Positions 1 through 64,000 of a stretch of 64,000 nucleotides of DNA are shown here, piece by piece. Origin of the DNA: Calothrix sp. PCC 7716. GTDB taxonomy: Bacteria; Cyanobacteriota; Cyanobacteriia; Cyanobacteriales; Nostocaceae. Made by a program: the position numbers and the translations under genes. The notes under the pieces were generated by a model, which was not told the origin of the DNA, searched no databases, and saw only the letters and a program-made list of their open reading frames with translations. How positions within the stretch are numbered: position 1 is the stretch's first letter; every line of letters begins with the position of its first letter. The stretch is from NCBI RefSeq assembly GCF_019977735.1, contig NZ_AP025018.1, positions 8,498,580 to 8,562,579 of the forward strand. The letters run 5' to 3'.

Positions 1-954
1 TTAGGGCAATTTCCACTGTTTAATTTTTGGGGCCCGAACACTTCTATTGATTCTACGCGCTGGATAGCAGATTCTGCTAAATGGACAGAAGAAAAATCTA
101 ATCCAACTTTAACATTGATTTATTTACCACATCTAGATTACTGTTTACAGAAATTTGGGCATGACGAAAAGAATATAATCAAAGATTTACAAGAGATAGA
201 TGCGGTTTGTAGCGATTTGATTGATTTTTATGAAACACGCGGCGCCAAAGTAATTGTGCTATCTGAATATGGTATTACGAATGTATCAAAGCCTATTCAT
301 ATTAACCGCGTGCTTCGCGTTCATGGTTTACTTAAAGTTAGGGAAGAATTAGGATGCGAAATATTAGACGCAGGCGCCAGTAAGGCTTTTGCAGTTGCTG
401 ATCATCAACTTGCCCACATCTATATAAATGACCCTGAATGCACTTCAGTAGTTAAAGACTTGCTACAATCAATCGATGGAATTGGTTATATATTAGATGA
501 TACAGCTAAAAAACTACATGGCTTAAATCATGCACGTTCGGGTGAGCTTGTCGCTGTTGCCAATAATGATGCATGGTTTACTTATTATTACTGGTTGAAT
601 GATAATAAGGCGCCGGACTTTGCTAGAACTGTTGATATTCACCGCAAACCAGGTTATGACCCTGTAGAATTATTCATCGACCCACAAATCAAACTCCCAA
701 AACTAAAAGTTGGTTTAAAACTATTGCAGAAAAAACTTGGTTTCCGTTACCTAATGGACGTAATACCATTAGACGCAACCCTAGTAAAAGGCTCACACGG
801 TAGTATAGATGTTTTGCCAGAAGATAAACCAGTGTTTATTACCCGGCAATTAGATTCAACTAACAACACAATTGCAGCAACAGAAGTTTGTAATTTAATA
901 TTACAAAATTTACTGTGCGAGGATTTTGTAAATTTCACGCTTAACCTGAGTTAG
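1..954 (+). CDS. Alkaline-phosphatase-superfamily hydrolase (nucleotide pyrophosphatase type), 3' part
   Basis: The frame is open from the first base, so the start lies upstream; about 317 residues are visible. Features of the type I phosphodiesterase/nucleotide pyrophosphatase fold are present: an ADHQLAHIY segment (Asp and His metal ligands), a LNHARSGELVAVAN segment near the middle and a KGSHG histidine motif near the C terminus. No membrane segment is seen in this part, so a cytoplasmic or peripheral enzyme acting on a phosphodiester or phosphomonoester is likely. Similar proteins occur as the last gene of cyanobacterial ebo clusters, but the upstream genes that would decide this are outside the window. 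Its last 45 bases overlap the end of the convergent padR gene. Family assignment is fairly sure; the substrate is unknown. Confidence 0.75.
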   Translation, partial: LGQFPLFNFWGPNTSIDSTRWIADSAKWTEEKSNPTLTLIYLPHLDYCLQKFGHDEKNIIKDLQEIDAVCSDLIDFYETRGAKVIVLSEYGITNVSKPIHINRVLRVHGLLKVREELGCEILDAGASKAFAVADHQLAHIYINDPECTSVVKDLLQSIDGIGYILDDTAKKLHGLNHARSGELVAVANNDAWFTYYYWLNDNKAPDFARTVDIHRKPGYDPVELFIDPQIKLPKLKVGLKLLQKKLGFRYLMDVIPLDATLVKGSHGSIDVLPEDKPVFITRQLDSTNNTIAATEVCNLILQNLLCEDFVNFTLNLS

Positions 955-1485
955 AAGCTCACGCACTTGATTTGCTCGTTCTAAATTGCCACTCCGAGCA
1001 ACAGTAGTAACAGCATCATTCAACTCTGTTAAAGTATCGCGCAACTCAATTAATTCAGAAGGTTTACTTGCTTTAAAGCTGTCGCGAGGGTCTTCTGAAT
1101 TAGACCGTTGATTACGCTCACTCAATAAATGTCTACCGCTCTCGGTAATAGTATACACACGCTTACCTTCAACCTGTTCGCTAGTCAAATGATTACTCTC
1201 TTCTAGCATTTGAAGAGTTGGATACACAGAACCAGGACTAACACGATGAAAGCCACCACCACGATTTTCTAGCTCTTTGATGATTTCATAACCATGCTGG
1301 GGATGTTCAGCTAACAACCCAAGCAGAATAAATTTGATATCACCACGACGAGTGCGTTTCTTATCTCCCCAACCATGACCGCGCGATTCTCTTCTTCCGA
1401 AGCGCTCGCTTGCGAAAAAACTGTTACCAGAATTTTCTCCTGCCCATGCTGGTGTAAGGAAGCGTGGATGAAATCTCTTAAACAT
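910..1485 (-). CDS. PadR-family transcriptional repressor
   Basis: About 191 residues if started at the MFKRFHPRF methionine; a second ATG lies 6 bases upstream, and a GGAG lies just before both. The PadR winged helix is clear: RRGDIKFILLGLLAEHPQHGYEI, then PGSVYPTLQMLEE and GKRVYTITESGR. A coiled, charged C-terminal dimerisation region follows (about residues 130-190). The N-terminal 40 residues are low in complexity and rich in Gly, Arg and Phe, as is usual in cyanobacterial members. PadR proteins repress by binding short dyads and usually repress themselves; three GATATATC dyads lie directly upstream. The 3' end overlaps the convergent phosphodiesterase gene by 45 bases. No obvious target besides itself is adjacent. 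Confidence 0.9.
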   Translation of the reverse strand: MFKRFHPRFLTPAWAGENSGNSFFASERFGRRESRGHGWGDKKRTRRGDIKFILLGLLAEHPQHGYEIIKELENRGGGFHRVSPGSVYPTLQMLEESNHLTSEQVEGKRVYTITESGRHLLSERNQRSNSEDPRDSFKASKPSELIELRDTLTELNDAVTTVARSGNLERANQVRELLTQVKREIYKILAQ

Positions 1486-1521
1486 ATACATGTAGCTCCA
1501 AGTATCATTTCTCGATTTTTT

Positions 1522-1572
1522 GATATATCTTGATATATCGTTATTGCTATACATAGTTTATCGCGATATATC
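1522..1572. promoter_or_regulatory. Likely PadR operator: three GATATATC palindromes
   Basis: The 8-bp palindrome GATATATC occurs at 1522-1529, 1532-1539 and 1565-1572, the last one joined to a TCGCGA dyad (1561-1566). All three lie 35-90 bases upstream of the padR start. PadR-family proteins bind AT-rich dyads of this sort, so autoregulation is inferred. Confidence 0.6.
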
Positions 1573-1607
1573 GAGTTTGTCAAATAGGGGGCTTCAAATT
1601 AATCATC

Positions 1608-1678
1608 TTGTGGGATGGGCATCCTTGCCCGTTTCAATACTAGAAAGCAAGGGCGGGCATCCTTGCCCGCTCCACAAG
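1608..1678. repeat. Palindromic intergenic repeat (REP-like)
   Basis: A 71-bp element bounded by CTTGTGG (1608-1614) and CCACAAG (1672-1678). It contains two copies of GGGCATCCTTGCCCG at 1617-1631 and 1655-1669, each itself a small hairpin. This pattern is common between cyanobacterial genes; it may act as a terminator for the gene at 1691-2158 or be a small non-autonomous element. Confidence 0.65.
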
Positions 1679-1690
1679 AGAAACTGTTGA

Positions 1691-2158
1691 TTAGGCGCCA
1701 CGGTCGCGCGTTAGGTCATAAATAACTTTCTCTGCGTACCAGTTATTTGTCCGGTTTGGGTATTTGAACTTAGCTTGGTTCAAAAGTCTGTTTATTCCTT
1801 GTATATCTCTGTGTAGCAAAGTTAGAAGCTGCGTGCGAAGTTTACTACTTACTTGGTCAATCGTAATAATGTTACGGTCTTGTTGCTGCTGTTGACTTCG
1901 AGAATAACTGGCGCCATTCTTATTAGTACATTTATTCGCTTGTAAGGCGCCAACACCAAGACCAACGATAGCAGCAGCACTCAGTAACAGTCCAACTTGA
2001 GACGCTTGTTCAGCTTCGCGTGAAGTAGAACTCAAATTAGCTTCTCGAACAGGAGTTGTATTTAGTGTCGCAGTAGCAAGTAAACTAGCCACAGCTGTCG
2101 CTGTTAGTATTTTTAAATTAGTCGATTGTTTAACAAATTGATTAAATAATAGTTGCAT
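1691..2158 (-). CDS. Hypothetical exported or membrane-anchored protein
   Basis: A 155-residue protein if started at MQLLFNQFVKQ. That start gives a signal-like N terminus (lysine-containing stretch, then ILTATAVASLLATATL) and a second hydrophobic stretch, GLLLSAAAIVGLGVGAL, near residues 75-92. A QQQQQ run follows, and the C terminus is charged with aromatic residues (NNWYAEKVIYDLTRDRG). An ATG at 2245 in the same frame would add 29 residues made of Ala-Thr-Asp and Val-Thr-Asp repeats, but these are encoded by a 9-bp tandem repeat and are probably not translated. Neither start has a clear ribosome binding site. I do not recognise the family. Confidence 0.55.
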   Translation of the reverse strand: MQLLFNQFVKQSTNLKILTATAVASLLATATLNTTPVREANLSSTSREAEQASQVGLLLSAAAIVGLGVGALQANKCTNKNGASYSRSQQQQQDRNIITIDQVSSKLRTQLLTLLHRDIQGINRLLNQAKFKYPNRTNNWYAEKVIYDLTRDRGA

Positions 2159-2183
2159 ATAGTTTATAACCAATAACTCATCT

Positions 2184-2237
2184 GTTACATCCGTTGCATC
2201 CGTTACATCCGTTGCATCCGTTGCATCCGTTGCAAGC
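2184..2237. repeat. Nine-base tandem repeat GTT(A/G)CATCC, six units
   Basis: Units start at 2184, 2193, 2202, 2211, 2220 and 2229 (the last one degenerate), all in one orientation. Related sequence (TACATCCGTTGCAA) recurs at 12373, 23111 and 29771, so this is an amplified copy of a dispersed repeat. Confidence 0.85.
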
Positions 2238-2245
2238 GTTGCCAT

Positions 2246-2707
2246 ATTTCTAATATGCTTAAAAATTATGACAAAATTATGTCATTTGCTGCGACACAAC
2301 AACAGCCGTAAATCGTAGCGTCATACTATACGGCGTTTTACGGGCGAGTGAAGAATTTTGAGTAGCAGTTATTGGCGAAAGTTTAGCGAATAAGCGCGCG
2401 CAAAAATTTACCGACATGAGCTAGAGTGTTTTAAGCTATACATCTGTTTTCTCATGCCGGAGCTTAAAATGGCAAAGCAGGTATTACCTGGATTCAAAAA
2501 CATCTATAGGTAGTATCGGAAAAAACTATCCAAAATCTATCTTAGTGTAGTTATGCTGATAGACCAAAGATAAAAATTACTTTATCTTAAGATTGTTTGT
2601 GATTTATTAATCAAATACATAGCCAATATCGGTGTATTAATGCCGATACGGTTGTCAAAGGCAGTATACAAATATAGTTAGTCCCCATTTGAGTATATAT
2701 ATTATTT
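2246..2707. other. Intergenic region upstream of PBP2
   Basis: No convincing gene. A small dyad CCGTAAA/TTTACGG (2306-2312 and 2337-2343) with an alternative pairing partner at 2329-2334 suggests RNA structure. The start of the PBP2 gene is preceded by an AT-rich TATATATATTATTT stretch without a strong ribosome binding site. Confidence 0.4.
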
Positions 2708-4537
2708 ATGGCATTATTAGATTCTCAATTTGGCAAGAAGGAGACACGTACTGTCGGTAACGGTCTTCAGTCATTATTTTTAATTATATTTACACTTGCT
2801 TCAATTACAGCAATGGGCGCCCGTTTAGCTCACTTGCAAGTGGTGGATGGCAAAAAGTACTCAGAGCGCGCGCAGTCAAACCGAGTACGAGTTATTCCTA
2901 AACAACCAGAACGGGGTAACATTTTTGACCGCAACGGCAAACTGCTAGCAACAACTCGCTACCCACGTTCGGTGTACCTATGGCCCATGACTCATACAAA
3001 ATCGGGTTGGGACGAAAAAATCGGGCCGCGTCTGTCTAAAATTTTAAATATGCCACAAGAAGAAATCGAGCAGAAACTCGAAGAAGCTGGCCCAAACTCT
3101 TCCACACTTGTACGTATCGCTCGCGACTTGAGCATGGAAGAAGTTACTGCGCTCAAAGAATACCAGCATGAACTTCCTAACGTTGAGATTCACACCGAGG
3201 CAGTACGTTCTTACCCACATAAGCACGAATTAGCTCATGTATTAGGATATACTCGTGAGTTAACGGCAGAACAACTCAAAAATAGGAAAAGTGAAGGTTA
3301 TCGGCTTGGTGATGTAATTGGGCAAATGGGGGTTGAAAAAGCCTTTGAACAACACTTGCGCGGAGAATGGGGTGGTCAAGAAGTCGAAGTTGATGGTCGT
3401 GGGCGCCCGCTCAAAACGCTAGGAGAAGTACAGGCAAAACAGGGTAAAGATTTACACTTAACTATTGATTTAGATGTTCAAAAAGCAGCCGAGAAAGCTT
3501 TGGGTGGTAAAAATGGTTCAATTGTGGTAATGAATCCAAACAATGGATCTGTTTTGGCAATGGTTTCCCATCCCACATTTGACCCGAATGTTTTCTCAAA
3601 ACACAAACCAAACCCAAAAGAATTACGAAACATTTTGGCAGGTGAAGGATATCCACTTGTAAATCGTGCGTTAAGTGCATTCCCTCCTGCAAGTACCTTT
3701 AAAATTGTTACCACTGCTGCCGGGTTAGAATCGGGTAAATATAAATCGAATCTAATCTTACCAACATATGGGTCACTCAATATTGGTGGTGTAACATTTG
3801 GTGAGTGGAACCATGCTGGGTTTGGACCCTTGGGATGGACTGGTGCAATGGCAATGAGTAGTGACACCTTCTTTTACCAAATTGGTAGAGGTATAGGTGG
3901 TCAAACGCTAATTGACTGGACGCGCAAATTTGGATTTGGTCAAAAAACCGGATTTGAGTTTACAACAGAAGAGTCTAGAGGTTTAGTCCCAGATGAAAAA
4001 TGGACGCTAAGAGCCTTAAAAATGCCTTGGACTATTGGACACACTATTAACATGACCATTGGTCAAGGCGCCTTGTTAACAACACCATTACAAGTAGCAC
4101 GAATGTTTGCGGTACCAGCTAACGGTGGTTATCTCGTGCAACCACATTTGTTTAAAGACAACGAAGATGCCCAAAAGTGGCGTAAACCAGTAGGAATGAA
4201 ACCAGAAACCGTTAAAATTATACAAGATGGTTTACGTAAAGTTATCACCGAAGGTACAGCAAAAGCTATGAATTCTCCAACAATACCACCAATGGCTGGT
4301 AAAACAGGTACCGCAGAAGCTTGGAGAAAAGGCATAAAAGAAAACCACACATGGTTTGGTGGTTATGCTCCTGCGTCGAAACCAGAAATTTTAGTAGTAT
4401 CCTTTGTTGAACACTCTGGTGGTGGTGGTGGTAGCGTCGCGGCACCGAAGGCTTTACAAGTTATGGAAGACTACTTCCAAAGAAAATACCCAGGTAAATA
4501 CAAAAAACCTGAAGTGAAAGAAGAGAAGAAGAGTTAG
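2708..4537 (+). CDS. mrdA: Penicillin-binding protein 2 (peptidoglycan transpeptidase)
   Basis: A 609-residue class B penicillin-binding protein that cross-links peptidoglycan during elongation, anchored in the cytoplasmic membrane with its catalytic domain outside. One membrane helix lies near residues 20-45. The dimerisation domain follows (ERGNIFDRNGKLLA; GQMGVEKAFEQHLRGEWGG). The transpeptidase domain has the nucleophile motif STFK (Ser329, Lys332), SSD in place of SxN (384-386) and KTG (532-534). Length and order match the PBP2 family. It is not accompanied by rodA here. The Gly-rich GGGGGS run near the C terminus and the Lys/Glu-rich tail are unremarkable. The gene is followed by an inverted tandem-repeat element. 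Confidence 0.93.
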   Translation: MALLDSQFGKKETRTVGNGLQSLFLIIFTLASITAMGARLAHLQVVDGKKYSERAQSNRVRVIPKQPERGNIFDRNGKLLATTRYPRSVYLWPMTHTKSGWDEKIGPRLSKILNMPQEEIEQKLEEAGPNSSTLVRIARDLSMEEVTALKEYQHELPNVEIHTEAVRSYPHKHELAHVLGYTRELTAEQLKNRKSEGYRLGDVIGQMGVEKAFEQHLRGEWGGQEVEVDGRGRPLKTLGEVQAKQGKDLHLTIDLDVQKAAEKALGGKNGSIVVMNPNNGSVLAMVSHPTFDPNVFSKHKPNPKELRNILAGEGYPLVNRALSAFPPASTFKIVTTAAGLESGKYKSNLILPTYGSLNIGGVTFGEWNHAGFGPLGWTGAMAMSSDTFFYQIGRGIGGQTLIDWTRKFGFGQKTGFEFTTEESRGLVPDEKWTLRALKMPWTIGHTINMTIGQGALLTTPLQVARMFAVPANGGYLVQPHLFKDNEDAQKWRKPVGMKPETVKIIQDGLRKVITEGTAKAMNSPTIPPMAGKTGTAEAWRKGIKENHTWFGGYAPASKPEILVVSFVEHSGGGGGSVAAPKALQVMEDYFQRKYPGKYKKPEVKEEKKS

Positions 4538-4680
4538 GAGTGCTGAGTGCTGAGTGCTAAGTGCTGAGTGCTGAGTAGGTGGCTTAAGCCACCGTACAGT
4601 TCTTAGTAATGATTCATGAGTTAAAGATTAAAAGTTAAGAGTTTCGATTTAAAACTCAGCACTCAGCACTCAGCACTCAT
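4538..4680. repeat. Inverted heptamer tandem repeats (AGTGCTG) around a hairpin
   Basis: GAGTGCT-type heptamers run from 4538 to 4576, a perfect hairpin GGTGGCTTAAGCCACC sits at 4578-4593, and the reverse-complement heptamers (CAGCACT) run from 4654 to 4679. The two arrays can pair into a long stem between convergent genes. The same heptamer recurs at 42251-42336. Arrays like this are the short tandemly repeated sequences of heterocystous cyanobacteria. Confidence 0.9.
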
Positions 4681-5216
4681 TACTTAAATTGTTCTAATAA
4701 TTTTTCGACGCTGGCGTTATGGTCAAGAAAGGAGAATAAATGCCGATAACGCAGTTTACCTTCTTTGTCTAACACAAATTGTGCAGGAAGCGGCGCCCCT
4801 AAAGCTTGCCCAGTTTGATACGTCCGAAATACTCTACAACTGGGGTCACTCAATAACGGCATTTTCAAACCTAAATCTTTAACTACGATTTGACTTTGCC
4901 TTTCATCGGTACTTGTTACCATTAATACTTCTATCCCACGATTGGTAAACTCCTCGTAATTCTCATTCAAAGCTTTGATATGTGGGAAACAAAACGGACA
5001 ATACTGCTTTTCTGTAAAAATTCGAGTCAATGCTAGTAAAACAGGTTGCTTGTTACGATATTCTGATAACTTTACAACTTTACCGTTTTTTACATCCTGT
5101 AGCTGAAAGTCTGGTGTCAAAAAATTTATCAAAAGCTTATCATATGCCGGAATGGGTAGAAAATTCCGTGCGAAGCGCTCATTAAATAAACCCCTAAAAT
5201 CTGTAGAAATCGCCAT
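4680..5216 (-). CDS. Peroxiredoxin-like redoxin-domain protein
   Basis: 178 residues with a thioredoxin-fold AhpC/TSA-type domain: LTPDFQLQDVKNGKVVKLSEY at the start, then a YCPFCFPHIK active-site segment giving a CPFC pair, and an AQFVLDKEGKLRYRH strand typical of redoxins. The CxxC arrangement differs from the PxxxTxxC motif of ordinary peroxiredoxins, so a thiol oxidoreductase role is as likely as a peroxidase role. It has no signal peptide. It lies on the same strand just downstream of a classical 2-Cys peroxiredoxin (215-bp gap), suggesting shared oxidative-stress function but separate transcription. Confidence 0.8.
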   Translation of the reverse strand: MAISTDFRGLFNERFARNFLPIPAYDKLLINFLTPDFQLQDVKNGKVVKLSEYRNKQPVLLALTRIFTEKQYCPFCFPHIKALNENYEEFTNRGIEVLMVTSTDERQSQIVVKDLGLKMPLLSDPSCRVFRTYQTGQALGAPLPAQFVLDKEGKLRYRHLFSFLDHNASVEKLLEQFK

Positions 5217-5430
5217 ATTTATACTTAGTAAAGCCTTAAATTCAATAAAATTGTACTAATTAAAAACCACAGCTAAACACGATTTGAGCGCAGTTGATAT
5301 TCCTTGACCTGTGAATTCTGCCCAATTTAGGTGAGAATAAAGCAAGAAACTATACGTGTTTACCTGTGGTTATTTCTATGATAATTCTAAAATTTTACTC
5401 CAATATCAAAAATGGAGCTAGGACAGGCGC

Positions 5431-6024
5431 CTACACACTCGCGAAGTAGACTTTGGACTTAACAGGGTCGGGGTTCATTGTCTTGTCACCAGGTTGCCAA
5501 CCAGCAGGACAAACTTCATCGGGGTGCGACTGTACGTATTGAATTGCTTGTAGTGTTCGTAATGTTTCATCAACGCTACGACCAAATGCTAAGTTGTTGA
5601 TAGTAGCGTGCTGAATTGTGCCATCTTTATCTATGATGAACAAACCACGCAATGCTACACCTGCCGCAGGGTCGAGAACATTGTAAGCTGTGCTGATTTC
5701 TTTTTTGATGTCAGAAACAAGCGGGTAGTTTAGGTCACCTACACCACCTGATTTACGGTCTGTTTGTATCCAAGCAAGGTGCGAAAATTCACTGTCAACT
5801 GAAACACCTAGTACTTCTGTGTTGACTTTCTTGAATTCTTCGTAACGGTCGCTGAATGCTGTAATCTCAGTTGGACAAACAAATGTAAAGTCTAAGGGGT
5901 AAAAGAATAGTACGACATACTTACCGCGATAGTCGGAAAGTTTTACTGTCTTAAATTCTTGGTCTAACACTGCTGTTGCTGTAAAGTCAGGAGCAGTTTG
6001 ACCTACACGAATGCATTCTGTCAT
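5431..6024 (-). CDS. Typical 2-Cys peroxiredoxin
   Basis: A 197-residue thiol peroxidase reducing hydrogen and alkyl peroxides, recycled by thioredoxin. The peroxidatic cysteine is Cys50 in DFTFVCPTE and the resolving cysteine is Cys172 in [15 protein letters not shown] loop and a C-terminal YF motif are present, the pair that marks peroxiredoxins prone to overoxidation. Length and sequence match the chloroplast/cyanobacterial group. A GAGGGAGAATAA ribosome binding region lies directly before the ATG. The divergent debranching enzyme starts 144 bases away. Confidence 0.96.
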
Positions 6025-6168
6025 TTATTATTCTCCCTCATTGCTTACACATTTATAATTAGCGCGCACAACTTTGGTGACTTTTGCACCAATGTTACGT
6101 TCCACGCTTTACTATTTAATTACGAACTGTTACAACTATATCATACTCATAACGATTTTGAGTAAATA

Positions 6169-8133
6169 ATGTTAGATGATTTAGATAAGCGGGAATGGTT
6201 GTTAACTAACGGTTTGGGCAGTTTTGCGAGCGGGACAGTTACGGATATCCGCACCCGGACTTACCACGGGTGGTTTTTTGCTGCTTTAAAACCACCATTA
6301 GACCGCAGTTTACTGTTATCACATTTGGAAGCGAGTTTGGAGTTGTTTGACCGTACTATACCTTTAGGTACAAACTACTGGGGAACGGGTGAGATTGAAC
6401 CATCTGGATATAAGCTACTGCGTCATTTTAATATTAATCCGGTACCAACATGGGAATGGGGAGATGCACATTGGCGCCTAACTAGACGTTTGTTAATGCC
6501 ACATGAAACTAATCGCTTATTGATTCAATACCGTTATAACGGTGTAAAGCCTGCCATATTAAGGTTAAGGTTACTAATAGCCGACCGTGATTTTCATCGT
6601 CAGCAAAAACAGGCGCCATCTTTAAAGTTTATCGAAATGTTGGGAGTACAGCAAGTTTGTTTACAGGCAGACAATGGTGATATGGGTGTACCTTGGCATT
6701 TGCGCTGGACGAGGGGAGAGTATAAGCAAGATGCTGTTTGGTACTGGAATTATAGTTTACAAGAAGAAACCGCGCGTGGATTAGATGACAAGGAAGATTT
6801 ATATAGTCCTGGTTATTTGAGTGTGGTAATGGAACCTGGAGATACTGTTACCCTGGAAGCACGAGTTGGTTTTCCTGAAAGTTATCAAGATTACCTAACG
6901 GACGAAACTTTTGATAAAGCGGTAAGTGTCGAGCAACAACGCTTATTGGGAATAGGGGATAAAGAATTATTAAAAGCTTGCGACCAATTTATTGTTTATC
7001 ATCAATATACTAATAGTCCAACAATCATGGCTGGATATCACTGGTTTGATGATTGGGGACGAGATGCTTTGATTGCTTTGCCAGGTTTATTGTTACTTCC
7101 TAAGCGTTATGACCTTGCCAAGCAAATTTTAAATACTTTTGGTAATCATTGTCGTTATGGCTTAATAGCAAATCATTTACCTGTTGCAGACGGTGAAGCA
7201 CTATATAACAGTGTAGATGTATCGTTCTGGTGGATTGAAACACTAGGGTTATACCTTGAAGCAACACATGATTGGGAATTTTTAGCTTTACAATATCCAG
7301 TCGTACAGCAAATTTACAAAGCTTATATTGGTGGTACTCGCTACAATATACATGTGGATTCTACTGATGGATTAGTCAGTTGGGATAACCAAAGTGTAGC
7401 ATTAACTTGGATGGATACGGTAGTTGACGGGCGCCCTGTTACACCTCGTCGAGGTAAACCAGTAGAAGTTAATGCACTGTGGTATTCTGTTTTGTGTTGG
7501 GCATCGCGATGGGCAGAAATTCTTAGTGAATTACCCAACCTGCCAAATATAGATTATAAAAAACAAAGGCGCCTAGCGAAACAGTCAAGACGTTATGCAA
7601 TGCAAGCAGAGTCAGTAAAAATATCACTGCAAAAATATTGGAATTCTAACTTGGGCTATCTTTACGACACAATAGAACCAGATGACCGTCGTAATTCTCA
7701 AATACGACCAAATGCCGTATTAGCATTATCATTTGCTCATTGTGGATTTACACAACTACAAGGGCAACAAGTACTAGAAGTAGCACGTACACGTTTATTA
7801 ACACCATATGGTCTTCGTAGTCTTGACCCACTAGACCCTGATTATATTGGTAAATACGCAGGCAATCAACAACAGCGTGATTATGCGTATCATCAAGGTA
7901 CAGTATGGTGCTGGTTAATTGGTAGTTTTATTCGAGCTTGGCAAAGATTTCATCCAGATGAACCATTACGCTTTTCATTTTCACCTTTACTCGAACACTT
8001 TACTTCTCAAGCATGTATTAATTCAATTTCAGAAATCTTCGATGGTGATGAACCCCATACACCAAGAGGAGCAATAGCGCAAGCTAAATCTGTTGCCGAA
8101 GTCATGGGAAGTCTATATAAACGTCATCCTTAA
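6169..8133 (+). CDS. Glycogen debranching enzyme, amylo-alpha-1,6-glucosidase type (GH133-like)
   Basis: A 654-residue enzyme of the bacterial/archaeal debranching family that hydrolyses alpha-1,6 branch points. The N-terminal domain carries TNGLGSFASGTVTDIRTRTYHG, the family signature. The catalytic (alpha/alpha)6 barrel shows WFDDWGRDALIALPGL, a PVEVNALWYSVL segment, IRPNAVLALS, YHQGTVWCWLIG and EIFDGDEPHTPRGAIAQAKS. Acidic residues in the DDWGRD and EIFDGDEPH motifs match known catalytic positions of the family. No signal peptide, so it acts on cytoplasmic glycogen. It starts 144 bases from the divergent peroxiredoxin. Confidence 0.93.
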   Translation: MLDDLDKREWLLTNGLGSFASGTVTDIRTRTYHGWFFAALKPPLDRSLLLSHLEASLELFDRTIPLGTNYWGTGEIEPSGYKLLRHFNINPVPTWEWGDAHWRLTRRLLMPHETNRLLIQYRYNGVKPAILRLRLLIADRDFHRQQKQAPSLKFIEMLGVQQVCLQADNGDMGVPWHLRWTRGEYKQDAVWYWNYSLQEETARGLDDKEDLYSPGYLSVVMEPGDTVTLEARVGFPESYQDYLTDETFDKAVSVEQQRLLGIGDKELLKACDQFIVYHQYTNSPTIMAGYHWFDDWGRDALIALPGLLLLPKRYDLAKQILNTFGNHCRYGLIANHLPVADGEALYNSVDVSFWWIETLGLYLEATHDWEFLALQYPVVQQIYKAYIGGTRYNIHVDSTDGLVSWDNQSVALTWMDTVVDGRPVTPRRGKPVEVNALWYSVLCWASRWAEILSELPNLPNIDYKKQRRLAKQSRRYAMQAESVKISLQKYWNSNLGYLYDTIEPDDRRNSQIRPNAVLALSFAHCGFTQLQGQQVLEVARTRLLTPYGLRSLDPLDPDYIGKYAGNQQQRDYAYHQGTVWCWLIGSFIRAWQRFHPDEPLRFSFSPLLEHFTSQACINSISEIFDGDEPHTPRGAIAQAKSVAEVMGSLYKRHP

Positions 8134-8246
8134 CCGCGCTGCACTAGTAGTTGGCTTTGCTTCGCGTAAGCCAATATAATTATTAATATTACTAATACAT
8201 CGTGCCATTTAATTTGTACTTATTCGTATAGTTTGTACTAAAATTT

Positions 8247-8717
8247 CTATAATTTGTGGAGATAATATAAAAAATCTTCTAGCGGTTCTAAACTAGTTAA
8301 AGGTAGCTTTTCACTCTCGACTGATTGAACAAAACCTAATATAGTAGCTTTAAAATCAGCCTCGTTTATCTCTACCCCTATATAACCAATACGGTCTTCT
8401 CTAACTTCTGTGGGAATATAACAAAAATCTTGATTCTTTAGTACAGGACGACATTCTAATAAACCTTTATTCTTAATAAATAAACCAGCAGTATCCATTA
8501 AGGGAGTTAAAATATTATTCAAACCAGAACTTTTGGCAATATCAGTTTCTATATTTATACACTGGCAGTAAAAGTGAACTGCAAGAACAGCTAAGGTATT
8601 AAAATATACTTGATTAGCTTTTGTTTGATTGCGGTGCTGTAAACTAATTTTTTCAGCATTTGCAATCATTCTACCATCGATAGGTATCGTGATTAGATGA
8701 GATTGTTTAGAATCCAT
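8247..8717 (-). CDS. DUF1822-family protein
   Basis: 156 residues from an ATG preceded by GGAG seven bases upstream; another in-frame ATG lies at 8729. The protein matches the cyanobacterial DUF1822 pattern: an N-terminal ITIPIDGRMIANAEKISLQHRN region, a NQVYFNTLAVLAVHFYCQCI helix and a C-terminal YIGVEINEADFKATILGF segment. No catalytic motif or membrane helix is evident. The gene follows the sigma-like gene after 19 bases and is evidently cotranscribed with it. The pairing of DUF1822 with sigma-like genes is common in Nostocales and suggests it modulates that factor; this is inference. Confidence 0.8.
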   Translation of the reverse strand: MDSKQSHLITIPIDGRMIANAEKISLQHRNQTKANQVYFNTLAVLAVHFYCQCINIETDIAKSSGLNNILTPLMDTAGLFIKNKGLLECRPVLKNQDFCYIPTEVREDRIGYIGVEINEADFKATILGFVQSVESEKLPLTSLEPLEDFLYYLHKL

Positions 8718-8736
8718 TGCTGTCTCCATATCTTAT

Positions 8737-9396
8737 TTACTCGTAAAGATACTGATTGAAATAAGGTGCAAACTTTTTACAAGACCTTTGGTAGAAACTG
8801 TAAATTGGCCCGTGTGTTGCTCCTGGTTTAAATTCTTGAGCTATTTCTTCCCAAGATTTATCTTCCTCAATTTTCTTAAGTAAGATAGTTTGAAAGCTAG
8901 CATTGGGATTTCGATTAAACAACTCGCGTTGTAACAATCCTTCCGGGTCTTCTTTAATAAATGCTAGTAATTTTTCAGAAGGAAGAGGATTTAGTTCAGC
9001 AGCGTAAACATTATATATATCTAATTCATCTCCATCACCTGTAGGCGTATAAATAGACATAATATCCCAATTAATCGAGTTAAAAGAGTTTATTTTTCGC
9101 TTTCTTAAAATAAATAAAAGCCATCCGATAATTGAACCTCTTGCTGGGTCATAATTGTGGATATTCTTACAAATATATAAATAAGTATCCTGGAGAGCTT
9201 CTTCATAGACATATTTTGATGCATCAGTTTGAAGTTTTGGTAGTTGGTCTATCTTTACAGTTAATTCACTAAAAAGTTTGGTCAATGCAATTTGCTTCTC
9301 TAACAATGCTTTATCCCTTGCTTTTTCATCTAGCGAACCATCAGACGCTTTGATTGCAGCTTGTTTTGCTAATATTGCTAGGTCTTCGAGAGTCAT
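8737..9396 (-). CDS. Sigma-70-like (ECF-type) transcription factor
   Basis: 219 residues. A region-2-like stretch (YVYEEALQDTYLYICKNIHNYDPARGSIIGWLLFILRKR) occupies about residues 63-102 and a region-4-like helix-turn-helix (LLKKIEEDKSWEEIAQEFK) lies near residues 170-190. These place it among divergent cyanobacterial sigma-70-family proteins. It heads a two-gene operon with the DUF1822 gene. No obvious target promoter is identifiable. The divergent nitroreductase operon starts 455 bases away and has its own activator box. Confidence 0.75.
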   Translation of the reverse strand: MTLEDLAILAKQAAIKASDGSLDEKARDKALLEKQIALTKLFSELTVKIDQLPKLQTDASKYVYEEALQDTYLYICKNIHNYDPARGSIIGWLLFILRKRKINSFNSINWDIMSIYTPTGDGDELDIYNVYAAELNPLPSEKLLAFIKEDPEGLLQRELFNRNPNASFQTILLKKIEEDKSWEEIAQEFKPGATHGPIYSFYQRSCKKFAPYFNQYLYE

Positions 9397-9851
9397 AGCG
9401 AAAATCCTCTTCTTTGTTCGTGTGATTGAGTTTCAGCCATAATCGTGCTTCTTCCACTCACAAAGATTTACATATCCACATAAATCATCTTGAGTAGCGA
9501 TAAACTTGGTTTCCGTGTAGACACCTAGTTCTAAAACAAACTATTTCTCAGGGAAAGCTAGTTATGCACTATTCAAGAATTTGTTTTATCTATATATGTT
9601 GTTTCTCCCCACTCCTATAGTTGTTTTGGTCTATATCTATCTCCAGGGTTAGAGGAGAGATTTATGCACGAACTCCAAAAAGCCTAAAATATTTACATTT
9701 TGTTACAAAAAGGGTTTTAAATTAATTGTAGGTTGGTGTCGAAAAACAAGACCTTTAAAAATATTATCCTCACAAGTTCCTCAAATTATCTGCGTATAAA
9801 CAGAGTTGTAAAGCGGATGAGCGATTGTAAGTTAGTAATGGGGACTTCAAA
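9397..9851. other. Divergent intergenic region, sigma-like gene and nitroreductase
   Basis: No real gene seen. It holds the box A promoter near its right end. A seven-codon open frame at 9664-9687 preceded by GAGGAGAG is noted, but nothing supports translation. Confidence 0.4.
9768..9800 (+). promoter_or_regulatory. Box A: 11-bp-period direct repeat plus -10, before nitroreductase
   Basis: CCTCACAAGTTCCTCAAA at 9768-9785, nine bases, then TATAAA at 9795-9800. The nitroreductase start is 52 bases further on. One of seven boxes with identical geometry. Confidence 0.75.
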
Positions 9852-10886
9852 ATGTTTATGAAAACTGATATTTGGAATGTCCAAGAAACAGATTTTCCGG
9901 CAACTGGAACACCAGAGGAAAAACTCAAGTTTATTTTGAACTACGCAATATTGGCGCCTTCAAGTCACAATACCCAACCGTGGTACTTTAAAATTGATTC
10001 AGGCGCCATATATCTACTTGCTGACCACACTCGTGGTTTACCCGTTGCAGACCCAGATGGTCGGGAATTGATAATCAGTTGCGGAGCAGCGCTTTTTAAC
10101 TTGCGTATAGCCTTGCATCACTTTGGCTACACAGGTAAAATTAAGACTTTTCCTGACCCCGCAAATCCAGATTTGCTAGCTTGTATCGAATTGGGTCATT
10201 CATCAGGAGAAACTACTGACGGAAAGTTACTGTTCCAAGCAATTAAAAAAAGACATACAAACAGACACGATTATCAAGATTGGAATGTTCCAGAAACACT
10301 GCTTAAAACTTTGCAGAAAGATGCAATATCTGAAGGTGCTAATTTACAAATTGTCAAAGGTGACATTCTGCGCGCTTCCGTTACAGAATTAATAGCACAA
10401 GGCGACCACTTGCAAATGGCAGACCCAAATTTTCGTAACGAATTAGCAACTTGGGTGCGTCCCAGTACCAGCAAAAGTCATGATGGTCTTCCAATTTATA
10501 CTCATGGTATAGATGAACACTTTGAATTTGCTACGCCCTTGTTTGCTTTTGTCTTACGAACTCTGGATATGGGTTATTCAGTTGCAGAACGTAGTCGGAA
10601 ACTTTTAGAATGCTCACCTGCGATTGTAATTTTAACTACAGAATCTGATAAACCTGCCGATTGGCTAGCAGCTGGGCAAGCACTAGAACGGGTGTTATTA
10701 AGGGCACAAGTAGTTAAATTATTTGCATCTTTTTTGAATCAACCAATTCAAGTACCTGAATTAAGAAGTCAACTGAGTAAGCTTCTTGGTAATAAAGCCT
10801 ATCCACAAATTATGCTCCGTTTAGGGTTTGGGTTAGAAACGAAGCCAACACCAAGGCGAACAGTTGATGAGGTTGTATCTAATTGA
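9852..10886 (+). CDS. Acg-family FMN-binding nitroreductase-like protein
   Basis: 344 residues with the duplicated nitroreductase fold of the Acg family (mycobacterial Rv2032/Rv3131 type): an N-terminal LKFILNYAILAPSSHNTQPW motif, a LPVADPDGRELIISCGAALFNLR motif that forms part of the FMN pocket, KKRHTNRHDY in the centre and a GQALERVLLRAQ helix in the second half. Acg proteins bind or sequester FMN and are induced by hypoxia or nitric oxide in mycobacteria. A GGGG ribosome binding site lies seven bases before the ATG. A DUF6544-type gene follows 63 bases downstream, probably in the same transcript. Expression is probably driven from box A. Confidence 0.88.
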   Translation: MFMKTDIWNVQETDFPATGTPEEKLKFILNYAILAPSSHNTQPWYFKIDSGAIYLLADHTRGLPVADPDGRELIISCGAALFNLRIALHHFGYTGKIKTFPDPANPDLLACIELGHSSGETTDGKLLFQAIKKRHTNRHDYQDWNVPETLLKTLQKDAISEGANLQIVKGDILRASVTELIAQGDHLQMADPNFRNELATWVRPSTSKSHDGLPIYTHGIDEHFEFATPLFAFVLRTLDMGYSVAERSRKLLECSPAIVILTTESDKPADWLAAGQALERVLLRAQVVKLFASFLNQPIQVPELRSQLSKLLGNKAYPQIMLRLGFGLETKPTPRRTVDEVVSN

Positions 10887-10949
10887 AAAAATAAGCTTGG
10901 TTGGTAAGGCTAAATGCACGCAGAATATAAAAATAGAGGTATCAGAAAA

Positions 10950-11783
10950 ATGATAGCCAAAATTATACTTAGTATTGGTGTATTGTTAGCAAGCGCATTC
11001 CTCACTTTAGTTATTGTGCAAGTAAGGAACGACCAAGAAGTTAGTCGGATTTGGCAAGCACTTTCAACTTCACCTGACTCAAAAAATCATTTTACTAAAG
11101 AAATGGTTATAGAATTACCTGCTCCCGTACAGCGTTATTTTTTGCACTCCATAGCGCTCGGAACTCCTCTGGCTTCGGGAGTCAATCTAAAAATGAGTGG
11201 TAATTTTAGGCTTAGTCAAGACAAACCGTGGTTGCCAATGGTAGGTGAAGAAATTATTTCAGATAAAAAAGGATTTGTTTGGAAAGCAGCCATTGGTAGC
11301 CCTCTTTCACAAATGCGAGGAAGTGATTACTATATTAATGGTTTGGGTCGAATGCGGTTTTCGCTTTGGGGATTAGTTCCCTTGGTAAATGTCCAAAATC
11401 CTGATACTAACCGCTCTGCAATTGGACGATTAGCTGGAGAAATGGTATGGCTACCTTCTGGTTTACTACCAGCGCGCGGTGTAAGTTGGAAGGCAATTGA
11501 TGAGAACACTATCCAAGCTAGTTTAAAGATTGACGGTGAACCAGTAACGCTGACACTCTTTATAGACTCAAACGGTAAGCTGCTGAAGTTATCTTTCCCA
11601 CGTTGGGGAGAACACAAAGAAGATGGTACTTACACTTACATTCTCTTTGGTGGAGAAATTCAGCAAGAACAAACATTTGCAGGATATACAATTCCATCCC
11701 AGGTTAGTTTGGGCTGGTGGTTTGCTCCCGACCGTTACTCAGAGTTTTTCCGTGCCACAATTGAGCAAGCCAAGTTTAACTGA
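10950..11783 (+). CDS. Membrane-anchored DUF6544-like protein
   Basis: 277 residues from the ATG preceded by AGAGG; an earlier in-frame ATG at 10914 would add 12 residues. One N-terminal membrane helix (IILSIGVLLASAFLTLVIVQV) is followed by an extracytoplasmic domain with alternating strands and many aromatic residues (GMRFSLWGLVPLV-like and GWWFAPDRYSEFF stretches). The pattern resembles the DUF6544 family often found beside oxidoreductases. No enzymatic motif is evident. It follows the nitroreductase on the same strand and faces the OsmC gene, 16 bases away at the 3' ends. Confidence 0.7.
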   Translation: MIAKIILSIGVLLASAFLTLVIVQVRNDQEVSRIWQALSTSPDSKNHFTKEMVIELPAPVQRYFLHSIALGTPLASGVNLKMSGNFRLSQDKPWLPMVGEEIISDKKGFVWKAAIGSPLSQMRGSDYYINGLGRMRFSLWGLVPLVNVQNPDTNRSAIGRLAGEMVWLPSGLLPARGVSWKAIDENTIQASLKIDGEPVTLTLFIDSNGKLLKLSFPRWGEHKEDGTYTYILFGGEIQQEQTFAGYTIPSQVSLGWWFAPDRYSEFFRATIEQAKFN

Positions 11784-11799
11784 ACAATCTAATAACTTA

Positions 11800-12213
11800 T
11801 TATTTGACCAAGGTAGGAGCAGTGATAATATGGGTTGTTATTTGTGGTGAGTGCATTAAAGTATTATGAATTAAGCAATTTTCAATTGCTTGCTGTAAGC
11901 CAAGTTTATGCTTTGTTTCCAAAGAGCAAGGTAGGCTGACATCAACTTGGAAATTATCTAGACGCGCGACAGGTCTAATCGATTTATCAGCATTCACCGT
12001 AATGCTAAGACCGGAAGAATCAATGTTTCTGTTTTGCAAATATTTAACTGCATAGAAACCAATACAACTACCAAGTGATGCCAATAACCACTCTGATGGA
12101 GTCATTCCCTTATCTTCACCACCATTTTCTTCTGGTTGGTCGCCAATTATATAATGATTTCTAGCTGTCGCTTTGAACTGTAGTTGACCTTCATAATTAA
12201 TTTTAACTTGCAT
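11800..12213 (-). CDS. OsmC-family peroxidase
   Basis: 137 residues from an ATG at 12213 preceded by GGAGGG; the longer frame starts at a TTG that overlaps that site and is rejected. The OsmC/Ohr fold is clear: MTPSEWLLASLGSCIGFYAVKY contains the peroxidatic Cys50, and the second conserved cysteine is Cys113 in ENCLIHNTL. Such proteins detoxify organic peroxides using lipoyl or thiol donors. It is expressed from box B, 84 bases upstream, which gives it the same control signal as the nitroreductase operon. Confidence 0.88.
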   Translation of the reverse strand: MQVKINYEGQLQFKATARNHYIIGDQPEENGGEDKGMTPSEWLLASLGSCIGFYAVKYLQNRNIDSSGLSITVNADKSIRPVARLDNFQVDVSLPCSLETKHKLGLQQAIENCLIHNTLMHSPQITTHIITAPTLVK

Positions 12214-12296
12214 AAAACCCTCCAAATAATTATTAATGAAGGAAATCGCGCGTTGCAGGGATTATAGAGTATGAGCTTTACTTACCCTCACTTTGA

Positions 12297-12329
12297 GTTA
12301 TAGGCAAATATTTTGAGGAACTTGTGAGG
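12297..12329 (-). promoter_or_regulatory. Box B: direct repeat plus -10, before osmC
   Basis: On the minus strand CCTCACAAGTTCCTCAAA (12329-12312), nine bases, then TATAAC (12302-12297). The box is identical in sequence to box A and at the same distance from the -10. Confidence 0.75.
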
Positions 12330-12486
12330 AAAGTTCAATTCGGGGTAGAAAGATTGGTAACGGATGATGAACTACATCCGTTGCAAAGAAAGCTGAGATT
12401 GAAAAAGTATCAATTTATTGCAAAAATGTAACGTTGAGGGGTTTTTGAGGGAAAATATAATTATAATCAAGTAGCGAGTAAATATC

Positions 12487-13017
12487 ATGATTTACAACAA
12501 AATTTTGGTTGCTCTCGATAAATCTCCACAAACTTGTATTGTTTTTGAAGAAGCATTAGGAATGGCTCAGAAATACGGAAGCCAGTTAATGTTCTTTCAT
12601 TGCATCAATAGCAATAAACTAAATGAGCCGTTTTTATCTGTTGGCACTATTGGAGATGTTGATATGTACGGTGCTTTGCACAAACAGTACCAACAAAACT
12701 TACTCCACGAAATTCAACAAGTTGACATTTGGCTAGAAAGTTGCTGCCAGCAAGCCAATATCAAAAAAATTTCCGCACAATTTAAGCATGGATTTGGAGA
12801 AGCTGGTAAACAGATTTGCAGTTTAGCAGAGTCATGGGGTGCAGATTTAATTATATTAGGTCGCAGAGGGCACAGAGGGATTACAGAAATTTTGCTTGGT
12901 AGCGTCAGTAGTTATGTTCTTCATCACGCTCCCGCAAGCGTGTTAGTTGTACAAGAACAGATATTCACAAAACATAAAAAATTTGTGATGACAACATCAA
13001 CTCAAGCTAAAATGTGA
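12487..13017 (+). CDS. Universal stress protein (UspA family)
   Basis: 176 residues with a single Usp domain: KILVALDKSPQTCIVFEEAL at the N terminus and the ATP-binding motif GRRGHRGITEILLGSVS near residues 127-143. This is the ATP-binding class, which commonly dimerises and responds to energy or oxygen stress. Two overlapping TATAAT hexamers lie at 12456-12467. A weak, oppositely oriented pair of TTGAGG repeats, also 11 bp apart, sits at 12434-12450. It stands divergently from osmC. The C-terminal 20 residues are extra to the fold. Confidence 0.9.
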   Translation: MIYNKILVALDKSPQTCIVFEEALGMAQKYGSQLMFFHCINSNKLNEPFLSVGTIGDVDMYGALHKQYQQNLLHEIQQVDIWLESCCQQANIKKISAQFKHGFGEAGKQICSLAESWGADLIILGRRGHRGITEILLGSVSSYVLHHAPASVLVVQEQIFTKHKKFVMTTSTQAKM

Positions 13018-13026
13018 AGTTTTTAT

Positions 13027-13042
13027 AAGTTTACGTAAACTT
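13027..13042. other. Perfect 16-bp palindrome downstream of usp
   Basis: AAGTTTACGTAAACTT lies between the usp stop and the PEP-CTERM gene. With short flanking T and A runs it could be a weak terminator or an operator for the next gene; the sequence does not decide. Confidence 0.45.
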
Positions 13043-13099
13043 TATGTTAACAGTTGTTAAAAGTTAAAGGGGAAACGTGCTATTTCAAACAATACAGTT

Positions 13100-13693
13100 A
13101 TGAAACTCAACCAAAAGATAGCAGTAACAACTTCCGGAGTTGCTCTAGGTTTCGCTGCAATAAAAGTCAGCCCAGTATATGCTATTACTCGGACTGTTGA
13201 TTTTACCATTACTGACGTTACTCAAACCGCTGCCTACGGAGGGCCACCATTAGTTATAGAACAACCGCTTTCAGGTTTTTATAGTTTTGATGACCAATCA
13301 ACACCCGTTGTAGTTCCTCCTGCGTCGCTTAATCTCTCTTTGTTTCCTCTAACAGATTTTGGGTTTAATTTAAATGGGCGCCAGTTTTCGGTTGAAGACA
13401 TAAGCGGGTATGGTGGTACAGCAACAGACTTATTTATCAGCGGTTCTAAAGCGGAAGGCAATAATGTAGTAACAAATTTTTCTATTTTTGCCATTCCTAG
13501 ACCAGGTTTTGCTGAACCTCGTTTTAATGGTTTTGCCCAAAGAGGTTCTTTTTTATATTTTTTAGAAGGTAAACCTCAGCTTCAAGTACGAACTACACCT
13601 GTGTCGGTTCCGGAACCAGCAACTTTAGCTAGTATATGTGTCTTTGGACTTACTACTATATTTATTAAAAGAAAGGTTGCATCAAATAATTAA
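13100..13693 (+). CDS. PEP-CTERM sorting-signal protein
   Basis: 197 residues: a signal peptide (VTTSGVALGFAAIKVSPVYA), a beta-rich exported domain, and a C-terminal PEP-CTERM tripartite signal (VPEPATLASICVFG, hydrophobic span, then KRK). Such proteins are exported and processed by an exosortase, usually to the cell surface or exopolysaccharide. Its stop codon overlaps the ATG of the glycosyltransferase gene by one base, so the two are translationally coupled. This fits the usual link between PEP-CTERM proteins and surface glycans. The exported domain itself is not recognised. Confidence 0.88.
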   Translation: MKLNQKIAVTTSGVALGFAAIKVSPVYAITRTVDFTITDVTQTAAYGGPPLVIEQPLSGFYSFDDQSTPVVVPPASLNLSLFPLTDFGFNLNGRQFSVEDISGYGGTATDLFISGSKAEGNNVVTNFSIFAIPRPGFAEPRFNGFAQRGSFLYFLEGKPQLQVRTTPVSVPEPATLASICVFGLTTIFIKRKVASNN

Positions 13694-14733
13694 TGAAAGT
13701 CCTATTTGGCTGGGAACTAGGAGGAGGACAAGGGCACATTCAACGTCTTGTCGTGCTGGCAAGGGAACTTGAAATCTATGGAGTCGAGCCAGTCTTTGCG
13801 CTCAAATCGTACAATATTAAAGCGACAAGTTTTCCGTGGCAGATAGTCTTTGCTCCTCGCTTACCCTTTACTGGCAGGTCAGAATCTTACACGTTTGCCG
13901 ACATTTTAGAAACATTTGGTTTTGGTAATTATAATTTACTAAAATCGCATATTTTAGCATGGCAAGCGATTATAAAAGAGGTGAAGCCAAGTTTAATTAT
14001 TACTGACCATGCTCCTGGATTAGTAATAGCAGCAAAAAATATTGTGCCCACAATTGTTACAGGAGATGCTTTTACAGTACCGCCACCAGTTGAGATTTTT
14101 CCAAACCTAAGAATTCCGGCGCCACTCGAATCACAACAGCGTCAAGAGCAAGTTAGTAATACAGTTAAGCAAATTCTTCAATATTCGGCGCCTTTAGGAC
14201 AAATTCTTAATGGTGACACTAGTTTTATTTTTGGTATCCCTGAACTAGACCCGTATCAACATTTACGAAGTCTGAACCAATATTTGAGTGTACACGTTAC
14301 ACCTATTCCAAACAATTTATACAAAAGTGATGGTCATGCTTGGGCTTATTTGTACGATGACTATTCACACCGCAGTTTAGTTTTGAATACTCTGAAACCA
14401 CAATGCGATTTTCAACCTTTAACAAAAGTACTAGCTGGGAAATCCCTTGCAATTCATCATGGAAGTTCAACAACTGCTATTACTTGTTTACTAGCGGGTA
14501 TTCCTCAATTACTACTTCCCAAACACTTAGAACACCAACTTAATGCGGTTTCACTATCTGGGTTAGGGGTAGCGAAGACAATTAACAATCCAACATGGGA
14601 AACTTTAGTAGCGAAGAGAGCGCAAGCTTACTTACTTGTAGAAAACGCTTTGCTCCAAGCTGAAAAACTTGCACATTGGAATCAAAACTTTATATCCGTT
14701 TTTGTCAAAGCTTGTCTGAAATTTTTGAAATAA
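13693..14733 (+). CDS. GT-B fold glycosyltransferase (UGT/MGT-like)
   Basis: 346 residues. The N-terminal Rossmann domain begins VLFGWELGGGQGHIQRLVVLARELE, with a glycine-rich loop and HIQR as in macrolide and UDP-GlcNAc-type transferases. The C-terminal domain carries the donor-site signature IHHGSSTTAITCLLAGIPQLLLP followed by EHQLNA, the counterpart of the HGGxGTxxEALxxGVPxLxxPxxxDQ motif. It probably glycosylates a lipid or surface component. It is coupled to the PEP-CTERM gene by a one-base overlap. Confidence 0.8.
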   Translation: MKVLFGWELGGGQGHIQRLVVLARELEIYGVEPVFALKSYNIKATSFPWQIVFAPRLPFTGRSESYTFADILETFGFGNYNLLKSHILAWQAIIKEVKPSLIITDHAPGLVIAAKNIVPTIVTGDAFTVPPPVEIFPNLRIPAPLESQQRQEQVSNTVKQILQYSAPLGQILNGDTSFIFGIPELDPYQHLRSLNQYLSVHVTPIPNNLYKSDGHAWAYLYDDYSHRSLVLNTLKPQCDFQPLTKVLAGKSLAIHHGSSTTAITCLLAGIPQLLLPKHLEHQLNAVSLSGLGVAKTINNPTWETLVAKRAQAYLLVENALLQAEKLAHWNQNFISVFVKACLKFLK

Positions 14734-14738
14734 CAGTT

Positions 14739-14819
14739 CATCGTTTGTATGTGGATGGTATTGTTGGAAGCCAAACATGGCAAAAGTTAGCAGAGCTTGC
14801 AACTGAACACCATTATTAA
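14739..14819 (+). pseudogene. C-terminal remnant of a peptidoglycan-binding (PG_binding_1) gene
   Basis: Directly after the glycosyltransferase stop, a short frame reads LYVDGIVGSQTWQKLAEL and then stops. This matches the last part of the PG_binding_1 domain and resembles VTDGIVGAKTWAKLGDRL of the intact small gene at 22719-22976. No start codon or N-terminal half is seen, so it is a truncated remnant. Confidence 0.6.
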
Positions 14820-14890
14820 ATTAGAATGAAACTAACGGAATTCTCTGCTTTACGAGCAAATATCACCGCCATTTTACTAACAGGTTGGTA

Positions 14891-15142
14891 TCATTCATCG
14901 TTAATAAGCGTAAGTACTTTTGGCTGGAAACGCTTGACCTCAACAGAACTGATTTCGGCTCCTTCTTGAGCGATATCTTCAATGTATCCAAATTGGGATA
15001 CTTTTGCAGCCGATTCAGTTATGAAAGGACCAAAATAGTAAGTGCAATGAGGATTATTAGTAACTACCTCTAGCCACCATGCTAATCTCAATTGTTCTAA
15101 TAAAGATACAGTAATGTTTTCAGCAGTTTCTAAAAGCTTCAT
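14891..15142 (-). CDS. DUF1816-family protein
   Basis: 83 residues from an ATG with GGAG seven bases upstream; the longer frame adds only five residues. The cyanobacterial DUF1816 pattern is complete: LAWWLEVVTNNPHCTYYFGPF, then GYIEDIAQEGAEISSVEVKR and PKVLTL. Soluble, function unknown; the compact fold resembles phycobilisome linker-associated CpcD-like modules in size, but no functional claim is made. It is transcribed toward the glycosyltransferase gene and is not linked to its upstream hydrolase neighbour (61-bp gap) by any visible signal. Confidence 0.85.
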   Translation of the reverse strand: MKLLETAENITVSLLEQLRLAWWLEVVTNNPHCTYYFGPFITESAAKVSQFGYIEDIAQEGAEISSVEVKRFQPKVLTLINDE

Positions 15143-15203
15143 AGTTATTCTCCACAAATTGTTTTTCTAAGTAATTGGTAAACTGCTAGATTTAGATAGT
15201 CTT

Positions 15204-15917
15204 TTAGACTAATGATAGCGTTTGCAAATAAGTTTGGTTTGAGTTTGCTAATTGTAAGTGATGCTTAAACCATTGATTTGCTAATCGCGCGGCTTCTTCT
15301 AATGTTCCAGGTTCTTCAAACTTGTGGGATGCATTTGGGATAACTTCAAGCCGTTTATCATAGGCTGAAATTTGTAACAGTGCATCTTCATTCATGGCAA
15401 TAGTTGGGTAATCTTCGCCACCTACAATCAGTAATGTAGGCGCCTGCAAATACGTAAGGTCAGAACCGATTAAGTATGTATAGGCACTACGTGCGACAAC
15501 CGAGCAAACTTTCGTTCGTTGTGCTGCTGCTAGTAAAACCGCTCCGCCTAGGGCACTGGCGCCAAAGTAACCTATTTTAAGATTAAAAGTCATCGAATTT
15601 TCCGCCAGCCAATCAGTTATGCCTACAAGTCGCGTTGCTAGATGTAGGATATTATAGCGAAAATGTTTGCTCCGTTGGTCGAGTCGGTCTTCTTCTTGGG
15701 TTAGCAAATGGATTAATATTGTTGCCCAACCAGCTTGCCGTAAGAGATGAGCAAGATAACGGAGTCGATGTTCGTGCTTAATACTACTTTTGGCGCTTGG
15801 AATTACAACTATTCCCTGTGCGTCTTCAGGAATTACTAACTCGCCTTCTAGTTTGACTTGACCTAACTGGACAGTGATGATTTGCTCTTCTACTTCAAAT
15901 GCTTGCTTTTTATACAC
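15204..15917 (-). CDS. Dienelactone-hydrolase-type alpha/beta hydrolase
   Basis: 237 residues of the alpha/beta hydrolase fold. The nucleophile elbow is GASALGG (Ser in the third place), the acid is in GGEDYPTIAMNE and the histidine in NASHKFEEPG. In many bacteria this domain is fused to or adjoins a phosphoribosyltransferase domain; here it stands alone. A cytoplasmic esterase/hydrolase of unknown substrate is likely. Its promoter is box C, and the divergent DUF2949 gene has box D 79 bases beyond. Confidence 0.82.
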   Translation of the reverse strand: MYKKQAFEVEEQIITVQLGQVKLEGELVIPEDAQGIVVIPSAKSSIKHEHRLRYLAHLLRQAGWATILIHLLTQEEDRLDQRSKHFRYNILHLATRLVGITDWLAENSMTFNLKIGYFGASALGGAVLLAAAQRTKVCSVVARSAYTYLIGSDLTYLQAPTLLIVGGEDYPTIAMNEDALLQISAYDKRLEVIPNASHKFEEPGTLEEAARLANQWFKHHLQLANSNQTYLQTLSLV

Positions 15918-16008
15918 AAAAATTCCTCCAACTTCTTAATTATTGCGGTTCTCTTACGGAATCATTATATTTATTTCGCCACATTCCGAACTAGACAAGT
16001 TATGTTTA

Positions 16009-16041
16009 AGCCTAAACAACAAAATTGAGGAACTTGTGAAG
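16009..16041 (-). promoter_or_regulatory. Box C: direct repeat plus weak -10, before alpha/beta hydrolase
   Basis: On the minus strand CTTCACAAGTTCCTCAAT (16041-16024), nine bases, then TAGGCT (16014-16009). One mismatch in the first repeat and the poorest -10 of the set. Confidence 0.65.
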
Positions 16042-16119
16042 ATAATTTGCTATTACAACGCACGGATTTTATAAATGATGTGGGGATTACTGTATTTAAT
16101 TTGTAATAAAATTGACAAT

Positions 16120-16152
16120 CCTCACAACTTCCTCAAACTTTTCACATAATCT
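16120..16152 (+). promoter_or_regulatory. Box D: direct repeat plus -10, before DUF2949 gene
   Basis: CCTCACAACTTCCTCAAA (16120-16137), nine bases, then TAATCT (16147-16152). The next ATG with a ribosome binding site is 32 bases on. Confidence 0.75.
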
Positions 16153-16183
16153 GACAATACAGCATTCAATGAGGGCTAGTAAC

Positions 16184-16378
16184 ATGGAAACTACTAGAAT
16201 GATTGAGTTGATCGGCTTTTTGCAGAAAGACCTGGCAATTCCAGCATCGGATTTGCAATTGGCATTACGGCACCCAGAGCAAACCCTTAGTTCCTTACCA
16301 ATGATTTTATGGCAGTATGGTTTGGTAACTTTAAGTCAATTAGACCAAATTTTTGACTGGTTGCAGAGGAGCTTTTGA
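16184..16378 (+). CDS. DUF2949-family small protein
   Basis: 64 residues from an ATG preceded by GAGGG; the longer frame from 16112 would start inside box D and is rejected. The sequence follows the DUF2949 pattern: MIELIGFLQKDLAIPASDLQ, then SSLPMILWQYGLVTLSQLDQ and FDWL. A small helical cyanobacterial protein of unknown function. The CrtI-like gene follows 37 bases downstream and probably shares the transcript. Confidence 0.85.
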   Translation: METTRMIELIGFLQKDLAIPASDLQLALRHPEQTLSSLPMILWQYGLVTLSQLDQIFDWLQRSF

Positions 16379-16415
16379 AGTCAACAATTTTTATAAAACT
16401 TAAGTACTATCACAT

Positions 16416-17960
16416 ATGAAAAGTTCCTCAACCGACATCATTATTATTGGTGCAGGCATTGCTGGACTGGCAGCAGGTTGCTATGCCCAAATGAATGGTT
16501 ATCGTACCCAAATTTTTGAGATGCACAACTTGCCTGGTGGTTTATGTACCGCATGGAAGCGCAAAGGTTATGTATTTGATGGCTGTATTCACTATCTATT
16601 TGGCTCTGGAAAAAACCAGCCGTTTTATGAAATGTGGGAGGAACTAGGTGCAGTTCAGGGTCGGCAGTTTGTCCATCACGATGAGTTTATGCGAATTGTG
16701 GCGCCGGATGGCAAAACTCTAATTGTCTATAGTGATCCCGACCGACTCGAACGGCATATGTTAAGTTTCTCACCGAGTGACAAAAGGCTGATAAAGGAGT
16801 TTTGTGCGGGTATCTGGGATTTTACCGACTTTGATATGTCCTTACTCCAGCAAAAGCCAAAAGTTTTGATGAATTCTGTTGACTGGGTTCGTTTGAGTTG
16901 GAAAATGCTACCGTTTATTGGATTACTCAATAAATGGGGAAAAATCTCGGCATCTGAATTTGGCAACCACTTCCAAGACCCCTTTTTGCGTCGTGCAGTC
17001 CCACAAATGTTTGCTTGGAAAGACATTCCGATGATGGTCGGTATGTCGCTGTTAGCGTATACATTTAACAAAAACGCTGGGTTTCCAGTAGGCGCCTCAC
17101 TAGAATTTGCGCGCGCTATTGAAAAGCGCTATTTAGATAATGGTGGTGAAATTCATTATTGTTCCCAAGTTGAGCGCGTTCTTGTGGAAAACGACCAGGC
17201 TGTGGGAGTGCGGTTGTATAGCAATGAAGAATATTATGCTGACCGTATCATTTCTGCTTGTGACGGGCGCGGTACTATTTTTGACTTGCTAGGAGGTAAG
17301 TATCTCAATCGCCAAATAAAAAAACTCTATGATGGTCATCTACCGTTACACTCACAACTTCAGGTTTCTCTTGGCTTAAATCGCGATTTATCTTCTAAAC
17401 CTCACTGGGTTACTTACTTGTTAGAGCAACCAATAGTCATTGCTGGCGAGGAACGTTACGAAATTGGTGTCAAGCACTATTGCTTCGATCCTTCCCTAGC
17501 TCCTGCAGGTAAATCAGTAGTTATCGTGATGCTGAATACACCCTACGATTACTGGCAGCGCATTTATGGACGGTCTATATATGATGCTGAACAAATACAA
17601 GAATCGCATATTCTCATCGATCAATTGGAAAAATTTTACCCTGGTATTAAGGCTGACATTGAATTTATCGATGTGGCTACTCCCCTTAGTTATGAACGCT
17701 ACACTGGTAATTGGCAAGGTTCAAACTGTGGCTGGTTGTTAACAAAAGAGACAATGTTTCAGATGGTTGCTGGTATAGACAAGACGCTGCCAGGTTTGGA
17801 TAATTTTTATATGATTGGGCAATGGGTTGAGCCTGGTGGTAGTGTGCCAGTAGTTGCAATGTCGGGACGTAATATAATTCAGCAAATTTGCCATGAGGAC
17901 AAAAAGGTATTTATAACTACAACTCTTAATTCTAAAATTCTGAAGTCAAAAGCAATATAG
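16416..17960 (+). CDS. FAD-dependent phytoene-desaturase-like oxidoreductase (CrtI/CrtISO type)
   Basis: 514 residues. The N terminus has the FAD-binding dinucleotide motif IIIGAGIAGLAAGCYAQMNG and the flavin-linked amine oxidase extension GGLCTAWKRKGYVFDGCIHY. The C terminus carries GLDNFYMIGQWVEPGGSVPV, the usual closing FAD motif. Relatives include carotenoid desaturases and isomerases, but also retinol-saturase-like enzymes; a substrate is not readable. It is cotranscribed with DUF2949 from box D, so it is probably a stress-induced enzyme and not part of housekeeping carotenoid synthesis. Confidence 0.82.
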   Translation: MKSSSTDIIIIGAGIAGLAAGCYAQMNGYRTQIFEMHNLPGGLCTAWKRKGYVFDGCIHYLFGSGKNQPFYEMWEELGAVQGRQFVHHDEFMRIVAPDGKTLIVYSDPDRLERHMLSFSPSDKRLIKEFCAGIWDFTDFDMSLLQQKPKVLMNSVDWVRLSWKMLPFIGLLNKWGKISASEFGNHFQDPFLRRAVPQMFAWKDIPMMVGMSLLAYTFNKNAGFPVGASLEFARAIEKRYLDNGGEIHYCSQVERVLVENDQAVGVRLYSNEEYYADRIISACDGRGTIFDLLGGKYLNRQIKKLYDGHLPLHSQLQVSLGLNRDLSSKPHWVTYLLEQPIVIAGEERYEIGVKHYCFDPSLAPAGKSVVIVMLNTPYDYWQRIYGRSIYDAEQIQESHILIDQLEKFYPGIKADIEFIDVATPLSYERYTGNWQGSNCGWLLTKETMFQMVAGIDKTLPGLDNFYMIGQWVEPGGSVPVVAMSGRNIIQQICHEDKKVFITTTLNSKILKSKAI

Positions 17961-18131
17961 CAATTGTTAAGTTTTGTCAATTGTTTTACTTACTGATTAT
18001 AATATTATAAATTGTAAATTTTGTCAATCGGAAATAACACTTTTATTAGAAAATGAGTCAAAATAATAGTATATAAAAAATAGGCATATCCTCAGAAACT
18101 TCACGCTACCTTTTGAGGAAGGAAGGTAAGT

Positions 18132-18743
18132 ATGAATAATAAAATTTCTTGGAAAACACCGTTCGTACCTATACAAGTTTTTCTCACTACAGCGACACTA
18201 ATAGCAGCCTTTGCTAGCCCCGCCTTTGCCGCACCAAAAGTTGAAATTGTCGGCGCCGGCTACGGTGGCAGTGGTTGTCCTGGAGGTTCCGCGAATGTTA
18301 CCGTTAGCCCAGATGGTCAAGAGCTAACTATTCTATTCGATAAGTTTATGGCTCTTGGAAATAATTCTAGAGAAAGCCGCAAAAGCTGTAACTTGACTAT
18401 TCCAATCAAAGTACCTCAAGGCTATCAAATTTCTCTTTATGATGCTGATTATCGAGGCTATGTTGCTCCTAAAACCATTGGGCAACTAAGAGCAGAGTAT
18501 TTCTTCGCTGGTGGACGTGGGCCTGTTTTTTCGAGAAAATTTAATGGCGAAACGCAGTACAACGTTCGAGACAGTTTAGCAACGGTTGCTGATGTCTGGT
18601 CGCGCTGTGGCGACAGTTTGAACATGCGAGTAAATGCTGCGATGTCGGCTACTGGTCAAGGTATGGCTACTGTTGACTCCTTCGATCTCGCACACCGAGG
18701 TTTGATTTATCATATCAAATATCGTACCTGCCCTAGTAATTAG
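18132..18743 (+). CDS. Secreted DUF4360-family protein
   Basis: 203 residues with a signal peptide (VFLTTATLIAAFASPAFAAP). The mature part shows the DUF4360 pattern: a GYGGSGCPGGSANVTVSPDG segment, further cysteines in RKSCNL, WSRCGD and YRTCP that probably form disulfides, and a TLIFDKF-type strand. Families of this type occur in fungi and bacteria; function unknown. A long AGGAAGGAAGG purine tract precedes the ATG. It stands between the CrtI-like gene (171 bases away) and the convergent exporter. Confidence 0.85.
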   Translation: MNNKISWKTPFVPIQVFLTTATLIAAFASPAFAAPKVEIVGAGYGGSGCPGGSANVTVSPDGQELTILFDKFMALGNNSRESRKSCNLTIPIKVPQGYQISLYDADYRGYVAPKTIGQLRAEYFFAGGRGPVFSRKFNGETQYNVRDSLATVADVWSRCGDSLNMRVNAAMSATGQGMATVDSFDLAHRGLIYHIKYRTCPSN

Positions 18744-18768
18744 TAAAATTCAGATGATTTATAAGTAT

Positions 18769-18805
18769 GTTTACTAACTATTGCTTGATTCAATAGTTAG
18801 TAAAC
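18769..18805. terminator. Bidirectional hairpin, 15-bp perfect stem
   Basis: GTTTACTAACTATTG (18769-18783), a seven-base loop, then CAATAGTTAGTAAAC (18791-18805). It lies between the convergent DUF4360 and HlyD genes and is well placed to stop both transcripts, although no long U run follows. Confidence 0.7.
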
Positions 18806-18829
18806 GGCTAAAAATGATGAATTTCAGAA

Positions 18830-20242
18830 TTATCGAAGTTTAATTTCACTACCATCATGAATCTGCTCGCTAGGATGCAGAATAACTACTTCTCCTTCTT
18901 TCAATCCTCGACGAATTTCTGCTTCAAAATCGCTGCGTTGTCCAACTTGAAGAAAGCGCCGAACTGCTTTACCATCTTGAACTACAAACGTACACCATGA
19001 TTGACCACAGCGAAACAGCGAACTTAATGGCGCCTTTAATACACTTTTCCCATCCCAAATTATAATTTTTACATCAACACGGTAAGCATCACCAAGAGAC
19101 TTAGCTGTATCAACAAAATCACCAATTACGTTGACACGCTGTTCTTCCACCCCCAAGGCAGAAACTTTGGTAAATGCAGAAGGTTCTATCCGTCTAACTT
19201 TTGCTTTAATTGCTTGAATATCTGCTCCTTGGTCAATTAATATAGTGTCTCCGATTTGAATTTTGGTTGCATCACTCGAAAGTACATCAATAACTAGCTC
19301 TAGTTGCGAGATATTACCTACTTCGAGTAAGGGTGTACCTGATGTAACGAACTGGGCACTTTCTTTTTGCACTCGCAGTACTTGGCCACTTACAGGTGAG
19401 TAAATATTAGTACGTGCGGCTTCATCTCTCAACTTTGAAAGTTCTGCTTCAACGCTGGCGATACGAGCATCATAGACTTTAAGTAAATAATCAGGGTCTT
19501 TTTGCTCTTGTTTTAAAACTAAAAGCGTCGCACGTGCAACTTCAACCTCATTGGCAGATGCTTTTGCTGCAAGCTTTACAGTTTCTAGTTCTTTAGCTTT
19601 AGTTATTTGATTAAGTTCTGCAACTTCCCTATCTTGACGGGGAATAGCACCAGATGTCTGTAACTGCTGGGCACGCTGAGTATCTCGTTGCGCTTGTTTC
19701 AATGCAGCTTGTGCTTGTACAACTCTTGCCTCTGCTTGTTGCTGTGTTGCAAGTGCTGCTTGGATACGTTTTTGTGCTTGTTCGAGGTTGGCTGGCTTTG
19801 GGCGTTGCGTTGCTACTCCTTGACGTTGCGCGCGCCATTCTGCCAATCTTCCTAAAGCTTCTTTCACTTCGGAAGTCAGAGGAAGTGGGTCGATACGTGC
19901 GACTACTACTCCTTGTTCAACTTTATCGCCTTCATCCAATTCTATTCGTGCGAGACGACCATCGACAGGCGCCGAAATTGTATAACGATTACGCACTCGT
20001 GTTTTACCTTCAGCATTGACGTTAACCTGCAATTCACCGCGACTAAGGCGCCTGGTATCTACAGAAATAGGAGCAGGGCGGAAAGCTTGTACAATTAAGA
20101 TAACACTAGCAGCAGCAATAACAAAATAAATAAACAGTTTTGGCGATATTTTAGGTAAACGTTTCCTTAGTCGTTTGGTTTCCGAAATTGGTTCATTCTC
20201 GTTCGGTTGTTCTTTTAACCACCTGGAAGGTAAAAGTTTCAT
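18830..20242 (-). CDS. HlyD-family periplasmic adaptor (membrane fusion protein)
   Basis: 470 residues: one N-terminal membrane helix (FIYFVIAAASVILIVQAF), a beta-barrel and lipoyl half (YTISAPVDGRLARIELDEGDKVEQG), a long coiled-coil hairpin (about residues 130-270, rich in Ala, Gln, Glu and Lys), and the second half (TNIYSPVSGQVLRVQKES). The C-terminal barrel (VLKAPLSSLFRCGQSWCTFVVQDG) completes the fold. It would link an inner-membrane ABC permease to the outer envelope. The FtsX-type permease lies directly upstream but the adaptor has its own promoter, box E, in the 94-base gap. Confidence 0.88.
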   Translation of the reverse strand: MKLLPSRWLKEQPNENEPISETKRLRKRLPKISPKLFIYFVIAAASVILIVQAFRPAPISVDTRRLSRGELQVNVNAEGKTRVRNRYTISAPVDGRLARIELDEGDKVEQGVVVARIDPLPLTSEVKEALGRLAEWRAQRQGVATQRPKPANLEQAQKRIQAALATQQQAEARVVQAQAALKQAQRDTQRAQQLQTSGAIPRQDREVAELNQITKAKELETVKLAAKASANEVEVARATLLVLKQEQKDPDYLLKVYDARIASVEAELSKLRDEAARTNIYSPVSGQVLRVQKESAQFVTSGTPLLEVGNISQLELVIDVLSSDATKIQIGDTILIDQGADIQAIKAKVRRIEPSAFTKVSALGVEEQRVNVIGDFVDTAKSLGDAYRVDVKIIIWDGKSVLKAPLSSLFRCGQSWCTFVVQDGKAVRRFLQVGQRSDFEAEIRRGLKEGEVVILHPSEQIHDGSEIKLR

Positions 20243-20299
20243 GTTAAGTTGTTTGTATATAAATTTACCTAGATGCTTAAATTTTGGCTATATATATTA

Positions 20300-20332
20300 A
20301 GATTAAGCAGTAAAATTGAGGAAGTTGTGAGG
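20300..20332 (-). promoter_or_regulatory. Box E: direct repeat plus -10, before hlyD-like gene
   Basis: On the minus strand CCTCACAACTTCCTCAAT (20332-20315), nine bases, then TAATCT (20305-20300). It starts five bases beyond the stop of the permease gene and would drive the adaptor separately. Confidence 0.75.
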
Positions 20333-20336
20333 ATGT

Positions 20337-22703
20337 TTATTCTCTCATTTTTAACACAGCAATTAAATCTAGGTTTTTCAAATGGCGCCGGACTATTAAC
20401 CCAGAGATAATTGCAGCAATTGTTACCACCACAAATGCGAAAGCATAAGTTGCTTTAGTTACAACCAAGGGGATACGGTAAAGTTCTGAGTTGTAAGTTA
20501 GAGACATCAACGCACAAAAACCAAACCCAATTGCAAATCCCAAAGGTATTGCTAAAAGCGTTAAAATAGCTTGTTCGCCTAAAAGAATTACAGAAATTTC
20601 TGTCTTGGTAAAACCGATAACACGCAAAGTTGCCAATTCTCGACTACGTTCTGATAAAGCGATACGCGCGGCGTTGTAAACTACCCCAAAGGCAATTACG
20701 CAAGCAAAGACAACTAATACAGTTGTAAAAACACCAAGAGTACCTGCAATTGTTTCTTGAAAGCGCTTTATTGCCATTTCCCGCACGGTAACACCAGCTA
20801 CCCCTGGTGTTCGTTTTAACACTTTATACAATCTATCAATTTGTAATGAGTCTGCTGCTAGATATGCTCCCGACACAGTTCTGCCTTCGCGCATCAATCG
20901 ATTTAATGCTTGTATATCCATGTATGCAGCGACACCAATTAATTCATCTACTAAACCAGCTACAGCGACTTTACGTGTAGGTCTTTCTGCTTCTAGTACT
21001 TCCACCGTTAAAGTATCACCAGGTTTAACACCTAAGATTTCTGCTAGTTTTGTTGTTAGTAGCACCCCATTGGATGGTAAATTCACAGGACGCAAATTTT
21101 TGTTTAACAGGCGCCTTAGTTCTGCATTTGGCTCTAAACCTGTCAGTGCAATTCGGTAGTCACGGTGTTCAAAACGTAATTTAGCTGGTACAGCGCGAAA
21201 TGTTTCGGTACGCAATACACCAGGTAGATGGGCAACTTCATACCGCACGCGCGAGGGTCGTGGTTCGTTGAACACAATCATCACGTCTTCGCGCTGAACG
21301 TTGCGAAATTGCACATCAATTATGTGTTGCATCGCATCGCTAAAATAACTACCAACAACTAATATCGCCACTGCAAGCGCTATTCCAATGATAGATAAAA
21401 ATGCTTGTACTGGCTTGCGTTCGAGGTTTCGCAGAATCATTCGACTTACAGGAGAAAGTAAAGATTCAAACCCCAGACGTTCGATAATTGTAGGATGAAA
21501 ATGTGCAGGTGGTTCGGGACGCATTGCTTCTGCTGGTGGTAGCGAAACTGCTTTTTTCACTGCCATAAAACCGCCAATCACTGCAGCACCACCACTAATT
21601 AAAATAGAGAGCATCACTAAACCAATTCCAGCTTCGTAGCGCAGTAAAGGAAACGAGAAAAACCTAGTGTAGTTTTGAGTAACAGCAGCACCAAACCAGA
21701 GTCCAAGGGCTGTACCGAATGCGGCGCCTGCCAATACAATAGCTAAAACAAACTTTAAATAATGTAAGCCAATATCTATATTACTGTACCCGAAAGCTTT
21801 GAGGACTGCTATTTGGTCGCGTTGGGTGGCGATAAGCCGAGAGAGCAAGATATGTAAGAGAAACGCAGCAATTCCAAGAAATATAGATGGTACTATTGTT
21901 GCAGTTCCTTGAAGTTGGCTAATTTCTTCCGAGAGAAAACGGTTAGAAAGTTGGTAAGAACGACCATAGGCGCCAAAACCACCATAATTTTCTAAAAGTT
22001 TATCTAGGCGAAATATTACATCAGCTTCAACAGCACCTCGCATACACGAAAGCGTCACATCATTAAATGCACCATCCATATTAAAAGCAGTACCTAAAGC
22101 TTCGCGTCCCATCCAAAAAACACCAAAACGTTCATTATCAGGGAAAACATCACCCGTTCCTTGAATAGCATAAACATACTCTGGTGAGAGCGCTATCCCC
22201 ACAATTCGCAGCTTTTGCCAACGTCCATTAATAATGGCGCCGACAGAATCACCTAAATCTAGTTTATGTACTTTAGCAAAGCTTTCACTAATTAATACTT
22301 CATCATCTTTATTTGGTTGAATATAACGCCCCCGCCGAATAAAAATATCATTAAGCATTGGCATCTGTAGCCGTGGTATAGATATTAACCGTCCAGTTGC
22401 AGGTTCACTCCGTCCAGGAATATCGAGACTTACATCCGCTACTACTCGTGTTTGTACCTGCGCGACTCCAGGGATATCTTGAATTTGTATTGCTAAAGAT
22501 TCTGGCGCGCGTTTAAGTTGGGCGAAAACCTGGGCAAAGCGGTACTGTTCGTAATAACTAGCTTGGGAAAGTTTTAATGAGTCATAAGCACTCAGCATTG
22601 AGACAAAACTGGCAATACCACAAGCGACAACTAGCGCTATGGCAATAATTTGACCTCGCTGATGCATTAAGTCACGGGTAAGCTTTATATCGAGCGGTTT
22701 CAT
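20337..22703 (-). CDS. ABC transporter permease with two FtsX domains
   Basis: 788 residues. A first membrane helix ([19 protein letters not shown]) is followed by a large periplasmic domain, a three-helix FtsX domain (about residues 270-390), a second helix near residue 440 with another periplasmic domain, and a final FtsX domain (about residues 665-780, [19 protein letters not shown]). This is the arrangement of MacB/LolCE-like or DUF214 permeases that export lipids, peptides or drugs by mechanotransmission. The partner ATPase is probably the gene at 24389-25153. It begins 15 bases after the small peptidoglycan-binding gene. Confidence 0.88.
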
Positions 22704-22718
22704 GTCATAAAACCAAAA

Positions 22719-22976
22719 CTAAGGATTTATAAGCCTGTCACCTAACTTAGCCCAAGTTTTGGCGCCGACTATTCCATCTGTCACCAAGGCAAAAGTAGTT
22801 TGGTATCTTTTTACTGCTTGCTCTGTTTTTGAACCAAACTTTCCGTCAACTCCACCTGTGCGATAGCTTTGAGATTCCAACAGTTCCTGTAAAAGTGTTA
22901 CAGCTCCACCTTCGGCGCCAATACGTAAAGTTGGTAATTCAGCTGATTTGGTTGCACCTTGTGTTTCAACTGGCAT
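22719..22976 (-). CDS. Small peptidoglycan-binding-domain protein
   Basis: 85 residues consisting of a single PG_binding_1 domain: LRIGAEGGAVTLLQELLES, then GGVDGKFGSKTEQAVKRYQ and TDGIVGAKTWAKLG. No signal peptide or membrane helix is visible, so how it reaches the wall is unclear unless it acts in the cytoplasm. An AGGA site lies nine bases before the ATG. It is the first gene of a transcript with the FtsX permease (15-base gap). A broken copy of the same domain lies at 14739-14819. Confidence 0.85.
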   Translation of the reverse strand: MPVETQGATKSAELPTLRIGAEGGAVTLLQELLESQSYRTGGVDGKFGSKTEQAVKRYQTTFALVTDGIVGAKTWAKLGDRLINP

Positions 22977-23473
22977 AATTTATTTCCTGTGATTATTAAT
23001 TTTGGCAGTATATATATTTACCATAGAGACTTAGAGTACACAGAGTGAAGTGTAACGGATAGTTAATTTTAGATAATAAATTTTTGTTTTTAACGAATTA
23101 CAAGCACCGTTACATCCGTTGCAAGCTAACCTCCCAAAATTAATGATATAGACGACTAGCAAAATTTACCTGCGGTACACTCCGTGAATGCGTCTCTACA
23201 TTATAGAATGTGTATCTTGAAGTTTACAGAAAGTAATTTTTAGTTGTATTAAGTTTGATTTCCTCACAAATTCCTCAAATTTGTTCCGTAATCTCAAAAT
23301 ATACTTAGCTAACGCAGCGCGTATTTGATTAAGGGGCTTTCAAAAAGATTTTGGAGATTTTTTGTATATGGAAGTCCCTAATAGGCGAGTCATAAAGCTA
23401 ACAACGAAGGCTGCATCAGTGGCATCTATTAATTTGTTTGAATTGCACACTATGGAAATATGAGAGAAGCAAT
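22977..23473. other. Intergenic region before the bactofilin-like gene
   Basis: No gene seen. It holds a copy of the TACATCCGTTGCAAG dispersed repeat (23111-23125), a GCGTCTCTAC fragment (about 23191), and box F. The leader from box F to the start codon is about 180 bases. Confidence 0.5.
23262..23294 (+). promoter_or_regulatory. Box F: direct repeat plus -10, before bactofilin-like gene
   Basis: CCTCACAAATTCCTCAAA (23262-23279), nine bases, then TAATCT (23289-23294). Same -10 as boxes D and E. Confidence 0.75.
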
Positions 23474-24358
23474 ATGAAAGGTATCAAAAGAAACTCATTG
23501 ATTCTGGTATTGGTATCGGTCTTAAGTGTAATTGTTTTTTCTTTAACAGCTCTAGCGCAAACTGAGATTAATATCAACAAGAATAATATTATTCGGATTG
23601 GCGGTGATGTGACAATTGCTCCTAAGCAAAAGGTTGAAAATGCCCACGCGATAGGTGGTGATGTGACAATTGGTGAAGGCGCAAGAGTTACCCAGACAGC
23701 AATTGCAGTTGATGGTGATGTAATTTTAGAAAAAGGCGCCCGTGTGGATGGCGATGTCTATGCTGTAGGTGGAGAAATTATTGCAGCGACCGGGGCTACG
23801 ATTGGTGGTGCTTCTGGTACAGCTTTAGACAGTGGCAGATGGGGAACATACGGTTACCGAAGGAGGGGAATTGGTAACTTTTTCCGTTATCTTTTCCATA
23901 CTGGATTTCACATTCTCAACGTCGCTGTAGTTACGATTATTGGTGTTATACTTCTACTTTGGCGCCCAAATTTTTTGCTTAACCTAGCAGCAAATGTTAG
24001 AGAATACCCGCTTCAATGTGGATTATGGGGTTTAGGCGGTTTGTTTGCGGTTATTTTGCTAATTATCTTCCTAGCAGTTAGTTTAGTTGGAATCCCGTTG
24101 TTACCCTTAGTTGGTTTGGCTGTCACTGTTGCATTCGTACTAGGAAATATGGGAATTGCTCTTTGGGTTGGGCAAAGAATTTTAACTAGGAGGGAACGAA
24201 CAACTATGCAAGAATTTCTGATTGGGATGCTAATTTTGGGTTTAATCGGTTTGATTCCCGTATTAGGAGGACTTATGTCGTCAGTAGTAAATATTTTTGG
24301 TAGTGGTGCATTAATTACGTGGTTGCTCAGTAAAAGACGAACAAGGTCTGTTATATAG
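23474..24358 (+). CDS. Polymer-forming (bactofilin-like) membrane protein
   Basis: 294 residues from the MKGIKRNS start, which has a GAGAGAAG site; the longer frame adds 12 residues. A signal or first membrane segment (LVLVSVLSVIVFSLTALAQ) precedes a short right-handed beta-helix repeat (IGGDVTI; AIGGDVTIGEGARV; AVDGDVILEKGARV; DGDVYAVGGE) of the bactofilin/polymer-forming type, then at least four membrane helices. Such proteins probably sense or scaffold at the envelope. Expression is probably from box F. The 3' end converges on the ABC ATPase gene. Confidence 0.8.
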   Translation: MKGIKRNSLILVLVSVLSVIVFSLTALAQTEININKNNIIRIGGDVTIAPKQKVENAHAIGGDVTIGEGARVTQTAIAVDGDVILEKGARVDGDVYAVGGEIIAATGATIGGASGTALDSGRWGTYGYRRRGIGNFFRYLFHTGFHILNVAVVTIIGVILLLWRPNFLLNLAANVREYPLQCGLWGLGGLFAVILLIIFLAVSLVGIPLLPLVGLAVTVAFVLGNMGIALWVGQRILTRRERTTMQEFLIGMLILGLIGLIPVLGGLMSSVVNIFGSGALITWLLSKRRTRSVI

Positions 24359-24388
24359 ATTGTATAGATGTTGTATAGATATTCAAAG

Positions 24389-25153
24389 TTACCATTCCAA
24401 CTGAGTCGGAGATAATTTTTCTTTATTCAGTTTTACGTTTGTAATCTGTCCACTTCGCATTGTAATTACCCTATCAGCCATTGCTGCAATACCAGCATTG
24501 TGGGTAATAACTACCGTTGTCGTCCCTAGTTCACGGTTTACTTGTTCCAAAGCTTCCAATACCAGTTTACCTGTTTGATAATCCAAGGCGCCTGTAGGTT
24601 CATCACATAATAACACTTCAGGACGCTTGGCAATCGCGCGGGCAATAGCGACTCGTTGTTGCTCACCTCCTGACATTTGTGCTGGAAAGTGATTGAGACG
24701 TTCTTTTAGCCCGACTAAGTTTAACGCATCTTCAGGACGTAAAGGATGGCGAGCAATTTCTGTCACAAGTGCCACATTTTCTTTAGCTGTTAAACTGGGA
24801 ATTAGGTTATAAAACTGAAAAATAAAACCAACACAATTGCGACGAAAACGAGTTAGTTCTGCATCACTCGCATTTTGCAAGTTATGTCCTCTGAAAAAGA
24901 CTTCACCACTAGTTGGTACATCTAAACCACCAAGTATGTTTAATAAGGTTGATTTTCCACTACCACTAGCTCCTAGTAATACTACTAACTCGCCTTCGTA
25001 AAGTTCGAGGTCTATTCCTAATAATGCATGAACTTCCACCTCACCCATGCGATAAACCTTAGTAATATTTTTGACATTAAATATGCCTAATAATGGCATA
25101 GTTGATTCACTGTAAATGACTGAGTGTTTCTCTGGTAGATTGTCCATAACCAT
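24389..25153 (-). CDS. ABC transporter ATP-binding protein (LolD/MacB type)
   Basis: About 254 residues from an ATG at 25153; the longer frame would overlap the preceding gene by 62 bases. Walker A is GASGSGKST, the Q loop is FIFQFYNL, the signature is MSGGEQQR, Walker B is [12 protein letters not shown] and the switch histidine is in VVITHN. The TGALDYQTG motif after Walker B is typical of the FtsX-permease class. It probably powers the permease encoded at 20337-22703, though it is in a separate transcript with the 79-residue protein just upstream (13-base gap). Confidence 0.9.
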
Positions 25154-25166
25154 ACCAAATAGCTGA

Positions 25167-25406
25167 TCAAAATTGTTTATTCTTACTCTTTGGAGAATAT
25201 ATAATGTTTCCGTAATCTCCAATAGCAATTACTTCATCCTCTTGGCGCCAATTGTTATTTTCTATAACATAGTCAAATTTTTCTTTTAATTCTTCGTCAG
25301 ACAAACGTTCTAAACTTTTCGCCCATGATAGCCCAAAATTAAAGGGAAGCGAAATAGTTGATTCTTGTTGTGTGGTAGTATTTACAAATTTGTAATATTG
25401 TCCCAT
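25167..25406 (-). CDS. Small conserved protein, MGQYYK type
   Basis: 79 residues starting MGQYYKFVN, a start shared by a widespread family of short bacterial and phage proteins. It contains [17 protein letters not shown] and [15 protein letters not shown]. No membrane helix or catalytic motif. It precedes the ABC ATPase gene by 13 bases and is presumably cotranscribed with it. Function unknown. Confidence 0.65.
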
Positions 25407-25492
25407 TGCTCGTTACCCAATTTTTGTAAATATTTGTAAACAATTAATTATTTTATAGAGATGCAATATTGTCTAGAGACGCGATATTCTTG

Positions 25493-25516
25493 AGAGACGC
25501 AATTAATTGCGTCTCT
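25493..25516. repeat. Perfect 24-bp palindrome (GAGACGC family)
   Basis: AGAGACGCAATT followed by its reverse complement. Related GAGACGCGATA and GCGTCTCTAC fragments occur at 25477, 23191 and 34880. This is a common dispersed cyanobacterial intergenic repeat. Confidence 0.75.
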
Positions 25517-25588
25517 ACAGTGTTACAAATAACACTATAATATTGTTAGCATTATTTGAAATATTTATCAATTGTTCAATTGCTTCAA

Positions 25589-25762
25589 TTAATAATGTTT
25601 TTTCTCACTTGGCTCACCTTCAAACGGTTGAACTCCTGTTTCAGGGAAATCATCGTCTCTAGGAGCAAAAATTCTAGACACTGCCCCAGAAAGGTAGCCA
25701 ATGATTTTTTGAGGTACTTCTTTTACTGCTTGTAAAATTCCATTTGTATTAGGATTCGCCAT
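25589..25762 (-). CDS. 57-residue protein of unknown function
   Basis: A short open frame from an ATG preceded by AAAGGGG to a TAA. The product begins MANPNTNGILQAVKEV, continues KIIGYLSGAVSRIFAPRDDD and ends in a charged tail. It is small, without cysteine or membrane helix; the central VPQKIIGYLSGAVSRIF stretch could form an amphipathic helix. It is directly downstream of box G (50 bases from its -10) and is the only gene that box can serve, which argues it is real. Function unknown. Confidence 0.7.
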   Translation of the reverse strand: MANPNTNGILQAVKEVPQKIIGYLSGAVSRIFAPRDDDFPETGVQPFEGEPSEKKHY

Positions 25763-25811
25763 ATTTAACCCCTTTGTTCGTGTGAGCTTGATTTAGATTA
25801 CTCCCTTTTTA

Positions 25812-25844
25812 AATTAGAACAAAAACTTGAGGAACTTGTGAAGA
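25812..25844 (-). promoter_or_regulatory. Box G: direct repeat plus -10, before 57-residue protein
   Basis: On the minus strand CTTCACAAGTTCCTCAAG (25844-25827), nine bases, then TAATTT (25817-25812). It lies in the gap after the response regulator gene. Confidence 0.7.
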
Positions 25845-25899
25845 TGCGATTTGTAATTATAATTTAAACTTATTCATATGTTTGTCAAAATTAATTTTA

Positions 25900-27897
25900 T
25901 TATGTAAAGCTGGCTGCGCGCGAGTATCGCTCATTTAATTCAAGCAAGTGTTCATTCACCCGAATTAATTCCCTAGCGCGTTCTGTTACCTTTCTTTCTA
26001 ACTCATCCTTAGATTTGCGTAAATCAGCTTCGATTTTTTTACGTGTACTAATGTCAGTAACCGTACCTAGCATTCGCATTGCTTCACCTGCATCGTTATA
26101 GTAAAATTGACCTCGCGCTTCAATCCAGTGAATGCTACCATCTTGCCAGACAATACGAAACTCATGATGGTACTTAGTGTGTTCTGAGCGAACCTGGTTG
26201 ATTTTAAAATGTAAACTTTCCCGGTCGGATTGTAGGACGCAATTTATAAAAGTATCAAAAGTTCCATCAAATGAGCCTGGAGCCATTCCGAACAAGCGTT
26301 CTTGAGTTTCAGACCAAATTATTTGACCTGTCAATATATTCCAGTCCCAAATACCTATTTCAGCAGCTTCCAAAAAGAGCGCAAGTCGTTGATTTTCTTG
26401 TTGTGCCATTCGCCGAACTAATTTTATCCGCTCTAAACGATTGATAATTCGGGTGACAAGTTCGGGACCAACAAATGGTTTACTAACAAAATCATCAGCA
26501 CCAGCGCTAAAAACTTGATTGACAATATCTGCATCGTTATGAACCGTTAAAAATAAAATCGGTAATTCACTCCAATCAGGATGATTACGCACTGAAGAGC
26601 AAAGTTCAATGCCACTGACCCCAGGCATTTCTACATCTAAAATTAATAAATCTGGCTTGACTGCTTCCAGAGTTTCCCAAAATGCGCGCGGTTCGGCGAG
26701 AGTTTTGACTCTAAGTCCCCAAGGTGTAAGTAAAGTTTGTAGTAATTCTAATATCTTTGGGTCATCGTCTACAGCTAAAATAAGCGAATGCTCCTGAAAC
26801 GGTATTGCATCGGTAGTATATTGAGAATGCTGCGGTTCTAACTCGATTTCTTGCCGCAAAGCTTTGATCAATGCACCAAGTTGTACAGCATTATTTAATG
26901 AAATAGTTTCTGCTTTGAGTAACTTTTCTATTTTGCGTGCAATTTTAGAACCTTCTGGAAAGCCAAAAGTACCAAGCGAACCTGCTAACGTATGCGCTTC
27001 TTTTTTCGCTTGGCAATGCAATTCTTTATTTAAATCATTTTGAACTAATGCTTGAGATGCTTCTTCTAATATATTAACCTGTTCGGCAACTCGCCCTTTG
27101 AATTTCTGCCAAACTTTATTTATAGCCAAAGCAGTTTGTTGCGATTTTGACTCTGATTTGGAATGAGATGCTGAATTTACTTGTAATTCGTAAGCATCCT
27201 TCTGTTTACTTCCACTACTTTCTGACTGCGACTTGAGACGATAGCCTATACCGTACACCGTTTCAATTAAACTACTAGAGGCGCCTTTCTCTTTTAACTT
27301 CTGCCGTAAACCTTTAATATGAGTACGAACTGCTTCCTCACCAGGAGTATCTTCGTAAGACCATAGATGCTCCAAAATCATACCGCAGCTAAACACCCGT
27401 CGGCTGTTTCGCAAAAAAAGCTCTAATAATGCATACTCTTTAGGAGTTAAAGGCACTAATTGGTCGTCATAACTAACCTCGCAGCTTGTGGGGTCAAGCC
27501 GTAATTTACCCCACTCCAGAATAGGTTGTGAAGCGACTCCTCCTCGACGTAGTAGCGCGCGAACACGAGCAACAAGCTCTTCAGCGTCGAACGGTTTAAC
27601 TAAATAATCATCTGCACCAGCGTCAAGTCCAATAGCTTTTTCGTGACTGCTATCTCGACCAGTTATTAAAAGGATTGGAACGAGCAAACCATGAGCGCGT
27701 ATTTGCCGACATAAGCTAATTCCATCTAGCTTGGGTAGCATGACATCGAGAAGTAATAAATCGTAATCAAAGTTTTCAATTAACTCCCAACCCGATAAGC
27801 CGTTATTTGCTACCTCGACGACGTAATTTTGATTGCGAAGAATGGCTGCAAGCGCCTCCGATACAAATCCATCATCTTCCACAATTAAAATTTTCAT
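25900..27897 (-). CDS. Multi-domain response regulator: REC, winged helix, HPt, REC, PAS
   Basis: 665 residues starting MKILIVEDD; the longer frame adds 25 unlikely residues. Domains: receiver 1 (1-120, phospho-Asp51 in LLLDVMLPKLDG), OmpR-type DNA-binding domain (about 127-225, LTPKEYALLELFLRN and ETVYGIGYRL), HPt (about 275-345, His in KKEAHTLAGSLGTFGF), receiver 2 (about 370-490, LILDVEMPGVSG), PAS/PAC (about 505-620) and a C-terminal coiled coil. There is no kinase domain, so an external histidine kinase must feed it. Its DNA-binding class fits the 11-bp-period boxes found around it. Its own promoter shows no box. The next gene downstream is the box G gene. Confidence 0.92.
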   Translation of the reverse strand: MKILIVEDDGFVSEALAAILRNQNYVVEVANNGLSGWELIENFDYDLLLLDVMLPKLDGISLCRQIRAHGLLVPILLITGRDSSHEKAIGLDAGADDYLVKPFDAEELVARVRALLRRGGVASQPILEWGKLRLDPTSCEVSYDDQLVPLTPKEYALLELFLRNSRRVFSCGMILEHLWSYEDTPGEEAVRTHIKGLRQKLKEKGASSSLIETVYGIGYRLKSQSESSGSKQKDAYELQVNSASHSKSESKSQQTALAINKVWQKFKGRVAEQVNILEEASQALVQNDLNKELHCQAKKEAHTLAGSLGTFGFPEGSKIARKIEKLLKAETISLNNAVQLGALIKALRQEIELEPQHSQYTTDAIPFQEHSLILAVDDDPKILELLQTLLTPWGLRVKTLAEPRAFWETLEAVKPDLLILDVEMPGVSGIELCSSVRNHPDWSELPILFLTVHNDADIVNQVFSAGADDFVSKPFVGPELVTRIINRLERIKLVRRMAQQENQRLALFLEAAEIGIWDWNILTGQIIWSETQERLFGMAPGSFDGTFDTFINCVLQSDRESLHFKINQVRSEHTKYHHEFRIVWQDGSIHWIEARGQFYYNDAGEAMRMLGTVTDISTRKKIEADLRKSKDELERKVTERARELIRVNEHLLELNERYSRAASFT

Positions 27898-28091
27898 GGC
27901 AAAAAATTTTCCTGGTATTACATGATTTTTAACCTGACGAAAGTTAAAATTATACGTACAATTCACTAACACTTTAATTATTTCATATTATTAATATTTT
28001 TTTCAATTTTAATACATAACTTAAAGCTACTGTAACATAACTCAACATTCAGCTAACAGGCGCCAACCTCTAATTCTGAAAAATTGCGTGA

Positions 28092-28862
28092 CTATCCAAA
28101 GCTTTCAGACATATATATAGACGTATCTGAGCTACTAGTGTCTACTAGTAAGCTAGTATTGTTTTCTAAGTTTGAGGAGTTGCTGATTCTACGTTGAATA
28201 ATTTGAATTAGTTGTTGTGGTTTAAAGGATTCTAAGTTAACGAAATTACCTGCTTGTAGCCATTGTAGTTCTTGTAATGTCAATGTACTATGAATCTCAT
28301 TAGGTAATTGTACTTCATCTATAATCAAAGATGATTTTTCTACAATTAGATTATTTTTATTAGCCAAGACTTGCCGAGGTGTAATACCTATATCAATAAT
28401 AGTGACATTTGTATCTTTAAACCAGTCAGGACTTGTGCTGAGACGATGTACTACACATAAACCTTCAGATGTACAGTTGTGCAGTGCATAAACTTTTAAT
28501 TCTGAGTTACGTCGTAACATCTCCATTGTAGTATCAAAAATGCTTTGAGGGTACCCAGTAATACTAAGAATCGCACAATTATTTTCAAAGTGAAAGTTGT
28601 TAGCAATTAAAAACTGAGCTATATCTGCACTATCACAAACTACCAATCTATCAAAACTATAAGCTGTAACATCAGGATTGACTTGGGTCAGAATATTACA
28701 CTCTTGTGCAGGCGCCAGTCTTCGCAGTATCTTACCGTTTATACTTTCCCATCGATTTAATAATTCTATAAATCGGGTTTCAGATATTGCTAACTTCTCA
28801 ACTAGCTCACTTTTACGGTTTTTAACTACCTTTCCACTATATATAGTTAGAATTGAATACAC
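28092..28862 (-). CDS. Truncated paralogue of the zinc-ribbon membrane protein (possible pseudogene)
   Basis: 256 residues, open from a GTG. From about residue 25 on it is strongly similar to the C-terminal half of the protein encoded at 29792-31081: NPDVTAYSFDRLVVCDSADI, IANNFHFENNCAILSITGYP, TIIDIGITPRQ and LQAGNFVNLESFKPQQLIQI are shared. The zinc ribbon and membrane helices are missing. Five bases upstream of the GTG, out of frame, an ATGAAGTGTAT sequence matches the first codons (MKCI) of the intact paralogue, with one inserted base. So the copy arose by duplication and lost about 540 internal bases. The remaining frame has no stops and may still be expressed. Confidence 0.6.
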   Translation of the reverse strand: MYSILTIYSGKVVKNRKSELVEKLAISETRFIELLNRWESINGKILRRLAPAQECNILTQVNPDVTAYSFDRLVVCDSADIAQFLIANNFHFENNCAILSITGYPQSIFDTTMEMLRRNSELKVYALHNCTSEGLCVVHRLSTSPDWFKDTNVTIIDIGITPRQVLANKNNLIVEKSSLIIDEVQLPNEIHSTLTLQELQWLQAGNFVNLESFKPQQLIQIIQRRISNSSNLENNTSLLVDTSSSDTSIYMSESFG

Positions 28863-28905
28863 TTCATATTATTTTTTTAGTAGAAATTAAATTACGCCAT
28901 ATGTT

Positions 28906-28939
28906 AAAAAAGCCGAAGTAATTTAGCTTCGACTTTTTT
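28906..28939 (-). terminator. Rho-independent terminator
   Basis: AAAAAAG and CGAAG pair with CTTCG and CTTTTTT around a short loop, with one mismatch in the stem. Read on the minus strand it ends in six T, so it terminates the decayed gene at 28984-29670. Confidence 0.8.
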
Positions 28940-28983
28940 AGCTTTTATCTATGATACAAGAGCGCACGCCCTTAACGAACACG

Positions 28984-29670
28984 TTAAGATTGTCTTCCAA
29001 ACCTAACTAGCAACTCCTCGCGCGATAGTTGTATCAGCAAAGGAGTAAATTCTTCTGGAGACAGTGGTAATATTGTTTCCACAATTGACTGAAGCTCGTT
29101 ATCTATTGAGCCAAAACGAACTCGTAGTAAATTTTCGATTGTAGTGCGTCGTTCCTCTTGGCGCCCTTCTTGACGACCTTCTTGGCGCCCTTCTTGGCGA
29201 CTTTGTTGTTGAATTTGTTCTTTTTCTTGTTGGTAAAGCGGCTTTAGTCTCATAATTAACTCCCTATCAGTTTCATTTGTTTTCTTTTCAGCTGCCAAGT
29301 TGTTACGTAAGTTATACAATAATTCTAGCCCTATTTCTTTGTAAGAGTTGTTATCTGGTAATGCTTCAAGTTCGTCGATTGCTCGTTCTTGAACTTTACC
29401 GCGTCCAAGAACTCTTAACCATAACGTGTCGGGTGTTTTGGGCAACTGGTGAATGGCAACTATTGCTGCTCGTAAACCCGGTGCTAAGAAATACACTCCT
29501 TTTGGCCAGCCTTTTCTTGCACTGGCGCCGAAGTATGACAGTTTTCTTTTAGATGCTGTTGGTGTTAATATCCATACTTTTGGTATTTCTGAGGATTTTA
29601 ATTTTTTATCTGCCTTTTTATTCTTATTCTTCTTATTGCTTTTACCTCTATTTGCCTTTATGCGTACTAT
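28984..29670 (-). pseudogene. 5'-truncated Rpn/PD-(D/E)XK-type nuclease-family gene
   Basis: The frame is open from 29670 to the stop but has no ATG; a GTG at 29496 would give 170 residues. Upstream of that GTG the same frame reads EIPKVWILTPTASKRKLSYF, then WPKGVYFLAPGLRAAIVAIH and TLWLRVLGRGKVQERAI. This is the middle of a large cyanobacterial family with an N-terminal PD-(D/E)XK-like domain, often annotated as flagellar assembly protein H or Rpn-like. The C terminus has RQEG repeats and a DUF4351-like end (LSPEEFTPLLIQLSREEL). The N-terminal domain is replaced by a Lys/Asn-rich run, so the gene is broken at its 5' end. Confidence 0.65.
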
Positions 29671-29764
29671 CTAAAAGGAAATCAAATCAAACTTTTATTT
29701 TTTGTTTACGAAAAATTTATGTTAATATTAGCAACAAATGATAAACGGATAGTAACAAATCACT

Positions 29765-29786
29765 TATCCGTTACATCCGTTGCAAG
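29765..29786. repeat. Dispersed repeat copy, CCGTTACATCCGTTGCAAG type
   Basis: Copies of TACATCCGTTGCAA(A/G) occur at 12373, 23111 and here, and the tandem array at 2184-2237 is built from it. Upstream of two copies an ACGGATAGT piece lies 15-55 bases away, suggesting a degraded small element. Confidence 0.6.
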
Positions 29787-29791
29787 ATGTT

Positions 29792-31081
29792 TTACCCGAA
29801 GCTCTGAGTCGAGTAGATGTAAGTATCTGAGCTACTAGCTATTAATAAACTACTATCACTTTCTAAACTTAAAGTGTTAGCAATTCCCCGTTGAATGATT
29901 TGAATTAACTGCTGTGGTCTAAAAGATTCTAAATTAACAAAATTACCTGCTTGTAACCATTGTAATTCGTCTGGTGAGAGATTATTACTAATTTCACTAG
30001 GTAATTGACTTGCTTCGCTTGCTGATTGCGGTGATGTTTCTATAAAGATATTCTTTTTGGCGCCAATTGCTTGGCGAGGTGTTATACCTATATCTATGAT
30101 GGTAAAATTACTGTTTTGAAACCAGTTTGAACTTGTTCTGAGACGGTTGATTAAACTTAAACCTCTTGGTGTACAGTTATGTAATGCATAAACTTTTAAT
30201 TCCGGGTTACGTCGCAGCATATCCATCGTAGTTTGAAATATGATTTCTGGATAACCTGTAATGCTGAGGATGGCACAGTTATTTTCAAAGTGGAAGTTAT
30301 TGGCGATTAAAAACTGTGCTATATCTGCACTGTCACATACTATTAATCTGTCAAAGCTATATGCTGTAACATCAGGGTTGATAGAAGTCGCTTGATTATT
30401 TAGGTTTTGCGGCGCCAAAAGTAGTTTTTGAATATTACCATTAACTCTCTGCCAACGGTTAAGCCAGTTTTGATAATCTGATTCACTAATTAGATATTCT
30501 TGGGCTATAATGGTTTGATTTTGCAAAACGGAACCTTTATATATAGAAAACATTCCTAAAAGTACTGCTATCACAAATACAGGAAATAATTTTAGTATTA
30601 AAGTACTAACTAATATCCCAATGATTAAAATACATATTCCTACAAATATAAGTGATTTTGCGCTTGCTTTTCGACTTGCAGCATTAAGCTTTGGCGATTT
30701 GGTATTTTTGATGAGAGTTGTAATTATAATTATTTGATAGATTAAATTTGCAGTCAACCCACCAAGCGTACCTCCAAAAGAGCTAAAGAATATAGTAAAA
30801 AATACCATGCCAAAAATGTAACCGCAGCCAAAACCACCACTATTAAAAGCTTTGTTTCTAAATCTGTTATCTAAAAGATAAAACATTTGTTTGGGTGTAA
30901 AAAACAGAGTACTATTTATAGAAATGTCACTAATCACTTTTGCAAACATGGGGTCAGTCAACTTTGTTGTACCCATGCTTGTTGGTTCAAAGACAAAAGC
31001 ATGACCACAGTTTGAACATTTTCCGTAGTTAGCTGTTCTGTCTTTGAGGTTGTTGTCAGTTCCGCAATTGATACACTTCAT
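29792..31081 (-). CDS. Zinc-ribbon, multi-helix membrane protein with C-terminal soluble domain
   Basis: 429 residues. An N-terminal zinc ribbon (MKCINCGTDN ... GKCSNCGHAFVFEP, two CxxC pairs) is followed by a linker, membrane helices near residues 85-130 and 145-190, and a soluble domain of about 200 residues. That domain contains FDRLIVCDSADIAQFLIANN, NCAILSITGYP, LKVYALHNCTPRGLSLINRL and TIIDIGITPRQ. The order strand-DSA-helix, strand-GYP, strand-ALHNCTPRG resembles a Toprim-like fold with altered acidic residues; this is a guess from pattern only. It follows the decarboxylase-like gene by 16 bases and is the last gene of the operon. A truncated copy lies at 28092-28862. Function unknown. 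Confidence 0.65.
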   Translation of the reverse strand: MKCINCGTDNNLKDRTANYGKCSNCGHAFVFEPTSMGTTKLTDPMFAKVISDISINSTLFFTPKQMFYLLDNRFRNKAFNSGGFGCGYIFGMVFFTIFFSSFGGTLGGLTANLIYQIIIITTLIKNTKSPKLNAASRKASAKSLIFVGICILIIGILVSTLILKLFPVFVIAVLLGMFSIYKGSVLQNQTIIAQEYLISESDYQNWLNRWQRVNGNIQKLLLAPQNLNNQATSINPDVTAYSFDRLIVCDSADIAQFLIANNFHFENNCAILSITGYPEIIFQTTMDMLRRNPELKVYALHNCTPRGLSLINRLRTSSNWFQNSNFTIIDIGITPRQAIGAKKNIFIETSPQSASEASQLPSEISNNLSPDELQWLQAGNFVNLESFRPQQLIQIIQRGIANTLSLESDSSLLIASSSDTYIYSTQSFG

Positions 31082-31097
31082 AGTTGTTTAGTAATAT

Positions 31098-32306
31098 TTA
31101 AATAATTTGATTTGCTAGCAAAACACTGTAATCTTCACGCTTGCGAATTAAGCGGTGATTACCATTTTCGATTAAAACTTCTGCTGGTCTAGGACGGTGT
31201 AAAAAGTGTGACGACATTGCATACCCATAGGCGCCGACATCTAAAATAGCGATAATATCATTAATATTCAACGCTGGTAACAAACAATTTTTACCTAAAT
31301 AATCGCGCGAGTAAGTTGTATTGCCGCAAACATCTGTTTGATATAAATCAGAAGATGTAGAAGATGGATAAGCAATTATTTCTCGATAACCACCATGAAC
31401 GCTAGGCACACTTAAATTAGCGACAGTAGTATCAACACCAACAATTTGTTTCTCCGATTGCCATTTAACCGAGACAACTTTAGCAAGTAGAATAGCACAT
31501 CCGGCAATTGCAGCTCTACCAGGTTCAATCACTAATTCTATTGAATTATTTAATTTCTCTAAACAACGAGTTAACTCGGCGCCAAAAAATTCCCAATCAA
31601 AAGCGGCGCCACCATGACGATAAGGATAACCAAACCCACCGCCAAAATCTAAATATTCCCAATCAGGTAATTTACCTGCAACACTAAAAACGCTTTCAAT
31701 AGCTTGAGTAAAAGCAGTAGTAGCATTAGTACCAGTACCCCGATAAAAATGTAAACCGTTAACTTTCAACCCAGCATCACGAGCAATACTCGACGCTTTC
31801 CCAAAATCATCAGGATGCACACCAATACGACTATCACCCGTTAACTCAGGAAAATTTAAACGTAACCCCAACCTTACCTCTCTTACCTCTTCTCTTTGCG
31901 TCCTTTGCGTCCTTTGCGGTTCGTTCCATAAACCATAAACCTGACAAAACAACTTCACCTGCGAAACACTATCCAAATTAAACGTCCTAACACCCCACTT
32001 TAAAACCATTAACATCTCATCAGAATTAAGATTGCTACCACTATAAACAACCTTCTCTGGATTAAACCCAGCTTGCAGACCTAAATAAACATCCCCAGGA
32101 GTATTAGCATGAAGACCCCACCCACAATCTTTAAAAATTTTGAGTAAAGCCACATTTCCATTCGTCACACTCGCAAACCTAAATTGCGTCCTATCATACC
32201 TAACAGACGCACTAATATGATTAATATTTTGCCGTAACTTATTCGCATCATATATATATAGAGGCGAACCGTAAACATCTAATAGTTCCTTAATTAAGTT
32301 TTCCAT
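31098..32306 (-). CDS. Fold-III PLP decarboxylase homologue lacking the PLP lysine
   Basis: About 402 residues from an ATG at 32306 that overlaps the end of the asparagine-synthetase-like gene by 13 bases; the longer frame begins at a TTG. It aligns with diaminopimelate/ornithine decarboxylases over its length: PLYIYDANKLRQNI, GWGLHANTPGDVYLGLQAGF, GLHFYRGTGTN, LDFGGGFGYPY, IEPGRAAIAG and the C-terminal FLHRPRPAEVL. The usual YAxKAN motif reads FASVTN, so the PLP-binding lysine is valine, and the CGPxCxSxD motif reads CGNTTYSRD, so the substrate cysteine is threonine. It may be non-catalytic or a different enzyme. An in-frame tandem repeat inserts PQRTQRTQREEVREV near residue 140. Confidence 0.75.
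   Translation of the reverse strand: MENLIKELLDVYGSPLYIYDANKLRQNINHISASVRYDRTQFRFASVTNGNVALLKIFKDCGWGLHANTPGDVYLGLQAGFNPEKVVYSGSNLNSDEMLMVLKWGVRTFNLDSVSQVKLFCQVYGLWNEPQRTQRTQREEVREVRLGLRLNFPELTGDSRIGVHPDDFGKASSIARDAGLKVNGLHFYRGTGTNATTAFTQAIESVFSVAGKLPDWEYLDFGGGFGYPYRHGGAAFDWEFFGAELTRCLEKLNNSIELVIEPGRAAIAGCAILLAKVVSVKWQSEKQIVGVDTTVANLSVPSVHGGYREIIAYPSSTSSDLYQTDVCGNTTYSRDYLGKNCLLPALNINDIIAILDVGAYGYAMSSHFLHRPRPAEVLIENGNHRLIRKREDYSVLLANQII
31871..31920. repeat. Tandem repeats inside the decarboxylase-like gene
   Basis: CTTACCTCT units followed by three copies of CTTTGCGTC-type units. These are the short repeats usually seen between genes in these genomes; here they are translated in frame as QRTQRTQREEVREVR, adding a charged loop. 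Confidence 0.75.
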
Positions 32307-34045
32307 TTCTTGTAAAATCTCCAAACTTGACGAGGTAATACAAACGGATGATTCAATTCTTTTTTACCAGGTATTTCACCAAACACATAAACTCGCCATA
32401 ACTCCCACATAATTAGTAACCATAAAATTTCACCAACACGGCGCCCACTAATAGCAGCACTAAATTCTCCACTGACAATTTTAGTTGCAATATCTGGCTG
32501 AAAAACACCTTCACTACGTAAAATACCAGGATTTAACCAATCACCTAACTTATGCCAAAACTCATGCAAACACCAAGAAGTTAATGGTACTCCCATACCA
32601 CGCTTTTGGCGCCAAACGATTTCTTTTGGTAGCCAACTATCAACCGCGCGTTTCAAGATATACTTTTCACAACTACCTTGCAGCATTAATTCTCCACTCA
32701 AGCGAAATGACCATTGCGTTAACGGTAAATCACAAAAAAGAGAACGAACTTCTAGATTTTGAGAAAACGCAATATTAGTAGCCCTCGGCTGAATATTTTG
32801 GGCGCCTTTTAACATCAGCGAAGCGCGCCGTAAGCGATGCATCAATTCATAACTATATTTAGATTCAAGAGCTTCCTGTAACCAATCTTCGGCACTTAAT
32901 GAATTAATTTGATGACGAACACCAAGTTGATAGATACTTTCCTCATAACCCCAAAGACGGTGAAAAGTTTTTATATACTGACGAATAAAACTTTCTTCTC
33001 CATCAGGGTGTTGAGCTTGATAAATAGCAGCAGCAATTAAAGGTTTATTTGTCCAACCTGCAAATAACTGGTCGCCATTTTCGCCATTAAATATTACCCC
33101 TGTTTCTTGGCTAGCAGCTTGTGCCAAAAGATATAAAGGTACTGTGACACCATCACCGAAAGGTAAATCAAGCGCTTTTACTGTAGGTATCAAAGCTTTC
33201 TGAATATTACCAGGATTAGCATCAACTTTTACCAAAGGGATATTTAAATGCTGTGCAACAAGTTCTGCATATGGATATTCGGGAATACCTATATTACCAA
33301 AATCAAGAGTATAAGCTTTAACTTTTACTCCTGCTTGCACTAGCAACGCTGCAACAATAGAAGAATCTAAGCCACCTGATAAACAAACTCCTACAGGTTC
33401 GTCGTTTAAATCATTTATTTGGCGATTCACAGCGTCTTTGAGTAAAACTTGTAATTCTTCTATTGCTGTGCTTTCATTATATATTAAATCTGTCGCCTGT
33501 TGAAATTGAAGTAATTGCTTTTTCCCTAAAAAATTAATTTTATTATTATTGTAATTCCAGTTTAACTCTACACCTGCTTCTACAGCTTGAATTTGTTTAA
33601 CTGGAGTTACAGGGGTAGGAACGTATGAAAAACAATTATACCCATAAAGTGCAGCAATATTAATCTCAGGCGCCTTTACTAGTGGTAAAAGTAATTGCAA
33701 CTGAGAAGCAAACCAAATTACTTGCTCTTGCTGCATCCAATACAAAGGAACTCGTCCAAATGATTCTCGACCTAAAACTAGAGTACAAGCTTCAAGACGT
33801 ACCCATGCATCAGGAAAATTATCCATTCCAGATGCTGATAACGAGACAATATGATTTGATATAATCTTAGTCGAATCTGGTTCAAAATTAGAAATATAAG
33901 CAACATTATATATAATATCGCTATCATTCTGAGCATCTAATTTATAATGTTTTACTTTAATCTGGCTGAAAAGTTTTTCGAGTTCCTGACTTTGAGCATA
34001 ACCCCAATAGCCAACAAAATGATAATTACAAGGGATGCTACCCAT
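32294..34045 (-). CDS. Asparagine-synthetase-like amidoligase without the glutaminase cysteine
   Basis: 583 residues. The N-terminal domain has the class II glutaminase fold remnant, but the protein begins MGSIPCNYH, so the Cys2 nucleophile of glutamine-dependent asparagine synthetases is absent. The synthetase domain is well preserved: PP-loop VCLSGGLDSSIVAALL (about residue 220), DLPFGDGVTVP, IFNGENGDQLFAGW and RGMGVPLTSWCL. Such proteins use ammonia or an amine nucleophile; beta-lactam synthetases and lasso-peptide cyclases are of this type. It sits between a small membrane protein (9 bases) and the decarboxylase-like gene (overlap), so it is part of a tight operon. Substrate unknown. Confidence 0.82.
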   Translation of the reverse strand: MGSIPCNYHFVGYWGYAQSQELEKLFSQIKVKHYKLDAQNDSDIIYNVAYISNFEPDSTKIISNHIVSLSASGMDNFPDAWVRLEACTLVLGRESFGRVPLYWMQQEQVIWFASQLQLLLPLVKAPEINIAALYGYNCFSYVPTPVTPVKQIQAVEAGVELNWNYNNNKINFLGKKQLLQFQQATDLIYNESTAIEELQVLLKDAVNRQINDLNDEPVGVCLSGGLDSSIVAALLVQAGVKVKAYTLDFGNIGIPEYPYAELVAQHLNIPLVKVDANPGNIQKALIPTVKALDLPFGDGVTVPLYLLAQAASQETGVIFNGENGDQLFAGWTNKPLIAAAIYQAQHPDGEESFIRQYIKTFHRLWGYEESIYQLGVRHQINSLSAEDWLQEALESKYSYELMHRLRRASLMLKGAQNIQPRATNIAFSQNLEVRSLFCDLPLTQWSFRLSGELMLQGSCEKYILKRAVDSWLPKEIVWRQKRGMGVPLTSWCLHEFWHKLGDWLNPGILRSEGVFQPDIATKIVSGEFSAAISGRRVGEILWLLIMWELWRVYVFGEIPGKKELNHPFVLPRQVWRFYKKWKT

Positions 34046-34054
34046 ATTATTAAA

Positions 34055-34651
34055 TTATTTTACCTCAAAAGTTTCCTCGCCAAGCACCCTACCATTTAAT
34101 AACATTTGTACTTTCCACTTACCTACAGCGGCGCCTGAGTCAAGCACATACTTACAGTGGGTATCCCAAACGGACGTAGTAATACTTTTTGTTTCATAAC
34201 TATTTTGCTTGACAGTTTGACCGCTAGGATTTATCCAATTACAAGATAAATTTAACTTTTGCCCGACAGGCGCCTCTTTGAGAGTTACGCGGTAAAAAAA
34301 CTCAGCATTACTTCCACCATTTTGAGTATTAGTAATTTTCTCACTTTGTACAGCTACACGAGCCAAAGAGTTACTACGCTGCTGTGAAATAAATATTCCG
34401 CTACCTAGAATTAATACCAAAGCCGCAGCAACAGAACCAAAAATTAACTTATTGCGGCGTTTTTCTACCTCCAAAGCTTGACTGCGTGCGACTTGCGTCA
34501 TCGCTTCACCAAGTAACTCAGGCGGTAAATTCAACTCGTCAAGTATCTGCTTGACTTGCTCTGGTTCGAGTTCTTGTTCTTGACGCTCTTTTAGGCGCCC
34601 TAATTCTACAATTATTTGGTCTAGTTGCTCTTGGGTTAATCTTTGATTCAT
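34055..34651 (-). CDS. Membrane-anchored hypothetical protein, first gene of operon
   Basis: 198 residues from MNQRLTQEQL (an alternative start adds eight residues). The N-terminal 70 residues are helical and charged (LGRLKERQEQELEPEQVKQI), followed by one membrane helix (LIFGSVAAALVLILGSGIFI) and an extracytoplasmic beta-rich domain with two cysteines (LNLSCNWINPSG and WDTHCKYVL) that likely form a disulfide. The domain resembles immunoglobulin-like modules. It ends nine bases before the asparagine-synthetase-like gene and presumably is part of that operon. I do not recognise a function. Confidence 0.65.
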   Translation of the reverse strand: MNQRLTQEQLDQIIVELGRLKERQEQELEPEQVKQILDELNLPPELLGEAMTQVARSQALEVEKRRNKLIFGSVAAALVLILGSGIFISQQRSNSLARVAVQSEKITNTQNGGSNAEFFYRVTLKEAPVGQKLNLSCNWINPSGQTVKQNSYETKSITTSVWDTHCKYVLDSGAAVGKWKVQMLLNGRVLGEETFEVK

Positions 34652-34894
34652 AAAATAATTAAAGTAATGAACCATAAAGGAAGAGATAGCTGTTATAACA
34701 TATTTTTAAAAGCGACTACAGAGCGGCTTGCTTCAATTCCGTAAAAAAAGTTGCTCACTTAGAAATATCTTTACCTCCTGTTAACTTATGCTAAATGGGT
34801 TTACTATATTATTTCCATAACAAAAGCAGAATTTTATGCATACTCAGATAAAATCTTTTTGTGCAGATGCTCCGGAATCGCGTCTCTACCATAT

Positions 34895-35220
34895 ATGCCT
34901 CCTAAACCTCAGTTAGAATTTAATTGGTGCGCTCCTGTTTCTGGTGATGGTTTTTACTTAGGATTACCAACTTGGGAACGTCCACCAGAATTTGAATATA
35001 TAGTACAAATATTTAAAACTGCTGAGAAATTTGGCTTTAAACAGCTTTTAATTGGTATGGGTTTTACTCATCATACTTTGGAAGCTTGGACTCTAGCGAC
35101 AGCAGTACTAACACAAACTAACTATGCAAGTGCAATGGTGGCAGTGCGCCCAGGTTTTATTAGCGCACCTGTTCTTGCAAAAATGGCTGTTACATTAGAC
35201 CATATCAGTCGAGGGCGCCT
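34895..35220 (+). pseudogene. 5' fragment of a luciferase-like (LLM) flavin monooxygenase gene
   Basis: About 109 residues of a bacterial luciferase-like monooxygenase N terminus are readable: NWCAPVSGDGFYLGLPTWER, FKTAEKFGFKQLLIGMG, AWTLATAVLTQTNYASAMVA and TLDHISRGRL. The match breaks after ISRGRL at a GGCGCC site (35214-35219), where it runs into the end of an amidase fragment on the opposite strand. About two-thirds of the gene is missing, so it is inactive. Confidence 0.75.
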
Positions 35221-35815
35221 TTACGTAAATCATAATTAACTTTATCACCAAATAAATGATGTTGATTTTGATATTCTTGCAATACTTGGTTAAATTCGTA
35301 TAAAGCAATAATTGAGTAATTTATTTCATTAAAATTACTTAATAATTTGCTTTCTATATTAATAATTTCTATGCCAGCTTGTTTACAACTATATATTACA
35401 CGGTGAATTGCAGCGGCAACTTCTGTATCAACTCCACGAACTGTATAGTTATTAATAATACCTAACTTATATGTAGATAGAGGTGACATATTGGGTAAAG
35501 CCAGGGGGTGTAAAATGGCATTAAATAATATTTCTACATCTGTAACTTTACTTGCCATTACACCAACTGTATCAAAACTTGGCACCCGTTTAAAAACACC
35601 ATCTGTACTAATTATAGACTGAGTAGGTCGCAATCCAACTATTCCAGACCAGCTAGCAGGGACACGTATCGAACCTCCTGTGTCTGTACCAATACCACCA
35701 ACACATAAGTTTGCTGCAACTGTTCGCAGTGCGGTAAATCCGAATTATTCCCCAGGTGGTTCTTCGAGTGGTACAGCAACAGCAGTGACGGTAATGAAAG
35801 CATTTAATTCTGGAT
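35205..35815 (-). pseudogene. Rearranged amidase-family remnant with an inverted segment
   Basis: On the minus strand, 35720 to 35220 encodes the middle and later part of an amidase-signature enzyme: TVAANLCVGGIGTDTGGSIR, PASWSGIVGLRPT, SFDTVGVMASKVTDVEILF. The preceding conserved piece, NPNYSPGGSSSGTATAV, is encoded on the plus strand at about 35738-35796. So the segment that should join the minus-strand part has been inverted in place. The rest of the N terminus is absent. The right end abuts the second asparagine-synthetase-like gene. Confidence 0.75.
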
Positions 35816-35890
35816 TTAACTTGTAAATTATTTTTAAGTAATGTTGAGTTAGATTGTATAGGGATTGGTTCATAAGATGACGAGCGCATT

Positions 35891-37603
35891 ATGCTATTTA
35901 ACGCTTTTTTTAACCGTGAATCTATAGCTGCACCGGGCAATGTAGTAACCACCTGGCAGATAGCTTATGGTTATGTAGACTCACTCTCGGTACAAAATAT
36001 ATTTTGGAGAGATAATAAGATTATAATTATTGCACCCGATAGTAAAGCGGTTGCGTTGAGCAATAACCAACGGTTTGTTGTTGTTGGTGATGTCTGGTTG
36101 AGTAATCGACGAGAGTTAAGTGTTGCTTATAATATCTCAATAAATAATGATATTCAATTAGTCGCGCAGCTTTGGGAAAAGTTGGGTATTGAATCTTTAA
36201 AGTTACTAGTTGGTATGTTTGGACTGGTAATTTGGGATAAAGATGAACAAGTTTTATATTCAGCACGCGATTGTACTGGTTCCCGTACTATTTACTATAC
36301 AACTAATGCTTCGACTTGTTGGTTGGCGCCTTCATTAAGAACACTTGCACCATACCGTTCTAAAGATTTAGATGTGGTAGCGTTGCGTGATTATTTGTGC
36401 TGTGCTTTTGTTCCTGGGAATAGAACTTTGTGGAATGATGTTAAGGAATTGCGTCCAGGAACGATACTAAAATTACCTTCGGGAGAAATTCATTCCTTTT
36501 GGCAGCTTAAAGAGCAAATTATTGATAGTGATAAACCTTTATCATGGCATGGGGAAAAGTTACGACAGCTTTTAGACCAAGTTATTAAAGAATATTTACC
36601 TCAAAATCAACCTGTGGGAGTTTTGCTTTCGGGTGGTTTAGATTCTAGTAGTGTGACTGCACTTGTAAGTAAGCTTCATAACGCACCAGTTCATACTTTT
36701 TCGATTCACTTCGGCGCCGAATGTCCAAATGAGTTAGAATTTTCGAGTTTGGTGGCAGAGCATTGTCAAACTCAGCACCACATTCTTGAAATTACTTTTA
36801 AAGATATGTGGGAACGTTTGCCTGAAGTGATGACGCATTTGGATGACCCGATAGGAGACCCTTTAACTGTACCAAATTTATTGGTAGCTCAACTTGCACG
36901 CGAATATGTTGGAACAATACTCAATGGTGAGGGTGGAGACCCTTGTTTTGGCGGCCCCAAAAATCAACCGATGTTGATAAATAATTTATATGGTTCGGTT
37001 ACAAATCAAGATACTTTACAAGCTTATTTAACTTCTTTCCAAAAATGTGCAGTTGATTTACCGTTGCTACTTAAACCCGACGTATGGAAAGCAGTTAATA
37101 ATGCTCTATCGGTATTTACTGAAGATTTATATTCAAAAGATAACTATTTAAATAGATTGATGGCGATTAATATTAAGTATAAAGGCGCCGATCAGATATT
37201 GACTAAAGTCAATAATACGAGTACTGCTGCTCGGTTGCTGGGACTTTCGCCTTTATTTGACCAGCGAGTTGTAGATTTAAGTATGCAAATACCTCCACAG
37301 TATAAATTATCTGGAGTAGAAGAGAAAGCGGTTTTAAAGCAAGCAGTAGCGGATATAGTACCCGATGCAATTATAAATCGTCCCAAAAGTGGCATGATGG
37401 TACCAGTTCAGCTAGGTTTCCGTAAATATTGGCAACGCGAAGCTAGGAGCTTATTATTGAATAGAAACGCAATGACGGCGCCCTATTTTAATCAAAGTTT
37501 AATAAAAGATTGGTTAAACTATCGTGGTGATACGTGGAGGAGATACGGTGTTAAACTCTGGTTACTGGTTAGTTTAGAAATTTGGTTACAAGTCAATCGC
37601 TAA
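35891..37603 (+). CDS. Second asparagine-synthetase-like amidoligase
   Basis: 570 residues with the same layout as the enzyme at 32294-34045: an N-terminal domain without a Cys2 nucleophile (MLFNAFFNRE), a GMFGLVIWDKDEQVLYSARD segment, PP-loop GVLLSGGLDSSSVTALV, DDPIGDPLTVP, ILNGEGGDPCFGG and RPKSGMMVPVQLGF. The preserved ATP site predicts an active adenylating amidoligase; the absent cysteine predicts no glutaminase activity. It lies on the opposite strand from the operon with the first paralogue, separated by the LLM and amidase remnants. No ribosome binding site is clear. Confidence 0.82.
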   Translation: MLFNAFFNRESIAAPGNVVTTWQIAYGYVDSLSVQNIFWRDNKIIIIAPDSKAVALSNNQRFVVVGDVWLSNRRELSVAYNISINNDIQLVAQLWEKLGIESLKLLVGMFGLVIWDKDEQVLYSARDCTGSRTIYYTTNASTCWLAPSLRTLAPYRSKDLDVVALRDYLCCAFVPGNRTLWNDVKELRPGTILKLPSGEIHSFWQLKEQIIDSDKPLSWHGEKLRQLLDQVIKEYLPQNQPVGVLLSGGLDSSSVTALVSKLHNAPVHTFSIHFGAECPNELEFSSLVAEHCQTQHHILEITFKDMWERLPEVMTHLDDPIGDPLTVPNLLVAQLAREYVGTILNGEGGDPCFGGPKNQPMLINNLYGSVTNQDTLQAYLTSFQKCAVDLPLLLKPDVWKAVNNALSVFTEDLYSKDNYLNRLMAINIKYKGADQILTKVNNTSTAARLLGLSPLFDQRVVDLSMQIPPQYKLSGVEEKAVLKQAVADIVPDAIINRPKSGMMVPVQLGFRKYWQREARSLLLNRNAMTAPYFNQSLIKDWLNYRGDTWRRYGVKLWLLVSLEIWLQVNR

Positions 37604-37614
37604 AATACACGTAG

Positions 37615-37631
37615 GGTGGGCACTGCCCACC
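37615..37631. repeat. GGTGGGCA hairpin repeat, copy 1
   Basis: GGTGGGCACTGCCCACC between the amidoligase and the antiporter. The same hairpin follows the antiporter (39446-39462) and a relative follows the beta-helix gene (47561). Possibly terminators; a widespread cyanobacterial repeat. Confidence 0.7.
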
Positions 37632-37670
37632 GTACTATAGGGTGCAAACTTTTACCAAAAATAAAAAAAA

Positions 37671-39389
37671 ATGGCAGCAGAACATGGTCTGATTTTAGAT
37701 TTTACAACTGTTTTGGCTACTTCAGCTTTAGGGGGATATTTAGTCAACCGATTGCGTCAACCTGTTTTACTCGGTTATTTAGCTAGTGGAATGATTGTTG
37801 GCCCGTTTGGTTTCAAGCTTCTTAGTGATGTGACGCGAATTCAAGCTCTTGCTACGATTGGTGTTGCTTTCCTGTTGTTTGCGCTTGGAGTTGAATTTTC
37901 ACTTTCGGAACTCAAAAGAGTTAAAGATATTGCCTTGAAGGGTAGCTTATTGCAAATAGGTTTGACTACTGCTGTTGTTGCATTATTGACAATTATAACA
38001 GGTTGGGTTGAAGGAATTATCCAAGGTATTTTTTTAGGAGTTGTTTTATCGTTTTCTTCGACAGCAGTAGTATTAAAAACGCTTGCAGAACGAGGTGAGA
38101 CTTATACTCTCCACGGTCAAGTTATGTTAGCAATTTTAATTGCTCAAGACTTGGTATTAGGGTTCATGTTAGCTTTGTTACCTGCTTTAAACCAACCTAG
38201 CAGTATTGTATTCGCAATAGGCGCCGCTTTATTAAAAGTTATAGTTTTTTTAGCTTTATCTGTAGGATTTAGTCGTTGGATAGTACCTGGGTTAATTACT
38301 CGCGTTGCGGCAGCCGAAAATACTGAGTTGTTTTTGATAACAGTAATTGCACTATGCTTAGGAGTCGCATTAGTTACAGCTAAATTGGGTCTTTCGATAG
38401 AAATGGGCGCCTTTGTTGCAGGTTTAATGGTTTCTGGAGTTGATTATTCAGACCATGCGTTAGCAAAAGTGTTACCACTACGAGATACTTTTGCGTGTCT
38501 TTTCTTTGCCTCAATTGGTATGTTAATAAACCCAGTTGTTTTATTCCAAAACTTTGGGCTGATATTGGTTTTAGTGACTTTAGTAATGTTGGGTAAAGCA
38601 ATTATTATTTTACCCATTGTTCTCAAATTTGGTTATTCTATTAAAACTGCCATTATTACAAGTTTAGGAATCAATCAAATCGGAGAATTTTCATTCGTAT
38701 TAGCATTGGCTGGTTTGCGACAAGAATTAATTACAGAAAAAACGTATTTGCTTTTATTGGGCACAACAGCCATTACTTTAGTGCTTACACCTATCTGGCT
38801 GAATATTTCTCCTTATCTTGCTGATAAATTTACTCAAGTGCCCTTGTTTGCAAAGTATTTAAGCAGTATGGCACAACCAATGCTTTTATCGATTCCAGAA
38901 ACAATAAGTGGTCATGTTGTTGTAGCTGGTTACGGTAGAGTTGGACAAATCATTGTTAAAATACTTCAAAATCAAGGATACCCAATTTTGGTGATTGAGA
39001 ATAGTGAGGCTGCAATTCAACGTTTGAGAATGCAGAAAATTCCCTATATTTTTGGTGATGCAGATTCTGAGTTAGTATTAGAAAAAGCTCATTTAAAAAA
39101 TGCCAGTGCTTTGGCTATTGCACTACCTGACCCTTCTAGCACTCGTTTGCTTTTACAACGAGCGTTGAAGATTGCACCTTCTTTAGATGTAATTGCGCGT
39201 TCACATTATAATAACGAGATTGATTTGCTGACTCAAATGGGCGCCAAGGAAGTAGTACAGCCAGAATTTGAAGCTGCTTTGGAATTAGGCGCCCACTTGC
39301 TAACAACTTTGGGTGAAGCTGACGAACATATACATAGTGTGATTAAAAATATCCGTATAGATAGATATCGCAGTATTCGACCGTTATAG
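37671..39389 (+). CDS. KefB/CPA2-type cation:proton antiporter with RCK domain
   Basis: 572 residues. The first 380 hold about 12 membrane helices, starting GLILDFTTVLATSALGGYLV and containing the CPA2 landmarks GYLASGMIVGP and LFALGVEFS. From about residue 415 a TrkA-N (RCK) nucleotide-binding domain follows: GHVVVAGYGRVGQIIVKIL, an acidic IEN at the second strand and FGDADSELVL. It exchanges K+ or Na+ for protons across the membrane and is gated by the RCK domain. No glutathione-linked accessory gene is near. A strong hairpin repeat flanks it on both sides. Confidence 0.9.
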   Translation: MAAEHGLILDFTTVLATSALGGYLVNRLRQPVLLGYLASGMIVGPFGFKLLSDVTRIQALATIGVAFLLFALGVEFSLSELKRVKDIALKGSLLQIGLTTAVVALLTIITGWVEGIIQGIFLGVVLSFSSTAVVLKTLAERGETYTLHGQVMLAILIAQDLVLGFMLALLPALNQPSSIVFAIGAALLKVIVFLALSVGFSRWIVPGLITRVAAAENTELFLITVIALCLGVALVTAKLGLSIEMGAFVAGLMVSGVDYSDHALAKVLPLRDTFACLFFASIGMLINPVVLFQNFGLILVLVTLVMLGKAIIILPIVLKFGYSIKTAIITSLGINQIGEFSFVLALAGLRQELITEKTYLLLLGTTAITLVLTPIWLNISPYLADKFTQVPLFAKYLSSMAQPMLLSIPETISGHVVVAGYGRVGQIIVKILQNQGYPILVIENSEAAIQRLRMQKIPYIFGDADSELVLEKAHLKNASALAIALPDPSSTRLLLQRALKIAPSLDVIARSHYNNEIDLLTQMGAKEVVQPEFEAALELGAHLLTTLGEADEHIHSVIKNIRIDRYRSIRPL

Positions 39390-39888
39390 CTGATTTTTAA
39401 TATAGGAGTTCTAAATTATTTTTTAAAAAATCTAGCTATTTGTAAGGTGGGCAGTGCCCACCCTACGTGGTATTTTAAAAATTAAACAATAATAGTATAT
39501 AAAAGTAATAAACATAGAAATTATATAAATACGCAATAAATAATGCTGTGTTTCAGCATACGTTTTATGTTTTAACTTACTAGAACAATCAAGCAATTAT
39601 TAACTATTAATTTATATTTAACAAAATAATATAATAAAGTTATTCTTTAAATAAACTATTACTTGTTCTTAACTTATAAGTTATAAATTCGCAGATGTGT
39701 TGCCTAAATACGTATCCTATTTTGATAGGATAATAACATTTTTCAAAGCGTAAGCAGTCGCTATGTTTTTCGTGAAAAGTTGTTTTACAGAACACAAAAA
39801 GGGAATTGAAGAAACTATATTCTTCATTTTTTAGAAACAACTTTCATATTTATTAAATTAAAGAATTGCCCCGTTCTAGGAGATATTC
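39390..39888. other. AT-rich intergenic region before phoX
   Basis: No real gene. It contains a GGTGGGCAGTGCCCACC hairpin (39446-39462), a perfect dyad TATCCTAT/ATAGGATA (39713-39732) and scattered TTAAC motifs (39600, 39618). No convincing 11-bp-period cyanobacterial Pho box was found. Confidence 0.5.
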
Positions 39889-42246
39889 ATGTCAAAGCTG
39901 AGTCGTAGACAGGTGCTAATGTTCTTTGCTGGAAGTGCTGGTGCAGTAGTCGCAGACCAAGTATTAGGTGGTTTTGGTAGCGCAGTTGATGCTATTACAG
40001 TACCTCTAACTTTCACACCTGTGCGCTTACCACATCCACTTCCTGCTTATACCCAAAGTTCAAGTTTCTTACCAACCGGAATTGGACAAGGACAAGCTCT
40101 GGGCGCTTCCGCTAATGTTAATCTATCTAGCTATACTGTTATAGATGACGTAGTTGTACCACCGGAATATGAACGGTATGTAATTGTCGGTTGGGGTGAT
40201 AGAGTATTCCCTAACCCTGATGATTATTTCGGCTACAACTGTGACTATACAGGCTTTATTCCCATTGGTAGAACCAACGACGAAGGTTATTTGTGGGTGA
40301 ACCATGAGTATGTTGGCTTCCCACTTTCTGGTTTGGCGCCAGAAACACCTGCTGATGTTGTTACACTTCCTAATGCTTATACACCTGTAATTGGGCGCCC
40401 ACTACCTACAGCTAGAGGTGTCGAGTTGGATGGTGAATTCCTATACAATTTAGGTGGTTCTATCGTTCGCATTTCTAAGCGTAATTCACAACAGCGTTAC
40501 CTGCCAGTAAGAGACTACTCGAAAAATCGCCGCATTCACGGTCTTTCAGGTTTAGGAATCAATAGTCAGCGTACTGATGGCTATCAAAGTGTTACCTCTT
40601 GGGGAAGTCGTAGTTACCAACAAGGTGACCAAAACTTTTTAGTTGGTACTGGGCCTGCTGCAACTGATGTCTTCCCTCTCAGTTCAGATGGACTTGGTAA
40701 TAGAATAATTGGTACTGGTTTCAACTGTTCTGGTGGCACAACTCCTTGGGGAACTATTTTAACAGCAGAAGAAAACTTCCAAGGCGCCGCAGCATTCTTC
40801 GTTGGTGTTACCGAAGGACTAAAACCCGATGGTACTCAGACAGGTTATACAGATTTAACTGTTGGCAAAACCTTTGGTTTAGTTGGTGAAAAATATGGCT
40901 GGATGGTAGAAGTTGACCCAGCGGATAGCACTTTCCGTCCAAAGAAACATAGCTGGTTAGGTCGTTTCCGTCATGAAAACATCGCCATACGCGCGGAAAG
41001 CGGCAAGAGATTAGTTGCTTACATGGGTGATGATAGACGTGGTGGACATACCTGGAAGTTTGTTAGTACAGGTGTAATCGCTAACCCAACAAGTAAGAGC
41101 AACAGTCAGTTGTTTGAAAGTGGTTTACTGTACGTCGCTCGTTTCAATTCAAATGGTACAGGGCAGTGGATACCTTTACTTTTAAACACTCCAACCAACC
41201 CCATCGCACCAACTGAATTATCTTCTGTAGAATTTGCAGCTTTAGGTTCAGCACAGCGTAACGGTCTGCTCCCACTACCAAGACGTAACGGTATTGCAGG
41301 TCAAACCGTTGATGGTGGTGCATTTGGTTGTACTCATGCAAATGAAGCAACAGCATTACCTGGTTATCAGGGCAAGTTACTATCTAACTTTTATACATCT
41401 CAAGGCGCCATTCTTTGCGATGCTTACTTAGCGGCAAACTTAGCTGGTGGTACTCCTACCGCACGTCCAGAAGACCTCGAAGTTCACCCCCGTACCAAAG
41501 AAGTATTCATTGCTTATACCGATGGAGCGCCAGGTAGTGATGGATATCCTGACTCGCGTATTTTCCAAGTTGCTAAATTGAGTGGTGCAGTTAACGATAC
41601 TCAGCAATCAGGTGGACTTTACAAGATTATTGAAGATAGTGCAGATGGAACAGGTCTTACCTTCCGTTGGCAGAGATTTGCACAAGGTGGAGAAGCTGGC
41701 TCTAAAACTGGCGCTGGTTTTGCTAACGTAGATAACTTAGCATTTGACTATCAAGCAAATGTCTGGGGTGTTACAGATATGTCTACCAGCACCCACAACG
41801 GTTTTAATATAGGCGCCGCTGGCACACCTAATACTATCAACCACGCTGCAACAGGTAACGTTGCCAATTTTACTGGCGTATTTGGTAACAACTGGCTATT
41901 CTTCATTCCAACCAGTGGTCCTGATGCTGGAAAAGTAATACCTTTTGCTTATGGTCCAGTGCGTTGTGAAATAACTGGCCCAACTTTTGTAGATGACACT
42001 TTGATTGCTGCCGTACAGCATCCTGGTGAAGACTGTCCAATTAACGATGGCACAATTCTGAGTCGCACTATCGAAATGCTTGATTTAAATGGTGCAACTT
42101 TTAATCAAACTCGTACTGTACCCCGTGGTAGTAGTTGGCCCAGCAATATTCCAATTGCTGACGGTGGTAAAGGACAACCAACAGGTGTACCTCGCCCATC
42201 CGTAATTGGTATTCGTCGCAAGAATTCAAGAGGCAGATTCATTTAA
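39889..42246 (+). CDS. phoX: PhoX-family alkaline phosphatase, Tat-exported
   Basis: 785 residues. The N terminus has a twin-arginine signal (SRRQVLMFFAGSAGAVVAD), so it is exported folded. The body matches PhoX/DUF839 phosphatases: GLWVNHEYVGFP-type and RTNDEGYLWVNHEYVG segments, TILTAEENFQG, RFRHENIAIRAESG, MGDDRRGGHTWKF and RPEDLEVHPRTKEVFIAYTD, residues that bind the calcium-iron cofactor. It hydrolyses phosphomonoesters outside the cell under phosphate limitation. A start-proximal GGAGAT lies six bases before the ATG. The product has a basic C-terminal tail (RRKNSRGRF). A tandem-repeat element follows. Confidence 0.9.
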   Translation: MSKLSRRQVLMFFAGSAGAVVADQVLGGFGSAVDAITVPLTFTPVRLPHPLPAYTQSSSFLPTGIGQGQALGASANVNLSSYTVIDDVVVPPEYERYVIVGWGDRVFPNPDDYFGYNCDYTGFIPIGRTNDEGYLWVNHEYVGFPLSGLAPETPADVVTLPNAYTPVIGRPLPTARGVELDGEFLYNLGGSIVRISKRNSQQRYLPVRDYSKNRRIHGLSGLGINSQRTDGYQSVTSWGSRSYQQGDQNFLVGTGPAATDVFPLSSDGLGNRIIGTGFNCSGGTTPWGTILTAEENFQGAAAFFVGVTEGLKPDGTQTGYTDLTVGKTFGLVGEKYGWMVEVDPADSTFRPKKHSWLGRFRHENIAIRAESGKRLVAYMGDDRRGGHTWKFVSTGVIANPTSKSNSQLFESGLLYVARFNSNGTGQWIPLLLNTPTNPIAPTELSSVEFAALGSAQRNGLLPLPRRNGIAGQTVDGGAFGCTHANEATALPGYQGKLLSNFYTSQGAILCDAYLAANLAGGTPTARPEDLEVHPRTKEVFIAYTDGAPGSDGYPDSRIFQVAKLSGAVNDTQQSGGLYKIIEDSADGTGLTFRWQRFAQGGEAGSKTGAGFANVDNLAFDYQANVWGVTDMSTSTHNGFNIGAAGTPNTINHAATGNVANFTGVFGNNWLFFIPTSGPDAGKVIPFAYGPVRCEITGPTFVDDTLIAAVQHPGEDCPINDGTILSRTIEMLDLNGATFNQTRTVPRGSSWPSNIPIADGGKGQPTGVPRPSVIGIRRKNSRGRFI

Positions 42247-42250
42247 ACGA

Positions 42251-42336
42251 GTACTGAGTAGAAAGTGCTGAGTGCTGAGTGTTTTTTACTCAGCACTAAG
42301 CACTCAGCACTAAGCACTCAGCACTAAGCACTCATT
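42251..42336. repeat. Inverted AGTGCTG heptamer arrays
   Basis: AGTGCTG units (about 42264-42281), a TTTTTT spacer, then CAGCACT and AAGCACT units to 42336. It can fold into one long hairpin and carries the same heptamer as 4538-4680. Confidence 0.9.
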
Positions 42337-42352
42337 ACTACCTAATTAATAT

Positions 42353-45300
42353 ATGAAACAATTTACCCAAATAGCATACCTAAGCTTGCTATGGATTGTG
42401 GCTCTTGCTACATCAGCTTCAGCTCAAGAGGCGCCTTCTTTATCACCTAATTTTGAAGTTCGCTACACTACCGAAGGTGCGGGTGTTGAATCGAATGGTA
42501 GCGTTGAAGGGTTTATTCCTTTATTTCAAACTCCAGGTAAAAATGCTACTTTCCTTCAGGGAAGATTATTTTTAGATGATGACTCCCAAATGGGAGGAAA
42601 TGTACTACTTGGATATCGTGTTTACGATGAAAAGGATGACAGAGTTACTGGTGCCTACGTTTCTCTTGATGCGCGCGATACAAGTAGAAGCTACTTTAAA
42701 CAACTTGGTATCGGTTTTGAAACTTTAGGTAAGTGGGATTTGCGTATTAACGGTTATTTACCTTTAGGTGATACTCGTAACCAAATTGGACAATTTTACT
42801 TTGGCAATCCTTTTTTCCAAAAAAATAACATTGTTATTCAGCAAGCAAATTTATTTGAAGCTGCTTTACATGGAGTTGATGCAGAAGTTGGGACGCGCTT
42901 AACCAAAATTGGCAGTGGTGACTTGCGTGGTTATGCTGGTATTTATTATTTAGGCAATGATAATAAAGAAGCTTTTGGTTGGAAAGCAAGAGTTGAAGCA
43001 CGTCCTACAAAGTTTTTATCTTTAGGCGCCTCATTACAAAATGATTCTTTATTCGACACCAGAGCAGTTTTTAGCGTTGGTTTGAGTTTCCCAGGAAGCG
43101 GCGCCACTCGTGGTGGTGATCAAACTAGCAATTTTGCTCGCATGGGTGAGTTTGTTGAACGTCAGGCAGCTATACCAGTAATTGGAGTTAACACTGTTAC
43201 TCTTCCTGCACTTACAAACCCCGCAACCAGCAAAGCTTGGAGTTTTGTTCACGTTGCTCCTGGTAATAGCGACGGTACCGCTGAGTCACCCTACGGTTAC
43301 GACAAAATTCAGCAAGCTGTTAATGATGCTGCAAAAACTGATTCTATTGTTTACATCCGTGGAGATGAAAAAGCCATCATTCCTGGCTTTACACTTCTAA
43401 GTGGAGTAAAACTTCTTACTAACACTCCCGAACGATTTATAGACACAGTAGAAATTGGTAGCACTAAGCTACCTTTCTCTGGTTCTCGTATTGTGCCAAA
43501 GCTTGGAGGTACAGTAAGTCTTTCCAGCAACACTGTTTTAAGTGGATTTGATATTAATGCTGCAAACGGCGCCAGTGTTCGTGGTACAAATATCAGTAAC
43601 GTTACAATCACCGATAACCGTATTCAAGGTACTAAGGGAGAAGCAATTCTCTTATCACAAGTAACAGGTAACGTTGATATCAGCAACAATACCATCGGCA
43701 AAAATACTGGAAGCGCGCTTTTATTAAGCAACACCTCTGGAAATGCCAACTTGAAAGTTACAGGTAACAACATTACCGATAACCTCAACTCCATCGGTAT
43801 TAACTTCGGAGGAACTGCTACAGCTACAGCAGAAATTTCTAAAAATACTATTTCCAACTCTGGTATTGGTGTAGATGTTAACTTAAGTGGCAGTGCTAAC
43901 TTAAGTAAGTTAAATATCATCGACAATACTATTAATAGTACTGTAGGCGCCGGGATTCGCGGTACAAATGTCAATAACGTTACGATTAATAATAACCGTA
44001 TTCAAGGTACTACTCTCGCAGGAACAAATTCTGGGACTCAGGGAGAAGCAATTCTCTTGTCGGGAGTAAGAGGTAACATTGATATCAGCAACAACACTCT
44101 CACTAAGAATGCTGGAACCGCGCTTTCACTAAGCAATACCTCTGGAAATGCTAACGTCAAAGTTACAGGTAACAATATTACCGACAACTTCAATTCCATC
44201 GGTGTCAACTTTGGAGGAACTGCTACAGGTACAGCAGAAATTGCTAAAAATACTATTTCCAGCTTTGGTACTGGTGTAGATGTTAGCTTGAGTGACAACG
44301 CGAACTTGAGTCAATTCAATATCAGCGACAATAGTATCACTGCTCCTAACAGCAATAATCCGTTAGAAGGAATTAAATTTACAGCTTTTGACCAAGCAGT
44401 TGCAACCGTTAACGTTACTGCAAACAACATTCGCAACACAACTAATGATGCTATTGGTTTTGGAGTCAACCAAAACACCAAAACTCAAGTCAATATTGCC
44501 AATAACAAAATCGAAAACGTTAAGGGTAGTGACTTATATAGCTTGAATGGCGCCGCCGAAGCTGATGGTATAGATGTACAATTGTTTGATAGCGCGAGTT
44601 CTGGAGTTAGCATCACTGGTAACACAGTTAATAACACAACTGGAAGCGGTATCAGCATTTCAGACAACAGTGATGCAACTAACCAAAAATTAGACATCGC
44701 AGGTAATACCGTTAGCAACACCGAATACGAAGGTATTGCAATTGACGGTGTTGACGGTAATATTACTGTTAGCAAAAATACCATTAACAATACCAAATAC
44801 GAAGGTATTTCTTTAGAAAACACCACTGGTAAAGCCGAAATTAGTGGGTCTAACAATATAAGTGGTGCAGCAGGCGCCGGGATTAGCGGTACAAATGTAA
44901 ATAACGTTACAATTACTGGTAGCAGTATCCAAGGAACTCAAGGAGAAGGGATTCTCTTATCAGAAGCAACAGGTAACGTTGATATTAGCAACAACACTCT
45001 TACTAAAAATACTGAAAGCGCACTGGTAGTAAACAATACCTCCGGAAATGCCAACATCAAAGTTACAGCTAACAACATTACCGATAACTTTAACTCCATT
45101 GGTATTAACTTAGGTGAAACAGCAACAGGTACAGCAGAAATTGCGAAAAACACTATTTCCAACTTTGGTATTGGTGTAGATGCGACCTTAAGTGGCAGTG
45201 CTAATTTAAGTAAGCTGGATATCACCGATAATAACATCACTGCTCCTAACAGCAATAACCCATTAGAAGGAATTAAGCTTAGAGCTTTTGACGAAGCAAA

Positions 45301-47548
45301 CGCGACAGTCAACGTTACTGGAAACAACATTCGCAACACAACCAACGATGCTATTGGTGTTGGACTGAACCAAAACACCAAAACTCAAGTCAATATTGCC
45401 AATAACAAAATCGAAAACGTTAAGGGTAGTGACTCATATAGCTTGAATGGCGCCGCCGAAGCTGATGGTATAGATGTACAATTGTTTGATAGCGCGAGTT
45501 CTGGAGTTAGCATCACTGGTAACACAGTTAATAACACAACTGGAAGCGGTATCAGCATTTCAGACAACAGTGATGCAACTAACCAAAAACTAGATATTGC
45601 AGGTAATACCGTTAGCAACACCGAATACGAAGGTATTAGAATTGATGGTGTTGACGGTAATATTACTGTTAGCAAAAATACAGTTAGCAATACCAAATAC
45701 GAAGGTATTTCTCTAGAAAACACCACTGGTAAAGCCGAAATCAGTGGGTCTAACAATATTAGTGGTGCAACAGGCGCCAGTATTCGTGGTATAAATGTAG
45801 ATAACGTTACAATTAGTGGTAACAGTATCCAAGGTACAACTCGCGCGGGTACAAATTCAGGTACAGAGGGAGAAGCAGTTCTCTTATCGGAAGCAACAGG
45901 TAACGTTGATATCAGCAACAATACCATCACCAAAAACGCAGGAAGCGCGGTTTCACTAAACAATACCTCTGGAAATGCCAACGTCAAAGTTACAGGTAAT
46001 AACATTACCGATAACTTAAACTCCATCGGTATCAAGTTAGGAGGAACCACCACAGGTACAGCAGAAATTGGTCAAAATACAATCTCTAACCCTGGTATTG
46101 GTGTAGATGTTTCTTTAAGTGAGAGCGCTAACTTGAGTAAGTTAGATATCACCAACAATAGCATCGCTGCTCCTAACAGCAATAACCCATTAGAAGGAAT
46201 TAAGCTTAGAGCTTTTGACGACGCGGTTGCAACAGTTAACGTTACTGGAAACACCATCAGCAATATAACCAACGATGGTATAAATGTTGGACTTAACCAA
46301 AATACTGAAACCCAAATCAATATTTCCAGCAATAAAATCGAAAACGTTAAGGGTAGCGATGCGTATGGTTTAGGTGGCGCCGCCGAAGCTGATGGTATAG
46401 ATGTACAGTTGTTTGATAGCGCTAATTCTAAAATTAGCATTACTGATAACACAGTTAATAAGACAACTGGAAACGGTATTAGCATCTCGAACAACAGCGA
46501 CGTAGCGAACATAGAACTAGATGTCACAGGTAATACCGTTAGCAATACTGAATACAAAGGTATTAGGATTGATAATTTTAACGGCAATACAACTGTCAAC
46601 AAAAATACCGTTTCCAATGCGGAAAGCGAAGGTATTTATCTAGAAAATACTACTGGTAAAGTCGAAATCAACGACAACAAAGTCATAGATACTCGCAACC
46701 CATCAGAAGATACTGATTTAGAAAGCGGTATTTTTGTTTGGAACTATGCAGGTGAATCAGATTATACGATTGCTAACAATACAATCGAGACAACCTTCAA
46801 CGCCACCGATTACCGTGTTGATGGTATTGAATTTAACTTGTGTCGTGACGTAGACCCAATTTACCTAAGCAAACCTTGTAATTCAACGGCAACGGCAAAG
46901 GTTAATATAACCAACAACAATATTACCCATAAGGGTCAGCTAACTAATAGTGGCGCCGATGGAATTGACCTGAACATAGGAAAATTTGCAGACGCGACCT
47001 TTAACCTTACAGGTAACACAGTTAGTAATATCCCAGATGAAGCAGTTTCTATTGGTGCTGTTGCAGATTCAACAGGAATTTTCAATATCAACAATAATAC
47101 TATTACCAATGTTGGTGAGAGTGGTATAGAAGTTGACTTATTCCTTCCCGACCCAGCAATATCTCCAGCATTAAATCTATTCAACCGCAGTAATACTCAA
47201 TACAATATCACAGATAACACAATTGATACTGCCAAGAACGATGGTATAGACTTGGAGATTCAAGACGAAGCCAAAACCACAATTACCATTACTGGTAACT
47301 CCATCAAAAATATAGGTGATGGAGAAAGTGGTGATAGAGCTATTCAGTTAGAGACAAACCAGTCTTCTCAGATGTGCGTTGCTGTTAATAATAATACAAT
47401 TAGCGCATCTCCTAATGCATCACGTCTCAGACCTAACGATGCGACTTCTAAACTTGAAGTTGTAGATGTAGCAACCATTTCAACTCGTAATGGGGGCGCC
47501 AGTTTCACGACTTCAGGTACAACAAACCGCTCAACTCCTTGCCCCTAA
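42353..47548 (+). CDS. Inverse-autotransporter-like surface protein with long beta-helix passenger
   Basis: 1731 residues. A signal peptide (LSLLWIVALATSASAQ) is followed by a beta-barrel domain of about 230 residues that resembles inverse-autotransporter barrels (GNVLLGYRVYDEKDDRVTGA, LGIGFETLGKWDLRINGYLP, FLSLGASLQNDSLFD). The rest is a right-handed beta-helix with Asn-rich rungs (GNTVSNTEYEGI, NNTITKNAGSA type). The passenger contains long repeats of about 300 residues: two modules are almost identical at the DNA level with a 900-base offset. Likely an outer-membrane-anchored adhesin or polysaccharide-interacting protein. No catalytic triad was identified. A terminator-like hairpin follows. 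Confidence 0.8.
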   Translation: MKQFTQIAYLSLLWIVALATSASAQEAPSLSPNFEVRYTTEGAGVESNGSVEGFIPLFQTPGKNATFLQGRLFLDDDSQMGGNVLLGYRVYDEKDDRVTGAYVSLDARDTSRSYFKQLGIGFETLGKWDLRINGYLPLGDTRNQIGQFYFGNPFFQKNNIVIQQANLFEAALHGVDAEVGTRLTKIGSGDLRGYAGIYYLGNDNKEAFGWKARVEARPTKFLSLGASLQNDSLFDTRAVFSVGLSFPGSGATRGGDQTSNFARMGEFVERQAAIPVIGVNTVTLPALTNPATSKAWSFVHVAPGNSDGTAESPYGYDKIQQAVNDAAKTDSIVYIRGDEKAIIPGFTLLSGVKLLTNTPERFIDTVEIGSTKLPFSGSRIVPKLGGTVSLSSNTVLSGFDINAANGASVRGTNISNVTITDNRIQGTKGEAILLSQVTGNVDISNNTIGKNTGSALLLSNTSGNANLKVTGNNITDNLNSIGINFGGTATATAEISKNTISNSGIGVDVNLSGSANLSKLNIIDNTINSTVGAGIRGTNVNNVTINNNRIQGTTLAGTNSGTQGEAILLSGVRGNIDISNNTLTKNAGTALSLSNTSGNANVKVTGNNITDNFNSIGVNFGGTATGTAEIAKNTISSFGTGVDVSLSDNANLSQFNISDNSITAPNSNNPLEGIKFTAFDQAVATVNVTANNIRNTTNDAIGFGVNQNTKTQVNIANNKIENVKGSDLYSLNGAAEADGIDVQLFDSASSGVSITGNTVNNTTGSGISISDNSDATNQKLDIAGNTVSNTEYEGIAIDGVDGNITVSKNTINNTKYEGISLENTTGKAEISGSNNISGAAGAGISGTNVNNVTITGSSIQGTQGEGILLSEATGNVDISNNTLTKNTESALVVNNTSGNANIKVTANNITDNFNSIGINLGETATGTAEIAKNTISNFGIGVDATLSGSANLSKLDITDNNITAPNSNNPLEGIKLRAFDEANATVNVTGNNIRNTTNDAIGVGLNQNTKTQVNIANNKIENVKGSDSYSLNGAAEADGIDVQLFDSASSGVSITGNTVNNTTGSGISISDNSDATNQKLDIAGNTVSNTEYEGIRIDGVDGNITVSKNTVSNTKYEGISLENTTGKAEISGSNNISGATGASIRGINVDNVTISGNSIQGTTRAGTNSGTEGEAVLLSEATGNVDISNNTITKNAGSAVSLNNTSGNANVKVTGNNITDNLNSIGIKLGGTTTGTAEIGQNTISNPGIGVDVSLSESANLSKLDITNNSIAAPNSNNPLEGIKLRAFDDAVATVNVTGNTISNITNDGINVGLNQNTETQINISSNKIENVKGSDAYGLGGAAEADGIDVQLFDSANSKISITDNTVNKTTGNGISISNNSDVANIELDVTGNTVSNTEYKGIRIDNFNGNTTVNKNTVSNAESEGIYLENTTGKVEINDNKVIDTRNPSEDTDLESGIFVWNYAGESDYTIANNTIETTFNATDYRVDGIEFNLCRDVDPIYLSKPCNSTATAKVNITNNNITHKGQLTNSGADGIDLNIGKFADATFNLTGNTVSNIPDEAVSIGAVADSTGIFNINNNTITNVGESGIEVDLFLPDPAISPALNLFNRSNTQYNITDNTIDTAKNDGIDLEIQDEAKTTITITGNSIKNIGDGESGDRAIQLETNQSSQMCVAVNNNTISASPNASRLRPNDATSKLEVVDVATISTRNGGASFTTSGTTNRSTPCP
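43567..46650 (+). repeat. Tandem 0.9-kb modules within the beta-helix gene
   Basis: Modules open with a GGCGCC-containing Gly-Ala codon pair at 43567 (short module), 43946, 44872 and 45772. The last two full spacings are 926 and 900 bases. The stretch 44520-44870 is nearly identical to 45420-45770, with only scattered substitutions. Confidence 0.85.
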
Positions 47549-47560
47549 GCATTAATTGTA

Positions 47561-47578
47561 GGGTGGGCTTTAGCTCAC
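47561..47578 (+). terminator. Hairpin after the beta-helix gene
   Basis: GGTGGGC, a TTTA loop and GCTCACC, within a GTAG...CTAC frame. A degenerate copy of the GGTGGGCA repeat, well placed as a terminator. Confidence 0.6.
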
Positions 47579-47700
47579 CTTACTCTACTGTTAATGTAAA
47601 GTAAAAAGTAGTTCCTATTTCTGGTTCTCGGTAATTGCTAAAAGCCATTTATAGGAGCCATCTTTACACTTGCTATTTAAATAGAAGCCAAAATTATTAA

Positions 47701-49439
47701 TTAAAGTTTCAGATGGTTGGAGCATTTAGTTTGAACTACAGTTGGAAGCTTGACGCTAAAAGTTGCACCTTTTCCTATAACGCTATTAACGACTATTTCA
47801 CCTTTGTGTAAGTTAACGCACTGTTTAACTATTGATAATCCTAAACCAGTACCAGAAACAGTGGATACATTATTTGCACGATAGAAAGAATCAAAAATAC
47901 GAGCTATCTCCTCTGGGGGAATGCCGATACCTTTATCTTCAACATTAAATACTATCGCTTGCCCATAACAATTTACATCTAATTTAACCTGACTGTCAAT
48001 AGAAGAATATTTGAGGGCATTTTCTAATAAATTTGTAATAATGTGACAAACAAGTTGAGAGTCAAGTAGTGCTTCTATACTATATGTCGGTGCCAGAAAC
48101 TTGAGACGATTTTGGTTTTTACTGTTATTAATTAGAGTATTAATAATATTTTGGCATAGCTTTATTACATCAACATTTGTAGGTTGAAATTGTAGAGCAT
48201 TCGCTTTGACTTCAGATAATATTAGTAAGTTTTGAACAATTTCTGTAATACGTTTGATAGAAGTTTCGATTTTAGAAAAATGTGCTTGTTTTTTCTCTTC
48301 AGTAAGATTATTGATGTAATACTGTAACATATCACACGAAGATTGAATCGTTGCAAGTGGTGTGCGAATTTCATGAGATGTTGTCACGATAAATTTAGTT
48401 TTAGATTCGCTTAGTTCACGTTCTCTTTGTAGAGCTTTTAATATTTCTTCTTCTGCTTGCTTACGATGGGTTATATCTTTAGCCACACCAGCCATTCTAA
48501 ATAAATTACCATGTTCGTCGTATATAGGAAAGGTTCGGTCACGTACCCAACGTAAGGGCTAATATAATAGAAGTTACTGATGTCTAAATTACATACCCAA
48601 AATACTATTTCTGCATGATTTGCGAATTGCTGAAATTTTTCTTCTCTCTCTATAAGCGAAATTTCTGCTAATTTGCGCGAAGTAATATCTTCTGCAATTC
48701 CTAATTGACGATACGAACTACCGTTTTTATGGTTCACTACAAATGTTCGTTGATAAATCCAACGAACTTTACCATCAGGGCGAATAATTCGATATTCTTG
48801 CTCTAGAGTGCAGTTTTCTTTTCCAAAACATGATTTTAATACCATGTCCCTATCATCAGGGTGAATTGATTCAAAAAGTAACCTAGGATATTCGTAAATA
48901 GAAGCGCACGAATAGCCCCAAATTTTTTCAAAGCCAGAGCTTATATAATAACAATCACTTATATCTGGCGCAAAAATCCAAAAAGCAATATCTAGATTAT
49001 CGAGTAGCTGAGAGAAGCTCTTTTCAATATCTATTGACTCAGTGTGAATCGAAGACAAGTTTGGCAAGGTTATTTCTTCAGCTAGGCTTGCAATGTAATC
49101 AATATTATCCGTGTTTTCGTACCTAAACGCGCGGTTATGTATCCATTTTATAGACCCATCAGTAGTTACTATACGATATTTTTCATCCATTGTCCCTGAA
49201 AGCTTTAACCTTTCGAGCGAGTTTAATATCCGCTTATGGTCATCAGGATGGATGAAATCAATAAAAGAGTTTGGGCATTTATAAAGACTTGCAGCATTAC
49301 AACCCCAAATTCTTTCATAAGCAGTACTAACGTAAAGTGTTTGACTCAAATCAGCAGAAAATGCCAAAAACACTTGGTTGGTGCTTTCTAGCACGTGGTT
49401 CAACAATGTTCCTATTTTTGGCAAGTCACTGAATTCCAC
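47701..49439 (-). pseudogene. Multi-PAS histidine kinase gene broken by a deletion in the third PAS domain
   Basis: Two frames together spell one PAS-PAS-PAS-HisKA-HATPase kinase. The first (49439 to 48471, 322 residues) has two complete PAS/PAC domains and the start of a third, ending FYYISPYVGYV. The second (48495 to 47701, 264 residues) continues a PAC end (RWVRDRTFPIYDEHGNLFRM, open from just upstream), then HisKA (TTSHEIRTPLATIQ) and HATPase (NLLENALKYS, DKGIGIP, GTGLGLSIV). Compared with the intact paralogue at 52369-54630, about 55 residues of the third PAS are missing, out of frame, at about 48552-48562. The second frame could still make a PAS-less kinase. Confidence 0.8.
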
Positions 49440-49677
49440 TTTATCCTCCTCAATTAATACAGTTTACATATGTAATCACTAAATTATCACACTACATTCA
49501 ACAATTTTTTATAGATATACATGATATACATGATATACAAAATGTACATTTTTATCAATGCTGGTCTTGAAATTTATTTTGGTTAAAATCTTTACTTTTA
49601 TGAAAAATTCTGAAATTATTAAACAAAGCTGTTCTTGTCACGTATAACCATTTACTTCTGAGGAGAAAATTAGCTCT

Positions 49678-50355
49678 ATGTCATTAGCCCTACTGTTGAA
49701 ATCCAATGAGAATCAAAAGGTTAACAGTGTTAGATTATTAGACTACGTAAAAAGTCTGTACGGAGATATTCCAGTATCGCCATGTCCATTCACTGAAGCG
49801 GAAATTGACGAGCTATCGAATACCAATGAATTGTTGGTTTATCTACCTGCAAGACTTACAATGCAGGAGTTATGCAATATTTTTGGTATCAGCGCTAATG
49901 TTAACTTTGAGCATGAAACCATGATTAGAAACAGCATGGTTAGCGAAGACCAATGGTTTATTGTATCTGCGAGCAAGGCGCCAGAACTCATTGATAAAAC
50001 AGGTCTTTTTGCCAAGCGAGTCTACGAAGATGAAGGTCTTCATGGCATGGACTTGAGAAGATATTTGGCATTTGCAGCTACTTTTAAATATCATTTTGGA
50101 GAATTTCCAGACCAAACATATTGGTGTTTTTTACTATCGGGAAGCTATGACCGTAGTGGAGTATCAGTAGTTGGGCTTGATTCAAAGGGTGTCTTAAGTC
50201 ATCATGGTTGGATGCGGAATTTTAAAGCAAAGTTCTGTGGTTCAAGATATATAGTTATCGCCCCTAGGATTGAAATATTGCCTTCTACAAAATCTTTACA
50301 AAGGGCACGCCGAGGTAAACCAGGAGCTAGCGGTAAGGAAGCAGGAATGGAGTAA
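49678..50355 (+). CDS. Hypothetical protein, 225 residues
   Basis: A soluble protein without signal peptide, preceded by GAGGAGAAAA. It starts with a helical region (residues 1-60), then WFIVSASKAPELIDKTG, GLHGMDLRRYLAFAATFKY, TYWCFLLSGSYDRSGVSVVG and SRYIVIAPRIEILPS. The tail is basic and Gly/Ala-rich (RRGKPGASGKEAG). The pattern suggests a compact alpha/beta domain of a conserved bacterial family, but I cannot name it with certainty. It is followed by a flavoprotein gene on the same strand after 150 bases. Confidence 0.6.
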   Translation: MSLALLLKSNENQKVNSVRLLDYVKSLYGDIPVSPCPFTEAEIDELSNTNELLVYLPARLTMQELCNIFGISANVNFEHETMIRNSMVSEDQWFIVSASKAPELIDKTGLFAKRVYEDEGLHGMDLRRYLAFAATFKYHFGEFPDQTYWCFLLSGSYDRSGVSVVGLDSKGVLSHHGWMRNFKAKFCGSRYIVIAPRIEILPSTKSLQRARRGKPGASGKEAGME

Positions 50356-50505
50356 TAATTACTGCATTGTCAGCAATAATTGAATATGATTTGTTTAGTC
50401 CTGCATTTTATGCATTTCTCGATGGAACCTTGCGTTGAATGCGGCTAAACAATCCAGTTATTGGTGTAGTCATTTTAATCTTGGGTTTTAACACGTTAAT
50501 ATAAC

Positions 50506-52008
50506 ATGAACAATTACGAACAAGCAATTCAAGCATGGAAAGATAAAATTGGCGCTACTAAAGTAGAAATTTCTACAGAGCAAAGAGAAAAGTACACGCA
50601 AAACATTACAGAATATCAAGCTGAACCCCCAGTCGCTATATTAAAACCCGCAAGTAGAAGTGATGTTGAAGCGATTGTGGCAGTTGCAAACAAATACCAT
50701 GTACCTATTTATGTTGTAAGTACTGGAAAAAACTGGGGTATTGGTTCAAAAGTACCAGTTAAAAATGGATGCGCTTTAGTAATCCTTAGCGAAATAAAAA
50801 ATATAATAGAAGTAAATGAAAAGTATCGATATGCAATTATTGAACCAGGAGTTACTCAAAAACAATTATCTGATTATTTACAGAAGAATACAAATTTAAT
50901 GTTACCTTCCACTGGGTCTGCAGAAAATACTAGTATTGTAGGAAATATTCTAGACAGAGGTAGTGTTTTCTTTAATCATCGCTATGATTTTCTGACAGGG
51001 CTAGAGGTATTATTAGGCAACGGAAAACTAGTAAGAACAGGCTTTTGGCATTACTTTGATTCTAATCAAACAAAACTACCAATATTTTTCCATCCTCCTG
51101 GTGTTGGTCCGGACATTAAAGGTATATTTACACAATCGAATTTAGGAATTGTCACTGCTATGGTAGTACGTCTGAAACCTCGTACACCAAGCACAATTGT
51201 ATATGCAGAACTTAAAGAAGATAACTTTGTCGCATTCATAGATGCTTTTATCAAGCTTAAGGAAAATAACTTGATAAATAATTGGTTGATGATTACTAAT
51301 ACAAATGACCCAAGAACGACTGTTGCAAATCAATTCAATTATACAGGAAATTGGTCAGCTATATTTAATTTTTATGGAACAGAACAACTCAGATATTTGT
51401 ATAAAAAAGAAGTCGAAAAGGAAATTAATAAATTGTGCCATAATTTATTTTTTATGAATAGCGATATAGAGGAAAACTCAAACCATAGATACCATTTAAT
51501 ATTACAAAAACTATATAATGGTATACCCTCTAATTATAGTATTGAAACAATGGCAGAAATGAATGATTTTGATTTTAAAAATTCGGATTATGAGGTTGAT
51601 TTTTGTAAACAAATATCCGGTTTTAGAGCTGTTGCACCAGCAGTACCTCTTGAAGCCAGGGCAATGAAAGAAGTAATAGATTTAGTAAATAAAGTTTCTA
51701 AAGAATTTCAGATAACACCTTTTCATAATTTCGTGACTATAGGAGACATGGCTGTTGAAGGACTATTCAGAGCATATTTTAACCGAGAAAAAGAGGAAGA
51801 AATAACAAACGTGAATCAATGGGCTGAGGAGTTAGACAAGGAATTAGAAAAAATAGGTATTTATCCTTATCGTATGAGTATTCAACAAATGAATTACTTT
51901 AGTAATCGTCAGACAGATCCTTACTGGGAAACTATTGCAGCTATTAAAAAGCAACTAGACCCTAATAATATTATTTCTCCTGGGAAATATTGCTTAGAGA
52001 ATATCTAA
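50506..52008 (+). CDS. FAD-linked oxidase of the VAO/4-cresol-dehydrogenase type
   Basis: 500 residues. The FAD-binding PCMH domain is clear: PPVAILKPASRSDVEAIVAVA, VSTGKNWGIGSKVPV, YAIIEPGVTQKQLSDYL and GNILDRGSVFFNHRYDFLTG. The C-terminal substrate domain ends with DPYWETIAAIKKQLDPNNIISPGKYC, the usual closing motif of VAO flavoenzymes. Enzymes of this group oxidise phenols, alcohols or amines. No covalent-FAD histidine could be assigned with confidence. The gene is AT-rich compared with its neighbours, which may point to transfer. No strong ribosome binding site precedes the ATG. Confidence 0.82.
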   Translation: MNNYEQAIQAWKDKIGATKVEISTEQREKYTQNITEYQAEPPVAILKPASRSDVEAIVAVANKYHVPIYVVSTGKNWGIGSKVPVKNGCALVILSEIKNIIEVNEKYRYAIIEPGVTQKQLSDYLQKNTNLMLPSTGSAENTSIVGNILDRGSVFFNHRYDFLTGLEVLLGNGKLVRTGFWHYFDSNQTKLPIFFHPPGVGPDIKGIFTQSNLGIVTAMVVRLKPRTPSTIVYAELKEDNFVAFIDAFIKLKENNLINNWLMITNTNDPRTTVANQFNYTGNWSAIFNFYGTEQLRYLYKKEVEKEINKLCHNLFFMNSDIEENSNHRYHLILQKLYNGIPSNYSIETMAEMNDFDFKNSDYEVDFCKQISGFRAVAPAVPLEARAMKEVIDLVNKVSKEFQITPFHNFVTIGDMAVEGLFRAYFNREKEEEITNVNQWAEELDKELEKIGIYPYRMSIQQMNYFSNRQTDPYWETIAAIKKQLDPNNIISPGKYCLENI

Positions 52009-52105
52009 TACCATTACCGCTACTAATGATGATATTAACCTACAGCTATTGACGCAGGCGCCGATTATTAGATAATATATTTGGAGGTAGAATATTCCAT
52101 TAAAA

Positions 52106-52372
52106 TTGCCAATCACAGTGGAACAAAAAATAATAGAAACCCTGAGTCAGAAAAACTGGATGTGGATGGAAGAGTTAAGGTCACACTTTATGTTGTGTGA
52201 CCTCCAAACTCACTACATCTTTATAAATCCCGAATTTAGTAGCGCCATCGACAACCTATTTGAGCAAGGATTTATAAGGATTATCAATCGCTTAGAAATA
52301 AAAGAATATTACAAAAAAACTGGCAAAATAGTTGAATTGGTAAACAGTGCCAGTTTAGCTAAAAAATGTTAA
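52106..52372 (+). CDS. Small hypothetical protein (start uncertain)
   Basis: 88 residues if started at the TTG at 52106. A good GGAGG lies at 52083-52087, too far from that TTG but six bases before an in-frame ATT at 52094, so a rare ATT start is possible. The product has KNWMWMEELRSHFMLCD and FINPEFSSAIDNLFEQGFI, with no known domain; the length and helices look like a small winged-helix-like or adaptor protein, but this is a guess. It overlaps the end of the convergent PAS kinase by four bases. Confidence 0.5.
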   Translation: MPITVEQKIIETLSQKNWMWMEELRSHFMLCDLQTHYIFINPEFSSAIDNLFEQGFIRIINRLEIKEYYKKTGKIVELVNSASLAKKC

Positions 52373-54630
52373 TGACTCAATGGTAAGGTAACTGTAAAAG
52401 TCGTTCCATTTGCAATGTCACTATTAACGGTTATTTCACCTTTGTGTAAATCTACGCATTGCTTAACAATCGCAAGTCCTAAGCCAGTTCCACCAATATT
52501 GCCAATGTTATTAGCACGATAGAAGGAATCGAAAATATATGGTAAATCTTCATTATTGATACCAATTCCTTTGTCTTTAACCACAAAAGTTAATTGATTT
52601 TGAGTAAAGTCAACAGAGAATTTAACTTTGCTATCTTCATTTGAATATTTTAAGGCATTATCGAGCAAATTAGTAATAATATAGGTTACAAGTTTAGGGT
52701 CGATAACAGGCGCCTGGTTAACTGCATTTTCACTGATAAATAATTCGACATTTCTTTGTGTATCAGTAAAAGAGACGACCATTGCTATAGCATCTGAGCA
52801 AAGTTTGGCAATATCAGTACTACAAGGTTGGAATTGCAAAGCATTGGCTTCAGCTTCTGATAATAGCAAGATGTCTTGGACAATTTGAGTAATGCGTCTA
52901 ACAGCAGCTTCAATCTTCTGAAAATGTTTTTCTTTTTTATCTTCAGCCAACTGATCTTTGTAATGCTGCAACATGTCGATTGAAGACTGGATTGTCGCTA
53001 ATGGTGTACGTATTTCATGGGAAGTATTAGCAATAAAGTTTGATTTAGCATCGCTGAGTTCGCGCGCACGTTGCAAAGCAATGAGGGTCTCCTCTTCAGC
53101 TTGCTTACGTAATGTAATATCCTCAGCAATACCCACAACTCGAAAAGTATTTCCCGAAGAGTCTTGAATTGGATAAGTACGAGCGTGTATCCAACGAACT
53201 GTACCATTTGGACGCACAATACGGTACTCCACATTCATTTGTGTAGAATCTTTTTCTACTGCGGCAAATACTTTTGGTTTATCCTCTGGGAGAATCGATT
53301 CAATGAAGGATAATGAGTTTTCGTATAATGAAGCACAACTTTTACCCCAAACTTGTTCATAATTAGGACTTATATAAAGTACTTGGCTAGCGTCAGGGGT
53401 AATTAACCAGGAAACGTGACCAATATTTTCTGCTAGCTGACGGTATTGCTCTGAACTTTGAACTAACATAGTTTCCGCTTGCTTACGTTCAGTAATATCA
53501 AACGCAATACCAGCCATCCGAAATAAGTTGCCTTGTTCATCGTACACCGGGAATGTTTGGTCTCTTACCCAACGAACGGCGCCATCAGGACGGATAATTC
53601 GGTATTCTTCATCCATGTTGCAGGCATTTGGTCCAGTTGCAGCAGCTATTATACGTTCTAAATCATCAGGATAAACAGATTCTATAAATGACCTGGGATT
53701 TTGGTAAATATCTTCACAACTTTTACCCCAGATTTTTTCGTAGCCAGGGTTAATATAATAAAATTTGCTGGCATCAGGTTCACACACCCAAAATACAATA
53801 TCAACGTTGTTAGCGAACTGCTGAAACCTTTGCTCGCTTTGTTTTAAAGCAAGTTCGATCATCTTCTTGTCTGTAATATCTTCTGCTGTGCCAACTTGAC
53901 GGTAAAGTTGACCATTTTCGTTTAAAAGAGCTTTTGTTCGTTGACGCACCCAACGTACTTCGCCGTCAGGGCGAATAATTCTATACTCTTGCTCAATACC
54001 ACAGTTGTCTTCACCAAAACATGCAGTAAAAACTCGTTCACGGTCATCTGGATGTACGGATTCTCCAAAAGACTTAGGGTTGGCGTAAATTTCAGCGCAA
54101 CTTCTACCCCAAATTTTTTCATAACCTGGGCTGATATAATAGCATTCGCTTACGCTACTGTCAGAAACCCAGAAAACAACGTCTAGGTTGTCAAAAAGCT
54201 GAAGATATTTCTCTTTATCGGCCACTAAGTTTAAAGACGCGACTTTACGATCATTTACATCTTCGGCAATACCTGTAATATATTGTATGTTCCCACTAAT
54301 GTCCAACGAAGCAAACGCACGGTTATGTATCCACCTAACTTGACCATCAGGGCGAACAATACGATATTCTTCATCTAATTGGGTGCCTTGTATTAAACTT
54401 TGAAGTGCTATATCTATTCTCTGTTTGTCTTCAGTGTAAATGGCATCGAGAAAAGACTTTGCACCTTCATTGAAATTAGTCATTTGGCGCCCAAATATTT
54501 TTTCGTAAGTAGGGCTTGTGTAAACTATTTGACTTAAATCAGCGGAACAAACCCAAAAGGCTTGATTATTATTCTCAAGTAGTTTACCCAGAGGGCTGTT
54601 TGCTAAAACTTGCCAGTCATTAATATTCAT
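52369..54630 (-). CDS. Histidine kinase with four PAS/PAC domains
   Basis: 753 residues from the MNINDWQV start. Four PAS/PAC units occupy about residues 15-140, 145-270, 275-395 and 400-515, each with the same signature (FWVC or FWVSD, YISPGYEKIWG, EYRIIRPDGxVRW). The kinase core follows: HisKA with NTSHEIRTPLATIQ, HATPase with NLLDNALKYS, DKGIGINNEDLPYIF and GTGLGLAIVKQ. There is no membrane helix, so it is a soluble sensor. It is the intact relative of the broken kinase at 47701-49439. No response regulator is cotranscribed. Confidence 0.93.
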   Translation of the reverse strand: MNINDWQVLANSPLGKLLENNNQAFWVCSADLSQIVYTSPTYEKIFGRQMTNFNEGAKSFLDAIYTEDKQRIDIALQSLIQGTQLDEEYRIVRPDGQVRWIHNRAFASLDISGNIQYITGIAEDVNDRKVASLNLVADKEKYLQLFDNLDVVFWVSDSSVSECYYISPGYEKIWGRSCAEIYANPKSFGESVHPDDRERVFTACFGEDNCGIEQEYRIIRPDGEVRWVRQRTKALLNENGQLYRQVGTAEDITDKKMIELALKQSEQRFQQFANNVDIVFWVCEPDASKFYYINPGYEKIWGKSCEDIYQNPRSFIESVYPDDLERIIAAATGPNACNMDEEYRIIRPDGAVRWVRDQTFPVYDEQGNLFRMAGIAFDITERKQAETMLVQSSEQYRQLAENIGHVSWLITPDASQVLYISPNYEQVWGKSCASLYENSLSFIESILPEDKPKVFAAVEKDSTQMNVEYRIVRPNGTVRWIHARTYPIQDSSGNTFRVVGIAEDITLRKQAEEETLIALQRARELSDAKSNFIANTSHEIRTPLATIQSSIDMLQHYKDQLAEDKKEKHFQKIEAAVRRITQIVQDILLLSEAEANALQFQPCSTDIAKLCSDAIAMVVSFTDTQRNVELFISENAVNQAPVIDPKLVTYIITNLLDNALKYSNEDSKVKFSVDFTQNQLTFVVKDKGIGINNEDLPYIFDSFYRANNIGNIGGTGLGLAIVKQCVDLHKGEITVNSDIANGTTFTVTLPLSH

Positions 54631-54746
54631 ATGAAATACTTTTAAACTACCCTGACATATTTTACCCAAAAGTGACTACATTTAAGTAAAATTTTCTAAT
54701 AGTTAAGAATTAAATTTATTTTTCGATTTAGCGACATACTTATGTC

Positions 54747-57095
54747 TTAAGGCTGATGTAAAAATAAACTTTCTTTTATTGATTGGCATGTATTATCTGA
54801 CGAATTACTGCTCGCATTATTAAGACAATCGAGTAGCAGTTGGCAGGCATTCCAATATTGTTCAATTAATTTACATTCTTTCAAATTAAATTCCCAATCG
54901 TAACCAATCTGAAAATCTTCAATCATTATAGTCCGTAATTTCTCTATCCATACGGCGCCGTGTAATTGCCACCACAATCTTAAAGTTTGCCTATCTTCGT
55001 CTACATTTGGTAGTTTGCTGCGTAAATCGTATAAAATATTACTTAACAAATCGTTATCTGCTAGCAGATGTTTAAGATCAAGTGCTAAATGCATTGCTCT
55101 TAAGCGCTGATGGAAAACATCAGGAGTAATAGCTAAACTAATTGCGAATGCATGACTTAATGCCATATCTAAACTCATTTGATTAGGCAGATTGGCGGCT
55201 AGGTAACAATCTAAATGTAGTGTGATATCTTGGTTATATGCCAATGGATGTTCACTAGGCAGTCCATGCGTGAAGTAGAACGCGCGTATAGCAGTCTTAT
55301 ATAAATTTGTAGTACTTGTTTTACTCGTAACATTTATTAATTCTGATTTTTGCAATACCCAATTTATAAAGCTTTGTAATTTCGGGTTGGTAGCAATAAT
55401 AAAGTCAATTTGTTGCTTCATCAAAATTAATAAATTATCAGCCGATGGTAGCATTTCGGCGACAAGTAAAAATATTTCCTTCCAGGATTGTACGTGTATA
55501 TAATTAACTAACTCATCTAAACTGTTTGAATTAACGTTAGCGACAATATCGCGCGCTGTTAAATACTCTTGAAAAGTTACATGAGAAAATGAATAAATTC
55601 ATCGTGCCCTTTGTACTAATAATCCATGTTGTGCTTCGATAGCTTTTAAAATTGCATGACTATCTAGTAACAGAGCTTCCGTATCTTCAATATGTTTTGA
55701 TGTATATGATTGCCGTAAATAATTTGCAATCAATTGTTGAGTTCTACTTTCTGTAAAATAATATTGATTTTCTGTAAAATAAATTTTTGCAATCTGGCTC
55801 AGTAATTTAATTTTATCCAATAGCGAAAAATAACGATATAACTCATCTCTTTCAATTCCTCTAGCTTCATCCCAACGTATTAACAGTAATTCTAAACCTT
55901 GTTTATAAATTTCAGAACGCGAGCGAGGAAAGTCACCATGAGTGTGAAATAATAAACAAGTAATACTAAGTAATAGAGGTGTTGTCGTTAGTTCATGAAT
56001 CTGCTGATTTTCTGAAAGTTGAAGCTTTTGAATAAATTGTTCAGCTAAAGTTTTTGCTGCTGCAAAGGAAGTCTGAGCCACAGTCAAAAACCATTGATAC
56101 ACAAAAATTACAATTTGCGATTCATTAAAATCAACTATTTCTACTTCTATAAAGTCTCTAAATTTATATAATTGTGCTGCTATTCTACATGTAATAATAA
56201 TTCTACATTTGTAAAATTTGTTTGTAAAGCTATTAATTTCCGTAATGATGTTTTTGCTAATGCTTTCTTGAACTTCATCTAATCCATCTAGTAAAATTAA
56301 AGCTCTTCCATTTTGAAGAATGCCGTTAAGCTCTAAATAATTGATTTCGTTATTTAAGCATTCAAGTATATAATCAAATAGACTTTGATTATATACTTTA
56401 TATTTTTCAGCAAAAGTTTTTAGGCTGATGAGAATAGGAATACTATCTGCTAACAATTTGCCTTGACTACAGTACATTGCAATCGCTTGTAAAAATGTAC
56501 TTTTACCTGAACCTGGTCTTCCTTGTACTATTATTCTTGGGTATTTGACTACAATATCAAACCCTAATTGTTGAGATTTCTTTATCTCTAATCGATTAAT
56601 TTGAGACAAGTTTAGTTGAGACAAGTTTAAATCTGGCTTTAGATTTTGTAAACTCTCAATTTTTAACCATTTGTGACTTGATATTTCTTCTGATACATTG
56701 ATATCAACGTAAACATCCTCTAAATACAAAGGACGGGAAATATCTAAAAAACGTAAAGTCCCACACTGGTGCTGAGTTTTGTCTTTGAGTACTGACCTTA
56801 TTCTTTTTTCAGAGTCAGAAGCTAAAGCTGTGCTAATTTTTATAGACTCTATATTTTGCTCTTGAGTATTTTCCTCTGCTTGAATTATTTCTTCAGAATT
56901 AATATTCAAAATCTGGCAAATTTCGTGAAAGACTTGTCGTTCTACAGGTTTTCCAGAAAAAAACTTCCAAATTGGCTGACGAGTTTCTAAACCAACTTCA
57001 TTTGCTAAATTTTCTTGCGTCCACCCTTTGCGTTTGAAAGCTTGTCTTGCCTTTCTTATACCTTCAGACGACGCTTGCAGCGACCTTTTTCCCAT
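54747..57095 (-). pseudogene. XRE-NACHT STAND NTPase interrupted by an in-frame TGA
   Basis: One frame runs from ATG 57095 to 54747 (782 codons) with a single internal stop, TGA at 55599-55601. The product has an N-terminal XRE-like helix-turn-helix (KGWTQENLANEVGLETRQPI), then a NACHT NTPase: Walker A GRPGSGKSTFLQAIA, Walker B ALILLDGLDEVQE, RIIITCRIAAQLY and TTPLLLSITCLLFH. After the stop the same frame continues IYSFSHVTFQEYLTARDIVA, the conserved segment that normally follows LLVQRARG, and then a C-terminal helical domain. A GGA-to-TGA change explains the break. Related bacterial NACHT proteins act in phage defence. Two separate polypeptides are possible if the second part reinitiates. 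Confidence 0.85.
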
Positions 57096-57158
57096 AGCTT
57101 TAATTCTCGTTTTTGTGAATGTTAAACAAGATGCAATTTATTATATTACATTATACTA

Positions 57159-58352
57159 CTATTTTTTAGTAAGCATTGCTTCTAATTCTGATTGGGATAA
57201 TGAATTGCTAAACAATGATCCTTGCATGTAATGACATTTCTTTTGACGAATATATATTAGCTCTGCTTCTGTATTTACTCCTTGAATAATAATTTTAAAA
57301 TTAAGATTATTTGCCATATTGATTAAGGCATCGGTAATTGCTGATTTTTGCAAGTCACTTGTAATTTGGTGAATGAAATAAGGATCAAGTTTAAGAGTAT
57401 TAATAGGTAGTTTTTTGAGACAAATCAAAGAAGAATTGCCTGTCCCAAAATCATCAATAGCTATTTCTATGCCTAGTTCACGCAATTGATGCATTATATC
57501 TATTGAGTTGTTCAAATTTTGCATAATCACATTTTCATTCACCTCAATTTGTACTTTACTTGGTTCTAATGAGTAATTACTAATGGCTTCCTTTACAGTA
57601 AGGATAAAATTTGAATTATGGAATTCTTGTCCTGATATATTTACCGAAATTGGTAATACATTACACCCTAATTTTGTCCATGCTTGAATCTGTTCACAAA
57701 CAAGTTGTATTAAGCAGGCGCCAAGTGGAATTATTAAATCAGTTGATTCCGCTAAAGGAATTAATTCAGAAGGATAAACAGATCCTATTTCAGGGTTATT
57801 CCAAATTACAAAACTTTCAGCAGCTACAACTTTTTCCGAAATATTAACAATAGGTTTATAAAACAGCTTAAACTCTGATGTTGCGTTTGATTCTAACGCA
57901 CGACGTAAATTAGCTTCAATAATTTTTATTTCAGGAGTGAAAGTTAGAATATCATCTTTAGCAGACAAGTATTTTCGCAAAATTTCTCGCTTTGATAAAC
58001 GACTAAGTATAGCGCTCAACAATTCAGCACGAGTAAATGGTTTGGTAATGTAGTCGTCCGCTCCCAAATCCATACCTTGACGAAAATTACCTTTTCCTGC
58101 TTTTGCCGTCAAAAAAATAAATGGAATTGTTGCTGTCACAGGTTCTTCACGTAAAGCAGTCAGCACACTATAACCATCCATTTCAGGCATCATCAAGTCA
58201 CATAAAATCAAATCAGGTACTTCAGATACTGCTTTTTGCACCCCAACTCGACCATTTTCTGCTTCTACCACTTCATAATTTTCAGCTTCGAGTAGCTCTA
58301 ATATGTTCTCACGTACTCCTAGCTCATCTTCAATTACTAATACCTTAGTCAT
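57159..58352 (-). CDS. REC-EAL protein with degenerate phosphodiesterase site
   Basis: 397 residues. The receiver domain (1-125) has the acidic pair in VIEDE, phospho-Asp in ILCDLMMPEMDGYSVL, and KPF. The EAL domain (about 150-395) has degenerate motifs: EAL reads ESF, the IEVNEN and DDFGTGNSSL motifs are near normal, but AEGVE reads IQGVN, removing a catalytic glutamate. It may bind c-di-GMP without cleaving it or act by protein contact. It lies 64 bases upstream of the NACHT gene on the same strand and could be cotranscribed. It is the only protein in the local signalling cluster that is not a kinase. Confidence 0.88.
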   Translation of the reverse strand: MTKVLVIEDELGVRENILELLEAENYEVVEAENGRVGVQKAVSEVPDLILCDLMMPEMDGYSVLTALREEPVTATIPFIFLTAKAGKGNFRQGMDLGADDYITKPFTRAELLSAILSRLSKREILRKYLSAKDDILTFTPEIKIIEANLRRALESNATSEFKLFYKPIVNISEKVVAAESFVIWNNPEIGSVYPSELIPLAESTDLIIPLGACLIQLVCEQIQAWTKLGCNVLPISVNISGQEFHNSNFILTVKEAISNYSLEPSKVQIEVNENVIMQNLNNSIDIMHQLRELGIEIAIDDFGTGNSSLICLKKLPINTLKLDPYFIHQITSDLQKSAITDALINMANNLNFKIIIQGVNTEAELIYIRQKKCHYMQGSLFSNSLSQSELEAMLTKK

Positions 58353-58557
58353 TTCATTTTTACTCTACTACTTCAATTATGTAACATATATTACCGACAA
58401 ACCTAATTTTCCATCAAAGCATATTTTATATCTTGCGTATAAATACTGAAAATATTTTTAACATAGATGTTAAATCAATCAAAACAATCAAATTAAACAT
58501 AAGAAATAATTTATTTTTTTCTAAATAAATAGTATTTAACTTATACTTGCGAAAGGA

Positions 58558-59703
58558 TTATGATTCAGAATATAAGGGCAAAGTTACCACTACCGTTGTG
58601 CCGGCGCCGACTGCGCTTGTTATTTTGATACTACCTTGATGTAATTCGACGCATCTTTTCACGATTGCCAGCCCTAAACCAGTACCTTGAATCCCACGTA
58701 CATTACTCGCACGGTAGAAATTTTCAAATAAATAATTTTGATCACTTTCAGGAATCCCAATTCCTTGGTCTTGTATCTGAAAGACTACGGTATCATTCTG
58801 ACCATTTATAGTAAAATAAATATTGCTATTTTTAGGAGAGTACTTAACCGCATTCGAGAGTAAGTTTGTAAAAATACAGCTAAGTAGTTCTTCATCCATT
58901 TCAGCTTGAGAATAGTCTCCAGAGGCAGTAAAAACGATGTGATGTTCTTGACTAACGCTTAATTGCATAACATCTATAATTTCTCGGCAAAATGCATCTA
59001 AATTTAGAGGCTGAGGACGAAACTTGACGCGACCAACTTCATTGCGCTGAATAAATAGTATTTCATCTAAAAGTTTTAGCATTTGCTCGATGCCATTTTC
59101 TATGCGCTTTAAATATCTACTATTTTGTTCTGAGGTAATTTCGTCAGAGTAAAGCTGTATTAGATCAACAGACGCACGAATTGTACTCATTGGAGTTCTA
59201 AATTCATGGGAAATCATTGAAATAAATTGTGATTTGACCTGATTCAATTCCTGTTCTTTTACCAGCGCTTCACGGGTGTTTAACTCGCTTTGCTGTATTT
59301 GGTTTAGAATTAGACCTCGTTCTATTGCAAAACGAATTGCACGCAATAGCTGTTTAGTAGAAATTTCATTTTTCACTAAATAATCTTGCGCTCCTTCAAC
59401 CATTGCTTGCAGTCCTAATTGCTCATCATTTGTTCCTGTTAAAACAATAATCGGAATGTTTGGAACCTCAAAGCGGAAGTCCCTAACAGTGTCAAGTCCT
59501 GTTGAATCTGGAAGGCGCAGGTCTAGTATGACTATATCAAACTGATGTTGCGACTGTGACAACTTTAAAGTACAAAGCTCTATTGCCTCACTAAGTCGCT
59601 CGACATGAGTTACATGCCATTTTGCTTGATGGGTGTACTCCAGAACCTCCTGTATCAATTCTGCATCGGTAGGGCTGTCTTCTACTAGTAAAACATGAAT
59701 CAT
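58558..59703 (-). CDS. Receiver-histidine kinase
   Basis: 381 residues. Receiver (1-125: VLLVEDSPTDAE, VILDLRLPDSTG, DYLVK), a short coiled coil, then HisKA (MISHEFRTPMSTIRAS), HATPase (NLLSNAVKYS, DQGIGIPESDQNYLFENFYRA, GTGLGLAIVKR). A receiver fused to the front of a kinase suits a phosphorelay in which another kinase controls its activity. Soluble. The upstream MITE-like repeat lies in the gap to the next gene. Confidence 0.92.
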   Translation of the reverse strand: MIHVLLVEDSPTDAELIQEVLEYTHQAKWHVTHVERLSEAIELCTLKLSQSQHQFDIVILDLRLPDSTGLDTVRDFRFEVPNIPIIVLTGTNDEQLGLQAMVEGAQDYLVKNEISTKQLLRAIRFAIERGLILNQIQQSELNTREALVKEQELNQVKSQFISMISHEFRTPMSTIRASVDLIQLYSDEITSEQNSRYLKRIENGIEQMLKLLDEILFIQRNEVGRVKFRPQPLNLDAFCREIIDVMQLSVSQEHHIVFTASGDYSQAEMDEELLSCIFTNLLSNAVKYSPKNSNIYFTINGQNDTVVFQIQDQGIGIPESDQNYLFENFYRASNVRGIQGTGLGLAIVKRCVELHQGSIKITSAVGAGTTVVVTLPLYSES

Positions 59704-59769
59704 AGCAAATCTCAGTTTGAGTTAAACTTTGATTTTTTAGTTTTAAGTTATAAAACGAATTATAACCCT

Positions 59770-59902
59770 GGTATACTTACATATTGCAGTATTCTCAATA
59801 AGCTTAAAGAAACCGGGCTTCTGTACGAATAATCAACGTTTTATAGCAAAATATTTGTCAAGAAGCCCGGTTTCTAGACCTGGTGCAAGATGTGAGTATA
59901 CC
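59770..59902. mobile_element. MITE-like inverted-repeat element
   Basis: Outer repeats GGTATACTTAC (59770-59780) and GTGAGTATACC (59892-59902, one mismatch) enclose a perfect 15-bp inverted repeat AGAAACCGGGCTTCT (59808-59822) and its complement (59861-59875). About 133 bp, no open frame. Placed in the 490-base gap between two kinase genes. The rest of that gap, to 60190, shows nothing clear. Confidence 0.55.
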
Positions 59903-60190
59903 AATCACATATTTACCATGAATTTTCAACCCTTAACTTTAAGTTTTATGATGATTCTCTTCTTTTGAGTAGTGACTGGCGCCTCTTAAAGGTTACTTCA
60001 GACTGTTGTACGACAAAAATATAAATTAAATACAAAAGCACTAAATAGCTATTTAGCGATAAATGAAATGCATTTTAAATACCTTAGCCGAAAAATTATT
60101 TTCCATTGTAGCCTTGACCGCTCTTGCGATAGCAGATGATCGGGAAAAATGCCTAGAATTAGATTGTTGTATAAACTATAATTAATTATT

Positions 60191-60931
60191 TTAAACATTA
60201 TCTTCTAAAAATAATAAATTGTCTAGCATCAGCACCATATGCTGTACTGAAGATTGGATGCGATTTAAGTGAAACATAGCTTTTTCTTCAGTCCAATCTT
60301 TACCGTATTTCTCAAGTAGTTCTGTTGAACTTAAAATAGTAGTTAAAGGAGTTCTAAATTCGTGAGAAGTAATATTAATAAAATTGGATATCATTTCTCG
60401 AAGCTTTGCTTGCTCTTTACTACTTGAATCATGTTTTTCTTCAAGTAACTTATCATCTGTCATATCAACACAGACGCATAAAGTATAATTTTTACAATTT
60501 TGAAATCCTATTATATACCTAGTAATTTCAAAATAACGTGTTCCTTTTGTAGGCAACACTAAAGATTCTTGCGTAATTAATACCGATTCTTTTTTGAGTT
60601 GTGATAAACTTGAAAGATCAAGATCATTAAATCCTAAAAGATCATGTTTTTGGCCAATTATTTTTTCAATAGATGTATTATAAGTTTTAACAACAGCTTG
60701 ATTTACTAAGATAAATCTATTGTCTGAATCGTGAACAAAAATTAGGTTGTGGCTAGTATTGATGATTTGATGTAATAATTTATTCTCTTGCATTAACTGC
60801 TCTTTCAAAGTTTTATATTTAATCTCTAATTTATTAAACTTATCTTTTTCTTCCATAAATCTATCATGCATTTGGTGTAATTCATTTTGCAGTTGCCTTA
60901 TTAGTGTTTCTAATTGTTCTTGGTATAACAT
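60191..60931 (-). CDS. PAS-HisKA protein without an ATPase domain
   Basis: 246 residues: an N-terminal coiled coil (residues 1-55), a PAS domain (about 57-165, IINTSHNLIFVHDSDNRFIL) and a HisKA dimerisation/phosphoacceptor domain (FINITSHEFRTPLTTILSS). It ends shortly after the HisKA helices (LDNLLFLEDNV) where a HATPase domain would begin. No HATPase remnant is visible downstream. It could accept phosphate from another kinase or form mixed dimers with the nearby kinases. It lies 38 bases downstream of the REC-kinase gene and belongs to the same transcript. Confidence 0.8.
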   Translation of the reverse strand: MLYQEQLETLIRQLQNELHQMHDRFMEEKDKFNKLEIKYKTLKEQLMQENKLLHQIINTSHNLIFVHDSDNRFILVNQAVVKTYNTSIEKIIGQKHDLLGFNDLDLSSLSQLKKESVLITQESLVLPTKGTRYFEITRYIIGFQNCKNYTLCVCVDMTDDKLLEEKHDSSSKEQAKLREMISNFINITSHEFRTPLTTILSSTELLEKYGKDWTEEKAMFHLNRIQSSVQHMVLMLDNLLFLEDNV

Positions 60932-60969
60932 AATCTTATTGTTTAACTGTAAAGTATGAAATATGATGG

Positions 60970-62079
60970 TTATATTCGAGGAAGTTTGACAAAAAAAGTT
61001 GTACCCTTATTCACATGACTTACAAAGTCAATTGTACCTTTGTGTAAATCTACACATTGTTTCACAATTGTAAGTCCCAAGCCAGTACCAGATATTTGAC
61101 TGACATTAGTCCCACGTTGAAATGGCTCAAACAAGTGGTTATGCGATTCTTCTGGAATTCCCAGACCTTGGTCTTGAACTTGGAAACAAATAAAATCAGT
61201 TTCCCAAATTAGTACCAACGAAACCAAAGAAAAAGCACCCGAATATTTAATAGCATTAGATAGTAAATTATCAAGTAGATGCCATAGTAAGTGTTTATCC
61301 AGGTTAGCAAGGCGCCCTTCACCGTGAACAGTAAATTCTATAGTGTACTGTTGATTAATAGTCATTTGCAGTGATTCAAGGATTTCTTCACAAAAAGCAA
61401 TTACATCAATCAAACAAGGGTTATATGTAAGTTTTCCAGATTGATTTCTACCTAAAATTAAGATGTCTTCTAATAATTCAATTAAACTGTCAGTAGCTGT
61501 TTCAATGTGTTGAAGATGCTTGTGTTTTTTATCCTCATAACCATTATATGCTTTGAGCATTTCCGCACCAAGTTTAATTGTAGTTAAAGGATTGCGGAGC
61601 TCGTGTGCTGCCATACAAATATATTGAGATTGTTCCTGGATTCGCAATTCAGCAACCTTTTTATCGGCTTTGGTTAAAAATAATGCATTCTTGATATCTA
61701 TTTCTGCTTGATGACGAGAAAGAGCAATATCAATTGTGGTCGAAAGTGTTTTTTCGTCAAAAGGTTTTAATATATAACCAAAAGGTTGTGACGTTTTTAC
61801 ACGCTCAAGCGTCGCTTGGTCTGCGTTGGCAGTAAGGTAAACTACAGGAATGTCAAATAGCGATTTAATCTGCATCGATGCTTCAATCCCATCCATTTTG
61901 CCTTCGAGACGAATGTCCATTAGTACTAGATTTGGCTTTTTGACTTCAGCTTGGAGGATTGCTTCTTCTCCCGACGCAACTAAATCAGAGACTGAGTAAC
62001 CTAAAAACTCTAGCGTTTCACGTAAGTCATCAGCAACTAGCTGTTCATCCTCTACTATTAATATATACATAGAATTCAT
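60970..62079 (-). CDS. Receiver-histidine kinase
   Basis: 369 residues. Receiver (1-125: ILIVEDEQLVADDLRETL, VLMDIRLEGKMDG, KPFDEKTL), short linker, HisKA (AAHELRNPLTTIKL), HATPase (NLLSNAIKYSG, DQGLGIPEESHNHLFEPFQRG, GTGLGLTIVKQ). Its stop-to-start neighbourhood is tight: the HisKA_2 kinase ends four bases before its ATG, and the PAS-HisKA gene follows 38 bases later. Likely middle gene of a three-gene signalling operon. Confidence 0.92.
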   Translation of the reverse strand: MNSMYILIVEDEQLVADDLRETLEFLGYSVSDLVASGEEAILQAEVKKPNLVLMDIRLEGKMDGIEASMQIKSLFDIPVVYLTANADQATLERVKTSQPFGYILKPFDEKTLSTTIDIALSRHQAEIDIKNALFLTKADKKVAELRIQEQSQYICMAAHELRNPLTTIKLGAEMLKAYNGYEDKKHKHLQHIETATDSLIELLEDILILGRNQSGKLTYNPCLIDVIAFCEEILESLQMTINQQYTIEFTVHGEGRLANLDKHLLWHLLDNLLSNAIKYSGAFSLVSLVLIWETDFICFQVQDQGLGIPEESHNHLFEPFQRGTNVSQISGTGLGLTIVKQCVDLHKGTIDFVSHVNKGTTFFVKLPRI

Positions 62080-62083
62080 AGGT

Positions 62084-63259
62084 TTACTTAAATTTCTCTA
62101 GTGTAGGAAAGTTTATATGGAATACTGCACCGCAATTACGTTTGAGCAAGATTTTGCCCTTCAGTTGCCTCGTCAAGTTATGCACTATTCTCAACCCAAG
62201 CGAGTTTGTACTTTGCCAATCAAAATTTTCATCCATCCCAATGCCATTATCACCAACTGTAAGCTTAAAAACATTTTCGCTATCTTGCTGAAGATAAATA
62301 ATAATTTTTCCGTGAATTTTATCGTACTGCTGGTCTGAAAAAGCATACTTTAGGGAGTTAGAAACAAGCTCATTAATTATTAACCCACAAGGGATTGCTG
62401 TATCAAGGCAAAGCTTAAGAGCATTTGTTTCAATATCTAGTTGAATAAATCGCTGACTAACTCCGTAGCTGCGGAACAGATTATCTGTGAGACTGCGAAT
62501 ATAATCACCAAAATTGATTTGAGATAAATCTGAAGCTTGGTACAAATGTTCATGAATTAACGCCATAGACTGTACGCGGTTTTGAGATTCTTGAAATAAG
62601 ATAAGAGTTGTTTCATCAAGAGGGCGCCGCGACTGCATACGTAGAAGACTAGAAATGATTTGCAGATTGTTTTTAACACGATGATGAATTTCTTTGAGTA
62701 AGGTTTCTTTTTCTTCGAGTGAACGCCGAATTTTAGCTTCGCTTTGCCGCAGTTCGTTTTCAACTCGCATTCTTTCTGTAATTTCACTCCGTAATAGGGC
62801 GTTTGCCTGTTCTAGGTCAATAGTTCGCTGTTGTACATTGTGTTGCTGCTGCTCAATTTGTCGCATTAACCGTACTCGTTCCATTACAGTATTGCAAGCT
62901 CGGTTTAACGCTTCGCAAGTCAATCGATTTTTAACCAAATAATCTTGCGCTCCATTTTTCATCACCTGAACTGCAATTGTCTCGTCTCCTAGTGCAGATA
63001 ATACGACTACTGGCATGTAAGTTATACAACTTTTATGCTTGAGTTCTTCTAAGAAACTAATTACAGTCGCATCTGGTAATATAAAATCCACTAATATTAA
63101 ATCTGGTGTTTGTGTTTGGCAGTAAATAAGTGTTTGAGTTGCTGTTTCAAATTCAATAATATTGTGAGTATATAGAGAATTTATTTCAAGGTAATGACGA
63201 TATAGTTTTCGTTCTTCTGCTGATTTATTTACTATCAGAATAGTGTGTTGTGTTTGCAT
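62084..63259 (-). CDS. Receiver-histidine kinase of the HisKA_2 (HWE-like) class
   Basis: 391 residues. The receiver (1-125) has ILIVNKSAEE in place of the acidic pair but keeps LVDFILPDA and DYLVKN, so it may be weakly phosphorylated. A coiled coil (about 130-185) leads to the HisKA_2 motif LKEIHHRVKNNLQIISSLLR, then an ATPase domain with INELVSNSLKYAF and DNGIGM. HisKA_2 kinases usually phosphorylate stand-alone or unusual receivers. First gene of the operon with the two genes that follow. Confidence 0.9.
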   Translation of the reverse strand: MQTQHTILIVNKSAEERKLYRHYLEINSLYTHNIIEFETATQTLIYCQTQTPDLILVDFILPDATVISFLEELKHKSCITYMPVVVLSALGDETIAVQVMKNGAQDYLVKNRLTCEALNRACNTVMERVRLMRQIEQQQHNVQQRTIDLEQANALLRSEITERMRVENELRQSEAKIRRSLEEKETLLKEIHHRVKNNLQIISSLLRMQSRRPLDETTLILFQESQNRVQSMALIHEHLYQASDLSQINFGDYIRSLTDNLFRSYGVSQRFIQLDIETNALKLCLDTAIPCGLIINELVSNSLKYAFSDQQYDKIHGKIIIYLQQDSENVFKLTVGDNGIGMDENFDWQSTNSLGLRIVHNLTRQLKGKILLKRNCGAVFHINFPTLEKFK

Positions 63260-63640
63260 AAAAACTTGCGATATCTTTAAGTATTTACAAGCTTTAAAAA
63301 AGTGACAATATTAGTTAGCTGCAAATAGCCTCTCTTATATTATTGCTTGTACTACTACTAAAACGAGTAGGGTATTATTACTAAAATTACAGTAAATAAT
63401 ATGAGCGTAATAACGTAAATTTACGGGAATATAAATGGGTATATATAAATTGAGATGTTATTCGCAAACACACGTATAGACGTTATACCAATTTTGTGTG
63501 AAGCTGCATAGAAGCGATGCTTATGTAGCAATGCTTTAACACAATTGATTATGTGCAGCTTCGTATTAAAATGGTATTACATGTAACGTCTATACATATC
63601 ATGTGTTATGAAATATTTAGATTTGATTGACATTAAAATT
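63260..63640. other. Intergenic region with inverted-repeat element
   Basis: No gene seen. Holds the element at 63474-63595. The remainder is AT-rich with no clear signal. Confidence 0.5.
63474..63595. mobile_element. MITE-like imperfect inverted-repeat element
   Basis: GTATAGACGTTA at the left is repeated inverted at the right end, and inner arms match as ATACCAATTTT, GAAGCTGCATA against TATGTGCAGCTTCGTATTAAAATGGTAT read in reverse complement. About 122 bp, non-coding. A type of repeat common in Nostocales intergenic DNA. Confidence 0.6.
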
Positions 63641-64000
63641 TTATAGTTCTATAGTAAATATTGTTCCTTTAGGTTGGTTATCTTGTATAAAAATTTGACC
63701 TTGATGAGCATTAATGGCAAGTTTACAAAATGCTAAACCTAAACCTGTTTGAGAAATTCCTTTAACAACTTGACCAATTTCAAATTTATCAAATATACGC
63801 TGTTTTAAGTTATCACTGACACCTTTTCCTTGGTCAATGACTTTTATTCTAGCTTGAATATTCTCAGGATAATCAACACAAAGCTTTACTAAGCTGTTTG
63901 CAGGAGAAAATTTAATTGCGTTTGATACTAAATTGTCAAGTACTCTACGTATAACTTGTTTATCTATGTATACTTTTTTCGTTAAAGGTGCAACGTCATT
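63641..64000 (-). CDS. Histidine kinase ATPase domain, 3' part (5' end outside window)
   Basis: A frame runs from the window edge to a TAA at 63641-63643 and encodes 119 residues of a HATPase_c domain: RRVLDNLVSNAIKFSPANSL (N box), DQGKGVSDNLKQRIFDKF (G1 box and F region), and QTGLGLAFCKLAI (G2 box), ending KGTIFTIEL. This is a further kinase in the cluster. It is not listed by simple ATG-to-stop scanning because the start is outside. Confidence 0.88.
   Translation of the reverse strand, partial: NDVAPLTKKVYIDKQVIRRVLDNLVSNAIKFSPANSLVKLCVDYPENIQARIKVIDQGKGVSDNLKQRIFDKFEIGQVVKGISQTGLGLAFCKLAINAHQGQIFIQDNQPKGTIFTIEL

Follow-up and report, generated by a model that had tools for sequence, protein, structure and literature searches.

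An 18-bp direct-repeat box that occurs seven times in the window, a 64,000-nucleotide stretch of the Calothrix sp. PCC 7716 genome, is fairly likely to be the operator of a dedicated OmpR/PhoB-type phosphorelay regulator for a dark, low-oxygen or low-energy programme. Genome sequences were used to compute the box, its phase relative to the -10 hexamer, its position between genes and its distribution, as well as its linkage to and co-occurrence with a regulator and the content of the genes behind it. From these we infer that the regulator binds the box and activates transcription in response to an oxygen or energy signal. The box-defined gene set is apparently undescribed: a search of the open-access literature, with most subscription journals outside its scope, showed no description of the box or the regulator among the titles and abstract beginnings listed, and the full 17-mers of the box were found in none of the 20 best-matching of 4,396 open-access papers, among which any with an intact 17-mer would have ranked first.

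The boxes of the window and the genes that they face are listed in Table 1. All seven had been recognized in the first-pass annotation, although the last had been placed one base off, at 25827-25844. The -10 hexamers named there (TAATCT three times, TATAAA, TATAAC, TAATTT and TAGGCT once each) were confirmed, as was the fixed gap of nine bases, given that a TA follows the 18-mer at exactly that distance in 7/7 boxes (shuffle mean 0.02). At up to three mismatches the window contains seven boxes, compared with a mean of 0.20 and a maximum of 2 in 100 dinucleotide shuffles, none of which contained seven. All seven sit between neighboring long ORFs. For box 4 this depends on the start of the DUF2949 gene, whose listed ORF (16112-16378) begins at a TTG just upstream of the box, while the true ATG is likely downstream of it. 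Pfam matches upheld the proposed names of the genes behind box 1 (TM1586_NiRdase/Nitroreductase), box 2 (OsmC) and box 4 (DUF2949), but the ORFs behind boxes 3 and 6, which had been called a hydrolase and bactofilin-like, respectively, had no Pfam match at 1e-3. The ORF behind box 5 appears HlyD-like by eye, and a crtI-like gene had also been named behind box 4. In Dulcicalothrix desertica PCC 7102 (locus L049), the box is likewise followed by a 57-aa ORF nearly identical to the one behind box 7. No Rfam RNA element was found at the gathering threshold between positions 8000 and 28500 of the window.

Table 1. Positions in the window of the boxes, the small ORF behind box 7 and the candidate regulator.
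Feature	Position	Strand	Box sequence	-10 hexamer	Gene faced or description
Box 1	9768..9785	+	CCTCACAAGTTCCTCAAA	TATAAA 9795-9800	nitroreductase ORF 9852-10886
Box 2	12312..12329	-	CCTCACAAGTTCCTCAAA	TATAAC 12297-12302	OsmC-family ORF 11800-12225
Box 3	16024..16041	-	CTTCACAAGTTCCTCAAT	TAGGCT 16009-16014	237-aa ORF 15204-15917
Box 4	16120..16137	+	CCTCACAACTTCCTCAAA	TAATCT 16147-16152	DUF2949 gene, then 514-aa ORF 16416-17960
Box 5	20315..20332	-	CCTCACAACTTCCTCAAT	TAATCT 20300-20305	470-aa ORF 18830-20242
Box 6	23262..23279	+	CCTCACAAATTCCTCAAA	TAATCT 23289-23294	306-aa ORF 23438-24358, 143 bases downstream
Box 7	25826..25843	-	CTTCACAAGTTCCTCAAG	TAATTT 25811-25816	57-aa ORF 25589-25762
57-aa ORF	25589..25762	-			behind box 7; without Pfam match
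Candidate regulator	25900..27972	-			REC - OmpR-type winged helix - Hpt - REC - PAS_3; 690 aa from GTG

The genome-wide pattern search that had been suggested found 20 exact boxes in the Calothrix genome, 17 of them in two clusters, and all 20 had TA at spacing nine; 4 of 24 sites in this genome lacked a convincing gene close behind. The consensus of a thinned set of 154 boxes contained TCCTCA(C/A)A twice as a direct repeat at 11 bp, with half-sites CCTCACA and CCTCAAA. TA at spacing nine was found in 149/154 boxes of this set, a count that is biased because the set was partly pattern-chosen, and in 69/72 boxes (at most one mismatch) of loci selected by the regulator, where the reversed pattern gave no match. 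The box thus shows two features of OmpR/PhoB class II promoters, a direct repeat within their 10-11 bp period range and a constant position on the -35 region with respect to the -10 hexamer. Equal density inside genes had been named as an outcome that would speak against a regulon. Instead, the centers of 90/93 tested boxes lay outside ORFs of at least 120 aa, which cover 76% of bases, and those of 3/93 within them, in a set that was unthinned and includes related loci. A chance pattern, which the first-pass annotation had already considered implausible, and a repeat element were rejected, because shuffled sequences and reversed patterns were almost empty and because the sequence beyond the box and the -10 hexamer varies between most sites.

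In the order, the exact box with its -10 hexamer was found in 95/388 genomes and the reversed pattern in 0/388; these counts include relatives and are therefore not independent. Thus, the proposed unnamed regulon is supported by a box that recurs across the order at a fixed phase to the -10 hexamer and outside genes. In a sample of the phylum, 29/386 genomes had the box, and 1 of the 29 was outside the order. This lone genome encodes a regulator with 73% identity, whose ORF ends ~0.5 kb upstream of the box, in a region that was fetched before the place of the regulator there was known. Among 12 named genomes the box was present in 11, with 137 sites in total and 0 reversed; the exception was Tolypothrix campylonemoides VB511288, in which the regulator is present and the box absent. 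It should be noted that the taxonomic distribution, the regulator, the second cluster and the likely function had not been seen in the first-pass annotation.

Each of the two box clusters of the Calothrix genome encodes an OmpR-family response regulator. The one beside box 7, which likely starts with MKILIVEDDG at 27897, contains both a receiver and a winged helix (Pfam Response_reg and Trans_reg_C). By sequence, PhoB was among the best matches to solved structures, which included other winged-helix proteins, and RpaA was among the solved relatives. In four long relatives that were scanned, the same polypeptide extends through PAS/GAF domains into a histidine kinase. Boxes were found in 47/79 loci selected by the regulator; the other 32/79 had no box at up to one mismatch in the fetched stretch, and some of these were clipped by contig ends. 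Conversely, a regulator relative was found in 11/70 box-chosen loci (the Calothrix genome excluded), which is not a blind count because some regions were chosen after some regulator positions had been listed, and in 2/30 of the short loci returned by the box search itself. Together with the co-occurrence described below, this linkage to an OmpR-family regulator supports the earlier suggestion of an OmpR/PhoB-type activator box, in which binding and activation are predicted.

The best overall regulator score per genome was too blunt a predictor of the box, because paralogues score almost as high, and the pattern of the recognition helix (EEAVRTHIKGLRQKLK in the candidate regulator) was used instead. 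Its signature VRTHIK(G/E)LR co-occurs with the box: among the 388 genomes 83 had both, 12 the box alone, 19 the helix alone and 274 neither (Fisher p 3e-52), with corresponding counts of 39/4/10/96 by genus (p 6e-22) and 8/0/6/19 by family (p 2e-4), although the pattern was built from box-linked proteins, some of them out of genomes in the test set. The reversed helix pattern, used as a control, matched in 3/388 genomes. Three of the 12 box-only genomes were checked, and all three had a regulator reading VRTQIKGLR, which is also the helix in box-chosen locus L156; in genome G220, which had neither pattern, a regulator with VRTHIKCLR was found with a box at one mismatch nearby. Similar helices also occur in regulators without a linked box in the fetched sequence (AVRTHIKGIR in L177 and TIRTHIKGLR in L186). 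At up to two mismatches, 18/19 helix-only genomes had a match to the box (71 sites, 7 reversed), compared with 10/19 genomes picked by hand from those with neither box nor helix (27 sites, 4 reversed; site totals summed by hand), so the loose pattern also matches without the helix. By eye, boxes with zero or one mismatch were commoner in the helix-only genomes (12/19 vs. 2/19).

Across the order, the genes behind boxes include those for Usp, Hsp20, pyruvate:ferredoxin oxidoreductase (PFOR) and the hydrogenase subunits HoxE and HoxU, as well as HoxF-like and HoxY-like subunits and a hydrogenase protease; Hox subunits, the protease and PFOR were found in several families. Carbohydrate phosphorylase, phosphofructokinase, PEP synthase and protoglobin were also found. 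The commonest targets were Usp (32/133) and Hsp20 (13/133) among the 133 of 148 downstream ORFs that were scanned (14 shorter than 60 aa and one with masked letters were excluded). The nitroreductase, OsmC, HlyD-like, P-type ATPase and small ORFs behind boxes give no pointer to oxygen. The regulon probably controls dark or low-oxygen fermentation and dormancy in many filamentous cyanobacteria.

In the proposed mechanism, two paralogues would act as regulators, the REC-winged helix-Hpt-REC protein encoded next to box 7 and its counterpart in the other cluster, and in many relatives one long polypeptide reaching through PAS/GAF domains to the histidine kinase would form a self-contained phosphorelay. 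Given the head-to-tail copies of T-CCTCA(C/A)A at an 11-bp period, two winged-helix domains could lie side by side on one face of the DNA. As the box takes the place of the -35 hexamer, with the -10 hexamer nine bases downstream, the regulator most likely activates transcription, and would do so, like PhoB, through contact with RNA polymerase. The genes switched on would be those for glycogen breakdown, glycolysis, PFOR, the bidirectional hydrogenase and the Usp and Hsp20 stress proteins.

The same regulon and regulator could instead respond to general stress, dehydration, dark/energy charge or redox, with fermentation only part of the output. We consider this possible, though not likely. Usp and Hsp20 are the commonest targets, OsmC and the nitroreductase of the window are consistent with general stress, and PAS and GAF domains name no ligand; however, it is difficult to account for the Hox subunits, the hydrogenase protease and PFOR other than by low-oxygen fermentation. 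It is unlikely that the box is bound by another OmpR-family regulator, i.e., a paralogue or RpaA/RpaB, with the linked regulator simply inherited along with the box. Each of eight genomes searched encodes at least 14-30 related regulators, and the Calothrix genome at least 30 (at E up to 1e-30, with 150 of 251 candidates scored), so that another one could bind the box, and the regulator linked to the box in locus L149 has a different helix (TVKAHIRSLR). Against this, RTHIKGLR is common to 9/11 regulators of box-chosen loci from several families, and RpaA/RpaB, which are near-universal in cyanobacteria, cannot explain why the exact box is missing from about three quarters of the order.

Two further explanations concern the promoter itself. 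Repression would also fit a site that overlaps the -35 region, but the ACAANT at -35 within the box is unlike TTGACA, so these promoters look activator-dependent and a repressor operator is improbable. A promoter class for an alternative sigma factor, without an activator box, would account for the strictly fixed distance to the -10 hexamer. We regard it as very improbable, since an 18-bp direct repeat with an 11-bp period that ends nine bases from the -10 hexamer would be an unusual -35 element, the -10 hexamer has the ordinary TAnnnT form in 109/154 thinned sites, and the presence of the box tracks an OmpR-type helix. An activator box for the linked regulator is the reading that we prefer.

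In Synechocystis 6803, hox and nifJ are induced in dark microoxic cells under the control of CyAbrB2/SigE (PMC13421787, PMC11368403). These fermentative targets are shared with the box, but the parts of these reports available to us attribute the control of hox/nifJ to a repressor associated with the nucleoid and to a sigma factor, and to no response regulator that acts through a direct-repeat box. ChlR is a low-oxygen activator in cyanobacteria, but it belongs to the MarR family and recognizes a palindrome, TTMCC-N3/4-GGWAA, at tetrapyrrole genes (PMC13421787). Cyanobacteria of mats and blooms face anoxia at night, and the portions of the literature available explain the induction of hydrogenase and fermentation genes through nucleoid proteins together with a sigma factor, as described for a single unicellular strain. 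The box and its candidate regulator provide a testable switch for filamentous cyanobacteria that predicts targets genome by genome, and such a switch would help in producing hydrogen and in explaining how cells survive in the dark.

PhoB-dependent class II promoters of E. coli have two 7-bp direct repeats with an 11-bp period that replace the -35 hexamer at a fixed distance from the -10 hexamer. The box resembles them in repeat geometry, -35 position, fixed -10 and the winged helix of its regulator, but differs in targets and, as noted in the first-pass annotation, in bases, with half-sites CCTCACA/CCTCAAA rather than the CTGTCAT type; the regulator also has an Hpt domain, extra receivers and often a kinase. 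The HLR1 element of RpaB, also a direct repeat for an OmpR-family regulator, has TTACA half-sites at a 10-bp period, which the box lacks, and the box is far from near-universal. Hybrid two-component systems unite a kinase with a DNA-binding domain in a single chain, as the long relatives do with sensor kinase, receivers and DNA-binding domain. The present system differs in that its DNA-binding domain is of the OmpR type and lies close to the N terminus, with Hpt and receivers after it. The dormancy regulon of DosR in Mycobacterium, which is induced by low oxygen, comprises Usp, alpha-crystallin Hsp20, nitroreductase, a CBS protein and phosphofructokinase. The regulon described here is similar in content: one and the same box precedes genes for Usp, Hsp20 and anaerobic metabolism, nitroreductase and phosphofructokinase are among its targets, and hydrogenase subunits and PFOR are added. 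DosR, however, is a NarL-family regulator with a palindromic site, whereas the box is a direct repeat and its regulator has a Trans_reg_C domain. There is about an even chance that the system is the cyanobacterial counterpart of DosR, in which an OmpR-type phosphorelay, found in much of the order and often with the kinase in the same polypeptide, would sense a dark/low-oxygen or low-energy condition and, by way of a single stereotyped promoter box, directly activate hydrogenase, PFOR, glycogen use and dormancy proteins.

All seven copies of the 18-bp direct-repeat box that the first-pass annotation had placed in the window were recovered, with the last of them shifted by one base, to 25826-25843. 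At up to 3 mismatches, the pattern CCTCACAANTTCCTCAAA matched 7 times in the window, compared to a shuffle mean of 0.20, and 7 matches were reached in 0/100 shuffles. Each of the seven boxes kept a TA at a spacing of nine bases (0.02 expected) and was found between neighbouring long ORFs. The -10 hexamers were those read previously, and Pfam confirmed the proposed identities of the nitroreductase, OsmC and DUF2949 genes.

The window corresponds to C1:8498580-8562579. In the 12.37-Mb genome of Calothrix sp. PCC 7716, the exact core CYTCACAANTTCCTCAA occurred at 20 sites, 7 of which were in the window (for the others, see the table). At up to 2 mismatches, 70 sites were found vs. 21 for the reversed control pattern, which implies a large share of background among the weaker sites. 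The TA at spacing nine was found in 4/5 one-mismatch sites, the exception (in locus L015) being inside a gene. Taking the 20 exact and the 4 one-mismatch sites that have the TA, 24 in all, downstream genes were counted by eye: an ORF started 15-115 bases past the -10 at 18 sites and at 143 and 229 bases at two, while four had no convincing gene close behind. The translations, read without a domain scan, included two Usp proteins, one Hsp20, PEP synthase, phosphofructokinase, a P-type ATPase and a 921-aa protein resembling ADP-forming acyl-CoA synthetase.

Coordinates of features in the window, on the genome contig (C1) and in fetched loci (L-numbers, each with its own coordinates)
Feature	Position (strand)	Remark
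REC-winged helix-Hpt-REC-PAS gene	window 25900..27972 (-)	adjoins box 7, the last in the window; domain scan
ORF group	window:31098-37603	resembling by eye a pair of asparagine-synthetase-type proteins plus a PLP-dependent decarboxylase; may form a small biosynthetic cluster
Second box cluster	C1:10040382-10068543	10 exact sites
Single exact sites	C1: 2075104, 2599328, 9791956	
Box at C1:9791956	L013:5457 (+)	no convincing gene close behind; leader nearly that of the PEP synthase gene (L010:15528 (+)), no PEP synthase behind
Box	L009:10286 (-)	good -10, no convincing gene behind; directed at 3' end of second regulator gene; possible small RNA or antisense transcript
Box	L010:9834 (-)	good -10, no convincing gene behind; possible small RNA or antisense transcript
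Box	L012:5345	no convincing gene close behind
Tandem genes	L013:188-2704 (-)	six similar small proteins, 115-143 aa, apparently exported
REC-GAF-PAS-kinase	L014:5670-7703	start ~490 bases past -10 of a one-mismatch box; 61-aa ORF between
Regulator relative	L156:4055-6406 (+)	genome G161, near box; GGDEF domain in place of kinase, helix VRTQIKGLR
psbA-like frame	L160:4227-4727 (-)	behind a box; 167 aa, shorter than full D1; perhaps truncated or frameshifted

The consensus of 154 thinned boxes, drawn from 185 distinct ones, was T-C-(C/T)-TCACAA-n-TT-CCTCAA-A-TT-n-TT followed by TAnnnT, in which the 8-mer TCCTCA(C/A)A recurs with an 11-bp period, with ACAANT at the -35 position. The TA stood at offset nine in 149/154 of these boxes (48/154 at the runner-up offset), a count biased by the partial selection of the set with a pattern containing the -10; less biased counts were 20/20 for the exact sites of the own genome and 69/72 where loci had been chosen through the regulator protein. 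Only 3/93 box centres fell within ORFs of at least 120 aa, which make up 76% of the bases.

The exact box with a TANNNT -10 was present in 95/388 genomes of the Cyanobacteriales (reversed pattern, 0/388). In a sample of the phylum, 29/386 genomes had the box, one of which (G594) was outside the order. At up to 1 mismatch, 11 of 12 named genomes, picked as carriers of the regulator, had a total of 137 sites (reversed, 0), including 22 in Dulcicalothrix desertica PCC 7102, 18 in Nostoc carneum NIES-2107, 17 in Calothrix sp. NIES-4105, 16 in Fischerella sp. PCC 9431 and 11 in Calothrix sp. PCC 7103; Tolypothrix campylonemoides VB511288, also a carrier, had none. The variant boxes TTCATAATTTCCTCAT and TTCAGAATTTCCTCAT recurred in four genomes of one family (f2; G033, G281, G001, and G166) without the helix signature. 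In three of them, G033, G281, and G166, the two variants formed a pair with ~320-420 bases between its members; they may represent a divergent version of this system. Two genomes with the regulator helix had lineage-specific box forms: G086 carried CTCATAA(G/C)TTCCTCAA, all clustered on a single contig, and G065 carried CTCAAAATTTCCTCAA.

The gene beside box 7 encodes an OmpR-family protein, and a paralogue lies in the second box cluster. The 79 loci fetched by the regulator protein alone contained 72 boxes (at most 1 mismatch) in 1.246 Mb; 47/79 had at least one box, and 46/79 when TA was also required. Conversely, 11/70 box-fetched loci contained a regulator relative, a count that was not blind; the sole box-bearing genome found outside the order was among the 11. 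The regulator ORF was complete in 75 named loci and at least 990 aa long in 65 of them. All four long forms scanned (L084, 1621 aa; L099, 1343 aa; L053, 1140 aa; L164, 1024 aa) had HisKA, HATPase and PAS domains, and two had GAF. The regulator of the window genome and of its closest relatives spans 666 aa from the receiver start and is without the kinase part; our guess is that the separate kinase of locus L014 is its partner.

Box-chosen loci yielded 11 regulators, of which 9 had the recognition helix RTHIKGLR after AV, AI or VI. The other two had AVRTQIKGLR (L156) and the paralogue-type TVKAHIRSLR (L149), the genome of the latter having a second regulator with AVRTHIKELR away from any box within the fetched sequence. 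Other paralogues mostly had different helices (e.g., TVTAHIKGLR and TVRSHIKGLR), with near matches in L177 (AVRTHIKGIR) and L186 (TIRTHIKGLR). A loosely coded DNA pattern for (V/I)RTHIK(G/E)LR was found in 102/388 genomes (reversed control, 3/388). Helix and box occurred together in 83 genomes, box only in 12, helix only in 19 and neither in 274 (Fisher p 3e-52, a genome-level statistic inflated by relatedness; the helix pattern had been derived from box-linked proteins); the corresponding counts were 39/4/10/96 by genus and 8/0/6/19 by family. A check of three among the 12 box-only genomes showed the regulator with VRTQIKGLR in each. Near-boxes were commoner in helix-only genomes than in hand-picked controls, where the loose pattern also had matches.

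Of 154 distinct boxes in the relatives' loci, 148 were followed by an ORF of 40 aa or longer that started within 300 bases of the -10. The 133 scanned proteins behind boxes included 32 Usp (a count inflated by one Usp neighbour common to many regulator-fetched loci), 13 Hsp20, 7 pyruvate:ferredoxin oxidoreductases, 5 carbohydrate phosphorylases, 3 response regulators and 3 DUF2949 proteins, together with single cases of hydrogenase maturation protease, PEP synthase, phosphofructokinase and protoglobin. Hydrogenase subunits were found behind boxes in genomes of three families (G359, G304, and G161): HoxU and HoxE scored above NCBI equivalog cut-offs, and the protein in L154 was HoxY-like by domain only. 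The NuoF-family protein in L151 scored above one NuoF cut-off and is termed HoxF-like because cyanobacterial NDH-1 is not known to contain NuoF. This gene content matches the expectation for fermentation and dormancy under dark, low-oxygen conditions, and we infer that the signal may be darkness or low oxygen.

Passages of a 2026 review of cyanobacterial redox signalling (PMC13421787) attribute low-oxygen, hox or nifJ control to CyAbrB proteins, SigE and ChlR, and mention no response regulator that acts through a box of this kind. Passages of a Synechocystis study from 2024 on the control of hox are in line with it, the response regulator slr1214 appearing there only among induced genes (PMC11368403). 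Searches of an open-access library showed no description of the box or its regulator; one may exist elsewhere, for instance in subscription journals.

The box is a real, conserved and phase-locked promoter element of the OmpR/PhoB type, and the REC-winged helix-Hpt-REC protein is a strong candidate for its regulator. The box is like the Pho box in geometry and its system is like the DosR regulon in gene content, but the features tested place it in neither class.
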